Part shown: positions 1 to 64,000 of the stretch, in pieces
Layout of the letters: the number at the start of each line of letters is the position of its first letter
How positions within the stretch are numbered: the first letter of the stretch is position 1
NCBI GenBank assembly: GCA_027946365.1
Contig: JAPEUQ010000004.1
Coordinates: forward strand, 248,001 to 312,000
DNA length: 64,000 bases
DNA from: Kalmusia sp. IMI 367209
Lineage: Eukaryota > Ascomycota > Dothideomycetes > Pleosporales > Didymosphaeriaceae
Reading direction: 5' to 3'
Program-made: the position numbers and the translations under genes
Notes under the pieces: model-generated
Told to the model about the DNA's origin: nothing
The model's input: only the letters and a program-made list of their open reading frames with translations
Database searches by the model: none

Positions 1-1109
1 AGTCAGCAACTAACATCGATTCGTAGAGACGTTTACTCAATACTTACTCAGTATCACTCTTTCAACGATCTTAGCAACGACGGGAGATTATGCGGCGACT
101 CGCCTATAGCATCGCTAGAATCGCCTCATAACCGCATTCATAATCTCATGGACCCTGGACATATGTCTCCACCGGCTGTCGCAGCTTTCGATCCGATTTT
201 CTGGCTACATCACGCGTAAAGTCTCCGTCCCATGAATGAAAAACTTACCTAATCTTTTCTGCGCAGGAACGTTGACAGGCAAATCGCGTTATTCCAAGCA
301 CTTTTTCCCGAAACGTACATCGAACAATGCGTAGCAGAAACGGCAACATGGACTATACGACAGGGTAACACCTTGAATGCGCAATCGCGTAAGTATTTTC
401 CCATCATATAGGTATATCCGTACTAAAATGTCGCAGCTCTTACGCCTTTCCATAAAACTGCGAGTGGAGAATGGTGGACATCAGCCAACAGCAGGAATAT
501 AGCTGACTTGGGCTACACGTATCCTGAGCTTGCTGACAACCCGAGCAACGAAACTCTGATATCTCGCATCAATGCTCTTTACCGAGACTCCGACCTCGCT
601 GCCACGAGCATGAAGCTGAACGCGTCTACAAAAGACATTGAATACATTGTGCAGGTCGAAATGCCTACGACTGGAAGTTTCTCGTATAACGTCGTCCTTT
701 TCTTGGGCGAGGTCGGGGATGATCCGTCCAAATGGCTCTCCGAAGATTCTTTCGTCAGTAAAACGTCGTCGCTGGGCGTAGTAGCCGCTCAAGGATCAAC
801 CTCCACGCTTGGGATGATAGTGCTTACGGACATCGTTAAAACGAGGATAGCGAAGAACGATGTCCAACAGACGCAAGTGGTCAAATATTTGATAACTAAC
901 TTGAAGTGGAGATTAGAATTGGTAAGCTTACAAAAATGCGTATGGATACGAACATAACTGAATAGACATAGGGAGAGGAAATATCAAGAAGCTACGTGCC
1001 TGGCGTCAAAGTCACATTGATGAGCACCAAGGTTGAGAGAGCTACATCAGCAGCGGAGATAGATCGCTGGGTTGGAGGATTTGATTTACTCGGCGATATT
1101 GATGCGTAA
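1..1109 (+). CDS. Tyrosinase, C-terminal part (gene cut by window start)
   Basis: Copper monooxygenase that oxidises phenols to o-quinones, usually in melanin or secondary metabolism. Four exons are readable: 1-215, 267-388, 437-921 and 972-1109, with the stop at 1107. All three introns begin GT and end AG and keep the frame. Exon 1 carries the CuB signature: HNRIH, then AFDPIFWLHH, completed across the first intron by NVDR. That gives the three expected CuB histidines. The roughly 230 residues after CuB resemble the C-terminal lid/propeptide domain of long fungal tyrosinases, which is removed on activation. The CuA half lies upstream of the window, so total length and localisation cannot be judged. 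The CuB motif makes the family call firm. The substrate is unknown. Confidence 0.9.
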
Positions 1110-1258
1110 TGGGTGTGAACCAAAAATGAGGTTCCGACGAGTTACACGTGTTGCAGGATCAAACTGAAATTGTATACTTTTCTCTTTTGCCTTCGGACAG
1201 AGGTCTCTGTTCATAATATTGGAGAACATATAATCCGTTCGTCACGTTCAAATTCCCT

Positions 1259-2873
1259 TCAGAAGCATGTCGGTAAGAATAACAATGACAAAAAAACACA
1301 ATGCCGGCATGGTGTTGTCAACGCTAGGACTCTTCGATCCTGATCCTCTTTTCGGAGGAGGGGATGGTCTTCATCGCCTAGCACATCGCCTTTGGCAACT
1401 GGGTAACGGATTTCTGCAAGCCTAATGCCGGATTCGATTTCTGCTAAAGCTTTGATCGAGACTTCTAAAACTTTCTGAGCATTCTGAAGCTTCTGTATAT
1501 GCTTACTGGAAGGACAGCCTTGGCTAGTGACAGCTACGTATTGATGGATAGCCTGTTGATGCTTCGCCTCTTTGGCTTTATGATCAGGCATGACCTCTGC
1601 TTTCTTACAATTACACTTGATCTTCCATATCCATTTCAGGCGCTTTTGCTCACTCTCAGTCTGTCTACCGCACACTTCCTTGATTTCAAGGGCATCGTTT
1701 TTCAGATCTTGAGAGGTTGAGTCTGGAGACATTCCATCGCACTCGGTAGTTCGAAACCCTGATTCAAAGCTGATCGTGAATTCGATTTTCTTTTTTTTGC
1801 TGATCGTGGGGGCGCAATCCAAAGTCTTTTCGTTTCCGCTTTTCTCCTTGGTCTGATTGTCCTTTCTCTGGATAAGAGCCTGGTCCATACTTGATGGGCA
1901 TGATGGCTCGTGTTTTGCTCTCCGAAGTATCTTCATGTCTCGAGATTGAAGTATTCCAACGACTTCCACGCTTAGAAGCTCGAAAAGAATCTGGATTTCC
2001 TTGGATCGTGGTCGCTATTTCAGCTTCACTAGACGAGTCAGTTTGTGAGTTATCAGCTGAAGTAGCCACCCAACGTTGGGCTGTCTTGGGTCGGGAATTA
2101 GCGGAAGAAATGTTTGGTCCTTCAGTGGGCATGTCTGGTCCAGGTCTAGAAGATTTGTCGAGATTTCTAGTAATTGTAGTCAAGTTTGAATAAAAATCCG
2201 ACACAGTGCCCTCAGGTGCGCCAATGAGATTCTCTGTCATAAATTGAGCGTCACGAGGAGTGAGTAATAAGTGCGCGCTACTACCGCAGACTGTGGATCC
2301 TAGAGGGTTAGTACGTACATGTGGTCTCAGCGATGCGAAGCGCAGATGGCAAAGGATCGACGCCTATTTTCCTCTTAGCTTCGGCATTTCGCTTCTCATC
2401 AAATTCTCCACACTGGTCTAGAAAGTAAGTAGTAGATTCACGGTCGAGCTGTCCTACTTTGACCCAAGTTCCGGTTGGAACTTTAGAACGGTAGTGGTCC
2501 AAATCTACATGTGAGAGTTTCGGGGGTTGGGTACTCGTAAACCACGGCAGAATAGAGAGAATACGCTTTCCTGTTATATTATCACGTGGTGATTCCCCGT
2601 CGTGTTGTAAGCAAAGATGGTTCGCTACCCGGTCGTAAGGAACGTTATGGGAAGTAATCCCCCTTACAGGACATTTCCTAGATGACGAAAGAGAGGTATT
2701 CTCGAGGAACCATGGTCGGTCGTTGAAGTACCATGCTCTCTGAAAATAGGAATCACATTGGCGTCTCGGTACTGTACTTTTGGATCGGTGATCTCGCCCG
2801 GCTGAACCATACGAACAATAGAGTCGGGTTAGAAGCTGCGAAGCAGAAAATGGCCCAGCTATTGCTGTATACT
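1259..2873 (-). pseudogene. Frame-broken gene of unknown function with basic C-terminal half
   Basis: Read on the minus strand, an open frame starts after a good acceptor (TTTACAG) near 2873 and runs to about 2308. It contains KVPTGTWVKVGQLDRES and looks like globular protein. Coding character continues in a second frame from about 2325 (HVRTNPLGSTVCGSSAH into FMTENLIGAPEG) to about 1764, and then in a third frame to 1259. The second switch falls on a run of eight T (plus strand) near 1790. The second frame contains a nuclear-localisation-like KRKRK. No intron with good signals explains either switch, so two one-base frameshifts (real or assembly errors) are the simplest reading. No start codon or upstream exon was identified. 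I do not recognise the family. A distant link to the RS-tailed proteins elsewhere in the window was considered but is not supported well enough to claim. Confidence 0.4.
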
Positions 2874-3751
2874 GTAAAGAAACTTAGGAAGTTTGATTAA
2901 GACCACTTGGGATGAAATATGTAATACTAGGGTCACAAGGTTTTCATCGTGGTACAAATGGTAAATCAGCATGCTGTGCATTGCCCGATCATTTGACTAG
3001 TTGAACGTATGATTGAGGATCTAGGCTAAGGACCCATTTGGACACGAGAGTTTCAAACACTCGGATGGGAGAAGTGACGACCGCCGCTATCGGTATCATG
3101 TCCTGACGTGAGAAGCTAGCAAATCAATCAGAAGTGTAGATGAAACTACTGGGACAGATGACTCAGTGGCACCGGTATGACGTTATACGTAGTGGCTAGG
3201 TATCACGCCTTTAGAATTTTGAAGGCGGGCCATGTTCTGTGTTTCCCATATTCAAGTGGCTCATTAGCGACAGCGAAACATTCTAAGTTTGAGAACGTAT
3301 ATCTAGATAACATGCGCAGTATTTGACGGCCTCTATCGACTTGAAACTGCATATTCGGGTTGGAGAAAATGATGATGGCCGTTTGTAGGTTGGTTGTGGG
3401 TCGGGTGCTGATAAGCATAGGGGGCGCCTCGGCTGGTACGCGTAGGCGTGCTTCTCGCGTCATGATACATTGCTCCCTCCATTCACGTTTGATGTAGTAT
3501 TATCAAAGATCAAGTTGAATCACGAATTGGATGGTAAATGTGAGCGCGCACGGTCCATCGTTGGGCCTGTGAATAAAGTCTACGCGCGCAGGATCCACCG
3601 CAGACCTACTTCGGCCCCAATAATATTATGAACCGTAACACTTCGCTGCAGTCTATTTCAACCCATCTCCACGCTATCCCTGGGATCATAGATACCCCTT
3701 CAGCGAAAGCTAACCTCAACTTTTACCTTATACATTAGCCCTGCCAGCACT
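2874..3751. other. Intergenic stretch, one weak small ORF
   Basis: Nothing convincing. A minus-strand frame at 3203-3463 could encode 86 residues from an ATG, with ordinary amino-acid composition but no recognisable domain, signal peptide or splice context. It is not called as a gene. Confidence 0.3.
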
Positions 3752-4399
3752 ATGCCTACAAACACTTCGAAAGACTCTAAGCATCCGCACGATTATAAGG
3801 CCACACGGGGTACGACTGCCGGGTAAAACTTTGGTTCGATGCTTAATAACATTGTTGATGCCACTCACTACCATAGCTGGAAGGGACCATTCGAAGACCT
3901 AGATAATCCGGATACTTGTACTCCGGGACCTACAAAGGCTGCTTGGAGTTACGATGGATCTAGATTCGTGTTCGCCCTCCTCCTTTCACAATAATTCATG
4001 ATGAGAATGATGGAAGCGTCACTCGCTGGCCGCGACTACCGTTCTCTGAGGAGCGAGACAAACAAAGAACTCGCGATACTACAGAAAGAGCAACGCGAAA
4101 TCGCCGCTGCACCGAGCGCAAGCGGTAGCGCGTATGATCGGAGATTCTTAGCCAAACTCGCTGAAGTTTAAGCCGCGCATGAAGTACGGAAGTCCTGCGA
4201 TGCTCAAATAGCGGAACTAGAAGGGGAGCACAAGGACGCCGAAGAGACTTTCAACTTATGGCTACGTCATGTGTAGAGCGCCTTAGTTCTGCACGCTCAG
4301 CCTATCTCACAGCTTCGACATCAGTGAATGGGAAGCACGCTCAATTTTATAGAGGAGAAACTGAAAACACAACGAGGCAAGATCGAAAGTAATTGACAC
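3752..4399 (+). pseudogene. Pseudogene of the window's coiled-coil protein family (third copy)
   Basis: One continuous plus-strand frame from the ATG at 3752 is interrupted by stops at 3824, 3992, 4169 and 4274. The first may be spliced out by a GT-AG intron (about 3822-3876). The translation aligns with the N-termini of the intact proteins at 6958-9561 and 56189-58444. All three share a glycine-containing segment, then a hydrophobic [AL][IL][IL][LI]S motif (ALLLSQ here, AIILSY and ALLISQ there). This is followed by a conserved Ala 10-14 residues later, an aromatic, a helix, a small-residue linker (PSASGSAY) and a second helix ending near a Trp. The second stop falls where one homologue has Glu. 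The remainder corresponding to the central domain is missing or unrecognisable. This is a decayed, truncated family member. Confidence 0.6.
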
Positions 4400-5076
4400 C
4401 CAGATACACGACAAACTGAGTGGATTCGATATTCTGAGAGGCACTAACATGATTGAGGACATTTGACAGTAGAGTTTGGAGGTAGAGATGAGACTGGCGG
4501 ATGTGATGAAGAGCGGGTCACTATTCTAAATTTGGATGGATTTGTTCATGTATGGCCTGGCCTGTCCTTCCACTTGTGTTTTTGGTTTGGTAGAGAGCAA
4601 AAGATGAATCTGCTAATTCTGTTATGAACTTCTGCCGAGAATGGAATCAGTTTAACGAAAGTGATGGTTGAAAGCAAGACCAGGCGTATTGCAGTAGCAT
4701 TGCATCGACTGATGAACATAGCGCATCTACTCAGTTACGTGCCTATATATTTATGGTGTACCTTCAGAGTATATGGAACGCAAAACATAGCGTTGTGCTT
4801 GTTGTTGGCTGCGCTTGCCTTGTTTTCATGCCCCAATCTGGGGTGGCGGTCCCGTGTCCGTGTCCATAGTCCCTCCTTCCTTCACCTTGGCTAGTGTCAC
4901 CCAAAGGGACTCACGCTAGTGGGTCTGCTTATTTCATAAAAACGGCTCTCTGATCTGCTCTTCCTCTCTCTTCCCTCCCTCACTTCCAAACACCTCAGTA
5001 CTCAAGCTCCTGCCAACCGCTCTCACAACCTTTTCTCTCGCTACAGCTTCCAGCACCGCAAAGCAACCCAGGCACC
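4400..5076. promoter_or_regulatory. Intergenic; 3' decay of the pseudogene, then upstream region of the repeat-precursor gene
   Basis: No supported gene. The last ~140 bases before the ATG at 5077 are pyrimidine-rich (repeated CTCT/TCCC runs), as is common in fungal 5' UTRs and core promoters. No specific factor site was identified. Confidence 0.3.
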
Positions 5077-5759
5077 ATGCAACTCGCCATCTTTCTATTT
5101 GCAGCAGCCGCTGCGGCAAGGCCTATCGCACAGGACAAGCGCGAAGCAGCTTTGGAAGGTGAGTCTACTCCGGCTCTTTCGTGCTGACGCCGGCTACTCT
5201 ATACAAGGGTGTGAATGCTAACGACCGTGTAGCTGGTATTCCCCATAGTCCCATTACTGTTGGTCATCCTCACGTCTGGGGCTCCGACAGCGAGGCCGCT
5301 GAAGGCGTACATTGTCTTCGGGATCCCGCTGGGAGCTGTACTGGGGACAACGCTATCAAGTCCAGCGGCCGCGATTTGGCATCCAGCCCATTGGCTTCTG
5401 ACCCTCTCGCGTCTAACTCGTTAGCTTTCGATCCACCGGCAGCCAATCCACCGGCAAACACCGACAAGCATCAGGCACCGAAATACCTCCCCAGCATTCC
5501 TTTGGGGTTTGATCCCCTCGCCTCTGATCCCTTCGCTAGCGATCCACTGGCATCCGACCCTCTTGCTAGCGATACTCTTGCCAGCGACGAAAAGCGTCAG
5601 GCACCGAAACATTTCATCAACGGGCCTCTTACATCTGGTTTTTCGGCATCGGACCCGATGGCATCGGACCCTCTTGCTAGCGATCCGCTAGCGAAATTTG
5701 ATAAGCGTCAATCCGACCCTCTCGCCAATGATCCTCATATTAGTGATCATCTAGCCTAA
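5077..5759 (+). CDS. Secreted Kex2-site repeat precursor (KEP/RiPP-like), 202 aa
   Basis: Two exons, 5077-5158 and 5233-5759; the intron GTGAGT...GTGTAG keeps the frame. Residues 1-14 are a short signal peptide (MQLAIFLFAAAAAA). DKR at 20-22 followed by EA looks like a Kex2 site at the end of a short propeptide. Residues 29-104 hold two cysteines (55, 63). From residue 76 the protein is built of SDPLA units. Dibasic-type sites at 105-107 (DKH), 147-149 (EKR) and 184-186 (DKR) are each followed by Gln, twice as QAPK and once as QSDP. This is the layout of a Kex2-processed repeat protein that would release several related peptides, with N-terminal Gln able to cyclise to pyroglutamate. Family knowledge: such precursors give mating pheromones, hydrophobic surface peptides (repellents) or dikaritin RiPPs. 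Which applies here is unknown. Confidence 0.75.
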
Positions 5760-6356
5760 AGAGGCATCAAGGTCTCTTTCTACGGGAAAAAGGGGAGGTA
5801 TACATTGTGCAAAGTCAGAGCTTTGTGAAAAGGTCATCTGAAAATCTGCAGATTCTGAGGTGAACTAGTAGTAGATATAATTACATGAGTCTTCTATGAT
5901 CACTGTCTCGGGATGTTTCCCTACCGCCCAAATGCTCGTTCATACTATCAATTTCACCATGACTACTTTCGCAGAAGTTCTACTGCGACTACATGCGTTG
6001 GCTTGTCGGCCTGGAAATCCACATGACTTCATCGCGTAATGATTGTCACTAAAGTCTGGCATTGAATATTGTTTATACAAAGTTCGACCGCGAGAAAAAA
6101 CTCCAAAAAGCACAGTAATCATCCGCATAACACATACCCCATAAAGTCTAATTACGATGTACACTCCGCCTATTGTTTTCCATGTAGATATCTCCCCAAT
6201 TCTGTATTCCACTTTTTCCACCTCACTTCTAGCCTAGAAGCACTAACAAGCAATTTGCAGTAACGTAGCTCTGCCATATCTCCTTCCAATCTCAAAACAA
6301 GAGAACGAAAACTTCTTCTTCTTCGATGACATCAGGTTTGGTCTTTATGTCGTGAC
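5760..6356. other. Intergenic, no gene seen
   Basis: 3' flank of the repeat precursor and sequence without a convincing coding frame on either strand. Confidence 0.4.
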
Positions 6357-6574
6357 GCAGCTAAGCATGATGGCATGCGCCTTAGTTGTCGATGTCCTCG
6401 CAAATATCCCACTACTACCTGTATCCGTGGCTTTGAGGAGCATGAGCAATCTAGATGTTATTGTCGCAGCCAAGCAGGATGGTGTGCGCCTAGATTGTCA
6501 TTGTCCCAGCAAATGTCGTGCTGCTGTCTGTATCCGCGGCTTCGGGGAGCATCAGCAGGCAAGTAATCCATATG
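6357..6574. repeat. Diverged tandem duplication, about 109-bp unit, two copies
   Basis: Copies at about 6357-6465 and 6466-6574 share GCAGC.AAGCA.GATGG near their starts and TGTATCCG.GGCTT..GGAGCAT near their ends. The block offset is 109 bp; the end of a possible third copy (TTGTCGTAGCC) begins near 6578. On the plus strand, but in two different frames, each copy reads like a Cys-rich segment (C.CP.K, then CIRGF.EH). On the minus strand one copy overlaps the open frame at 6458-6718. Each copy is preceded by CGCAG, so duplicated exons are possible. Confidence 0.5.
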
Positions 6575-6718
6575 GTATTGTCGTAGCCTTTTCGTGAGCA
6601 CTTCTTTCACTCTTCCTTCTCTGGAATTCGATTCAATGAGCATTTCAATGTCTCGAGATGCCTCAGAGCGTGGCATGAGGTGCTTGAAAGTTTGTTCGAC
6701 TCGAGCCATGGCATTCAT
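6458..6718 (-). CDS. Possible small hypothetical protein (weak)
   Basis: An open frame of 86 codons from ATG at 6718 on the minus strand. The first ~55 residues are helical and charged (MNAMARVEQTFKHL, then IEMLIESNSREGRVKEVL), and the C-terminal third lies inside the tandem duplication. There is no signal peptide, domain or recognised homologue. It could be a real small gene, an exon or chance. The overlapping Cys-rich plus-strand reading competes with it. Confidence 0.2.
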   Translation of the reverse strand: MNAMARVEQTFKHLMPRSEASRDIEMLIESNSREGRVKEVLTKRLRQYHMDYLPADAPRSRGYRQQHDICWDNDNLGAHHPAWLRQ

Positions 6719-6957
6719 GACTGAGTAGATATGGAGAAATGGTTAGCCGGATACGCCTATCACGATGATTCTCCGTCGATTCTTAGTATGGAGATACTGG
6801 ATATTTGTTGATACTTCGACCTGGTAGTCGAAACGCATGGAAGACATGTCCTGGATGAGATTTCCTTGTCAACCTCTGCCAGGACAAGAGATTATCGAAA
6901 ACAAAAGAGACGAGGCTTTAAGCGTTCGCTTGTGCCTCTATCGATCGTTCTTTTTGT

Positions 6958-9561
6958 TCACCTGTTCACTTCTAGAAGAGTGTTGTTCGTAGTTTTGCTA
7001 TGGAAACTAGAGCTCTCTTCTTTGCTTTCTACGCACAATCCGCCTATATACTCGTCATCATCGTCATCGTTATCCGGGAAGCTAAATCGCGCAACGGCAT
7101 TGAGGATAGGTGCCTCGGTCTTGATGATAACCGAATCAATCGTGTGATCGTGAACAATGTCTGGAAGGACTGCTAAGGCAGTGAAACGTGATCTAGTCAT
7201 TGGAGTCTGCTTTCGTCGAAGCAAATGGGATCGATGTTGACGACCTTGAAACGAGAAGGCGGGGTCAAGAATCTGAAGCCTTGGGCTCTTCATAGCGCGT
7301 GAGCCATCGTCTGCGTTATTGACAAGCTTGCGCTTTGTGGTTTGCTGAATATTGGGGCGATTGGAAACTGGATGTTCCTTGTCGGTGGTATCTTCTCGCA
7401 GCTTTGTTCCGCCGGTTCGTAGCTCTTGGTCGTGATTGCTTGTAGATGAGGTTATATCCATATTTGCATCGGGCTTATAGTGTTCATTCGAGCTACAGGG
7501 GAATTTTTCTTCCTCAATAGTGGTTGGTGGCTCTTCAGTTGCTTTTGCCTTCTTCCTCAAAGGGCCCAGATCATCATATTTGCCAAAGGCCACAATACTT
7601 CGCTTACTAGAGGTTGAACGAAGCGATGGCGCTGGTACCGGCTCTGGGGAGCCAGCCTTAGCAGTAGCGTATCTCTGCACATCTGCTCTATGCTTTTCCG
7701 CTTCGGCGGCTTGTAACCGTGCACCGTAAGTGCTAACAGGCACAGAAGAAGTTGAAGCTTCATTCAGGATCATTTCAGAGACTGAATTCGCTGCATTGTC
7801 TTGAGCAATGGGTTGTTCTGGAGAGTTAACCCTCATATCTGCTTGTTCTGCGTCGCTCCAGTGAACATGTTGTTGACTGGACCGTTTTTCTGCACTCAAA
7901 TTTCGCATCTGAGAGCTCTTTGTTCGGTTCGACTGCTCATTCAAACGATCTTCTTGCGCTTCATTGACTGGATGTTCAGCATGCTTCGAGAACCATACGG
8001 CGTTGGTAGCAGCTAACTCCTGTTGGAGCACGTAAAGATTTGCCACTATTAGTGGCGTATGGCTTTCAAGAATGGTGTGAGTGGTATCGGGCGAAGAATG
8101 TGGAGGGGCTTCAGTGGGTGTATCCTGCTCTGGTTGCGATAACCCAATTTTAACGTAGCGACGCCCCCTAACGTGAACAGGTGCATCGGCACCCTTAGAC
8201 TTCTCTCCATAACAACAGCTCTCGTAGCAAGATCCATGACTCGAATTGTACTCTACAGCGATACAATGCCAGTCGCTCCAAAGGCCATCATATACGCTCT
8301 TTTCGATGGAAGAATAGTCGACCTGGTTCCACTGTAACATGGTGCCCATGTCGCCCGCACACGGGAGCAATTCTTCCCATTGTAAAACGCGATCGAACTT
8401 CGTGCGTCTATGAGAATACGCGTTTTCTTCCTCGGGTCCCGTGCTGATCCATGTCTGTGTGGGCCAGGATTCGAAGTCATGGAATCCCCAGTCTCGAGCT
8501 TTTGTATAAACTTCACGATAGATCGCGCGAGCCTTGTGCTTCTGATGGCCAAGTCTCAGAGCTGTCGTGTTCCAAACGTTACGATACTCGGCTTTATTTC
8601 GAATCATATCTTCTCTGCTCTTATGAGGAAGGTTATTGGATTCCGCCCAAATCCCACACCAGCGTTCGAACTCGCGCATCCATCTTCTGAACTGAGAACG
8701 AGCTTCGTGGAAATTGTTTGCACAAAAGTCTACCCAAATCGGGACACACTCTTGCAATTCGTTGCTGCTAATGTATAATTGGTTCGACCGATAGCCTTTA
8801 TGCTTAGACGGGTCATATTTCAGACTCTGTTCAGGTGCATGTTCTTGTTCAGGTGCGCGCTCTTCCTCACTTGAACCACACGAGGGATGATCACAATGCC
8901 TTTTTTCACCTTCCGCTGGTTCTACTATAAATCCGGACATCTCAAAAGTCATAGATAACTCGCAATCAACTTTTGACCAACCGGCTTCAAAGTTTCGGCG
9001 ACACTGGTTCAGAGACTCGTTGAGAGCGGCTTGCTCGGAAATGACCTGATCTAGAGTATGTTGCAGCTTTGGTCGACTCTCAAAAGCTTGAAGTAGCTTC
9101 AACTCATCCTCTTTCTCTTGGCCTGGTCTACCGTCTTTGAGTTGAGCCATCAAAAGCTCGATCTTATAGCCTAACAAATCAAGCGCAGCCTTCGTCTCAT
9201 GTTGCTTGTTCGAGAGTGTGCGAAGTCGTTCTTCGGAAGCGCTGCTCATGTGGCGGAAACTATGCCCAGCGCATATAGCATCCCTTATTTTCTGAGCAAG
9301 ACTGTATGATAGAATGATTGCTGTCACCGGTTTGCTGAGGTCACCGTTGGCGACGTTCATCAGTCTAGAGGGGCCATCGATGTATTGATTAACGCAGTGG
9401 TTCGGGTGCATCTCCGATTTAGAGGCCGCGAAAACGTGCTCGAGTGTCGATTCCATGGGACATATTTGCGAAAACGGGCCCTCGTTGCGGCACGCCATGG
9501 CTGTGTTCTCGATGGGAGACGTTGCCGCGTATCGTAATGGCTGGCTCTTGTAATGCGCCAA
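6958..9561 (-). CDS. Large coiled-coil/disordered protein, 867 aa (paired family, copy b)
   Basis: Uninterrupted frame. Function is not recognised. Residues 63-100 hold the family N-terminal motif (GPSRLMNVANGD, then AIILSYS). Residues 107-205 are two heptad-rich helices separated by a Gly/Pro linker (DGRPGQ) and closed by a Trp. Residues ~270-460 are Trp-rich and globular, including a K.E[YF] then A.RL then Y...Y signature (KAEYRN, ALRLG, YREVYTKARDWG) shared with 56189-58444. The last ~350 residues are Ser/Glu/Lys-rich, probably disordered, with basic nuclear-type clusters (TSSKRS, RKKAK, TKRKL). There is no signal peptide or membrane segment. The start is 446 bp from, and divergent to, the RS-tailed gene at 10008, so a shared promoter is likely. 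Nuclear location is inferred from the basic clusters only. Confidence 0.7.
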   Translation of the reverse strand: MAHYKSQPLRYAATSPIENTAMACRNEGPFSQICPMESTLEHVFAASKSEMHPNHCVNQYIDGPSRLMNVANGDLSKPVTAIILSYSLAQKIRDAICAGHSFRHMSSASEERLRTLSNKQHETKAALDLLGYKIELLMAQLKDGRPGQEKEDELKLLQAFESRPKLQHTLDQVISEQAALNESLNQCRRNFEAGWSKVDCELSMTFEMSGFIVEPAEGEKRHCDHPSCGSSEEERAPEQEHAPEQSLKYDPSKHKGYRSNQLYISSNELQECVPIWVDFCANNFHEARSQFRRWMREFERWCGIWAESNNLPHKSREDMIRNKAEYRNVWNTTALRLGHQKHKARAIYREVYTKARDWGFHDFESWPTQTWISTGPEEENAYSHRRTKFDRVLQWEELLPCAGDMGTMLQWNQVDYSSIEKSVYDGLWSDWHCIAVEYNSSHGSCYESCCYGEKSKGADAPVHVRGRRYVKIGLSQPEQDTPTEAPPHSSPDTTHTILESHTPLIVANLYVLQQELAATNAVWFSKHAEHPVNEAQEDRLNEQSNRTKSSQMRNLSAEKRSSQQHVHWSDAEQADMRVNSPEQPIAQDNAANSVSEMILNEASTSSVPVSTYGARLQAAEAEKHRADVQRYATAKAGSPEPVPAPSLRSTSSKRSIVAFGKYDDLGPLRKKAKATEEPPTTIEEEKFPCSSNEHYKPDANMDITSSTSNHDQELRTGGTKLREDTTDKEHPVSNRPNIQQTTKRKLVNNADDGSRAMKSPRLQILDPAFSFQGRQHRSHLLRRKQTPMTRSRFTALAVLPDIVHDHTIDSVIIKTEAPILNAVARFSFPDNDDDDDEYIGGLCVESKEESSSFHSKTTNNTLLEVNR

Positions 9562-10007
9562 GTCTATGCCTGCCTTGAAACAGGAAATTCAGGCGGAGGA
9601 GTCAATGTCACCAAGCGTTCGGTCGTGTGCGCGCAAGCGATACGCGCAGGATAAGATGTCCGGGTTAGGGGTAGAATGGCAAGACGTAAATATGAGGCTT
9701 TTGGGCTGAGGGGTCCAGTTCTTATGCAAAATGGCGGTTGGAGTTGCTATTCGAAAGATCTGGTAAACAAGTGAAATAATCTCCGGAGGTCGCTGTGACG
9801 TAACTTATTCATTCACTCATTGATTATCGTCACAACAAAAAGCTTCATTTGGCCCGTGCACGATTCCGTACACAGTCCACTAGAACGAACAAATACTATC
9901 TCTCCCAACTTCCAATTTACTCATCTAGATCTGACCCACGGGCGACGTGCTCGATTCGCAGCCAGCTCCACTTTTGGCGGCTTCCGCAGCCCTTGCGCTT
10001 GATCAGT
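9562..10007. promoter_or_regulatory. Shared divergent promoter region
   Basis: 446 bp between two divergent starts (minus at 9561, plus at 10008). It contains CGCGCAAGCGATACGCGC-like CG-rich sequence near 9630-9650 and a TGACGTAAC element near 9796 that resembles a CRE/ATF-type site. The motif match is by eye and the regulatory role is inference. Confidence 0.35.
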
Positions 10008-11689
10008 ATGGTGGATACAGGTGAGGCAAGATATCCCGGATCTCTACAACGGCTAACACCGGGCGTAACATTAGAGGACATCCCTCTCGTCCCTCATCCC
10101 TTCGTTCTGCTTCCAATGAACAACGGGTTGCAAATTTGGATTGCAACGTCGGGGTTCAAACTCAAGTAAGCCACGTCTCTATCGACAAACTTAAAGGTGC
10201 GTCATGAAGGACTTTATTAAATACCGCCTCTAGCAGCATCTAGACAACTCAGTCGGCTTCGAAGGCACGTCGGCTAGGACCAAGAATACGCAAGATACAA
10301 ATTCGGGCCCACATTTGCCTCTGCAATTCTCCACATCAAGAGCAAGCGAAAATTATCTCGATACTAGGAAACTCGATGACCCTGGGATGGTCAATACCCT
10401 GCCCGTGCCTGAGTTTGACCGAGAACCTTACTGTAACACTATCCGACGGGGGAGCATCATATTAGCCAACCGTTCCGAGTTCTCGCTAGATCCTCGAGCA
10501 CGTCAGGAGATTGCGAGTGGTTCTAAGAAGTTTGTGTGGGTTGGAGGCAGGATTGTTTCCTTCAAGACACGCCCTGCCCTTGTTATCGAACTGTCTGACG
10601 ATTGTGCCAATTGTTTCCCTTTTCGAACGCACGCTAATTCGGGACTGAAGAAGCTTTTAGCGAGCAAGACCTCGAGCGCAAAGCACCTCTACCTAGAAGG
10701 TCTGTGCCAAGACTTCGATGCCAATGATAGCCCTCACGATTCGTTGAAAGTCTATGAAGACCCTGGAAAAAGAATCAGCCACAACTCTTACATCAGTGTG
10801 GATGATATCTGCAAAATCCGGCTAGAGGAGTGCATCGATATAATCGGCTCTATATCTGATGATGACTTGAATCGGGTAGATCAACTTCGAAGGTCTATAC
10901 TAAGGGGAGAGCCTGCAGACAATCCGGGTCTTAATGACGGGACTATCCAGCAATTTCAAAGATAATATCAGAAAAACCACAGAGGCGGTAAATGACCATT
11001 CAGAGACAATAAATAGTCACAATATGCAACGAAAGGGCCGAGGCCGTCCACTCTATCCCAAGAAAATTGGCAACGACCAGAATTATTTGATAACGAATTC
11101 CTGTCTTAGTAACTTCAGCCTACGCCATGCTTTCCCTAATTCCATGAAAATAGGATCATACTCAGATGAACACCATCCATCTTCACAACGCTACGCTCGT
11201 TCGCGTTCACCAAATAGATACTCGGGTCGCTCTAGAAGCAACTATCGGGACCGCTGTGACAAACCAAAAAACAGTCATGCCAACTTGCCACACCCTTCTA
11301 GCTCTGGACACTACTCAGAGATGTTTAGTGGCGAATTTACCGGACTGCCCCTAAATCGCAGCTCAGTCCATAATCAGCCAAACCCTGATCAGCACCTTAT
11401 GCCCCCACCTATACGTGAGCAACGTACATCGAGGTCAACTCGGAACTACGCTCGTTCAACTATCCGGGTCGACGAAACTCGCGGCACGGAGAGCACGAGG
11501 TATTCTTTAGGTAAGAATGACAATCGTCACTACTACCTGTCTCATCAGGTATCAACCCGGATGCCAGGGTCATTGAATCGTTCTCAAACTGACGCAAGCC
11601 AAGCGTTCAGGACGTCGAGCAGATTTCAGCAGACCTCTAGGCAACCGAATGATCTCCAAGATCGTCAGCGACGACATCGAATACAGTAA
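10008..11689 (+). CDS. RS-tailed protein with RP-x-VI core (paired family, copy 2)
   Basis: Proposed exons: 10008-10165, 10278-10892 and 10951-11689, about 503 aa. The 58-bp second intron (GTCTAT...CTTAATGAC...CCAG) joins two frames cleanly. The first intron is less certain, and a 54-bp in-frame GTGAGG...CTAAC...TTAG intron may lie inside exon 1. The core reads CNTIRRGSIILANR, then RPALVIEL, then FRTHANSG and SYISVDDI; it matches the protein at 53068-54285 at the same spacing. The C-terminal half is rich in Arg/Ser (SRSPNRYSGRSRSNYRDR), as in RNA-associated nuclear proteins. The core looks like a small beta-rich domain (DUF6590-like or SH3-like are possibilities); no function is claimed. It sits divergent to the coiled-coil gene at 6958-9561. 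Confidence 0.6.
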
Positions 11690-12405
11690 CACGAAACCCC
11701 TCGACAAAAAAATCGGTGACGACGTTGACGTGTCATGCGTGCCTCATAAACCATACCTGCTTCTGAAGCTAACTTAGAGCAAGAAGTACAACAAGTGGTG
11801 CCTGATTGACTTAGCCTCTCGTGTCTGTTAGTTCGCTAAGAGCTCTGCTGTCATTGGTTTCTGGATTGTTTCCAAGTAAGGTTCTTGATAAGAGATCTCC
11901 GAAGTCCCTTCCAGTCATTCACAGTTGTTTATGTCAACGATAGGGTATTGGATTGCTCATATGCATTTATCTCCGTATTGTGTCCAAGTCCAGTTATTTC
12001 TGAAGACTTTCGATGTCCCTACCAGCAATGCATGGTCTGGCATACGTATATAGGGAACCGGGAGAGATGCAACTTACATGTTGGAAGACTGTTATTTTCA
12101 CTCGATTATCTGTTTCTTTGTTCTATGCAGTAACTGCTTCAGGTTTGCGATCAATAGTCAGATTGCTGCTTTGGCATCCAGCGTTCGAGATAGGATTTCA
12201 TCAGCTTTTGCTAACAATGGAACGAGGGAGAATATGCAAATGCCTGTTACCTACTACTGTGATGTAGAAATTATGGCGGTTGCCTGCTGACTTGAAATTA
12301 CCTTCTTGCTAGACATCTCTCTCTCCGGGCGATAAAAAAACAAAACATAACTCTCCCTTGACGCAATTATCCTTTTCCTTTATCCTTGCCCTCCCGTAAA
12401 TCCCG
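11690..12405. other. Intergenic, no gene seen
   Basis: 3' flanks of the convergent genes on either side. Short open frames between 11885 and 12290 overlap each other in all frames and lack coding character. Confidence 0.4.
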
Positions 12406-13109
12406 CTAATTAAAAAAGCTCGTTCCCATCGGACTGACCATCTCCTCGCTCCCCACTCCGCCCCTGCTCGCCGCCTCTCTCCAACTCCATTCGTACATCT
12501 TACCCTTCTCTTCGCGCGGCAAAGGTACACTACATAGCGTCGTAAGCGGATCTACCGCGCCCACTACCTTGTGTTCCGTCTCGCTGTCGCTCTCTACGAA
12601 ATCGCTCTCAGACCAGTTCCTGCGCTTCTTCTGTGGCCGCTTGGGGGCTTTATCTTCGGTCTTATTCTCGCGCTTGCGCTTGAGCGCTTTATCGACAGTG
12701 TATCTCGGACTCATAGGTCCATATTTGTGAGTGAAGTTGTTGGTGCTCGAAGGAGGCTGCATGGATTGCTGGAGGGAGAAGGGGAGAATGGGACGTTGAT
12801 ATTGGTGAGTTGATAACCCATAGTGCTCAGCTCGTAATCTACTTGTGCCTTGAGAATACCCCAGTCACGTTTGAGAGTGGCTATGCGTTTGCGTGCGGCG
12901 CGCTTGTCAGATGGGGAAGTGAAGAGGCTGTCGGAGATGTCGCGTGAGAGGGACGCTGCTTGGCGAGAGATGGTGATTAGCTTTTCGATTCTTTGGGCCT
13001 GCGGGAAAGGTACAGTGGGTTGCGTGGGAGATAACAAATGGGTGGCGAATGAGCGCGATGGGTGTTGGGGATGGCCGTATGTCTTAGCTTGGGACTGCTG
13101 CGGAAGCAT
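12406..13109 (-). CDS. Hypothetical basic, probably nuclear protein
   Basis: The start ATG at 13109 follows a clean upstream region. The N-terminal ~95 residues include a helical segment (RIEKLITISRQAASLSRD, then KRAARKRIATLKRDW). The C-terminal half (12406-12762) is in another frame and carries strong basic clusters (KALKRKREN, KRPQKKRRN) followed by an acidic patch (ESDFVESDSETE). The two frames may be joined by an 89-bp intron opening GTAGAT and closing TCCCTCCAG, which gives LKAQ-QSMQPP in frame. A one-base frameshift near 12800 is the alternative. Both halves look genuinely coding. Family not recognised; nuclear location inferred from the basic clusters. Confidence 0.55.
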
Positions 13110-15383
13110 TTTGATAATCGTGATGATAGTCTGTATTTAACGTATTTTCGGTAGGATGTTCTGTTGTATGTGGAGGTCTGAAATGGTGTCGACAGAATGG
13201 GGCAACTTGGGACTATCATGTAACTGGATTCCTTTGTCCAAGATTGTCTTAATGATACCAAGGTAACAAAGTACTATTGTTTTAGTCTCGATATAGAACA
13301 AAGCCAAATAAATATAGAGTTATGCAATGTCATTGAAGTACATTGTGCGAAGGCTAGCCGTAGAATGCGAGGCCAAGCATAAATAAGAGCGAATTCCGCT
13401 CTCGGCACAGTCTTCAACGAACCACTAACAACTGACTTCAATCGACAATAAGTCTATCGAAATGCGAGACAGCTTTGTTACTGTGCAGCGAGATTGAATG
13501 TAGCGCTTTCTTCGAACCTATTCGGTCTCTTTGGAAGACTCGTCACCAGGACGGCTCACTCAGAACTCTCGGGTAGAGTCTCAACCAGGTTTGCTCCCTT
13601 CCGTTTCCGAGCGAGATACTAACATATCGGTTACTAGGCATTACAGTAAGGTGCCAGAACAGAGGAGGCACGGCTATTGAGACCCGTTGCTAAGGCCGCC
13701 TAAGCCTGGTGCTAGGCGATTTGATAGCTTGTTTGGAACTCGGAGTAGTTCACCAGCACACAAAAAACTTCAGTAGCACACGAAACAGCTCCAATAGCGC
13801 ACTAAGTTACTCTAGTATGGCACGAAGCAGTTCTAGTAACACAAGAAGCGGCTCCACTGAGGCTACAGAGATTCAATAACGCAGCCGAAATAAAGCGTAT
13901 CCTGACCAGAGGGCACAATTATCAAGCCGTCGACCTATGCTCCATCCCGCCTATAACGATCTTGAGATAAAGACTGACATATACTATAGGCAAGATTACC
14001 ATCTTGGAAAGGACTGTATAAGTCAGTTCGACCGCAAGCTCCCGCGTGTGCTCGACTTACACCAGCACATGTACAATTGTTACGATGGTGTATCATGATA
14101 CAATTTGGATTTTCTCAAGGAAGCCATGACCACATGATATCTCGAACCTTTCGTACTTGAATTGAATTGATCTCTCTAGGGCTAGTGCTCAGGCTACCTT
14201 GGTGGCAACCGCTAACATGTGGCGACACAGGTGAACGGTCGTGTTGCAATTATCACTTCAAAGCTTGTTGAGCATGTGAGATTCACCGTTTTGTATACAT
14301 TCCGGAAGCAAGGATTGGAGAGCGAGCCGAGACAGGCGTGGTCAGAGCACGTCGGCCCCCGTGTGTCCAATCGCAACTTCCGTGGCACGTCCCTCCACGG
14401 ACCTCTCGAGGTTGATGAGGCGTTCTGCGGAATCTTGCCGCACAGCTCGGTGCATCTGGTAGAGAATAAGGTCTCGCTTAGCGCCCAGATCTTGATTACG
14501 GGATGAATCACCGCAACTCTTGAACAACTTCGTTGATTGATCAATTTCATGGAAGGGTAGATCGCAAGGGTAGCAATAACCTGGGCTAGTTGCAATCATT
14601 AATAAATGAGTGGCGGATCAACGATGCTTTGTAGATTGGTACCATAGTAGGAACAAGTTTTCTTTGTTAGATCATAGAATTGGCAGCTGCTGCTTACTCC
14701 AAATGGCTCTTCTTGCGATAGTAGTGATGCTAGCGAGGACGCGTAATGAACGCGATGGACTTGTGAACGGGATCCGCAGTAAGCGTCAGGACTGAGACAC
14801 GGACTCTGAACGGCGAACGTAGAGAAACATTAGATTGAAACGATGATTGCAAACATGCAAATATGGGGGTTCAATGCAAGGCATACGTCCGGGCTTTTCG
14901 CAGGGCCGTTCCAGTAGTATGAAATGGGAAACCTGGGGGCTGTGTTGCTGCGCGATGGATCGTGAGACACGCGTGGTTGCATTGCGCGAAGATGTGAACA
15001 TTTGGCGAGAAAGCGGCCGCCGAGTCGGCATTGTGCATCCGTATCGCAACGCCGTTCGGACGAGAACCAGCGATGGCTAACGTAGAAAATGCGTGAAAAA
15101 GCTTGCAGTGTGTAGAGGCAAGGCCGTGTTCCAAGAATAGCGGCCCTGGGTTGTGGGGACGACAGGGGTCATCTGCTGCAGCGGCTCGTCATTGGCGGGC
15201 CGTGCGTCAAAGAATGCAGAGAGCCATGGTTCACAGCCGCAGACCAACGCCTCGAGACGCGTATCACTGTGGCCCTCTTTGAACATTCCCTTAATATAGG
15301 CAGAAGACGCTCGCTGACGCCAGGCACTTATACTGATTCTTTGCTTCCTTCCCCTGCTCCAAACCTGGGCGGGATATGACGCC
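13110..15383. other. Long intergenic region with a short minisatellite
   Basis: No convincing gene in 2.3 kb. Open frames near 14212-15385 overlap on both strands, lack splice context and look like chance frames in balanced-GC sequence. The only structure seen is the ~21-bp tandem repeat at 13749-13860. Confidence 0.4.
13749..13860. repeat. Degenerate minisatellite, ~21-bp unit, five to six copies
   Basis: Successive units begin TTCACCAGCACACAA, TTCAGTAGCACACGAAAC, TCCAATAGCGCACTAAG, TCTAGTATGGCACGAAG and TCTAGTAACACAAGAAG at 20-21-bp spacing. The core T.YAGTAGCACACGAAGC is visible by eye. Confidence 0.65.
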
Positions 15384-17010
15384 ATGTTAGACGAAGCTTT
15401 GCCCAGTATGCTGCCCTGCCTACCAATCGTCGGCTTTTGACTTACGCTAATATACGACGCCAGCTTTCTTTCTCAAGCCTTCGGCGGATAAGATCAAACA
15501 CCATGAATCCTTCTACTATACACAGAACGGCTCTGAGCCAGAAGCTTCCTACGCCCTGACCCACGTCGACCCCGCCTCCAACGACGCGAAGAACACTTAT
15601 GCGGTAGCCCCTCTTCGACTCGCACAACCCCGAGATACTATACGGCGAGGTACTCTCGAAGCCGGGATGGTCACAGCCTTCGTTGTCGCAGGAAGAGATT
15701 CGCAAGAATGGCGGAGTACCGCCGCCACCACAGCCCATCTTCCCCACCGAGTTCGCCATCCAGCTCTACAACCCTGACCAGCAGATCGTCGTCAAGCAGC
15801 AAACCACGAAATGGAGCTCGACCGTATCATACGAATTCAGCATGCCTCAAACTAGCTTCAGGACGCCGAGCTCCTCGGCTCTCGATCGTACTCTGAACGA
15901 CCCAGGCGCCGACGCCGCTACGCCACACATCAACTTCGTATGGAGAAAAGAGGGCCGCTTGGGCAAGGACATGACTTGCTATTTGACGGGAAAGTCTACA
16001 GATGTGACAGGCAAGAAGGCAAAGAAGAATAAAGAGCCCGACATTGCCGTCGCTCTGTTCTCCGGGCTCAAGGAGATCACAATAATGGAGCCGAATCTAT
16101 ACCGGGTCGAGATGGAGGATTACAAGGGTCTAGAGGTGGTAATTCTGCTTGGGGGTGCTGTCATCCGCGATCTGTTCTTCAGCAGTCCGCGCGAGTCTTA
16201 TCATATCTTGGACCCGAATATTCGCAAGAATAGCGGAGGGATTCGGACACGGAAGGGCTCCTCACCACTCGAACCTTCGACCATACTGCCGCCCATCATG
16301 ACGCCGCAGCCTCCTCAACAACCGCCCCGCCCCGTCCAACAACCATCCAGATCCGCCAGAGCTACACCGACAAATGCATTGTACAACCAGCCCTCCCCTA
16401 ATGCTGCTAAACGCTCATCACTGCCTCCTCTCCAAACGGGGAACCGGCCAGCGCAACGACTAGATCCTCGGTCACAGTGGGAGATTGATGCTGAGACGGC
16501 GCGATTGAAGGCTCAAGTAGAAGCCGAAGCTAGGGAACAGCGGCGGCAGGAAGAGATCAACCGCAGAGCACGGCGAAAACAGGAGGAAGAGGAAGAGCGG
16601 AAAACGCGACAGTTTCTCTTGAAGACGAAGAAAGGAGACGAAAACACGCAGAGAAGGAGCGCAGACGGCGGCAGGCTGAGATAGACCAGGAAACCGAGCG
16701 GCTCCGGAGACAATTCGGAGACCAGAGCAGTCTCCTCCCTCCAACGCGCCACCAACAAAGGCACTCTGTGCCCCTTGCTCAGGGCCCGTTCCATCAACCT
16801 GTACCTGCATCTTCGCAGGCTCACCGTCCGGGTCCGTACCTGCAACCTCATGGACCCCAACCTGCCGCGTCGCAGAGCGCTTTCTTCAGCAACGGACTAC
16901 CCAAACCAAATGCGCAGCAGAAGATGAAGAAGAAGAGCTTCTGGGGCCTACGAAGCTCAAGCGATTCCAATACGAGTACCCTCAGGAAAAAGCAGAGTAG
17001 CATGTTTTAG
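15384..17010 (+). CDS. Charged Pro/Gln-rich protein of unknown function, frame disrupted twice
   Basis: Exon 1 is 15384-15405 (MLDEALP); the intron 15406-15463 has GTATGC, CGCTAAT and CCAG signals; exon 2 starts at 15464 and reads through SFYYTQNGSEPEASYALT. Coding then shifts frame near 15604-15611 (a CCCC run) into LFDSHNPEILYGEVLSKPGW, and on through a long frame to about 16610. That frame includes FAIQLYNPDQQIVVKQ and a globular N-terminal domain of ~170 residues, then Pro/Gln-rich linkers and an Arg/Glu-rich helix (EEEEERKTRQ). A second shift near 16610-16640 leads into KHAEKERRRRQAEIDQ and on to the stop at 17008, ending KKKSFWGLRSSSDSN. A 46-bp intron (15604-15649) could replace the first shift. 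Conserved domains on both sides argue for one gene with base-call indels or recent damage. Family not recognised. Confidence 0.55.
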
Positions 17011-17654
17011 CAAGATATCCACCAGCATCGGCGTTCACAGTGTTAAAAGCATCCACTTTGGGACTATGGTTTGTATGGCATGGCGTTGGTCAATATCAGG
17101 TCGCTATTCTACCAGGGCACACATTACTTGGTGATGACCTCCAATTATCGTAACAACTGTCAAATGTTAAGATATTTTTCAATCTGCTCCTCTCGGTCTG
17201 AGGTTTCCTTGTTCTCCATCTCCTTTTGCTGTTGAAACACCTTAGTCACCTTTGTTCGCATCGCCTAATGCAGCCTAGCCGCCAAGCAAAGTGAGCAAGT
17301 TTGAGTGAGAAAACCCTCTCACAAATGTAAACCTGCAGGGCTCTCAGCCTAGGGCCCAGGCTATAACTGGCGCCACAACAAGCTCACGACAATTTTCATT
17401 GGCATCTCGGTCATCTAGATCACTCACTTGCGGCTCTCTTTCCGTATGCTGGACCTAAGAAAGCACAAGCGAGCTGCGGGATAAGTGAAGATGGCTCGGC
17501 AGTAGCATTGGGGGTGGGACGTGATACTGCAGGAACTGCGGCAAGGTATAAAGAGGGCGCTGCAACCTTGTTTGCGTGTACACTAGAGGATTCCCTTAGT
17601 TTCGTGCCTCGTCCAATTGAGAAATAGTACCACAGTTGGAATTGATATTCCACA
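17011..17654. other. Intergenic and upstream region of the BIM1-like gene
   Basis: No gene seen. A TATAAAG sequence at 17547 lies about 105 bp before the ATG at 17655 and could be its TATA element. Confidence 0.35.
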
Positions 17655-18478
17655 ATGCTCGCCCTTACTCTCCTCCCGCTTGCATCTTTGGCCGCTCTTG
17701 CATCAGCACATTTCCACGTACTGTATCCTGAATGGCGCGGTGATTCGCTCACAGAGGAATACGCCTCCCAGTGGATCTGGCCTTGTATGCTCCCGTCTCC
17801 TCATTGCACTTGGAACTTCTTCGTTCCTGCGCTTCCACTGCTCGCTCAATCGCAGCTAACATCTCTCCCTTCAGGCGCCAACATCTCCGAGACCACCAAT
17901 GGCACACGCACCAAGTGGCCCACGTCGGGCGGCTCAATCAAGATCAACGGCTCGCACGAATACGCATTCACCTACGTCAACCTCGGACTCGGCCGCAACG
18001 TAACAAACTTCAACATCTCCCTCGTCGACAACTTCAACCAGACAGGCGCCGGCGTGCTCTGTCTCAAAGACGCCGTCAAGGCAGCGCTCGAGGAGGGTCT
18101 GAAAGCGGGAAACATCACGGGCGGACTCGACGGGCTGGACGGCGAGGACGCGAGTCTGCAGGTCATCCAGATCGGGCATACGGGGAGCAGTTTGTACAAT
18201 GTGAGTTTGCTATGTCCATGGTGGAAGCGATGAGCGGTGAACGAGCGCTGACGATGACACAGTGCATGGATATTACTTTCAGCAAAGACGCGAAGCCGCT
18301 CGACGATGATCAGTGTCAGAATGGAACCGATGTGGGTGGCACGCCGATTGGGGCTTCGCAGGCGGAGGAGAGCCCGAGTGAGCCTTCGTCTTCGACACAG
18401 CCGGGTGCGGCGAGCGCGGTGAGGCCGTTTGTGGGGAGTGTGGTCGTTGCGGCAGTGTTGGCTTGGACGTTGCTGTGA
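17655..18478 (+). CDS. BIM1-like (X325) GPI-anchored copper protein
   Basis: Three exons: 17655-17784, 17875-18200 and 18263-18478, 223 aa. The introns carry GTATGC...GCTAAC...TTCAG and GTGAGT...ACACAG signals. The signal peptide (residues 1-18) ends ASA, leaving His as mature residue 1 (HFHVLYPEWRG), which is the histidine-brace start of LPMO-like copper proteins. Four cysteines (WPC, VLCLKD, NCMDITF, DQC) fit two disulfides. NGT/NFT/NVT/NIS/NIT/NCM-type sites suggest glycosylation. The Ser/Pro-rich linker and a C-terminal hydrophobic tail (VGSVVVAAVLAWTLL) indicate a GPI anchor. Family knowledge: Cryptococcus Bim1 helps copper acquisition and X325 proteins lack polysaccharide-cleaving activity. 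Copper binding at the cell surface is therefore the inferred role. Length and layout are normal for the family. Confidence 0.85.
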
Positions 18479-19690
18479 TGGGGGATATAAGGGGGAGCGA
18501 GGGAAAAAGTGCTGAATTGAAGATACCATGAATAGCTATTAGGATAATGAATGAAATTAACAAAGCCAAACTTAATTTTATGCTTATGTTGGTGAGGAGA
18601 GGCTTGATGGATTCCAATTTCAATCTTTGATGCATGGTTCACCTTTGGGATCACGTGAAACCAATCTCATCACGTGTCAGCCGTTGTCTACGCACCTCAT
18701 GTTTACGGGGTGGCGAAAGATGCGAGAACCCTACGACTATCCTTTGAATCCTGGGGAGTAAGCTGCAGCATAACATTCCACGAGCCTAAAGTATTCTCGG
18801 TTTGCCTGTGATTCAGAGCAGACTTGCGTGTATTGACATTGACAACGTCACTTCTCGTTTATACAAGGTATATGGGAGCAAAATATACCCTTCTGGACCC
18901 TGGTCCCTATCATTCGTCAATGGCTTTGCTAGTTGAAACATGTTGTCATCATTCCGTTGGTGACACAGGTCCAGTGCGCGGAATGATACTCACACGGTAA
19001 TCTTGTTTTGTAGATCCGAGGCCGTCGTGTAAAGCTGTCACGGCCATAATAACCGTCATCTACCATGTATCGACTACGCCTTACGCCCGCGGCGGGATCG
19101 TGCAGGCATACCCGGGCGCAAATCACCTGCCGTGTGCGTAAATGGCACAAGAAGACGTCCAAATCTCAAACACGCCTCTTATCAAAGCATCTAAGCCTCG
19201 CCGCGATGCTTCGCTACCCTCCGCTAATGAAGACGTCGGATGGGGCCCAGATCCGGAAGGCGAAAGATATGGCGCGATCTTGGGCGGCAGGAGGACATCC
19301 ACTTGTATATTGCAAACATGACGCTGGCCAGGAACACAGGGCGAGAGAAGCAGGTGGGCGGGGATCGCGCAAAGACGGTCGGCCATTCATACACAGCCGC
19401 CGAGTGCCTGCCCAGAACAGACGATCCGCTAGACGTTTTGGAGAAGGTGGAAGGAACGCCTAGCGACGCGGCCCGCCCGCTGATTGGCTGCCGATAACCC
19501 CACCGCCGCCCTTGGCACCCACAACATCGTACCTGGATCGTCGTCGCCTGTAAGGAGCAACCACCGCCCGATAGGACATCGGAGAGCCCCCAGCACCACA
19601 GTCACGATGTGAACATATAGCTGGACGCGCCGCCGGCCGCTACGGCTCGTGCCACCCTCTCCACCATCCTTCCAACGGTCCTCCGCAGCC
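18479..19690. other. Intergenic, no gene seen
   Basis: Open frames at 19065-19812 overlap on both strands in CG-rich sequence without splice logic or recognisable domains; they are treated as chance. The last part is the upstream region of the carboxypeptidase gene. Confidence 0.4.
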
Positions 19691-21189
19691 ATGAAGTACT
19701 CCCTCATCGCCTCGCTCATTCTCCAGAGCACCGTGGTGCTTGGTGAGCTGGTGCCGGTACACTTCAAGGCCCCGAGCCCGGCACATTTCAGAGACGTTGT
19801 TCGCAATGACACGTACGACTTCGGTAAGTCAGGCCGTGCCTACGCCAACCGCCACCATATCTGCTAACGCCATCTCCAACGCAGGCTGCAGGGCCCGTTG
19901 CGCAACCAACCGACGATGGCGCCTTCCGCCTCGCTGCGTGGTTGAGCGAAGCCCAGATTGTGGAGTTGGAGAAGCACTACGAGTTCGACTCGGAGATCTC
20001 CATCAAGCGCAACCTAGTCAAGAGGGCCGCAACAGCACCCATCGGAACCGGCGATCGCTTTTCGTCTGGTACCGTTGCGCCCGTGGGTCTGGGAACGCAA
20101 GCCTCCGGAACGACCATCGCGAGCATCATGAACGTCAACGAGATCACCTCGGCGATCAACGCGCTCGTCAAGGTCTATGGAGCCTCGACCATCACCCTGC
20201 CCTCGAAGACCTTCAATGGAGCCACCCAAGTTGTTGGCTACGTAGGCGCCGGTACCGACAAGTCTGCGTACCATCTTTACCTCAGCGCAGGTGTACACGC
20301 TCGTGAGCGAGGCGGACCAGACAACCTTATCTACTGGATCGCGGATCTGCTCGCTGCGAACAAGGCTGGCACCGGTCTCACATATGGCAAGAAGACGTAC
20401 ACAAACGCTAATGTCAAGAGCGTCCTTGCGGCCGGTATCGTATTCTTCCCACTCGTCAACCCAGACGGTGTAGCCTACGACCAGTCATCGGGCTCGCTCT
20501 GGCGTAAGAACCGTAACACCAAGTCTGGCAGCAGTGGCGCCTCGGTCGGCGTTGATATCAACCGCAATTTCGACTTCCTATGGAACTTCAAGAAGTACTT
20601 CGTCTCAAGTGAAGCCCCGGCGTCGACGTCGCCAAGCTCAGAAGTCTTTTACGGCACGGCAGCTGCCTCTGAGCCTGAGACCAAAAACCATGTCTCTGTC
20701 TACAGCTCTTTCCCCAAGATCCGCTGGTTCATGGACATTCACTCCGCTGTCGGCGACCTCCTATACAGCTGGGGTGACGATGACGACCAGACTACAACAA
20801 GTACTATGAACTTCCTTAACAGTGCATACGACGGAAAGCGTGGAACCGTGGGTGACACTGCATACAAGGAGTACATTCCTTCTCAGGATTTGACCAACAT
20901 CAAGAACGTAGCGGCGAAGACAATCGCAGCGATGAAGGCCGTTGGTGGACGCTCATATTCGACTCAACAGGCAGTTGGCCTCTATCCTACTTCTGGCGCG
21001 ACGGACGACTACGCGTTCAGCAGGTATTGGGCTGTTCCGGGTGCGAACAAGGTCTATGGATACACATTGGAGTTTGCTCCATCAGGCAACTTCTATCCTA
21101 CTCTAGCGGAGTTCAACACGAACATCTTGGATACCAATGCTGGGTTCATGGACTGGGCTTTGGCTGCTATTTCTGTTGGTCTTGAGTAG
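19691..21189 (+). CDS. Secreted zinc carboxypeptidase, peptidase family M14
   Basis: Two exons, 19691-19823 and 19892-21189, 476 aa. The frame requires the acceptor CTGCAG rather than the earlier ACGCAG. The signal peptide ends near residue 18 (STVVLG). A propeptide follows and carries possible Kex2-type sites (SIKR, LVKR around residues 84-89). The catalytic domain has the zinc ligands His180/Glu183 in GVHARE and His328 in FMDIHS. Substrate-binding NRNF lies at 269-272, a DDY Tyr near 417, and the catalytic Glu438 in YTLEF. These match M14A enzymes that remove C-terminal residues from peptides outside the cell. HARE is followed by RGG instead of the common W.[ST]. The gene ends only 132 bp before the inverted repeat of the transposon island yet shows no RIP-like stops. 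Confidence 0.92.
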
Positions 21190-21321
21190 ATTTGCGGTAT
21201 TTAGAAGCAATTCGCCCTATGAATCTGGGCATTTTACCTGTTTGAGATCATTTGCTTTGCTTTGTGACAAATGAATTAATGATATCATGAATGATTTGAC
21301 GACTCGTCGGAACCGAGCATA

Positions 21322-21435
21322 CAGCTCAGCCGACTGGTCAAAAAGCCAAGCCTACTAGTAGAGTCCAAGCTTCCTCGTGCCAAGCAGTAGGCTTGGCTTT
21401 CAAATTAACTAACTAGTTAGCTAAGCTTTACTAAT
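21322..21435 (+). repeat. Left terminal inverted repeat
   Basis: Starts CAGCTCAGCCGACTGGTCAA. It matches the reverse complement of 46945-47058 at 109 of 114 positions, and all five differences are transitions. It contains an internal 15-bp inverted pair (AAAGCCAAGCCTACT at 21342, AGTAGGCTTGGCTTT at 21386). Confidence 0.9.
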
Positions 21436-22056
21436 TACGAGTCTTATATAAAATATAAAAAAATAAGAGGATATAAATATATTCTTAGTATATTTATATC
21501 CTATTCATCTCCTAATTGTAAACGCCTCCGTCTCTTAAGTAAATCTAGCTCCTTTTTCTTAATAGCTTACTACTCTATCTTTAACTTAGTTTTTAATAGT
21601 TTTAATTTAATCTATTATCTTTATTAATCTATCAACGTAGTGGATTTCATTTCTTACTATCTAAACGGCAAGTAGTTACATGAATGGCTGGGGACTTTAA
21701 GGAGGAAAACCCTAGGTAGGGATAGGAGAAAAACCTTTAACTTAAGGTCTACTTTTCTGCCAAGCTTAGCCTATTTCAGCTCATTTAAGGATTTTACATA
21801 AAGGGTGCTTTTATCCTCTTAAGAAAATAAGGTTCTTTTTCACATGTTATTTCCTTTAAAGGATATTAACAAAGATAGAAAGATTAATTTCTTTAAAGAA
21901 TATTAACTTTAGGGGTTAACTAAGTTATTTTTCTATTAAAGAAAGGATACGTAAGCTTTCTATTAGAGGATAGATAGGGTAAGTTCTTAAAGCTATAGTA
22001 TAACTTTAAGATGTCTCTTAGGTAGACCTTTTAGACTAAAGGGAGACTTTTTTGGG

Positions 22057-22127
22057 GGTGAGGATAGGATTTGAACCTATAAGAGGAAAGGTAGAAAATT
22101 TCAGTTTTCTTAGTATGGGCCCCCACC
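22057..22127 (-). other. tRNA-like sequence inside the island
   Basis: On the minus strand 71 nt begin GGTGGGG and end CCTCACC, forming a 7-bp acceptor-like stem with one G-U pair. ATAGG/CCTAT forms a perfect T-stem around TTCAAAT, and GGTTCAAATCC is a B-box. No good D-arm or 7-nt anticodon loop is found. It may be a decayed tRNA or a tRNA-derived fragment; it should not be counted as a functional tRNA. Confidence 0.3.
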
Positions 22128-23382
22128 TAACTAAAAATCTGTCCTTTTCTCCCTTAAGAACTCTCCACCGTTTGTCCTCTACCATTTTCTAGGACGCCCC
22201 ACCTTATTAATCTATTTCTTGCTGAGAAAATTGCCTAATAGTTCTAATAGAACGTATTAATAATATATTCTAAATAGATTATAGAATATTTATAAGATAT
22301 ACCTAGTAGATAGTCTTTATAAGCTAAATCTTAAAGTTAAACTTTCTTATAAGTTTTACCATAAGCCCCTACACTGAATAATACTACTTAAGGATACTCT
22401 AATAAGAAAAGAGTTAGGGTTAATAAAATTCTTAGACTATTCCTTAATAGCTAAAGTATAACATTATTCTAGAATATATTAGGAATACGTTTAGATCCTA
22501 TTTAAAATATTATAAAGTATTATCTACTTTTATAAATATATAACTACTAAAATTAAGCTACTAAAGATATATCTCTTTATTTATAAAATACTCTAAAGCT
22601 CTAGTAAGTATTATATTAATCTATATTACGCCTATTAAGCCTTTACTACTAGAACACCTTAGGAATATACTTAGAATAAGTTAAGAATATCTTAAAACTT
22701 ACTTTAAGATTATAGCTAGTATTTTTTACTTTTTATTAATTATATTTAACTTATTTATACTTTATTTAATAGTATTCGTATAATGCCATAACGTAGTAAA
22801 GATAATAGGGTTAATTAATAAATAAGCCTTATTAAGCCTATCTATAATAAGTGGATGGCGTTTATACCTAGTCTATTCTTTAATAGGAGCTTCTTTATAC
22901 TCTATAACGTGTTAGTAAGATGTTACAAATATATTCTAAATATAATAAATATTAATTAAAAATTATAAAGCTAATTATACTTAGTAGTAGTTTAATAGGT
23001 TAATAAAGATTTTATATATAACTATAATTTATAGTTTATAGATACTAGAGTAGTTATACTTCTAAAGAAGTATATAAGGTAGAATACTACTATCTTTTAT
23101 ATATACTATACTAGTAGTCTAGCTTATAGATTAATAGAATAGAGATATTACCTAAATCCTAGAAATATACTTAGAATATATTTTAAATATATTATAGCAG
23201 CTTACCTAAAAATTAGCTACTATATATATTAAAAATAATTAATGTAAATAAATAATCTTTACTAAAGATAATATAGAACTAGAATAGCTTCTTATTTAAT
23301 ATATTTTTAATATATTTAAAAAGTCTTTAGAATGCCTTAAAATAGCTTTCTTAGTCCTATTTCTTAATATATATTCTATAAG

Positions 23383-23814
23383 TGTTACGGCTACTACGCC
23401 GTAACAGAATTATAACAATGATAGCATTAATAGTAATAACTAATAGAATTAAAAAGACTAGTATTATAATTATAGAAGTAATGCTAAGTATAATATAAAT
23501 ATATAATATAATTATATAATAGCCTATAGGCTCTATCTATAGAGCCTGTACTTGACCTATAGGCTCTATTTATAGAGCCTACAGAGCCAACCTTAGATAG
23601 TAGTATATAGAAATAATAGATAACTACTAATAACCCTTATTATTAATCTATTAAGTTCTTATAAGTAGTTCCTTACGGAAGACTATTATTAACCTTATTA
23701 ATAATTAATACTTATAGTAGTTAATTAACATTCATCCCTTATAACTATATAACCCTATACGCCCTTATTTCCCACTTAATCTCTTTAAGATAGTCTTATA
23801 GTTATTCTATTACA
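23383..23814 (+). repeat. 5' LTR of gypsy element 1
   Basis: 432 bp, TG...CA ends, RIP-depleted of CpA. Partner is 29890-30290. Confidence 0.88.
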
Positions 23815-26800
23815 CTTTAATGATTATATCTTAAGGATTTACTATAGATACGTTAGGTTATATCTCTATTAATAATAGTATCTACCACTCCATTAGGATC
23901 ACTTAAGGTAATATCTATAAATGATATGAAATATACTTAGATAAAAATATAAATTAATTATCTTAAAGAGGAAAGTAAGAAATAAAAAGAAGCCTATAAT
24001 AAAATAGTTAAATAGATTAAAGCTCTATTAGTAGCTTAAGGAAAAGAAGAAGAAAGAGAAGGAGGAGGAGAAATAAAATAATAACTAGATAAGATTAAAA
24101 TATAACTCTAAAACCGCCCTTAAACTAATAAAATCTAAGAAGTTTAACGGAACCTAAAGTAAGCTAAAGGATTCTTTACTTTAATATTTCTATATTTAGA
24201 TTTAAACCGCGACTTCCTAGAGACTAAAGAAGTAAAGATAGCTTATATAATTATCTACTTTATAGGATAAGTTATAAATTAGTTTAATGGATTCCTAATA
24301 AATTTTCGTATAAATATAGAAAGTAGAAGAAAAACGGAGACTAACTTAATATTTTAAAGTTATAAATACTTTAAATAGAAACTCTATAGGATCTTTAGTA
24401 ATATAGATACTAAATAAATAATAAAATAAAGATTATTATAGCTATATTAAACTAAGATAGTAGTAGTATATATATTTATATTTAAATAGTTAGCCACTTT
24501 AGTATTAGACTAGGAGAATAAGCCTTAATAACTAGGTTTTATAAAGGCTTAAAGTGGGATATCCATTATAAGATAATCTATATAGAAAAACCTATAATAT
24601 TCCCTATAATAATCTAATAAACTATCTAAGTAGATAATAAATTATACCTCTAGAAGTAGGATAACTAATAGGAAAATAGCTAGAGGGCGAAAGGAAGGTC
24701 TAAACTTAACTCTAATATAAGAGATCTAATAATTCTTAACGTTAATAAAGAAGATAGAAAGCCTTAGAATAATAAAAAATAGATCTATAAAAGGACTAGT
24801 TAAAAAAGAAGAAGCATATTTTAAATATAAAAAGAAAGGCTATATAGTTAGAAACTGCCTAATAAAAGAAACACTAATAGTAAGAGTCTAGGAGAAAGAA
24901 ACTAAAAAAATCTAAGGACTAATTAGCTAGAAATTAGAAATATAAGGTAACCTATTAGACTAAGTGTTTAAAGGACGACTATAACGCCTATAAAAGTATA
25001 AAAGAGGTTATAGGATACTAACTAAAATAGACTAAAGAATATCTTATTATAAATAAAAAGAATAAGACGTCTAAATTCCTAATAACCTATCTAACTCTAA
25101 GGAAATAAGTAAGCTAGAAGAAGAATTAGAGGAAGATAAGCTATACTTATCCCTAATTACTTAAAAAGGAAATAACACCCTATAAAGAATATCTAAATTA
25201 AAGAAGTAGAATTTCTAGCCTATTAAATTAGTATAGTAGATAGCTTAACCTAAGGTTTATAATTATTCTAGGAAATAATTAAAAAATAGAGATTCTTTAA
25301 ATAAGTCTTACTAGAATAAAACATCTATAAGGTGATAAGGAATAAAAAAATTAAGTATCCTAGAAATACTAAATTCATGGATTTTCAGAAATAGGTAGAA
25401 CGAAATAAAATCTAGCAGATAAATCTCTTAATAATTTAAAATAATATAGTATAACTAGAGAAGTTAAATAGATTAATAAAGTATATATATTTTAAATTCT
25501 AGTAAAATATTAGATCCTAATCTAGAAATATAATATAGTAATAAAAGAAGAATCTAATAAAAAAGATAACCTCTAAGTAAATATAAAATATTCTATATAT
25601 TATAAAATTTTATAGATTTTATATATTAGTAATAAGTGCTCATTATACTTAATATTAAAAATAAAATATTAAGTATACCTAACTAAAGTCTTTAGGGATC
25701 TATATACTAATATTATTACTAGAAAAGAAGTACACGGATAGCATTCTAAGAAGAAATAAGAAGAATATCTTATTCTTATACTAGGACCTTTACTATTAAT
25801 AAAATGTGTTATAGAAAGACTATAATACAAATATCTAGAAAATAAATATCTAAAATATATAGAAAGAAAGATTTAGACTAAATACTAGTATAAAGGAAGG
25901 AAACCCTTAAGGAATAAAAGAAATCTACCTAATACTAGAGACTAAATACTATAAATAGCCTATAAGGATAATAATTAATAGTAAAGTAATAAGAAATTTT
26001 ATCTCTAAAGAATTTATATAGAAGTAAAAAATATAGACCTAATTAAAAAGAAACCCTAGTATCCTTTTAGAGATTAAAGGGTTACTATTCTAGGAATAAA
26101 TAATAAAAGAAATAAGAAAAGGATTATTCTTATCCTAAGGATTAGAAATAAGAAATATAACTATAGACGTTATCTAGATTAATAATCTTTAAAACGTCAT
26201 TCTTAGACTACCCTAGCTAAAATAAGTTAACCCAATAATTAACTAGTAGAAATAATAAAGAGTATCCTTATTACCTCTTAGTAAATAAGGAGTCTAGAAA
26301 GGAAGAAATTCCCAACGTTTATTAGAATATAAGAAAATCTTCTAGAAACTACTAGATTATCTACTAGAATACGTGGAATGGGACTACGAAATTAATTATA
26401 TAAAAGGAAAGTAATCTATATAAAGACCCATCTATAAGATAATAATATAAGAAGACGAAATCATTTAAAGTATAGTTACTAAATATATAATCTAAGGGTA
26501 TATCTAAGAATCTACTTTCTTAGTGGCCTATAGGGTTATGTTTACTATAAAAAGGATAACTCTATACTATACTTTTATATAGATTACTAAAAAACGAATA
26601 ATATTACTATTAAGAATAAATATCCTTACTCTTAATATTAAATCTTTAAGACTAACTATAATACGCTAAACGCTTTATTTAATTAGATATAAAAATGTAT
26701 ACTACTAGATTAAAATAAAGAAGAAATATAAATAAAAGATAACTTTTTATACTAAGATAGAGTTATATAAGTAGAATGTAATACTATTTAGTTTTATAAA

Positions 26801-29800
26801 CGCACTAGCCTTCTTCTAGTAATAAATAAATACTATTCTTAGAGACTATCTAGGAAGATATACTATAGCCTATCTAGATGACGTCTTAATCTATTTAGAA
26901 AAACTAGAAGAATATAAGTAATAGGTAAATAAGATCCTCTAGTAAATAAGAGACGTTAAACTTTATCTTAAGCTTTAAAAATATAAATTTAGTATAACTA
27001 TAACTACCTTCCTAGGATACGTAATAGAACTAGGAAAATCAAGATAGAACCTATGAAGGTTAAAGATATCCTTAAATAACTAGAGCTAAAAAACGTTAAG
27101 AAAGTATAATTCTTTCTAGGATTCTATAACTTTTATAGAAAATTTATTCTATATTAGTCCAAAATAACTAATCCCTTAATAAAATTAATAAAAAGGATAC
27201 CCCTTTTAAATAGACTAAGGAATGCGCGATGGTAATAAATACTCTAAAAAAAAATTTATAAAGTATCTAGTACTATAAATCTTTAATCTATAATTATTAA
27301 TAATTTTAAAAATAAATATATCTAACTTTACTATTAGAGTATACCTACTCTAGAGAGACCCATAAATAGATAAAAATACCTAGTAAAATATTATTTATAA
27401 AAGATAAAACTACTAGAGTTAAACTATAATATATATAATAAAAAATACTAGCCATATTTATAATATTTAAGGAATGGAGAATATATCTCTAAGGGTAAAA
27501 TATTAGATCCTAGTTTATTTAAACTATAAAAACCTTACTAGATTCATAATAACTAAGGTCCTAAACTAATAATAAACTAGATAGATAAAATAGTTAACTA
27601 TATTTAACTTTAAAATTATCTATACTAAAGGAATAGATAACTTAAGAACTAATACCCTAAGTAGGAGACTAGACTTATAAGAAATAATCTAAGTTTTAGC
27701 AACCTTACTAATATATAATAATAAGGAAAATATAATCTATAATTATTTTAAACTAGTAGTCTTAATAGAACTCTAAACTAGTAAGTAGAAAGAATAAGTT
27801 TAATAGAAATAAAATAGATAATAAAAGACTTAAGTTATCTATTAGAAAAAACTATTACTAAGATAGAACTAATAAAAGTCTTTAACCAAATCTATATTCT
27901 AAAAAAATATAATAAGAATTTATTAGATAATTCTATAAAGTACTAGTATATAAATACTAGAGAATTAAAAGAACTTTAGAGTAACTCATATAAAGCTACT
28001 ACTTTCTAAAAATAAAATAGATAGTTATTAAAATCTTCTATAACTATACTAATTATTACTAAAATAAACCTAAATGATACGTACCTTATAGAGAACTCTA
28101 ACTAGTAGAAACCCTAAATAATTATAGGGAATGATAATAATAAACTTTATTATATAATTACTAAAATCTAAAGACCTTAATAATAGAATAAAATATAATA
28201 AAATTATAGTAATTATTAATAAGATAATAAAGTATAGTTACTTCCTCCTATATAAAGAAACTAGTAAAGTAGAATAGATAGCTTTTAAATTTTTATTAAT
28301 AGTAGTAGTCTACTATAAGATACTAGATAAGATTATTATAGACTAAGATATCTAATTTACCTCTAAACTCTAGATAACAGTAATTAAATTAATTAGAATT
28401 AAATATAATATATCTATAGTATACTACCCTAAATAGACGGATAAACTAAATATATAAACTAAATAGTAAAATAATATCTAAGATACTACTTAAACTACTA
28501 ATAAAATAACTAGATGAGACTACTCCCTATAACCTAGTTAGCCTATAATAGCTTATAATATAGCGCTATAGGAGTTATATTATTTTATATAAATTATGGG
28601 TTTATACTAAAAGTATACTAGATACCCAAAGTAATAAAATTATAGAGTATAAATAGAGAAAATTAGGTGAAAAGGATTATATAAATATATAATATACTAA
28701 AAATAATACTATATTTCTATAACTTTAAATAAAGAAATACTATAATTATAAGTAAAAGGCTACCCTATTAAAAAGGAAGAGAAAGTCTAGCTACTATAAA
28801 AAAATATAGCTAGTAAACGACCTTCCGGAAAACTTAACTACTTAAAAATTAAACTATATAAGATAATAGAATAAATTATACTAGTTATATATTAATTAAA
28901 GCTACTAGAATCTATAAAAATTTACTCTATCTTTCATGTGGCACTACTAGAAAAGGCACCTTAGGATACGCAACCCATAGTGTACGAAGTAGATATATAT
29001 AGAAATAAAAAGAATAAAAAGTCTTATATATAATAGACTACTACTATTAAAATAGAAAAAACTATTATTAGGTTAGATAGGCTAGACAGACAAGAATAGA
29101 AATCTATAAAATAATATATAAAAACTAAAAGAAAACCTTAATTATCTTAAGAAGCTAGAGGAGTACTAGCTAAATCGATCTTACAAAGAAAACTAAAAGA
29201 TAATAGACTAAAATCTAAATTATCTAGCTATAAATTAAGAAGAATAATATTACTATTAAAAATATAAATAGTATTTAGGCTAACTCCTACCTCCTTTAGG
29301 CTATCCTATAGGCTAGTAGCCTATAAATCTACCTCTTTCTAATCCAACTCCACCTCTAGAACCACGAACTAATAATCCTCCTATCTATTAAGAAATTTCT
29401 TCTATTTCTAAAGCCTCACCATCTTAATATAAATAGTAGCTAATATATCTAGTGCTATCTCTTAGACTTTCTTAGCCTTATTTAATTTAACTTAAATTTT
29501 AGTTTAGAAGTAATCAATAGATCACACTATAAATAATTAATATAAGATAAAACACTTAAATAAATCACTTACTCTTAGCTATTAAAATACTATTTACGTT
29601 ATAAAAATATTAGATACTAGATCTTATATAAGGCTTATAAGCTAACCTTTTTAGAGTATTATAAGGGGAAATGATATAATCTAAATTTAACCTAGTATAT
29701 TAAAAATAAGGTATAGTAATAAACTCACAACGACTAATTTTATTAATAAGTATAAGATGTTTAGTAGTTTTATAAAAAGATATAAAGGGTAATAATAATC

Positions 29801-29889
29801 TAAAAACTAATAGAGATTATCCTATTAATATAATTCTATTTCTATAACGGAACATTCTTCGGGCAAAAAAGAACTAAAAGGGAAAATAG

Positions 29890-30290
29890 TATTATAACTA
29901 TTATACCATAATAGAATTACGATAATAATAATATTAATAGTAATAACTAATAGAATTAAAAGGACTAGTATTATAATTATAAAAGTAATGCTAAATATAA
30001 TATAGATATATAATATAATTATATAATAACTCTATAGACTCTATCTATAGAGCCTATAGAGCCAACCTTAGATAGTAATATATAGAGATAATAGATAACT
30101 ACTAATAATCCTTATTATTAATCCATTAAGTTCTCTTATAAATAATTCCTTATAAAAGACTACTATTAACCTTATTAATAATTAATACTTATAGTAGTTA
30201 ATTAACGTTCACCCTTATAACTATATAACCCTATATATCCTTATTTCCCACTTAACCCCTTTGAGACAGCCTCACGGCCGCCCTGTTATA
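29890..30290 (+). repeat. 3' LTR of gypsy element 1
   Basis: 401 bp. Its end (GACAGCCTCACGGCCGCCC) keeps GC-rich sequence where the 5' LTR has been converted to T and A. Confidence 0.88.
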
Positions 30291-30550
30291 GTGAGGTAAT
30301 AACTATTTAAGTTAATAATCTATTTTAAATATATTCTAGACGTATTTACTTTTACTATATTTTCTAAGGAATTTTCTAATTATTATTTCGTTTAGATTTT
30401 ACTACTTAATTTATTTAAAAGAGATATTAACTTTAAAATTCTCTTATATTAATAGAATCTAAGCTTATCCTTTAGTAAAGTATATAATCTAAATTCTAGA
30501 AATATTATTATATATACCTTAGATATATTACTATATAATTACGTTAGTAA

Positions 30551-30744
30551 TGTTAGGATTAAATATAGTAGTAAATATTCCTTAAGTAATAATAAAATTA
30601 AAATCTATCTTCTACCCTCTATCTTCCCCTACGTTTTAAGGGTGTTATATTAGCGTATTCCTAGCGCCTCGCCTATATAGCATTCTTAGTAAGGAATCAT
30701 TATATAATTATATTATTATGGGATTACGTACTTCACTCCTTATA
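30551..30744 (-). repeat. 3' LTR of gypsy element 2
   Basis: 194 bp beginning TGTTAGGATTAAATA on the plus strand; preceded by AGTAA. Confidence 0.85.
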
Positions 30745-33700
30745 ACTATCCCCTCTCTTACTAATGGCTATCTTAGTTATTTATAATTTACTCTCTACGT
30801 AATAAATTTATAGTACTATAATAGGGTAATACTATTACCTTATTATTACTTTATAATAAGGTAGTTACTATATCTATTACTATAATAAAGTAGAGGCTGT
30901 GAAATTACTATTATTATTAGGGTAATAGTAGTAAGAGAGAGAAATATATATATATTCTTAAGCCCTCTACTACTTCTATCTATCTTTTTTTTCTCTTTTA
31001 GCTTAAATTTATTATTAACTCCTTATATCTTACTATTATTACTATATTATTTAATCCTCTCTTATCTATCACTATAGCCTTATCACTCCTAAATATTTTT
31101 ATTATAGATCTACTTTTTAATTATACTTTACTATTACTAATTCTTTATATAGACTTCTCTCTCTTATTATCTTATTCTAGAGATAAAACTCTAGTAGCCT
31201 TATTATTTTTACTATTTAAAGTATATTAGTACTAAAGAATAAGAGTATAACGTCCTCTTTTATAAGAAGTATATATATTATATAAGCTTACGTAAATCTT
31301 ATAAGCCTATCTCTATTAATTTTATAAGAGAGTAAATATCCTACTCTACGCTACTAAGGCTCTTATATTTTCTAGTAGTAATAACACTATTATATATAGA
31401 ATTTTTTAGACTCTTATAAAGACTATAAGGCCTAATAGAAAATATCTTATAAAGGAGATAAAGTAGGGTAATATTTATAAATTAATTAAAGTAGAGATTA
31501 TTCTTCTTTAGATAAATATAACTAACTATCTTACTACTACTATCAAGGATATTTTAGATATCTTTTATTTTTAATATATTTTTTCTCTTTTTATTAGGCG
31601 TTCCGCTGTTATTCTAACATTAAATAGTCTAGATAGACGCCTCTTAACTCTATTAATATATAGATTAATTCTTTATCTACTATCTCTATGTTGCCTCTAT
31701 CTTACTCTTTTATTATTCTTTTATTAACACGCCGTTAAACCGCCGCTTTAGGAGGAAGCTTCTACTTTTTTATTAACTTTAAGTAGTAGCTCCTTAACTT
31801 ATAGTTAAGTAATACTAACTCACCACTAAAGGAATCTAGAGGAGAAGAGATAAATTAGGAAATAATAATTATTTTAAGCCTAACCCTTATATTTTATTCT
31901 ATTCTTTATTTTATTTTTATCTAGACCTTTATATTTCCGCCCCCTCTCTACTTCTCCCTTAGTAGTATACTACGTTGGGGTTAATATTCTAGTAAGTCCT
32001 TATAAATAAATATTACTTATAAAGCTACCACTTCTATAAAAAATAAAAGTGTAGTAATAGTATATTATTTATAAAGTATACTAGAGAGGCCTCCTCTACT
32101 AGCTAGTAGAAGAAGAAGAAAAAGGATTTAGCACCCTAGTTTTAGTATCTAAGGCCCTGGCTCCTGCCGGTAATAAGGGTAAGAATAAAGATAAAGATAA
32201 AGATAAAATTAAGGTCTAAGTTACTCTATAGTATAACTACTTCTAGTTTCTCTAAACGCGTAATATTTATATAATAAGATTAATATTATAGTAATAGTCT
32301 TTAGACCTTATTAAAAATAAAATTTTATATCTTTCTATTCTTTTTCTAATTAAACTATAATATTAGTTTACTATTAATATCTTTTTAGATATCTATTAGT
32401 TAAATTCTTCTATCTAGTCTTTTTATTTAACTAAATACTATATTACTCCCTTATTTTTCTCTTATTTAATAATTAGTTAACTTTATATTATTTCTCTTAT
32501 TCCTTATTATTATTAAGATTAATAGGGTTAGAAGGTTTAGGTTATCTTTTAGCCTTTTCTAATATGGCTTTAGTACTAAGGTATAAAATATAGGGTAAAT
32601 CCTTAAACCTAGTGGTAAGTAAAGCCTATAAGCCTATTTATTTATAGATTCTACTATTAAAAACGATCTAATATATTATAAAGATAACTTTTACTTAAGT
32701 ATTATAGCTTTAAGTTCTTAGTTAATAATAGAACTTACTTATTTATTTTAAATACTTATAACTTATACTTCTTATTATAGTGCCGTTTTTAGGCTTCTAC
32801 TATAGTGGCCTACTATTTTTTAATTTCTAATAGTCTTCTTTAGGCAACTTATCTATTTTATAATAGAAAAGATATTAGGTTATACTATCGTTTCGCAGTT
32901 AAGTCGCAGGTGAAACCTATAATATATAAAAAATAGAGAGTATTTTATAGTTATATTTTTAAATTATTATATACGAACTCTGCTAAGGGTAGTAGATATA
33001 ACTAGTTCTTTTAATCCTTTAATATATATATTTATAGATATTATTCTAGGGTTTAGTTTTATTATTCCATCTACCTATTAGTTTATAGATAAAGGTAATA
33101 TTTAGTTATTACTTTATCTTTATTATGAAGTAGAACTCTGACTAGAATATTAATATAAATATAAATCCCTATCTAATATTACACTTTTTAAAAATCTAAA
33201 AAATCTAATAATCTAGTCTATAAAGATATTAGCTAGGCTAGCTATATTTATATCTTTATTATAGGGAGATAGTATATTATCTTAGTATAGTAATTAACTA
33301 CCACGAGGATTATATTATAGACGTAGCTATAACACCTACTTAACAGCAGTCCTATAATAAAATCTATAGTTAACTCTTATTATAGTTTTATAAATATAGA
33401 TAGTAAGTTAAACTTCTTTATAGGACGCTACTTTAACGCTTTTATCCTTAAGTATACTATATAGAAGTTAATATACTTCTTTACTATAGCCTCTATATTT
33501 AGCTAGAAGTATTAATAATCTATTAGTTCTAGAGTTTTTACCCATTTAAAGTAGTCTACTAGTAGATTATTATAGCTATTCTATAGGATTTCCGCCTAAG
33601 CGTTAGTTTATTTAGTATATATACTCTATTTTTATAGAGTAGTATATTTCTCTCTTCTAGCTTCTACTATTTTAACTATCTATCCCTACCTCGTCTTTAT

Positions 33701-36700
33701 AGTAATGAGATAATGATATTAGTATACTTTTATATTATAAATATATTAGAAGTTTATAATTTTTAGATTAGTTCTAGGAGTAATTTATCTAGTAATTTAT
33801 ATACTTATTAGGTCTTTAGGGCCTCTTAAGCCTACTATCTAGTTACTCACCTTAATACTAATATAATACTAACTTTTAATAACTTTTAAACTAACTTTTA
33901 GCTATTCTTAATTCCTCTTTAGGCGTTACTATACTAGTTATCTCCCTATCCTTATTAGGATTAGGCTATAAAAATCTATATTAACTATTTTAACTTTATC
34001 TTCTACCGCTGGTTCTAGGATCTTTAGAAATATAGACTAGTATTCTTCTAGTTTTAGTAGACTTTATAGTATTAAAAGTATATCCCTATCTAGAGATATT
34101 ATCTTTCTATCTACGCCTATTAGTCGTCTTAACGATCTATCTATAAAATTAGTCTTTTCTACCCTATACTTTATTTTAAAGTTATATACTACTAAAAAGA
34201 TTATCTATCTAGTCTATTTATATAATAGGGCTTTTATTTTTATAAAGTCACGTAAGTTATTATAGTTTATAAGGACTTCTAGGGTATATATTAACCTCTT
34301 AATATAGTGGCGTTAGTGCTTTATCACCTCTATAATAGCTACTAGTTTTAAATTATATATATAGTAATTACTCTCTACTAGCGTTAGCTTTCTTAACTAG
34401 AATATAATAGAATATTAATTCCCTATTTCTACTTTTTATAAGAAGATTCCTACTAGTTTATAGATTAAGGCGTCCGTTTCTAGGCGTGAGGGTAATATAG
34501 AATTATAATATTATAAAAATAGTATTATTAAGAAGACGTTATATAGCTGGCGTTTTACCTTCTTAGCGTCTATAGTCTACCTAAAGGAGCTCTACTTCTT
34601 TTCTTCTTTTAAGTCTTTTAGTAGATCCGTAATAGACTTTATAATAAGGAAAACCCTTTAATAAATTATCTATAAAAAGTTTACGAAGCCTATAAATACT
34701 TAAATATTTTTAATAGATTTAATCTTTAGCTAAATAACTATTATTTCTACTTAGCTTTAATCCATTTACACGCCGTTAAGTCATATAATAAACCCTAGGA
34801 ACTTAATCTAATTAGTTCTAAAGACGTACTTCTTTAGGTTTATAAATAGACTATATTATTATAGCCTCTTAAGGACTTTTTATACGTGTTCTAGTGGTTT
34901 TCCCTTTTCTTAAAAGATAAGGATATTATCCAGATAGACTACGTAAAATATATTAATATACCCAGCTAGTATATAATTAATATAGCCTTAAAAAGTTACT
35001 AGGCGTTAGTAAGGCTGAAAGGTATTACTATATACTTAAAGTAATTATATTATATATAAAACGTTATCTTCTACTTATTACCTTACTAGATTTATATTTA
35101 ATAATAGATATCCTTTAGGTCTAGCTTTATAAAGTATACTAAGCCTAATAGCCTATTTAGTATTTTACTAATTAGTAGTAAGGTTAGCTAGTTCTTTCTA
35201 GTAACTTTATTTAAGCCTCTATAGTCTATATAGAGCCTTAGCGTATCATCCTTTTTAGGGATGAATAGTACTAGGGCCTCTACTAGACTAGTACTTTTTT
35301 AAATCTAATCTTACTCCTTTACTTTCGCTATATAGTTACGTAGGGTCTCTAGTTCTTTTAGGGATAAGTTATATAGTAGTCTAAAGGGTATAGAGATATC
35401 TTCTTCTAGTTCTATTATATAATTAGTATACTAGTGTTCTAGTAGTATTCTAGTAGTATCCTTACTTATAATATCTTTAAAATTTCTTAATATTTTAGAT
35501 AGTATAGTTAGGTTTTTATTTTCTTCTTCTATTTCTTTTATATTACTAACTACTATGATATATATCTCTATTTAGTCTTCTATTAATTCTATAAACTTAG
35601 TAGTATTCTCTATCTAAAGCGTTATCTCTTTAACTTTCTAACGCCACCTTATTATATTATAGTTAAGGAGAACGTTTCCTTTATTAAAGCTAGTATTTCT
35701 AGAGTTACTAGGTCTACGTAGTTAGGTACTCTATAGATTATAGTAGTTATTTAATATAGTACGCCCCAGCTATCCTTTATACTTATAGTTACTTAGTAGG
35801 TGTAGTAATTTCTTACTAGTATAGAGTTTACTATTTTTAGAAAGGATAACGTTATATTTATAATTTCTATTAGATATAGCTCTACTACTAGTTTTTTTTT
35901 AATAGTGTTCACTATCACTCTAGAGTTAAGTAAAAGATATATTATCTACTTTTTATCTTTATTATTTTAAATCATTCCTTCTACCTAAAAACGCCCTTAT
36001 TTATATATATCTATAAGGGTAAGTATCCCTTCTAGGCTCATCCTTTTTCATATTAATAATATTAATACTTATAATAGGGCTTTAGGTTAGCTTAACTTAC
36101 CACGTTTTATCTAGTAGTCCCTTTCCTAGTGTCCCATTTTTCTATAATATCTATATTAATCCCTTAAAAGTATTAAATTTACTATTCTATCTTACTACAT
36201 CGTTAGGATAGTAATATTTTAATAGGTTATACTAACGTATCTCTCTATAGCGTTATAAGCTTTATATTAGTATTATAATTTAGTATTTATTATAGCATTA
36301 CTATTATAATACTAAGTCCTTATAAATTATCTTTTAGAATAGTTATATACTTTACTAGCTCCCTTTACGTTTTTAGAAAATTATTATAATTAGTTACTAT
36401 CACTGTAGTTCTTATCATAGCTTACTATATAGATATATAATAAGGTGCTTCTATTTATAGATGGGGCTGATCTGGTTCTCTAGTATAGCTAGGTAAGTTA
36501 TAAATTTATTTACTAATTAGCCCTCTCTCTATATAGCCTATTAGTATTACATAGTCACTTATAGCTTATAATTAATAGGCTCTTTATCTAATTAAGTAAG
36601 AAGCTTATTATCTATTATTAATTTAATATCTTAATATTACTTTTAAGTTTATACTATAGTTAGAGCTAGTATAATATTAGCTTTAAAAATTATAGTATAA

Positions 36701-37243
36701 ATGTAATCCGCTGGTCTTTAGTTATAAATATCTAAAGATCTAGCCTAAACGCGATCTATACCTAGGTCTTAAAGTTATAGTATTCCTAATATTCTATCCC
36801 TTAAAGATAGGGATTAGTTTAATCTTTAAACTTTAATAAAATAACTTTATTATATCGCTATATAGCTACTATTACTATAATGAGTATTTATATTCATTAC
36901 TATCTATTATCCTTAATATAGGGGCTATGGATACGCTTCTTATACTATCCTCTAATATAAAGTTAGGTACTAGCCTATACTCTCTATCTATAATTTTAAC
37001 TTTTAAAATATAAATCTCTTCTAGCTTTACTAGCTCATCTTAACGCTGCTTAAGCCTTATTAGTTACTTTTATAGGGAAATAAGCTCTTTTATTAACTCT
37101 ATCTCTAGTTTATCTTTATCTATTTATATATAGTCTTTAATAGGTCCTTTATAATACTTTATTAATATATCTACGTTTCTCTGGCGTTTCTATTGTGAAG
37201 ATACTAAGTTACTATTTTATAAAATAGGGAGAGATTTTAAAAT

Positions 37244-37437
37244 TATTAGGATTAAATATAGTAGTAAGTATTTCTTAAGTAATAATAAGATTAAAATCTA
37301 TCTTCTACCCTCTATCTTCCTCCGCGTTTTAAGGGGTGTTACGCTAGCGTGTTCCTAGCGCCTCACCTATATGACGCTCTTAGTAAGGAACCATTATATA
37401 ATTATATTATTATGGGATTATATACTTTACTCTTATA
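37244..37437 (-). repeat. 5' LTR of gypsy element 2
   Basis: 194 bp; its start TATTAGG matches TGTTAGG of the partner by one transition; followed by AGTAA. Confidence 0.85.
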
Positions 37438-37693
37438 AGTAACACCTTTATAACGTGTTTAAAATATATTTATATATATTTACTATTATTCTATATCTTT
37501 ACTTATATTTAAATACTACATTATATAAATCTTATCCTTAAGGCTAATAGATAATTTACTATTTATATATAATTACTAATATTTAATTAAGATTATTAAA
37601 CGAAATATAAAGATCTTATAATATTTAAATATTATTCTATTAATAATATTACTAAAGTAAGGGGCTCTAAAGAAATATACCTAGGAAGGTTAT

Positions 37694-37887
37694 TATTATA
37701 TATCGAGGTCTATAGTACTTAGTAAGCGTTATCTAGCGCTATTAAGTGCTATTTAGACCTATCATATAATGTAGGGCTATATATTAAGAAAGCTAACCAG
37801 CTCTATCCATTAGTGATTCGTCTATCCTATAATCTACTATTAATTCCCTAAAGTTAAGGCTATACTACTATATTTAGTAACGTAATA
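37694..37887 (+). repeat. 5' LTR of gypsy element 3
   Basis: 194 bp. Starts TATTATATATCGAGG where the 3' copy has TGTCACATATTAAGG, i.e. differences are transitions. Confidence 0.87.
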
Positions 37888-40800
37888 TTTAAATTACTTA
37901 AAAATTCTAATAAGTAGTCTAGATCGACTTACCTCTATAAGCTCTAGATAATCTAAGTTTAAGAACACTCCTACTGCGCAGGATATGTATACTATAATAG
38001 TTAAAGAAAGTTTTAATTTAGTAAATAAGGGATTATAACTAATCTTATCTCTATTTACTCTACTAATTATCTATTATTAGGTAACGCCTTCCGCTAGTCG
38101 GCGCCTATTAGGCCTACTAATAATAAAGTGGACCCTAAATAACTACTATTATTAGTTAGAATATACTAATTAATAGCACGTTTAAAAACTTAGATACGGC
38201 CTAAAAATAACTAAATAATTAAAGGAACGTCGTTGAACTTAGTGTATTAACAAGATTTAACACTAATATAATATAGGCGACACTAAAGCGCTTTTTAAGC
38301 TAATAAGGATCTTAGAATATCTATTATAACTTAAAAGCCTCTATTCTTACGTCTACTAACGTAGAAGTAACTATATAAATATATCTAAAAAGATCGACGT
38401 AATTTTAATCATTAGAAGGATAACTATAAACTCTACTTTTAAGCCTTAGAAATCTACTTTATATATAAATAATTAAAGTTAACTATATTTTATAGTTTAT
38501 GACTGATGTTCTCCGTATAACATAGAAGACTAAGATCTAATCCTAATAATTTTAGGATCTATACTAGTAGGAGATATAGGAGGTATTAAAGGAAAGATAT
38601 TATGAGCTCTAGGATCTCCTAATAAGCGGTACTAGTTAGTATATAATTAACTTAAATAGTACTAGTAAAAGCTAAGATAAGCCCCTTTAAATTTTCTAGA
38701 CTACCTTTAGGGCTATTAGAAGGAACTAGAAGTTACTAATATTAAACGATAGAAATTAGAATTTATAGAATATCTAACTCTCTATATCCGCCAGCGACTA
38801 TAGTCGGTTCACTAAGCTTAAAAGATAATCTCTAATATAGAACTTTAAGCGTTAATTATCTTTTAAATAGAAAGATCTATATAAGTTTAAGGGGCCTCCT
38901 AGAAAAGGGACGGCCGCCTAAGGACCGCCAGTAGAGGCTAGATTCTAAGGAAATGAGAAAACCCGGAAAAGGCTAAGATAACTAATATACGGGGTAACAG
39001 TCTAAAAGGGTCTAATTAAATATTATTAAATACTACTAAGAATCCTAACGTACTAACCTACTAGCATTATAATAAATTAGGGTATATATATCTAGATTAT
39101 CTTATCTTAAATAAACCAAGCAGCGCCTAAGTCGAGAGATACTTAATTTAATAAGAGAAAGCGCATCTATTAGAAAAGATAAAGGGTAGAAGGACTAGTA
39201 GTAGCCCTATCTACCTATATTAAATTAGTTATTAACTATATTAATTAAATTCTAGAGGTCCATAATATGGGCTATCTATTTAACTAGCTTTATAAGTAGC
39301 TAAAAGGATGCTCACCCTTAAGGCTAGAGTTAAACAGAGCTTAATGGATATAAATACTCTTATAAATTTAGTATCTATACTAAATCTATTATCCTTAGAA
39401 AAGACTAAATAGACTAAAGTAGACGTAATACCCTTAGATAATTTACTAGTAAAAGTGGTAAATAGGTCTAAGATAATAATATATAATACTATAGTACTTA
39501 ACGTAGAGCTTATAGACTTAAGGGGACATAAATAGCTCCAAGTAATACCTTTTATAGTAGTAGACCTCTTAGGGTATAATATATTCTTAGGCTTACTATA
39601 GTTTAACTAGGTAAACCTAAAGGTTAATATTATAAACTAATATATTTTTTTCTAAAGAGAGATTATAAAGCTATAACATCCCTTTAAAAAGATTACTATA
39701 GAAGATGTAGAAGAGTTTAATCGTACACTCTAAGATATAAATATAACTATTTACATCTATATTATATCTATAGTGGGTAATCTGGCGCTAAATAGACCTA
39801 CTAGGGATAGAAAGGACTTAATACTAGATACTTACTCCAACTTTAACGACCTGGGCTCTAGTAAGGACTTTAAGACTATACTAGATTATAGTGAATATAA
39901 CTTATATATAGAGCTTAAATTAGGCTAGTAACTACTATACTTTCCTATATACAACCTATTAATCTTAGAATTAGAGACTCTCTAGAAGTATATTAAGAAA
40001 TACCTTATAAGAGGATGGATTCGTCGCTTAAAGTTACTAGTAGGGGCGCTAATACTCTTTATAAAAAGAAAGATAGTAGTCTTAGACTATATATAGACTA
40101 TAGAGGACTAAATAAGATTATAATTAAAAATCACGGGTTACTCCTATTAATTACTAAGTCACTAAATCGGCTCTAATAGGCAAAAATTTTTATAAAAATT
40201 AATCTAAAGGAGGTATATCACCGTGTATATATTATAAAAGAGAATAAATGGAAGACTATATTTAGGACCCACTATAACTACTTTAAATACTTAGTAATAT
40301 CTTTAGATTTACTAATACTCTAGCGTAGTTCTAGGGACTTATTATCTAAATACTAGCTAAATTAGTAGACGTAAGTTATATTATATACCTTAATAACATC
40401 TTAGTCTTCTCTAATAATAAGGAGGACCATATACGTTATATATAGGAGGTACTCTAACATTTACGCGATATAAAGTTATTTATTAACCTAAAAAAATATA
40501 AATAGTACACTAGTATAACTAAGTATCTAGGCTTTATTATCACTACTAAAGGCCTCACGATTAACCTAGATTATATAGAGGCAATCTAGTTATAGCTAAT
40601 ACTAATTTATATATATAATATAAGGGTATTTATTAACTTTATAAACTATTATTATAGATTTATAGCTAATTTCTTCTAGATCGCCCTTCCTTTAACTAGT
40701 CTAACGAAGAAAGGTCTAGATAGCGTCTATTGGGGCTAACTATAAGAAGGGAGGAGAGCTTTTAGCTAAACTTAAGACCTAAGGGCCGCTAAGCTTTTAG

Positions 40801-43800
40801 GACCTCAAAAACGCGTTTCTTAAGATACTAATACTTACTTATTATAAGAATAATAGATAAATATATTTAGAGATAGATACGTCTAGAGGGGTAATTAGTA
40901 TTATTTATAATTAACTAGTCCCTAATAGGGATAGCTAGGCTATATAGCGGCCTATTAACTTCTTTTTAAGGAAGCTTAACGATACCCAGTATTATTACGA
41001 TATATATAATAAAGAACTACTTACTATTATTAAAAGTATAAAGTATTAATAATAGTATTTATAAAGATATTATTTTAAGATCCTTATAAATTATTATAAC
41101 CTTTAGTAGTTTATGAAGACGAAAACCCTTATAGCGCGCTATATTTAGTTATACTTAACCCTCTTAGAATATAATTTTATTATAACCTACCATTTAGGAT
41201 CTATAAATTCAGCGGACGGATTATCTCACTACCTAAATTATATACTTATAGCTAGTAAGCCTAAGTAGAAAAATAATAAGACGTTTATAAAACCCTTAGA
41301 TAAGCTACTAGTTTAATAGGACACTAAAGGGGCTCCCTGTGTCTATAATTACTATAAGAGCGTGTAACGTATAGAAACGTAATTAGGCTCTAAATAATCA
41401 AATTCAACGCTTTAAGAAAAAGGATAGGGGAAGATAGGACGACCTCCCTATACTTAAAGACTAAGAGGGGCTAGAGGCTGAGGATTTGGAATTATCAGGG
41501 GATAATACTAATAAATTAGCGTAAATAGGTCCTAACGGTTTCTATTTAGACCTAAAGGAACCTATTTAGCTTAAAATAATATAAGAATGTATAAATATAA
41601 TTAAAAGTTACTATAATAGACCACTTTTAGGATATTTCAGCGTAATCTAAACTTTTAAATAAGTCTAAAGACGCTATCGTTAGACTAGTATAGTAAAGGA
41701 CGTCTCTAACTACGTATATAACTATATACGATGTTAAAGGGCCACCCTAAAGAGATATAAGTTATATAGTCTTCTATAGCTACTATTAGTCCCTAATAGG
41801 CCCTAGTAGTACGTAATAATAGATTTTATTACTAACCTACCTCTAAGTTAGTTTATAAAAACTATATATAACTTAATCTTAGTTATCGTTAATTAATTTT
41901 TAAAGATAGCTCATTACGTTCCTATCTATATAAACTAGGACAGTACTAACCTAGCCTAGGCCTAGATCCGTAAGGTTATAAGGCTTTATAGTAACCTAGA
42001 GACGGTACTATTAAATAGAGGACTAGTAATAAGATTATATTTCTAGGATATGTTTCATCACTATCTTAATTTAAGGTGAGTTCTAACGTTAACCTTCTAT
42101 CTCTAGATAGATAAATAGACTAAATACTAAAATTAGATTCTTAAATAGTATCTTCATATCTTCTACTTACTTAAATAGAATAATTAGGCCTTATGAATCT
42201 CTTTAGCGGAGTTTATATATAATAATAGCTAATATTTATCTACTAAGTATATACCTTTCCAAGTTTACTTTAAATATAACCTAACTAAGCTGAACTAGCC
42301 CTATTAGCCCCTAGAAAATAGCGAAAGTCCTAAAGGCTTCTAAATAATTAAAAACTACTTAGTATTAGAATGAAAGTATAAAAAGCTAGAAGTAGTATAA
42401 GAATACTAAAAGAAGATAGCAAATAAGAAAAGACTACTCTCTTAAGTTAAAAAAGAGAGATAAAGTCTAAATATCTAATTAATATATAAAATCTATAAGG
42501 CTAAGTAAGAAGCTTAATTAGAAATTTCTAGGACTAGAAATAATAAAAGAATGTATTAATTCACTACTAATTATCTATAGGATTGACCTACCAGAGTTAG
42601 GTAAAGTCTATCTAGTATTCTATTTCTTTTATTAGAATCTTATAAGTCTTATAGATCCTTTTCTTATTTATAGAGATCTATTAGCGACACTTTACACCAA
42701 CTAGAAGATAATATATATAAAATTAATTATATTATTAAGAGATAGTAAAGAGAGTCGGGATAATAGAAATATCTAATTAAATAAATAGATTATAATAAAA
42801 GTGAAAACTTTTAGAAAACTAGTACCTTAATCTCTGAAAACGCACTAAAAGAATATTAAAAAAATTTAAAGTCTCCCAAGAAGATTAATAATGAAAATTC
42901 CTATAATGAAAAGAGACTGCGGACGTCCTCTAAAAAGGAAAGAATAAACTAGGCCCTACTAGAGACTATTAGTATCTATTAAGATCTATTAGGACCCTCT
43001 GCAAAGCAACGAACCTTAATAAGCCTTATAATATATAATTATTTACCCTTTTATTCTAAAATCTTATATATCTTCTATAGAGTTTAGTAGAGGATCGACC
43101 TCGAAAGAGGTAGGATATTTTAATAGAGATAGATTATATAAAGTCACCCATCATAAAGTATAAAGATAAATTATAACTAGTAAAGAAAGTTAGTAGAATA
43201 GTTCTATTAGAAGACTTCTATATAGAGTAGCGCTAGATAGGTCCTATTAGACCCTACTAGAGCCACTTAGCCCCCTATAGAGCCCGATAGTAGAAAAACC
43301 GCTATAATAAATCTACTAAGGCTAAGTAAAAACCTAGGGTATTATAACTAGTTAAAAACTATAAACGCTAAACCTAATATCTAGTAACTACTAAATTATT
43401 TACTAAAGGTATAATTAGGACCTATCTAAGCCTAATAATACTAGAGTACCTAGAAGTATCTTTTAGATGGCCATCTACTACTTTAGGCTAAAGGCGGCTG
43501 AGACGTTACTAATCTATTTATAAATCTAGTAGTTATACTTAATAATCTATATTATACCATTCTCTTTAGCGTGGTAATAAATTATGGTATAAGCATTTAG
43601 AACCTTAAAGAGCTACTTAGTAATCTTAAACTTCTCCTTATCCTTAGTATTACCCTATAAATTATTAGAAGTATTCAGCTGGAGACCCCTAGTAAGAAGA
43701 TTAATAAGCTCTTCCTCCTCATGAACGCACACGGCACTATTATAAGCTATAGTAGAATTTATAGTCGCGTAGGTAATCTAAGTGGCGTTTCTAATCTAAC

Positions 43801-45229
43801 TTTTTTTAAAAAGATTAGTTAGCTCTATACGACGCTTAGAGCCATTCATCTATACCTATTAGCGCCAGTTAGGGCCCTATAGGGCCCTATAGCCCCTTAG
43901 ATAACCTCTTACCTTATAAGGGCTAATATCTACCTTTAATATTATATATTAGTCTTAAATTTCCTTTATGCGACGCTACTTATTATTTAAATATTTATAA
44001 ATATGCTTAACAACGCCTAACTACGCGTAATAATCCTAGAGGTCTAACTAATTATTATAAAGCTAATAGTACTCACTATAACCGCTATTATATAAAGTAT
44101 AGTACGCTTTCTTACTTAAGATTAGAAAGGTATTATTCATAGCCTCCTTTACCTTACGCCTAGTACCCTCTCTATCTCTTTACTAAGCTAAGTAGGGACT
44201 ATTAGCGCCGGATTACGCCCATTAGAGCTAGGTTAAGTTAAGCTATTATTACTAGGCGTAGGGTTATTTACGTTATCCTTAATAAATAAATATTTAGAAA
44301 GGATCGCCTTCTTCGCATTAATTTTAGTAAGGTAGGGAAGATTAGCCAACGGGAACTATCCAGTGTTAGTAAAGACCTAATAGTATCTAATAGTACCTAA
44401 TGGGCCCTCACAGTCCCTTTTAGGATATAGGAAACTTAAGGATACTATTTACTACGTAATAAGCCTTCTTAAACTCTTAATAAGCCTTATATTATAAAAA
44501 GATTTTATTACCTACTAGATTAGAGATATGGAATGGACGTCAATTAGCACCTAGAGTAGAGAACTTATAATAACTAGTCTAGAGAGTACCTTTAGCGACA
44601 CTATTTATACACTCTATGTAATAAAGCGCTGACTTAATTAAATTATACTCCTTATAGGACTACTTATATATAGTAAGAGTAGATATGATTAGATTAGGCC
44701 TATTAGAGGTAGGGGACGACTAATTGGGACTAATAGCGCCTATTAGTATTAGCTAGAGCATCCCTAGTCTCTATAATCCTAGGTATACTCACCTAAAGAT
44801 TAGAGAGTAAAAAGTAATAAATTAGATTATAGAAGTAAATATCTTTTATAAAAATATCAGCGATTTACACTATACGCCTATATAGATAAAGGAACTTACT
44901 AATAAATTTTAAAAGTAGAAGAAACTAGGGAGAAGATAAATAGATTAGGGTAAGCTAGAAATACGCACGGGGGGCTTATATAGACGACCTATATAATACT
45001 AGTCTAAATTAATACGGGGCGACGATAGAAGTGAGAGAAACTAGGGTAAATAAAAATAGGATGATGTAGAGATATACGCGCCTAATTACACCACCTATAG
45101 TTATACCTTAGTATATACCTATAGCTAGTCCTATAAGAGAGGACCTATTTAAGACTATCGGCGCTACTTAGGGTCTAGTACGCCCCAGCCTGCGCTCTTA
45201 GGATGAGAACACACCTAGAAGGGGGATAA

Positions 45230-45423
45230 TGTCACATATTAAGGTCTATAGTACTTAGTAAGCGCTATCTAATACTATTAGATGCTATCTAGACCTATTA
45301 TATAATACGGGGCTATATATTAGAAAAGCTAACCGGCTTCGTCCATTAGTGATTCGTCTATCCTATAATCTACTATTAATTCCCTAAAGTTGAGGCTATA
45401 CTACTATATTTAATAACGTGATA
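45230..45423 (+). repeat. 3' LTR of gypsy element 3
   Basis: 194 bp starting TGTCACATATTAAGG, ending ATAACGTGATA, followed by GTTAT. Confidence 0.87.
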
Positions 45424-46944
45424 GTTATTAATATATTATAAATAGCTTTTAAATATATTTTAAATCTATTATTAACCCTAGGTCTTTTATAGATTTTATA
45501 AGCTCCATAATCTTATAGATAATAGATCCTAGCGGCTTATTTAGTAGTGGTGGTAGATATATATACTCTCTAATTAATATTAAAAGGATATATAGTATAG
45601 TAAGAAGGTCCTTAGATATAAATAAATAGAAAACTATATTATAGATTTTTATAAGAAGTTTTCTAGAACCTTATAGATAGTTAATATCTATTAAATAGTT
45701 TAGAACGTATTTAAAATTTATTTTAAATAGTTTACTATAATTCTTTCTTTAATAGCTTCGTTATTCTATTATATAATAGCTAGTTAAAGAAGTAGTACTT
45801 TCCTTTATAGAGGATAGTAGTTCTTCTAGATAAGATATATTATATTTTATAATAGAGGATAATAGTTTTAATAAATAAGAGGTTCTTTACTATATTATAT
45901 AATTCTTATAGTATAAGAAATACTAGGTTAATTATTAATATCCTAAGACGTTAGGAACGTGTTTATATTATATTTATAATATAATTTTAAGGTAATTATC
46001 TATATTATACCTTACTTTTCATAAATATAGTATATATATAGGTTATTAGTCTATATAGATAATTCCTTACTAGAATTATCTTTAAAGACTTATAAATAGA
46101 CTATTTATAGTAAATATATTTATAATATACTTTAAACGTATTATAAACGTATTTATATCTTAGTAGATTAGGTTAGGATCTAAGTAGTTAATAACCTACT
46201 AAAGCTCTTAGATTAATCTCTAGATAGAATCCTCTACTTTAATATATATTAATATTTATAAGGTATTATAAATATATTTATAATATAATATATCTATATA
46301 ATATAACTTCTATTTCGTTCCTTAGGCGCTATTTAAGAAAGATAAAGTTACTATAGTTACTTAATAGATTTAACTCTAGCTATATTACATCTATTAAAGC
46401 GTAATTATATTAGTATATATATAGAATACCTTATAAATATCTTAATAATATATTTTTATATAGTAGATACTACTTTGTATAGGATTATATTAAGAATATG
46501 TTAGGAATTACTTACTAATATCTATTTAAGATTAAGGATATTAGTTATATTTATATAATATATATAGCTATCCTTATATATTTATAGATATTCTAGTATA
46601 TATAAAGCAAATTTAAGCTCTATAGTAATAAGAAGGCTAAACTATACTATAGTAAGTATAATAGACGCCATAGGTTCCTCCTAAAGAATATTAACGTATT
46701 ATAAATATATTTAGAATATTATAGTTTTAATCTACCTCTTCCTTTAATATAGTAGTATTTAACTCTTTAATCTCTAGGTTAACTTATTATAAAATATTAT
46801 CCTTAATATTAGGTAGCTTAGAGATATTTATTTAGTAAGGAATAGCTTTAGAATATATTTAGAATATATTATCATAGGTTGCGATATGTGAAGAATTACA
46901 AAATATAAAGAGTAAAGAATACTATTATAAAATGAAAATTTTTT

Positions 46945-47058
46945 ATTAGTAAAGCTTAGCTGACTAGTTAGTTAATTTGAAAGCCAAGCCTACTGCTTAG
47001 CACGAGGAAGCTTGGACTCCACCAGTAGGCTTGGCTTTTTAACCAGTCGGCTGAGCTG
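46945..47058 (-). repeat. Right terminal inverted repeat
   Basis: Mirror of 21322-21435 with five transition differences; ends CCAGTCGGCTGAGCTG followed by TA. Confidence 0.9.
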
Positions 47059-47279
47059 TATCCTGTCGGAACCTATTCTTAAAGGAATCACGTGCAGACG
47101 CGTCCAAGCTCTTCCGCATCAGGCACCGGGCGTCGTTAGCTTAGGCGACAACTCTTAGCGTGTAACATGGCTATAACTTCAGGTATCACAAGCTTTTCTT
47201 CCTCCAATTCCCTTCTCCTGATTCCCGTCCATCAAATCTAGACTTCAAACCACGAAATCCCCGTCTTGCTGTCTACAAA

Positions 47280-48604
47280 ATGCAAAACATTCCTCCAATA
47301 CCACTCGCCAACCTGGGGTCGTTTCCTGAGAGCCTGCAAAAGTACGTGATAGAATTTTGATGAACATTGATGGTCTGACATAATTTTCCAGAGCGGGGAT
47401 AGACTCATTTAACGCTCATAGAGAGTAAGTTCATTGCGGTGTTGTTGTTGTCAAACGAAACTCATTGTATCACAGTATAACAGTAGGAGAGGAACGCATC
47501 CGCGACGCAAAATTCGCGCTCTGGGATCTGGAAGGTATCCAAGAGGATCTTGTAAAAAGTGCGCAAGAGAAAAGAAGGTATGTCGAGTAACTATGGCGGA
47601 TTCAGGGTCTGGCCTTGGCGTTGCTACAATACACTCAATATCCTTCCTACCCCTGACCGTTCACAAATAGGCAATTTCTCATCGCAGCAATAAAGCATTC
47701 CCAGACCTATTGCCAAGAAATCAGTGACAAGATCGTCAGAGTCCTTCCTCGCGAAATTCGAGATATGATTTACGAGTATCTGTGTGCCAGGATAGGCCGA
47801 ATTGCCATCGCTCCAGTTGAGAGTGTCACAAGTAAGCTTCCATGGCAAGACAAGGCCAACGTGGATGAAGAGCTCGCGACTAGCCGTCAGTACCCTAACC
47901 GAGTTCGGACTAAACTTCCGCACTTCTTCTCTCAGAAGTACGTTGCAAAAGAGTTTCTCGTTGAATTGGCTTCTGTTCTCTACCCAAAAGTCACTTTCCA
48001 CGTCTGGGATGCCACCGATATAGACAACTACTTGAACCAAGACATTTTCCGCGTGGGTTGCCTTCCAAGAAACCACGTTCGCAAACTCTCCTTGGTCATT
48101 TTCACCGACTCCTACCACCAGCGTTGTGATTCGAGAGAGGGCATTGAGAAGAAGTTGCATCATCTCGAGCAGCTTTACGGTATCAAACATCGGCAAGGAT
48201 TTCGTCTCGATCTTCATTTATGCATCTCAGAAATGATGCACCGCCCGACCGTCCCAAGGTACCACCAGATTCTCCTACCCTATCTACATGACCTAAAGGC
48301 GGCGGGCTTCACAGTACGTTTGCCGCTTAAGAAATATGAATACGGCGAAGGGCAAAAGAGCATCGGTTCCGAGATGAATCAACTACAAGCGTCGAAGTCA
48401 GGTGGCCCTAATGAATGGGTGGTGGACGATGAGGAGCTTGATGCCTGGAAAGACTCAAAGTATATCAAGAACGCATTCCACCCAAAGGCGCCGAAGAAGT
48501 ATTACGAGTCGACCTACAGTTACTATAATACAGACTCTTCTTCGGGCTCTTCAGATGCTACAGATCTTTCAGACCATTCGGATATCGAGGAAGAAGCTTC
48601 ATAA
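47280..48604 (+). CDS. F-box/2EXR-like fungal protein, 376 aa
   Basis: Four exons: 47280-47341, 47392-47424, 47476-47577 and 47671-48604. Introns open GTACGT, GTAAGT and GTATGT and close on AG with the frame kept. Residues ~90-105 read RVLPREIRDMIYEYL, the LP.EIR..IY.Y signature at the start of fungal F-box-like/2EXR proteins. The ~200 residues after it resemble the variable C-terminal domain of that group (CLPRNHVRKLSLVIF). The tail is Ser/Asp-rich and acidic. Family knowledge: such proteins are numerous and largely uncharacterised; true F-box members recruit targets to SCF ubiquitin ligases. The gene begins 220 bp from the island's right TIR and is intact. Substrate and role are unknown. 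Confidence 0.7.
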
Positions 48605-49467
48605 GTCGAGGAAGATGCTCAAGGACGCTCGGTCGGATTTATACATCTAGTGTTCATGCGTGCATTGATCCGTAGGGGTTAGTGCATGCATCATGAAACA
48701 GGCTCCTTCGCTCATCATGGAGAGAATTTGGCTGGTCTTCCTAATTTTCGCAAGATTCCCTACGCCCACCGAATAACTTCACTATACATCAATCTTGTAT
48801 CCCGTACAGCACAATTAGCTATATTCGTTCAACCTCGTTCAGTCTGAGTGCCATCATTGTTGCGGTTACATCGTACGCACACGTGCCAATAAGCGAAGTG
48901 GCTGTGCACCTCCACTCACCAATCGTCCAGCGTCTCCACGCTGTAATATGTCCTTTTCAAGCATAAACGTATTCCCATTCAAGCCATCAGATATATCGTT
49001 CTAAACGCAGGTCCTGACGATCATCAACGTCCTTGAAAACTACAGCTGCCGACTGGTACAACTCGGATAACCGGACCCCGGAGTTCCACGTAAGCAAGCA
49101 ATTTCACCAAACAGGTACCGAATTAAGACCGCCAAGCTCGCTGATGGGGTATCCCTTGCACATCATTTGCTGTATTGGGGGAGTAGCAAGCAGCGTGCGA
49201 CGGCCCTGCAGTGAAACAGTGTTATTCTCCGAGGACTCAGGTAGGAACGAAACATCCTTGGCTTCAAGCGCCATTGGGCCAAGGCCTATTCTTAGAAGGA
49301 CAACAGCATGTCCGTGATGAGAGGAGTTTGTATAAAGCGTATCATTGCTGGATGTTGAAAAGGTACAACAACGGCAAAGTATTACACGACGTTCGCTACG
49401 GTCACAACTCGCTCGCTCCAAATCGATTGCACGTCTTCCAATAGTTATTACCCACGAAATCTTCACC
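48605..49467. other. Intergenic, no gene seen
   Basis: Overlapping short frames on both strands at 49033-49478 look like chance. The end is the upstream region of the small secreted protein gene. Confidence 0.4.
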
Positions 49468-49888
49468 ATGCGCTTCATCTACTCCCTCCCGATCTTCGTC
49501 GCCTCTGCCCTAGGCCTTACGAACCTCACGCTCACGAATCGTTCCGGCGAATCCCACGACTTCGTCGTCGGCGACACAGAGGCCTGGTTCGATGTCTCGT
49601 CCACCGGCCTGTATACCGACATCGCGACTGCTTCGGTGAAGAGCGATACGTCTGAGGTTGCGGCGTGTTATGTTTCCAGCAATTCGCTATCGCAGAGCAA
49701 GTGGGTGCTGTACGACCCTATTGGAGTGAGTATATCTCCAGACGGAAAGGAAAATAAAAAAGGATTGGCTGACAAGGATGCTCTAGGCACCGACTGAGTT
49801 TGGAGGCGCGGACGTCAAGTTTATTACTTGCCGGGAGAACTTTGGGCTGCCGGAGTGGATCGGAAAGGACGCTATTGTGAGTGATTAG
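49468..49888 (+). CDS. Small secreted protein, 119 aa, candidate effector
   Basis: Two exons, 49468-49725 and 49787-49888; the intron GTGAGT...CTAG keeps the frame. The signal peptide is MRFIYSLPIFVASALG, with cleavage likely near residue 16-18. The mature part is about 100 residues with two cysteines (AACYVSS and ITCREN) that could form one disulfide. N-glycosylation sequons are at NLT and NRS. No domain is recognised. The last codons run through a GTGAGT, so an additional intron and a longer C-terminus are possible. It lies 2.4 kb from the RIP-affected island, the kind of place where fungal effectors often sit. The effector idea is inference from size, secretion and position only. Confidence 0.6.
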
Positions 49889-50891
49889 GGGAATTTTGGG
49901 TGATGGGATATAGGCTGCGCGTCATGGATTGATGGTATTGGTTTGGAATTGCATCAAGGCGTCTTGTGCATTTTGCGAATTGACTATTACTCGTATAGGT
50001 TCGTCGAACTATACACTTATTCCAACATTTTGTACCTTTGTGGAACCAAGTTGAGTATGATTGGTGTGAGATCAAGACGGTTCCACTTTTGGCCATTTAG
50101 ATTTTCGAATATAGAGTCTCACAGAGCACTTCATAGAACGAGCAATACCACTGGGCATCAGTATACTCAGCCGACGCTTACATTACGCTTAGGAAAATCC
50201 TCACTCATAGTACGTGCCGGTACACATAGCACGAGACGCGGAATGATCCCATATCTAGGTGTCGTGTGGATAAATTTAGCGTCAATCAGGCAATAGAAAG
50301 GCAACGTAAAGCATCGTAGCCGGGAAAGGTAGCAACGGTCGCGCTACTGTCAGCAAGTTTGCTCTTGTTGGGTGGATTGATTTTCCTCCGCTTCGCCCCC
50401 GGAGCACATCTAGTTTTACGAAACTTACAAAATGACCGTCGGCCCCGGGTATTAAAAGTCTCCATTCCTTCGTCGTTCCAGATCGAACACCTCGGTAAGT
50501 GGATCTGATCGCATTTAACTCTGTTCTTTGTGAACAATGACATTTTCCCCTAGGCACTCTCAACCGTCGACTCTTTGCCAACGTATTCGCTAAGTGTTTC
50601 TGCAATAGATCAAGTCGTTCGCTGCTAGCGCGACCACTATTCTGAGCCATCATCGTCCGGCAAGTCGGCAGGATGTATCGCCCCGTTCGCCGATGCGCAC
50701 TAGCCCGAAAATGATGATGCGCCTCGTGTCCGTAGACGCCAGCCGTGAAACGACCCACGTCTGGCCCTATAACTTTATATCGATCGCACCTCGACGTGTT
50801 GCTGCTTACATCTGCTACTCTTCCCGTTGGCCTAAGTTCCACGACCAAGAAAACAAATTCTGCCCACCCCCCAGCTTGTTTGTAGGCAGAA
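49889..50891. other. Intergenic and upstream region of the P450 gene
   Basis: No convincing gene. A 188-codon minus-strand frame at 50282-50848 is Arg-rich with no domain and overlaps frames on the other strand; it is treated as chance. Confidence 0.4.
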
Positions 50892-52612
50892 ATGGCGATT
50901 CCGAAGCGGGCCTTCGTCGTTGCCGCGGCGGCGATTACGTTTTTCGCACGGCGGTATGCGCCGTGGGCGGTGGTGACTTCGAGTGCGACGTGGAATGTGG
51001 TGGTGCTGTCGTTCGTGGGAATGCTTGCGCAGTTCTGCTGGTCTACGTTGGTGTATCCGTTGCTTTTGAGTCCGCTACGTCATTTGCCACAACCGCCGGT
51101 GCGTATCTAGTCTGATTCCTAGATTGGGTTGAAGGTGTAGCTAATGAGATCAGGGTGCAAACCTGGTCATAGGACATTGGAAGAGGATATTCAAAGAGGC
51201 GAGCGGCGAGCCACAAAGAGACTGGATTGATACGGTGCCGAACGACGGCGTGCTATATTATCGGTGGTTGTTCAATGAGCCGAGAATTCTGATCACAAAT
51301 CCCAAGGCGCTGGCAGAGGTATTGGTGCAGAGAAGCTATGAATTTGTGAAGCCTGGTCGTGTGAGGAGAGGCGTGGCGAGACTGCTCGGCGTCGGTATCC
51401 TCCTCGCTGAGGGCGATGAGCATAAGGTATATCAGTCAATAGTTGTCTACTTACAAATAGCTGACATCTTTGCAGCGTCAAAGGAGAGCTCTCATGCCCG
51501 CCTTCGCTTTCCGGCACATCAAAGACCTGTATTCGGTCTTCTGGAACAAGTCCACCGAGATGACTGACGCGATCTCCAATGCCCTCAAGACTGATCCAAT
51601 TGGCTCTGATGTCGTAGAGATCCGTGATTGGGCTTCTCGTGCAACTCTTGATATCATTGGTCTGGCCGGCATGGGGCAGGATTTCAACGCCATTGCTGAC
51701 CCCACGAATGAACTCAATGTAACATACCGGACCATTTTCAAGCCCAGCGCAATCGCCAAGATCATGCAACTTGCATCCATGTTCTTACCCGACTGGTTGC
51801 TCAGATCCCTCCCCATCAAGCGTAATGAAGAGTTCAAAGAAGCTATTCGCACTATCAAGCGCGTGTCTGCCGACCTAGTCAGATCCAAGCGCGCAAAACT
51901 AGAGAAAGGCGAACGGACAGACGTCGATATTCTCAGCGTAGCCATCGAATCAGGCGGCTTCACCGACGATGACATGGTGAATCAACTGATGACTTTCCTC
52001 GCAGCAGGCCACGAAACTACCGCATCCTCGCTAACCTGGGCCGTATACCTTCTCTGCAAACATCCTACTGAACAGACCCGCCTGCGCGAAGAAATCCGCA
52101 AAAGTCTTCCCGCCATACGCGACCCTGCTGCGCAAATATCGTCCACGGACATCGACCACCTCCCATACCTCAACGCAGTCCTCAACGAAACTTCTCGCGT
52201 CTTCCCACCTGTAGCCCTTACCCTCCGCGAAGCTGAGCATGACACCACCATTCAAGGCCAGTTCATACCCGCAGGCACCACCATCATCATCTGCCCCTGG
52301 GCCATCAACACCTCAAACGCACTCTGGGGCGCCGACGCCAAAGAGTTCAACCCAGATCGCTGGATGGGACAGGGCCGCGCTAATACCGGCGGGGCAGAAT
52401 CAAACTATGCGGTCACAACGTTCTTGCACGGACCGAGAAGTTGCATCGGAAAAGACTTCGCGAAGGCGGAGTTTGCGTGCTTGTTGGCGGCGCTGGTGGG
52501 GCGGTTCGAGATGGAGCTGGCGGAGCCGGATAAGCCGTTGGAGATTCAGGGCGGGATCACGAGTAATCCTAAGGGTGGAATAAAGATAAAGATGAAGGAG
52601 GTGGTTGGGTGA
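50892..52612 (+). CDS. Cytochrome P450 monooxygenase, 538 aa
   Basis: Three exons: 50892-51098, 51154-51426 and 51476-52612. Introns are GTGCGT...ATCAG and GTATAT...TGCAG. The N-terminus has hydrophobic segments (residues ~5-55) for ER membrane anchoring, then the Pro-rich hinge LRHLPQPPG. All core signatures are present: I-helix AGHETT at 337-342, K-helix ETSR at 398-401, FNPDRW near 451-456, and the haem loop FLHGPRSCIG at 476-485 with proximal Cys483. HEH/KRQRR at the C-helix and length are normal for microsomal class II enzymes, which take electrons from CPR. The sequence resembles CYP4-like groups. No biosynthetic cluster surrounds it, so the substrate cannot be guessed. Confidence 0.93.
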
Positions 52613-53067
52613 GGGCAGCATTTGTTGTATTGCGGTACTGGTAGATTCCGCACTTCTTGCTGGGGGACAGCATGCTCTTACATTTCGTGTTAACTACAAA
52701 TTAGTTGCGATCAATTGGGTCATTTGCAGATATGTTATCCGTGCTCAGCTTTGTGCACTGACAATTATGGTCAAAGAACAGTGAAAGTACATCCATGCAA
52801 AAGGATATCCAATCCCCTCATGTCAGTATCCCCACATCTCACGCAGAACATTCGTGTTCGTTCGCGTCCCCTTTTCTGGTGTGATAAAAGTCGTCAGCAT
52901 CATAAAATTCTAGACGAATTTTTTCGTAATTGGTGACATTTAGGTCTTGTCCATCAACAATGAAACGCGAAGATACCCAGTAATGCATTGTGGTTCATTT
53001 TAGTCAGTGCTTCCCCACATGCAGTCTGTGCGTACAATATGTATGCAGCGTGCAAGCTATATTTCAG
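52613..53067. other. Intergenic between convergent genes
   Basis: 3' flanks of the P450 gene and of the minus-strand RS-tailed gene; nothing else seen. Confidence 0.4.
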
Positions 53068-54285
53068 CTATGGAGCTGTACGACTATTACGATCGCCTCG
53101 TCTACTATCGCGGTCGTGGCATTTTGTACGTGGAGGTGTGCGGTTTCGATATCGGCTAGCACCTTCTCGATCTTGAGTACCACGCGTAAGCTCTTCATCA
53201 TCTTTGCGCTTCGGAGATGTAGAACGGTCACGACGGACAGAACCGGGAGATCGAGAGCGACCTCTACAGGAGGAATCGAGCGACAAGCGGCGGTGTGGTT
53301 GAGGACCTCGGTGGTTAGCATGACCGGAGTTGCGCAAGTTTTGAAGTTCGTGCAATCCCTTGTCCGAAGTGTCATTGTCATACGGCATCGGGGGCGTGGG
53401 ATGTCTCTTGCGACCCTGCTGGTCTCGGTCGACATAGCCGTTGACCATTATATTCCCTTGAGTTACCGCATTTCGAACAACAAAATTTGCATCATACCCT
53501 TCTAGAGAGCAGCCAAACGGTAGCGGAAGGCGTGCCGCAGCTTCTTTCGTCAGCTGGCCGACATACTTGATATCTGACATCGGCACTAGAATCATTTGCT
53601 CGGCAAGCTTGAATAGACTATGTGGTCGCAGAAAGCCCTTGACTACCGATCTGGGAATCATGTTGAAGGGTTGTATATCCAGCACAACATCCTTAGAACT
53701 TTGGTGGTGAACTGTATCCTTGACCCAGCCCCACAAGTGTTTCTCATCTTCTGGGATACCCTGGCTCCCTCGGTTGGAACGTGTTGTGAGAGTGCTGAGA
53801 ATTGCAAACTTCTTGAAGACTCCGTAGATGACTGATGGACGCACCGAGGCTTCGGCAAGACCCACTCCTGTCAGAAACCTACGTTCATCTGGTACAGCTC
53901 GAGGGTCGTTAGCTTTTTGGATAATCGGCACATACACGACAGCTCCTCGACAGAGCTCTGTATGCTTCCAAAGTGGAATGTGGAGTTTTCGTGGCTTTTG
54001 TTCACCTTTGCCTCTCTCCAGAGGTATAAAATGATCGAGATATTTCTTGGCTTGTTCTTCGGACAGCTCGCATACTATGGCCTTCAACTTCCGTACGCTG
54101 TCAGTCTTGTGTTTAGACTGTTTCGGCTCTTTATTGGGGTCGCTGGATAGACGATCCTGATTGCTGGGACGTCTTCGGTCATTGTAGCCACTCCCATGCT
54201 TGGACTGACGAGTGGGGTCTACAACCAGGGATAGATTTTGACTCCTGATGTCAACTGATACTTTGGTCTCTTTTACTTCATTCAT
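53068..54285 (-). CDS. RS-tailed protein with RP-x-VI core (paired family, copy 3), 405 aa
   Basis: Uninterrupted frame from ATG at 54285. Residues 1-110 are basic and probably flexible. The core at ~112-255 begins CRGAVVYVP and continues ASVRPSVIYGV, TTRSNRG, PHSLFKL and DIKYVGQL. It aligns without gaps with the protein at 10008-11689 over the RP-to-NxG stretch, where R, P, A, T, N and G are identical. Residues ~325-405 form an Arg/Ser/Asp tail (RGRSRSPGSVRRDRSTSPKR) like those of splicing- or RNA-linked nuclear proteins. No signal peptide or membrane segment. It lies about 1.9 kb downstream of the start-proximal region of no gene and 1.9 kb from the 3' end of the coiled-coil gene at 56189-58444, on the same strand. 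Function not recognised. Confidence 0.7.
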   Translation of the reverse strand: MNEVKETKVSVDIRSQNLSLVVDPTRQSKHGSGYNDRRRPSNQDRLSSDPNKEPKQSKHKTDSVRKLKAIVCELSEEQAKKYLDHFIPLERGKGEQKPRKLHIPLWKHTELCRGAVVYVPIIQKANDPRAVPDERRFLTGVGLAEASVRPSVIYGVFKKFAILSTLTTRSNRGSQGIPEDEKHLWGWVKDTVHHQSSKDVVLDIQPFNMIPRSVVKGFLRPHSLFKLAEQMILVPMSDIKYVGQLTKEAAARLPLPFGCSLEGYDANFVVRNAVTQGNIMVNGYVDRDQQGRKRHPTPPMPYDNDTSDKGLHELQNLRNSGHANHRGPQPHRRLSLDSSCRGRSRSPGSVRRDRSTSPKRKDDEELTRGTQDREGASRYRNRTPPRTKCHDRDSRRGDRNSRTAP

Positions 54286-56188
54286 TTTTGTTGAGGACAG
54301 GTAATGCTGGGTGGTCTCATTGAACTTAGCGGACTATGGAGAGTGATCTATTAGTTCATGCAAGATAAACACCATGAGGTATGTAGAACCCACTTGATTT
54401 AGATCTGTGTGCGTTGAACCAAGACATGCTCCATCAAAGTGATGGGCAAATGAAGATGCCTCTCCAGGGTTCAGGCGGTGGTTGCTAGTCATTAGGGATT
54501 TGTGTGGCTGAGCAATCCGCTTGAACCGATCGGTCACGACGTAGGAATGATCAACATGAGTTGATGATGTTGTATAGTCGCGATAGGCTTTGCCGTGCTC
54601 TGCGCGAGAATCACGGATCGGCCCTGGAAGTAGTTGCTCATGCTGCTCATTCTGCTCATCCCCTAAGATGTAGTTATCTGATTGACTATAAGCACAGAGT
54701 ACAACGTCCTCGTACAGTTATAGATACTGACTCTCACGGGCCATAACCGGAAGCGACACTATGTTGGATATGCGCGTGGACGAGCTCCACGAAGGGCGGA
54801 TGTTGAAGTTTCTCATACCCAGTTGAGTACCAGCGTCTAAGCCGTGTTTAAATCAACAAATGAAGCGGTTATTGAGTCTTAAATAAAGAATGTACATGCT
54901 TGCCATCTCAGGGTTAGCAGGCTTAGTTGACAGACGATCGCACGTGCGCATGTCACGAGGACGTTTAAAGAGATCGTGTCGAATCTTCACACACCTTCTG
55001 ATTTGAGGGAGTATCATCCTACGTTGTTCTCTTCCCAGGTTGACTAAACGCCTAAACGTCTAGATCATTGCTCAAAATCACAATAGATAAAACTTCGGTG
55101 CATTGCTTTTGCGTAAAGTATCTTTCAGGATTTTTATAAGTCTTAAAGTCGTTAAAATCAGGGCCTTTGGTAGCGTTTGGATCCTCGCTTTTGGCCACAC
55201 AAACAGTTTTACGTCTAGCTATTGTGAGACTTCTGAGCAGCGCTCATCATGGTTGCTCCCTGGGCACACAGAATGGAAGCTTGAGGATAAGCGATTGTCG
55301 TCAAAGGTCATACTTAACATGGAAGCAGTAGCGACAAAGGCATGGCATGGTCAGAAATAGTGCGTAAAATATGGTCCAAAGTCTCTGCGCAGAAATTAGG
55401 CCCAGCTGGCAGAGCATTATACAGGGGAATGGACTAGATGGCTTTGGTATTAGCGGCTTTTATAAGATGTGTCTCGAGCTGAAATCTGTCTTGCATGAAT
55501 ATTCTAAGAATCTAGACTATCCTACTGAATCTACCCTTTTTATTACATCATGAGTGAAGGCTGTCAGTTAGACGCATGGCACTGCCTAAGACGTTTCTCA
55601 ATCCAAAGGTACCTTCAAAGGCAAGGAATCTGAGCCAGCTGTATTCCAAGCTCCACTTAGGCCATCTATATTCCAAAATTTGTTCAGACTAGCTATATTT
55701 GAAGCTTTGCTGTCATTCAATCTGTACTGTGACATCTATCTTGACCTAAGGCTTTGTTGCCACTTCGTGTATTGTGTTCGGATTGCTCATTGTTGCGCGT
55801 CCGTTATGTGCTCCATGTGGTATTCGCTCACTATGTGAACTTTGACTTTAATCTAGGTGATTAGCCCATATTTTGAAACGTCATAGATTTTAGCGGGTCG
55901 GATTATCTTATCGCTTGCGCTCAACTAAGCTGCTTAGTCTTCTATACCAGGCATTCTGGTATTTATGTCGAAGACTGGTACGCCAGAACATTTGCTTCAT
56001 TGATTTCGCTTGAATCTACCCGTCGCTAGCGTTGTAGATTAGGGGCATTGTGAACACCGTTTCGTCGATGCTGTATATGTGAGAGCCTCACATAAATCTG
56101 ATGTGGTCGAAGGGACATATGAGAAGTAAAGAGCTTATAGTTCGTCATCTTCGCCAGGTGCGGAGGTAGGAGAGCTTACGGACTGGCG
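54286..56188. other. Long intergenic stretch, no supported gene
   Basis: Short plus-strand frames at 55103-55360 and 55371-55553 lack domains. Around 55630-55710 three loosely similar ~27-bp units (CTGTATTCCAAGCT, TCTATATTCCAAAAT, GCTATATTTGAAGCT) suggest an old tandem repeat. Confidence 0.35.
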
Positions 56189-58444
56189 CTAACCATTGGC
56201 ACGTACGTTCTCTTCCGCAGGCGAAGGATCTGTGGCTGTACCGATTGGCGGCGATGTCGCTTGTGGACCATATGCTACTTCCTTGCTCTGTTCTTTGTGA
56301 AGAGAGCCTAATGACTTAATAGCAGGCAGATTTGTGGAGATTACGGGGACGGCACCATTGTCAGCCTGAGTACGCTGGATAGGGAAGTCGTTCCCACGCT
56401 GAGTATCATTCGCGGGTAACACACCGAATGAATTATGTATCTTCAGCTTCTTCTCATTCCTATTGTCGGCTTCGTCGTCATCATCGCGGTCGCGCTTGTG
56501 AATGTTGGTTGTACCTGGACTAGCCTTTTTGTTGGCAGAATTGTAGGCTAGCTGGCGCATATCAGGAATAAGAAGGGTAGCCTGAGGTTCTCCTCTATTT
56601 CTAGCGTGGTTTTGAGAGACTTGTGAAGCCATATTAGGCTCTCCTTGGAGGATATCAGAAATTGGTCCTTGTGTAGCCTTTTGATGGCGACATGGATTGA
56701 GTACATAAGGTCCGACTTGTAGCGGCGCAATTCTTCTCCGTTTTTCATCAGGCATAGCGATATCTCCGTTGATCTTTTCCAAGGATCTTTTCTTATCATG
56801 CGCTTGTGCAACGTTCAAATAACCTACAGAGTCTTCTTCACCATGCGAACGAGAAGCACTTTGTGATGTATCGAGGGTGTGGCCTAGTTGGGATTGATCT
56901 GTGACTCTCGCGGGTTCGTTCATTGGAGACTTGGTAACAGGGACTGACGGAGTTTGCAGAGGACGTACGGACCTTGTATCGAATCTATCGGGAGATTGCG
57001 GATGGGAGCGAATAAAAGCGCTGTTCACAGCAGAACCACATACAATTGGAATGCTTACGCTTAGCTTACTACAAGGGAGACCAGATGAGAATTTTTCAGC
57101 ATTTCGATCGTTTACATCGTTCTCGTGAACCAGAGAGCGAGGCTTACGTCGTGGACAAAATTTTGCTTGTTCTTCGATGGGACGAGCTTCATACTGCTTT
57201 CTATCACTGATGATTTGATCCAATCCAAGGATACAAGGCTCCAGAGATATTGAAGCCTCTGCCTGCAATGTACGACAAGGCGGGGGTCGTTGCGAAGCAC
57301 TATCCGAAGGATAGATGCTACCTTCGGTCACCCTCAGCGAATCTTGTTCGTGCGGTACCCGTGATGATGGGTCCTTCTCGACTTGTCTTTCGTCGGAAAA
57401 ACGATAGCAGTCCTCACTATTCGGTATGGCGACTCTCCAATCATCCACGCGCTGACGATCATGAAACTTGATTGCGTAAAAATCTTCTTCGTCGATAGCT
57501 CCAGGTATCTCAATGCAGCTTCTCTTATATACTATAGGAAGATCATGCTTCTCAAGACCCGATTTTACGCCTCTTTTGTATTCTTTCGTGTACAAGGCTT
57601 CTTTATCCTCTCTTTCCTGATACAATCGTGCTGCTTCTCTTACATAGTTTGCATAAAATTCGTCCTTGCATATGTATATATCGGGTACATCGTAGATCTC
57701 GTCTTTCTTTGACCAGAGATATTCCCCGAACAACCTTTTTGCGTTTTTCATGTGGAAGCTGTAAGCCCGACGTGTATCTTCAACGTTCTTAGCTTGGCTA
57801 GCAAGCCGAAGACGAGCTCGGTGAGCGGATTCTTTTCTTTCTACGGCTCTTGAAGTTCCAGAATGAGTTGGCATAGGTACCTGCTGGGTTGCCATAGGGG
57901 GTTCTCGCGATCTACACTCTTTGAACATGCCTGTCTTTTTCCAAGCTTCTTCCATCGCAAGATTAAGTTTCTTCCACTTCTTCTTCACATTCTCAGATGA
58001 TTCATCGATCTCTTTGTCACAAAGAGCCTCCCTTCTCTTCATCAGTTTGATGTCTGAATACGATGCGGCTGTTTTTCTATGCAGTTCAGCCAACTCTCCT
58101 AGAATTTCGCCGTATTTCTCATTGTTCTGTGGGTCGGTGCGCTGTAGACTTTTCTCCAAGCTCTTGATCTGAATCTTAAGAGCGCTGATCTCGTCATTAC
58201 TGATGTGCGTTGCATGTTGCCAGCGTTTTACGTTCGCTCTTTTGGTCGTAATGAGCGCGTCGTACCTGCGATTGGAGCGTACAGCTTCCTCTAATATATT
58301 AAACATCTCTTGAGAAATCAGCAAGGCCGGGACTTGAGCCTCCCCATCGTTCACGCTTATGAACTTTGCACGTCCAGGCGTGAATCGGTCGAAAGTGCGT
58401 TTTTCAGTAGAATACCGGTTTTGACAGGTGCGGGACTCGTTCAT
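56189..58444 (-). CDS. Large coiled-coil/disordered protein, 751 aa (paired family, copy c)
   Basis: Uninterrupted frame from ATG at 58444. Residues 22-62 hold the family motif (FTPGRAKFISVNDGE, then ALLISQEM and a downstream Ala/Tyr). Residues 65-170 are two charged helices with heptad-like spacing and a DPQNN linker, ending KKKWKKL. Residues ~205-345 are the central domain with KDEFYANYVREAARLY, ALYTKEYKRG and VDDWRV; these match KAEYRN/ALRLG, YREVYTKARDWG and SDWHCI of the 867-aa protein in order. The rest is Ser/Pro/Gln-rich and probably disordered, with basic clusters (EKRRR, KRDRDDDD, EKKLKI). No signal peptide or TM. Nuclear or cytosolic location is inferred. Function not recognised; homology to 6958-9561 is judged by eye but over several ordered motifs. 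Confidence 0.7.
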   Translation of the reverse strand: MNESRTCQNRYSTEKRTFDRFTPGRAKFISVNDGEAQVPALLISQEMFNILEEAVRSNRRYDALITTKRANVKRWQHATHISNDEISALKIQIKSLEKSLQRTDPQNNEKYGEILGELAELHRKTAASYSDIKLMKRREALCDKEIDESSENVKKKWKKLNLAMEEAWKKTGMFKECRSREPPMATQQVPMPTHSGTSRAVERKESAHRARLRLASQAKNVEDTRRAYSFHMKNAKRLFGEYLWSKKDEIYDVPDIYICKDEFYANYVREAARLYQEREDKEALYTKEYKRGVKSGLEKHDLPIVYKRSCIEIPGAIDEEDFYAIKFHDRQRVDDWRVAIPNSEDCYRFSDERQVEKDPSSRVPHEQDSLRVTEGSIYPSDSASQRPPPCRTLQAEASISLEPCILGLDQIISDRKQYEARPIEEQAKFCPRRKPRSLVHENDVNDRNAEKFSSGLPCSKLSVSIPIVCGSAVNSAFIRSHPQSPDRFDTRSVRPLQTPSVPVTKSPMNEPARVTDQSQLGHTLDTSQSASRSHGEEDSVGYLNVAQAHDKKRSLEKINGDIAMPDEKRRRIAPLQVGPYVLNPCRHQKATQGPISDILQGEPNMASQVSQNHARNRGEPQATLLIPDMRQLAYNSANKKASPGTTNIHKRDRDDDDEADNRNEKKLKIHNSFGVLPANDTQRGNDFPIQRTQADNGAVPVISTNLPAIKSLGSLHKEQSKEVAYGPQATSPPIGTATDPSPAEENVRANG

Positions 58445-59776
58445 ATTGAATATTGGGTGTAGGAAAGAATAGGGTGATAGAATGATAGAGGGTCAAAGCC
58501 ACAGTCTCGTAAGACAGTCAGAGATGATGAAAGTGTTAAGACCTAAGTCACTAATTGGAGATGGTCAATGACTATGTTGAGTTTCTGCGCCCCGGGGTTG
58601 ATGAGGGCAATTGGGGTGGAGCGGAGGATATATTATAAGTTTCGATATGATTATTGTAACGGACGATGGTGATGGTGATGATGTTGGCAAAGCGCGATGT
58701 TTGTCACAATGCAGGAGTTAGATTGGCAATTGTACTGCCACAAAACCCTTACCATGATTTTTGCTAAATCATTGTTCACAATGAGCAAAGATTGGTAAGA
58801 GATGGCCCTTCCACAACTATCACGTAACAACAATCGATGTGGTTGTAGATATGCGGGTATGCTCACGTGATCTATAGTCAGCAATTAGTGTTAGGGCGTG
58901 CAGCATAGCTGCCTTCTCTCGGGAGAGGACTACTGCAAGGAAATATTTAAGCTCACCCCTGTACGTTAGATCTTTATACACATCTCATAGGAACGCTTTA
59001 GATACAGAGTTCAGACATAGCAGTAGGCCGCTAACGCATCGAACAGTCAGTCTCATGTTGCGACCTTGTATTACCACTAATGAAACGATAGATTAGTTCG
59101 AGAGCGCATGGTCTAGGGCCATGATTTTGTAAGTTCTCTGGGCCGAGCTAGGAGCACTTGGTTCTAGTGATGGTGTAGATGATTTGAGAGAGTACCTCAC
59201 GGCGAAGTATGCACCGCTTGGTAAGATCAAGAGGAAGTTTTTTGTTAATCTTGTCTCTCAAGTTCCGAATCATGGAGGTAGCGCTGTTTCAGGATTAGTG
59301 CAATAGAAGCTCAATTGCAAGCGCTAGTCCCGATTCTCAGATGCTAGAGATAAACGAATGTATCGTCAGCGTCCGATTCGACGAGTACATATGCTCTTAT
59401 TGGAAAGAGTACAAACTTGGTTTATAAAGAGTCCCTTCGGATCTTATGGCCAGTATCTGGACGAGATGTTGAAGGTGCGGTAAGTACCGAGATGAAGCAA
59501 AAGTTGGAAATACCGACAGAAGATAGTGTTACGACACTTTGACTGAGGGAAATGCTGACGAAGCGTTATTGCGCGAGTTTTAGAAGAATTCCAGTCCACC
59601 CAAAATGGAATTGCGGTATGGACTGACAAACTTAGGTCTTTGCTATTTTGCTTCGTAACCCACGAGGAGAACCCCACCTCGCGTCCTATACATACGTCAT
59701 TTGTCATTATTACGGTCTATTGTCTCAAGGCCGTATTCGCGCATAACTTGGTGTATCCCTCTGTGCCATAAATGCC
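58445..59776. other. Intergenic, no gene seen
   Basis: Upstream region of the minus-strand coiled-coil gene, including a short GATGGT/GATGAT triplet run near 58663-58685, then sequence without coding character. A minus frame at 59444-59707 has no domain. Confidence 0.4.
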
Positions 59777-60403
59777 TCACCTCCTCTTCTTTCCCACCAC
59801 CTTCGTGAACCCTTCCTCATCCACCACAGGCTTCGGCTTCTCCCTCACCGGAGCTGCTACCAACTGCGGTGCATCACCCATTTCCACATCTTCATCCTCA
59901 TCGCTTTCCTCATCCACACTGTCCCACTCCCCCTCCTGGTCCCTTTCCACGACCTGTACACTCCCCGTGCTGACCTCCTTCCCCTTTCTCCGCTCCCATC
60001 TTTCCTGTAACGCCACAACCGTCTTGAAATCGCCCTCGCCCACCTCCTTTCGTATTGCCATGATATCGCGCGCGACGCCCACCTCGGTCTCGTCTTCTAA
60101 CCGCACGCCAAATTCATCTTCAAGGACTTGTAGCAGCATGACTTCGACGTCTTCCGAATCGGTGAGGGGCTCAGAGATGAAGAGCTCGGAGATCTGACCG
60201 GCGAGCCAGTCGCGCTTGTCTGAGGAGTCGGGGCCACCCCATTGGTTTTGGACGGCGACTGTGAGGGTGGGCCAGTTGAAGAGGGTGTGCCAAATGCCGA
60301 GGTCGAATTTGTTTTGTGCTTGCTCTGGGAGGCGTCAGTGAGGCTATGAGAAGGGAGGGGAGACCGGACCTGAGAGTGTAGAAGTTGCTGTGGTTGTCGC
60401 CAT
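59777..60403 (-). CDS. TSR2: Pre-rRNA-processing protein TSR2
   Basis: Two exons on the minus strand, 60403-60370 and 60324-59777; the intron opens GTCCGG and closes CCCAG; 193 aa. After MATTTATSTLSEQAQ the protein has the Tsr2 signature: FDLGIWHTLFNWPTL, then WGGPDSSDKRDWLAGQISE, and a segment ending VLEDEFGVRLEDE. The C-terminus has the characteristic acidic run (EESDEDEDVEMGD) and ends FTKVVGKKRR. Family knowledge: Tsr2 is a nuclear escortin that binds eS26 (Rps26), releases it from the importin and delivers it to the 90S pre-ribosome. Its acidic tail contributes to this. Length is normal for the family. Confidence in identity is high. Confidence 0.92.
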
Positions 60404-61238
60404 TGTCGCTGTACGCTGCGGTTTTGCTGTTGCGAGTTACGTCGATTCCAGAAACTTTTGGTGGGATGTTATCGATAAGGTGGCGCTAGCTATTTAGGAG
60501 CTAGTGAACCTGCTTGCAATGATCCATGGTGTTCAGGATCGCTATGATCTCCATTTTCAACCATTCTCAATCATCTCTCTAAATCTAGAAGTCAGAAGTC
60601 TTTCATCCATATGTGCCTTCATTATGCCGGGTATGACCTCTGTACGATGAGAATATACACTAGCTTGTGGCGTAGCATTGTCGCCAACTCATGCCTTGGG
60701 AGCGCCCTTGCAGCTCCACGGGTCCGGATAACCCAAGAGCTGGGAGTAGTCCATTAAGCGGACACAGATGGCTGCGATAATTGCCCAGGAATATGCGATT
60801 GCTTTGGAAGGATAGCTGAAGCAGGTGTGGTCCGGAGCACGTCTAACGTTTGACGCGTCGCCTGCTCCACCGAAACAAGGGCCGTCTCCGCTCTCCCTCA
60901 ACAGATGTTGAATCGGAAAGGCCCAGAACGGTGGAGCCATGGAAGGTGGTTGCGACGCACCACGTATGGCTACCACACTACCCCAAATTGTCGGTTCCTT
61001 CTGTTCTGGCATCAGCTTTGCCTCCGTCGTCTTTCCTTCCCAACATTCCTTTCTTTCTTATCGTTATCAAGACTTCGATTCTCTACACCATTCACACGTT
61101 CCAAATCGAGGAGAAAAACATTCCATACGTTGCCGCGTCATTTGTTCTCTTGGACGAGCCAGAACATAAGTTTCTAGCTTCCTATGAGCCGATTTCGTCG
61201 CGGTATAATTGCGCTCAAAGTACAGCACCTTCATCACA
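60404..61238. other. Intergenic between divergent TSR2 and GH16 genes
   Basis: No convincing gene. Overlapping plus-strand frames between 60850 and 61240 are probably 5' flank or UTR of the GH16 gene. Confidence 0.4.
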
Positions 61239-62456
61239 ATGCCATCATCACATATTGGAGAAAAGCAGCTCGCATCGTCGCGAGAGAGACCAGTCCCAAT
61301 TTCACCACGACTCCCAGACCGGCAGCCTAACGGACGAAGTTCACGACTGAATCCTCGAAGTTGGAATCGGATAACATGGATCACTATTGCAGTAGTACTT
61401 CTACTTATCATCACAGCAGCGGTGGTAGGAGGTGTGCTGGGCACTAGAGCAAACGCATATCCGGATTACTACAAGATTGACTATGCACTGAAGGATACAT
61501 GTTCGTCGCTCTGATTCACCGCTATAGTGAAAAAGATGTTTACTGACAAGAAATTAGACACGGGAGACACATTCTTTGACGAATTCGATTATTTCACCGG
61601 GTATGACCCTACGCACGGCTTCGTCCACTACGTAGACGCCGAGGGTTCGAAGGCTCAAAATCTCACCGTATCCAATTCCTCTGTCCAATCAAACTCTCTC
61701 TCTACTAAGGGAACTGCATTTCTCCGCGTTGACTCCGTCGACAAAAACGCAACCACCGGTCGCCGAAGCGTCCGCATCACCTCGAGAAAGACCTACGATG
61801 CCGGCCTCTTCATTTTTGACGTTGCCCACTCACCCTACGGATGTGGAACTTGGCCTGCCCTGTGGTTATCGGATCCGTACAACTGGCCCACCCACGGAGA
61901 AATTGACGTTGTGGAGGCTGTCAATATGGGAGATACGGGAAACCAAATGACATTGCACACAACAGACGGCTGCAAGATAGGCAAGCACAGGCGACGGAAA
62001 CAGACTGGTGAAACGCAGACATACGACTGCTATAACGCAACAAATTACAATGCTGGCTGCGGCGTCACAGGACCCGCTTCTTCCTACGGCGAAGTCTTCA
62101 ATACCAACGGCGGAGGTGTGTATGCGGTGGAGCTTCGTTCAGAAGGTATACGTATGTGGCTTTTCAACCGCACCTCAATACCTGCGGATATCAAATCGCA
62201 ATCCCCTGACCCTTCCACGTGGGGTACCGCACTAGCGGACTTCCCAAACCTGGAGTGCGACATCGGGAATCACTTTGGTAACATGTCTATTATTGCGAAC
62301 ATTGATCTTTGCGGAGACTGGGCAGGACAGCAGAGCATTTTCAGTAGTAATCCGGTGTGTACTGGGATGTGCACTGACTATGTCGCGTCGAGACCTGCAG
62401 ACTTTGAGCAGGCGTACTGGGCGTTTGGGGGGTTTTGGGTTTATCAAAAGCGATGA
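61239..62456 (+). CDS. Membrane-anchored GH16 endo-beta-1,3(4)-glucanase, 386 aa
   Basis: Two exons, 61239-61500 and 61558-62456. The intron (GTTCGT...TACTGAC...TTAG) is fixed by frame: it restores LKDTYTGDTFFDEF. Residues 1-44 are a basic cytosolic tail, and 45-68 a single transmembrane helix (ITWITIAVVLLLIITAAVVG), giving a type II protein with its catalytic domain outside. The GH16 active site is GEIDVVE with Glu202 (nucleophile), Asp204 and Glu207 (acid/base). It is preceded by GTWPALWLSDPYNWPTHG, and CGDWAGQ lies near the end. Several NXT/S sequons are present. Family knowledge: retaining cleavage of beta-1,3/1,4-glucans; in fungi these enzymes act on host or own wall glucan. Own cell-wall remodelling is inferred from the anchor. 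Confidence 0.92.
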
Positions 62457-62828
62457 GACAATCAAGTTAGTTGAATGAAGACACCGTGAGAGCGGATTGG
62501 CTAGAAAGACGATGAATGATATCCGATTATGATGGTTCTGATACCTAGGGGCGGGAATTGGGACATAGGCAAAAGATTCGTCAGTAGCGTTAAGAACGGA
62601 ATTTCTTCCTTCGACCAATTGAGCACATTTGAGTCCGACTGTCTGTCACCTAGTCCTACTTCCTCATGTACCGCCTCTCTTCAAGCATTTACCCAAAGGC
62701 CGGTTTTCCCAATCCGTCCACCCGCCTCGGCTGAGATCTACCGAGCTAGGCCCAAGCTCCATCGCAACTTTCTCCCACACCACGCGATCCCATCCCCACG
62801 CCTACCCCAACTCCAATTGCCGCCCAAA
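62457..62828. other. Intergenic/5' region
   Basis: An in-frame extension upstream of 62829 is open to 62529, but its residues are low-complexity and the ATG at 62829 in AAAATGAAC is a better start; treated as 5' UTR. Confidence 0.4.
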
Positions 62829-63665
62829 ATGAACACCATCGCACCGCCCCCGAAGCTCAACAAGCTGCCCCCCTCCAAGCGCTTCCTCGGTATCTTCCTC
62901 GGCCTCGCCGGCGCCGGCGCAACGAACCTCGCCCTGGGGTACGCAGGCTTCTCCTTCTACACGCGCGGGACCACCTTCGTGCCCTACGACACGTCCGACC
63001 CGGACCTCGCGACGCCGCTCGCGCGCAGGCATAACCCACATGGCAATACGCCCGTGTGCATCGACCATGCCGTCAAGACGATTCCGCTGGCGAAGCTGAA
63101 GACGCAGGACCAGGCCAAGTTGACGACGGATTTCTGCAGGGGCGTGTGGAGCGGGCTGGGGTACGCGTACCAGCGGCGGTATCTGGAGAAGAAGTACAGG
63201 GCGCTGGAGAACCGGGAGGACCATCTCTGGGACAGGAGAGACTTGGCTGAGAGCGAGTATAAGGTCGGGACCAAGATTACGGATCATTTCGAGGTCATGG
63301 AACATACACCTGAGAAGGTACGTTTGGATGCTTGCTTGGTCCGAGAACCCATGTGCGGTTGGGACGGGAAGCTAGTAATCGGTGAAAGGGGAATGACTTT
63401 GCTAATGTGGGGTGTGTTATAGGTCATTGTACGGTGTGGCGATTCCCCGTTGAATACGGAAACACGGCCGAGCGATGGGTTGTTTTCGATGGAGGTTACG
63501 ACGGATCAGGAGAAGCAGACTGCGACGTTTCATCTTAAGAGCGTCTTTGTGAATACCACAGTTGAGGGTAAGGATTCGGAGCCGTTACCGTGGAAGTTCC
63601 AATTCGCGCATCGGCTGTACACAAAGTTGTGGATGGAAACGGCGACGCGGAAGTTACTACAGTAA
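62829..63665 (+). CDS. Conserved-type fungal protein of unknown function with one membrane segment, 243 aa
   Basis: Two exons, 62829-63317 and 63423-63665; the intron opens GTACGT and closes TATAG in frame (TPEKV-IVRCG). After a short Pro-rich start (APPPKLNKLPPSKR), residues ~19-43 form a Gly/Ala-rich hydrophobic helix (FLGIFLGLAGAGATNLALGY). The rest is a soluble domain with paired Cys (PVCIDH, DFCRGV, RCGDSP) and a basic helix (YQRRYLEKKYRALENRED). The N-terminal helix preceded by basic residues could place it in the inner mitochondrial or ER membrane; this is inference. I do not recognise the family, but codon use and splice structure are those of a real gene. Confidence 0.7.
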
Positions 63666-64000
63666 GAGGTGGATATGTAATATGTGGACTTAGGCAATAG
63701 ACGGACGAGAGTATTGTATAGTGAAGAGGATAGAAGCAGGAAAGCGGACTAGTTTGGTTCTGCGGTAGAAGAACAAGCTTGGATTTCAGTCTGCTATGAT
63801 TCAAGTACATACGTTTCGGTGCTGTTGACAGCTGCGAGGGAAGTATAAACGGCAATATCTAGGCTCAGGTCCTGGTGTGCTCTTAAACTACTACACCCAT
63901 TATTTGTATTTAACGTGTCTTAAAACTACGCGTCATCTTCACTCATAAAACTCTTCCTATCACTAATCCACTGTTTTATAATCCAATGGGGTTGCACCCT
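63666..64000. other. 3' flank to window end
   Basis: No gene seen; a minus-strand frame at 63535-63855 overlaps the coding exon and is treated as a shadow. Confidence 0.4.

What the first reader, a model, noticed from the sequence alone, without database searches (positions are those of the whole stretch)
6958..58444. A two-gene module (coiled-coil protein plus RS-tailed protein) occurs on both sides of the transposon island
The 867-aa protein (6958-9561) and the 751-aa protein (56189-58444) share ordered motifs: an N-terminal [AL][IL][IL]xS motif, a two-helix coil closed by a Trp, then K.E[YF]...A.RL...Y...Y and a DW motif. Each has a neighbour (10008-11689; 53068-54285) with an RP-x-VI core and an Arg/Ser tail, and those neighbours align to each other too. 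Two unrelated families recurring as neighbours suggests a functional pair, for example a partner complex, selfish two-component unit or RNA-linked system. Sequence divergence is high, consistent with rapid evolution. The pairing is seen; function is unknown.
Basis: partly seen in the sequence, partly recalled or inferred. Interest (0 to 1): 0.75.

Follow-up and report, generated by a model that had tools for sequence, protein, structure and literature searches.

The report
Fungal MazF-fold protein beside orphan partner
In an endophytic fungus, a diverged protein predicted to have the fold of a bacterial RNA-cutting protein (MazF) sits next to a gene with no known relatives, and a second copy of that orphan gene lies 47 kb away; whether the two genes work as a pair is not shown.

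Summary
The two long proteins (P0003, 6958-9498 minus; P0001, 56189-58444 minus) are true paralogues over some 340-360 N-terminal residues: each is the other's best match among 645 ORFs, and 0 of 400 shuffles reach the score. Their C-termini are unrelated. No other relative was found. The claimed similarity of the neighbours is not established by sequence (rank 7-56 of 645).

Best reading: a fungal MazF-fold, probably RNA-acting protein linked to an orphan helical partner, duplicated long ago. Functional pairing, for example effector and inhibitor, is plausible but untested. Host: cf. Kalmusia sp. IMI 367209.

The parts
6958..9498 (-). P0003/P0013: 846-aa orphan protein with helical-looking N-terminal region; paralogue of P0001
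   Evidence: homology
8317..9390 (-). stretch of P0003 (residues 58-415 of the 867-aa ORF) homologous to P0001
10435..10911 (+). predicted MazF/PemK-fold, DUF6590-like domain of P0004 (residues 68-226); conserved Arg113 at 10570-10572, Thr132 at 10627-10629
10904..11689 (+). +1 open frame with Arg/Ser-rich stretch (densest about 11156-11278); probable tail of the P0004 gene
53068..54285 (-). P0002: 405-aa protein with RP-x-V-I core and Arg/Ser-rich tail (53068-53388); not proven to be MazF-fold
53512..53958 (-). stretch of P0002 (residues 110-258) with the DUF6590/MazF motif order (RG, RPSVI, T, S, VG); Arg149, Thr168
   Evidence: forced alignment only; not established
56189..58444 (-). P0001: 751-aa orphan protein, paralogue of P0003
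57377..58390 (-). stretch of P0001 (residues 19-356) homologous to P0003

Best explanation
The left pair is a diverged fungal MazF/PemK-fold protein of the DUF6590 kind (P0004), transcribed divergently from an orphan helical protein (P0003). The right pair keeps a true, very diverged paralogue of the helical protein (P0001) next to a second R/S-tailed protein (P0002) that probably, but not provably, has the same fold. Mechanism, inferred: the MazF-fold domain, with an Arg kept at the catalytic position, binds or cuts RNA, the Arg/Ser-rich tail directs it to RNA or to the nucleus, and the linked helical protein binds and controls it. The pair was duplicated long ago and has evolved fast. Shown: homology of the N-termini of P0001 and P0003, predicted MazF fold of P0004, adjacency at both loci. 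Not shown: fold of P0002, RNA binding or cleavage, binding between partners.
Confidence: 0.4

Rival explanations
1. Linkage without partnership: an old local duplication, or a chance cluster of fast-evolving genes beside a repeat island, put the genes together; the helical protein and the MazF-fold protein do not act on each other.
For: Orientation differs between the loci; no DNA similarity remains; only one of the two families is proven to recur; of the two canonical DUF6590 loci found in this genome one has a different helical-looking neighbour, unrelated by sequence, and one lies near a TPR gene with a sub-threshold NB-ARC match.
Against: Both paralogues, although only 18-22% identical, still have an R/S-tailed gene with the same motif order next door.
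Confidence: 0.4
2. The MazF fold is used as a non-cutting RNA- or protein-binding module (a nuclear RNA-processing protein with an Arg/Ser tail); the neighbour is a structural or scaffold partner. This does not exclude the best explanation's linkage, only its cutting.
For: Arg/Ser-rich tails; the Thr lies one residue off the recalled MazF position in alignment; identity to MazF chains is 13-21% in the listed VIA rows.
Against: Arg and a Thr are invariant in all 9 rows of A4, though P0002's row was forced and seven rows are close relatives.
Confidence: 0.35
3. P0002 is unrelated to P0004; its RP-x-V-I core and R/S tail are chance and composition.
For: Rank 7-56 of 645 ORFs, no Pfam match to DUF6590 or PemK up to E 10, poor model; RS dipeptides at chance level.
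Confidence: 0.35

Closest known systems
DUF6590 (PF20233), fungal family of unknown function
   Same: P0004 matches positions 39-150 of 152, with the KTR..VI, C-x-P-x-x-T, S-x-I and iG-x-[IL]-S motifs in order
   Different: Score 14.8-15.9 bits, below the curated cut-off of 27; the N-terminal W-x-W...DYY segment carried by 6 of the 7 DUF6590 hits is not seen in the frame read (N-terminus unresolved); R/S-rich tail
MazF/PemK endoribonuclease toxins (PF02452) of bacterial type II toxin-antitoxin systems
   Different: Eukaryotic, R/S tail, no PF02452 match for P0004 or P0002; neighbour is an 846-aa orphan, not a small antitoxin; activity unknown
Two-gene toxin/antidote elements of fungi (spore killers, heterokaryon incompatibility pairs), recalled; only a search listing seen
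   Same: Linked, fast-evolving gene pair without known relatives, beside a repeat island
   Different: No evidence for killing, drive or presence/absence variation; one strain only

Membership tests
DUF6590 (PF20233) | Score above the curated cut-off (27 bits), P0004 | tested here: not met
   14.8 bits, E 0.029; 15.9 bits, E 0.013 for the domain alone
DUF6590 (PF20233) | Profile similarity in the correct register, P0004 | tested here: inconclusive
   For: hhalign P 0.0024 over 117 columns, 2 of 400 block shuffles against the C23 domain. Against: hhalign probability 12%; 353 of 400 shuffles for the L010 frame; a spurious ORF scored higher
DUF6590 (PF20233) | Profile similarity of P0002 | tested here: not met
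   hhalign P 0.71 and 0.65; no Pfam match up to E 10
MazF/PemK toxins | MazF-type barrel plus C-terminal helix, P0004 | tested here: met
MazF/PemK toxins | MazF-type fold, P0002 | tested here: inconclusive
MazF/PemK toxins | Catalytic Arg and Thr | tested here: inconclusive
   Arg aligned in the 7 rows of A7 that can be counted (the L010 row is intron there); Thr aligned to T53, one after the recalled T52 of E. coli MazF
MazF/PemK toxins | PF02452 score above cut-off | tested here: not met
   No match for P0004 or P0002; none in the own genome, where the first look also passed over the C23 domain
MazF/PemK toxins | Endoribonuclease activity | not testable with these tools
   needs biochemistry
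Type II toxin-antitoxin module | Adjacent gene whose product binds and neutralises the toxin | not testable with these tools
   Adjacent gene exists; no binding or neutralisation data
Type II toxin-antitoxin module | Pair recurs as neighbours in many genomes | tested here: inconclusive
   No relatives of P0002, P0001 or P0003 found elsewhere; two loci in one genome, one of them with P0002 unproven

The most novel reading that the evidence does not exclude
DUF6590 and its diverged relatives are a eukaryotic branch of the MazF/PemK fold, and in this fungus a MazF-like RNase is locked in a fast-evolving two-gene module with a dedicated orphan inhibitor: a fungal counterpart of a type II toxin-antitoxin pair, present as two mutually diverged copies 47 kb apart on one contig, as expected of an allorecognition or selfish element.
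Probability: 0.15. Interest if true: 0.85.

Novelty: new variant of a known kind. Interest (0 to 1): 0.5.

Why it matters
DUF6590 is listed by Pfam as a family of unknown function, and no paper in the PMC library names it. Linking it, through P0004, to the MazF/PemK fold gives a directly testable prediction, RNA binding or cutting, for a whole fungal family. If the linked orphan protein turns out to restrain it, fungi would have a MazF-type effector-inhibitor module, a kind known to me only from prokaryotes (recalled).

Tried and rejected
Homologues of P0002: 2758 candidates among 5.8 billion proteins, none at E<=1. Homologues of P0003+P0001: 5866 candidates, only P0003 itself at E<=10. The canonical DUF6590 domain of C23 gave 7 proteins at E<=1 among 171 candidates, four of them with organism names, all from what I recall as Didymosphaeriaceae. 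P0004 was not used as a query there. The method needs shared 5-residue words, so absence is weak evidence. In the own genome P0003 had one further match, E 0.15 with a stop inside, not pursued.

Further members near by: hmmsearch of 2779 ORFs of 50 aa or more in 28 sequences, 308 kb (window, 200 kb to its left, other fetched loci), found no further copy. In one search I dropped the ORFs of L012 and L014, which repeat other loci, before ranking. There a frame in L034 (z 6.1 and 4.9) and an antisense frame inside the TPR gene of L008 (z 4.0 and 5.0) scored about as high against the P0004 domain as the true DUF6590 domain did (z 5.5 and 3.7). I judged the L034 frame spurious on reading its alignment; the L008 one was not aligned. 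So the P0004-DUF6590 link rests on register, Pfam, hhalign and fold together, not on pairwise score. The regression was spoilt by the self-match and was redone.

The helical-looking gene P0005 beside a DUF6590 gene at L010 is not similar to P0001 or P0003 (299 and 137 of 400 shuffles). The first exon frame of 12406-13136 is not significantly similar either (35 of 400 for P0003, 320 of 400 for P0001). Segmental duplication at DNA level: none found. PDB by sequence: none for the DUF6590 profile, E 0.41 for P0004, kinetochore SPC24 at E 0.71 for the P0003/P0001 profile; P0002 was not run there. NCBIfam and PADLOC at E<=0.1: weak matches for P0001 (0.014, 0.033), P0003 (0.037) and the C23 DUF6590 domain (0.025, 0.062), none for P0002 and P0004.

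Papers: listings showed no title on fungal or eukaryotic MazF/PemK. In one of them (PMC2701414) I read five passages for 'fungal' and 'eukaryot', none about fungal MazF.

Full report
WHERE IT IS. The window is C25:248001-312000 of a 42.78-Mb, 30-contig fungal genome. A 195-residue domain of the same genome is identical to part of N0V90_003841 of Kalmusia sp. IMI 367209, on a contig of the same length as C23. Assembly size and contig number match 'cf. Kalmusia sp. IMI 367209', an endophyte of the Didymosphaeriaceae (PMC10027605, passages seen). C25 is 3.93 Mb long. The middle of the window is AT-rich and strongly RIP-like (composite RIP index 1.16-1.64 in the 2-kb steps from 22001 to 46000); the gene pairs lie outside it in normal sequence.

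THE ORPHAN FAMILY. P0003 (6958-9498, minus; 846 aa from its ATG, as in the database copy) and P0001 (56189-58444, minus; 751 aa) align collinearly over residues 58-415 and 19-356 (BLASTP 32.7 bits, E 6e-5). The N-terminal parts score 164 against 64.8 +/- 11.7 for block shuffles, 0 of 400. Each is the other's best match among 645 ORFs of at least 100 aa, z 11.1-15.5, the next ones at 5.0 or less. phmmer did not see it well (0.87 and 1.6 at a nominal database of 1000). The C-terminal parts are not similar (97 of 400 shuffles). The 5.8-billion-protein search returned only P0003 itself, and the genome-wide searches no third copy, apart from a match of P0003 at E 0.15. Those searches miss relatives as distant as P0001 is from P0003, since neither found the other.

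CATALYTIC RESIDUES. MazF needs Arg25 and Thr48 (B. cereus and B. subtilis; PMC7354611, passages seen). Against E. coli MazF from K-12 the only invariant columns of 8 rows are G22, R29, T53 and G92. The L010 row begins inside an intron there, so its Arg is not evidence; 7 rows count. R29 is, as I recall, the E. coli counterpart of Arg25. The recalled counterpart of Thr48 is T52, one residue before the aligned T53, and parts of that alignment are gappy. So the Arg is kept; the Thr is close, with its register unsettled. Direct sequence similarity to MazF is otherwise negligible (hhalign P 0.047 over 16 columns for DUF6590).

GENE STRUCTURE. The span 10008-11689 is not one frame. The domain frame ends at 10965 and the R/S-rich frame 10904-11689 is shifted by one. 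Candidate introns exist for the 5' end (10166-10277) and the 3' junction (for example 10928-10982), none with convincing signals; a frameshift cannot be excluded. The R/S tails are real in composition (P0002 tail 21% R, 12% S; P0004 tail frame 15% R, 17% S) but not enriched in RS/SR dipeptides.

IS THE PAIRING MEANINGFUL? Both paralogues have an R/S-tailed gene next door, yet orientation differs (head-to-head against same strand). The whole-genome search found two canonical DUF6590 loci, a lower bound. At C5 the gene is head-to-head with another helical-looking protein, P0005, unrelated by sequence to P0001/P0003. At C23 it lies near a TPR gene with a sub-threshold NB-ARC match. This is too few cases to count, and no other genome could be compared.

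VERDICT. A working effector-inhibitor pair remains a hypothesis. I found no paper naming DUF6590 and no title on fungal MazF/PemK in the listings; that covers only the open-licence PMC library.

Noticed in passing
L010 (C5:1029000-1038000) 4157-5918 minus and about 6660-7926 plus: A helical-looking, proline-rich protein gene (P0005) lies head-to-head with a canonical DUF6590 gene, the same arrangement as P0003/P0004, though P0005 is not similar to P0003.
   Followed up: partly
L008 (C23:3280000-3289999) 3261-6329 and 7655-9050, minus: The other canonical DUF6590 gene (N0V90_003841) lies near a gene with TPR repeats and a sub-threshold NB-ARC match (NLR-like).
   Followed up: partly
window 22000-47000: Strongly RIP-affected AT-rich island (GC 0.20-0.33 in 1-kb steps; composite RIP index up to 1.64).
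   Followed up: partly
window 12406-13136, minus: Short gene with a helical-looking stretch closed by a Trp (KRDWGILKAQVDYELS), tail-to-tail with the P0004 gene; resemblance to P0003 not significant.
   Followed up: yes
window 54334-54717, minus: Open frame of 127 aa directly upstream of P0002 in the same frame, separated by a stop; may be a 5' exon.
   Followed up: no
L009 2075-2224, plus: A frame with the N-terminal W-x-W...DYY motif of canonical DUF6590 proteins (hmmsearch E 0.022 with A2), about 3 kb from the C23 DUF6590 gene.
   Followed up: no
window 53068-54285 and 56189-58444: P0002 and P0001 were not returned as their own matches in the protein database, while P0003 was; the deposited annotation may lack them or model them differently.
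   Followed up: no
window 427-957, 19828-21189, 51461-52612, 59777-60334: Ordinary fungal genes around the pairs: tyrosinase C-terminal domain, M14 carboxypeptidase, cytochrome P450, TSR2-like.
   Followed up: partly
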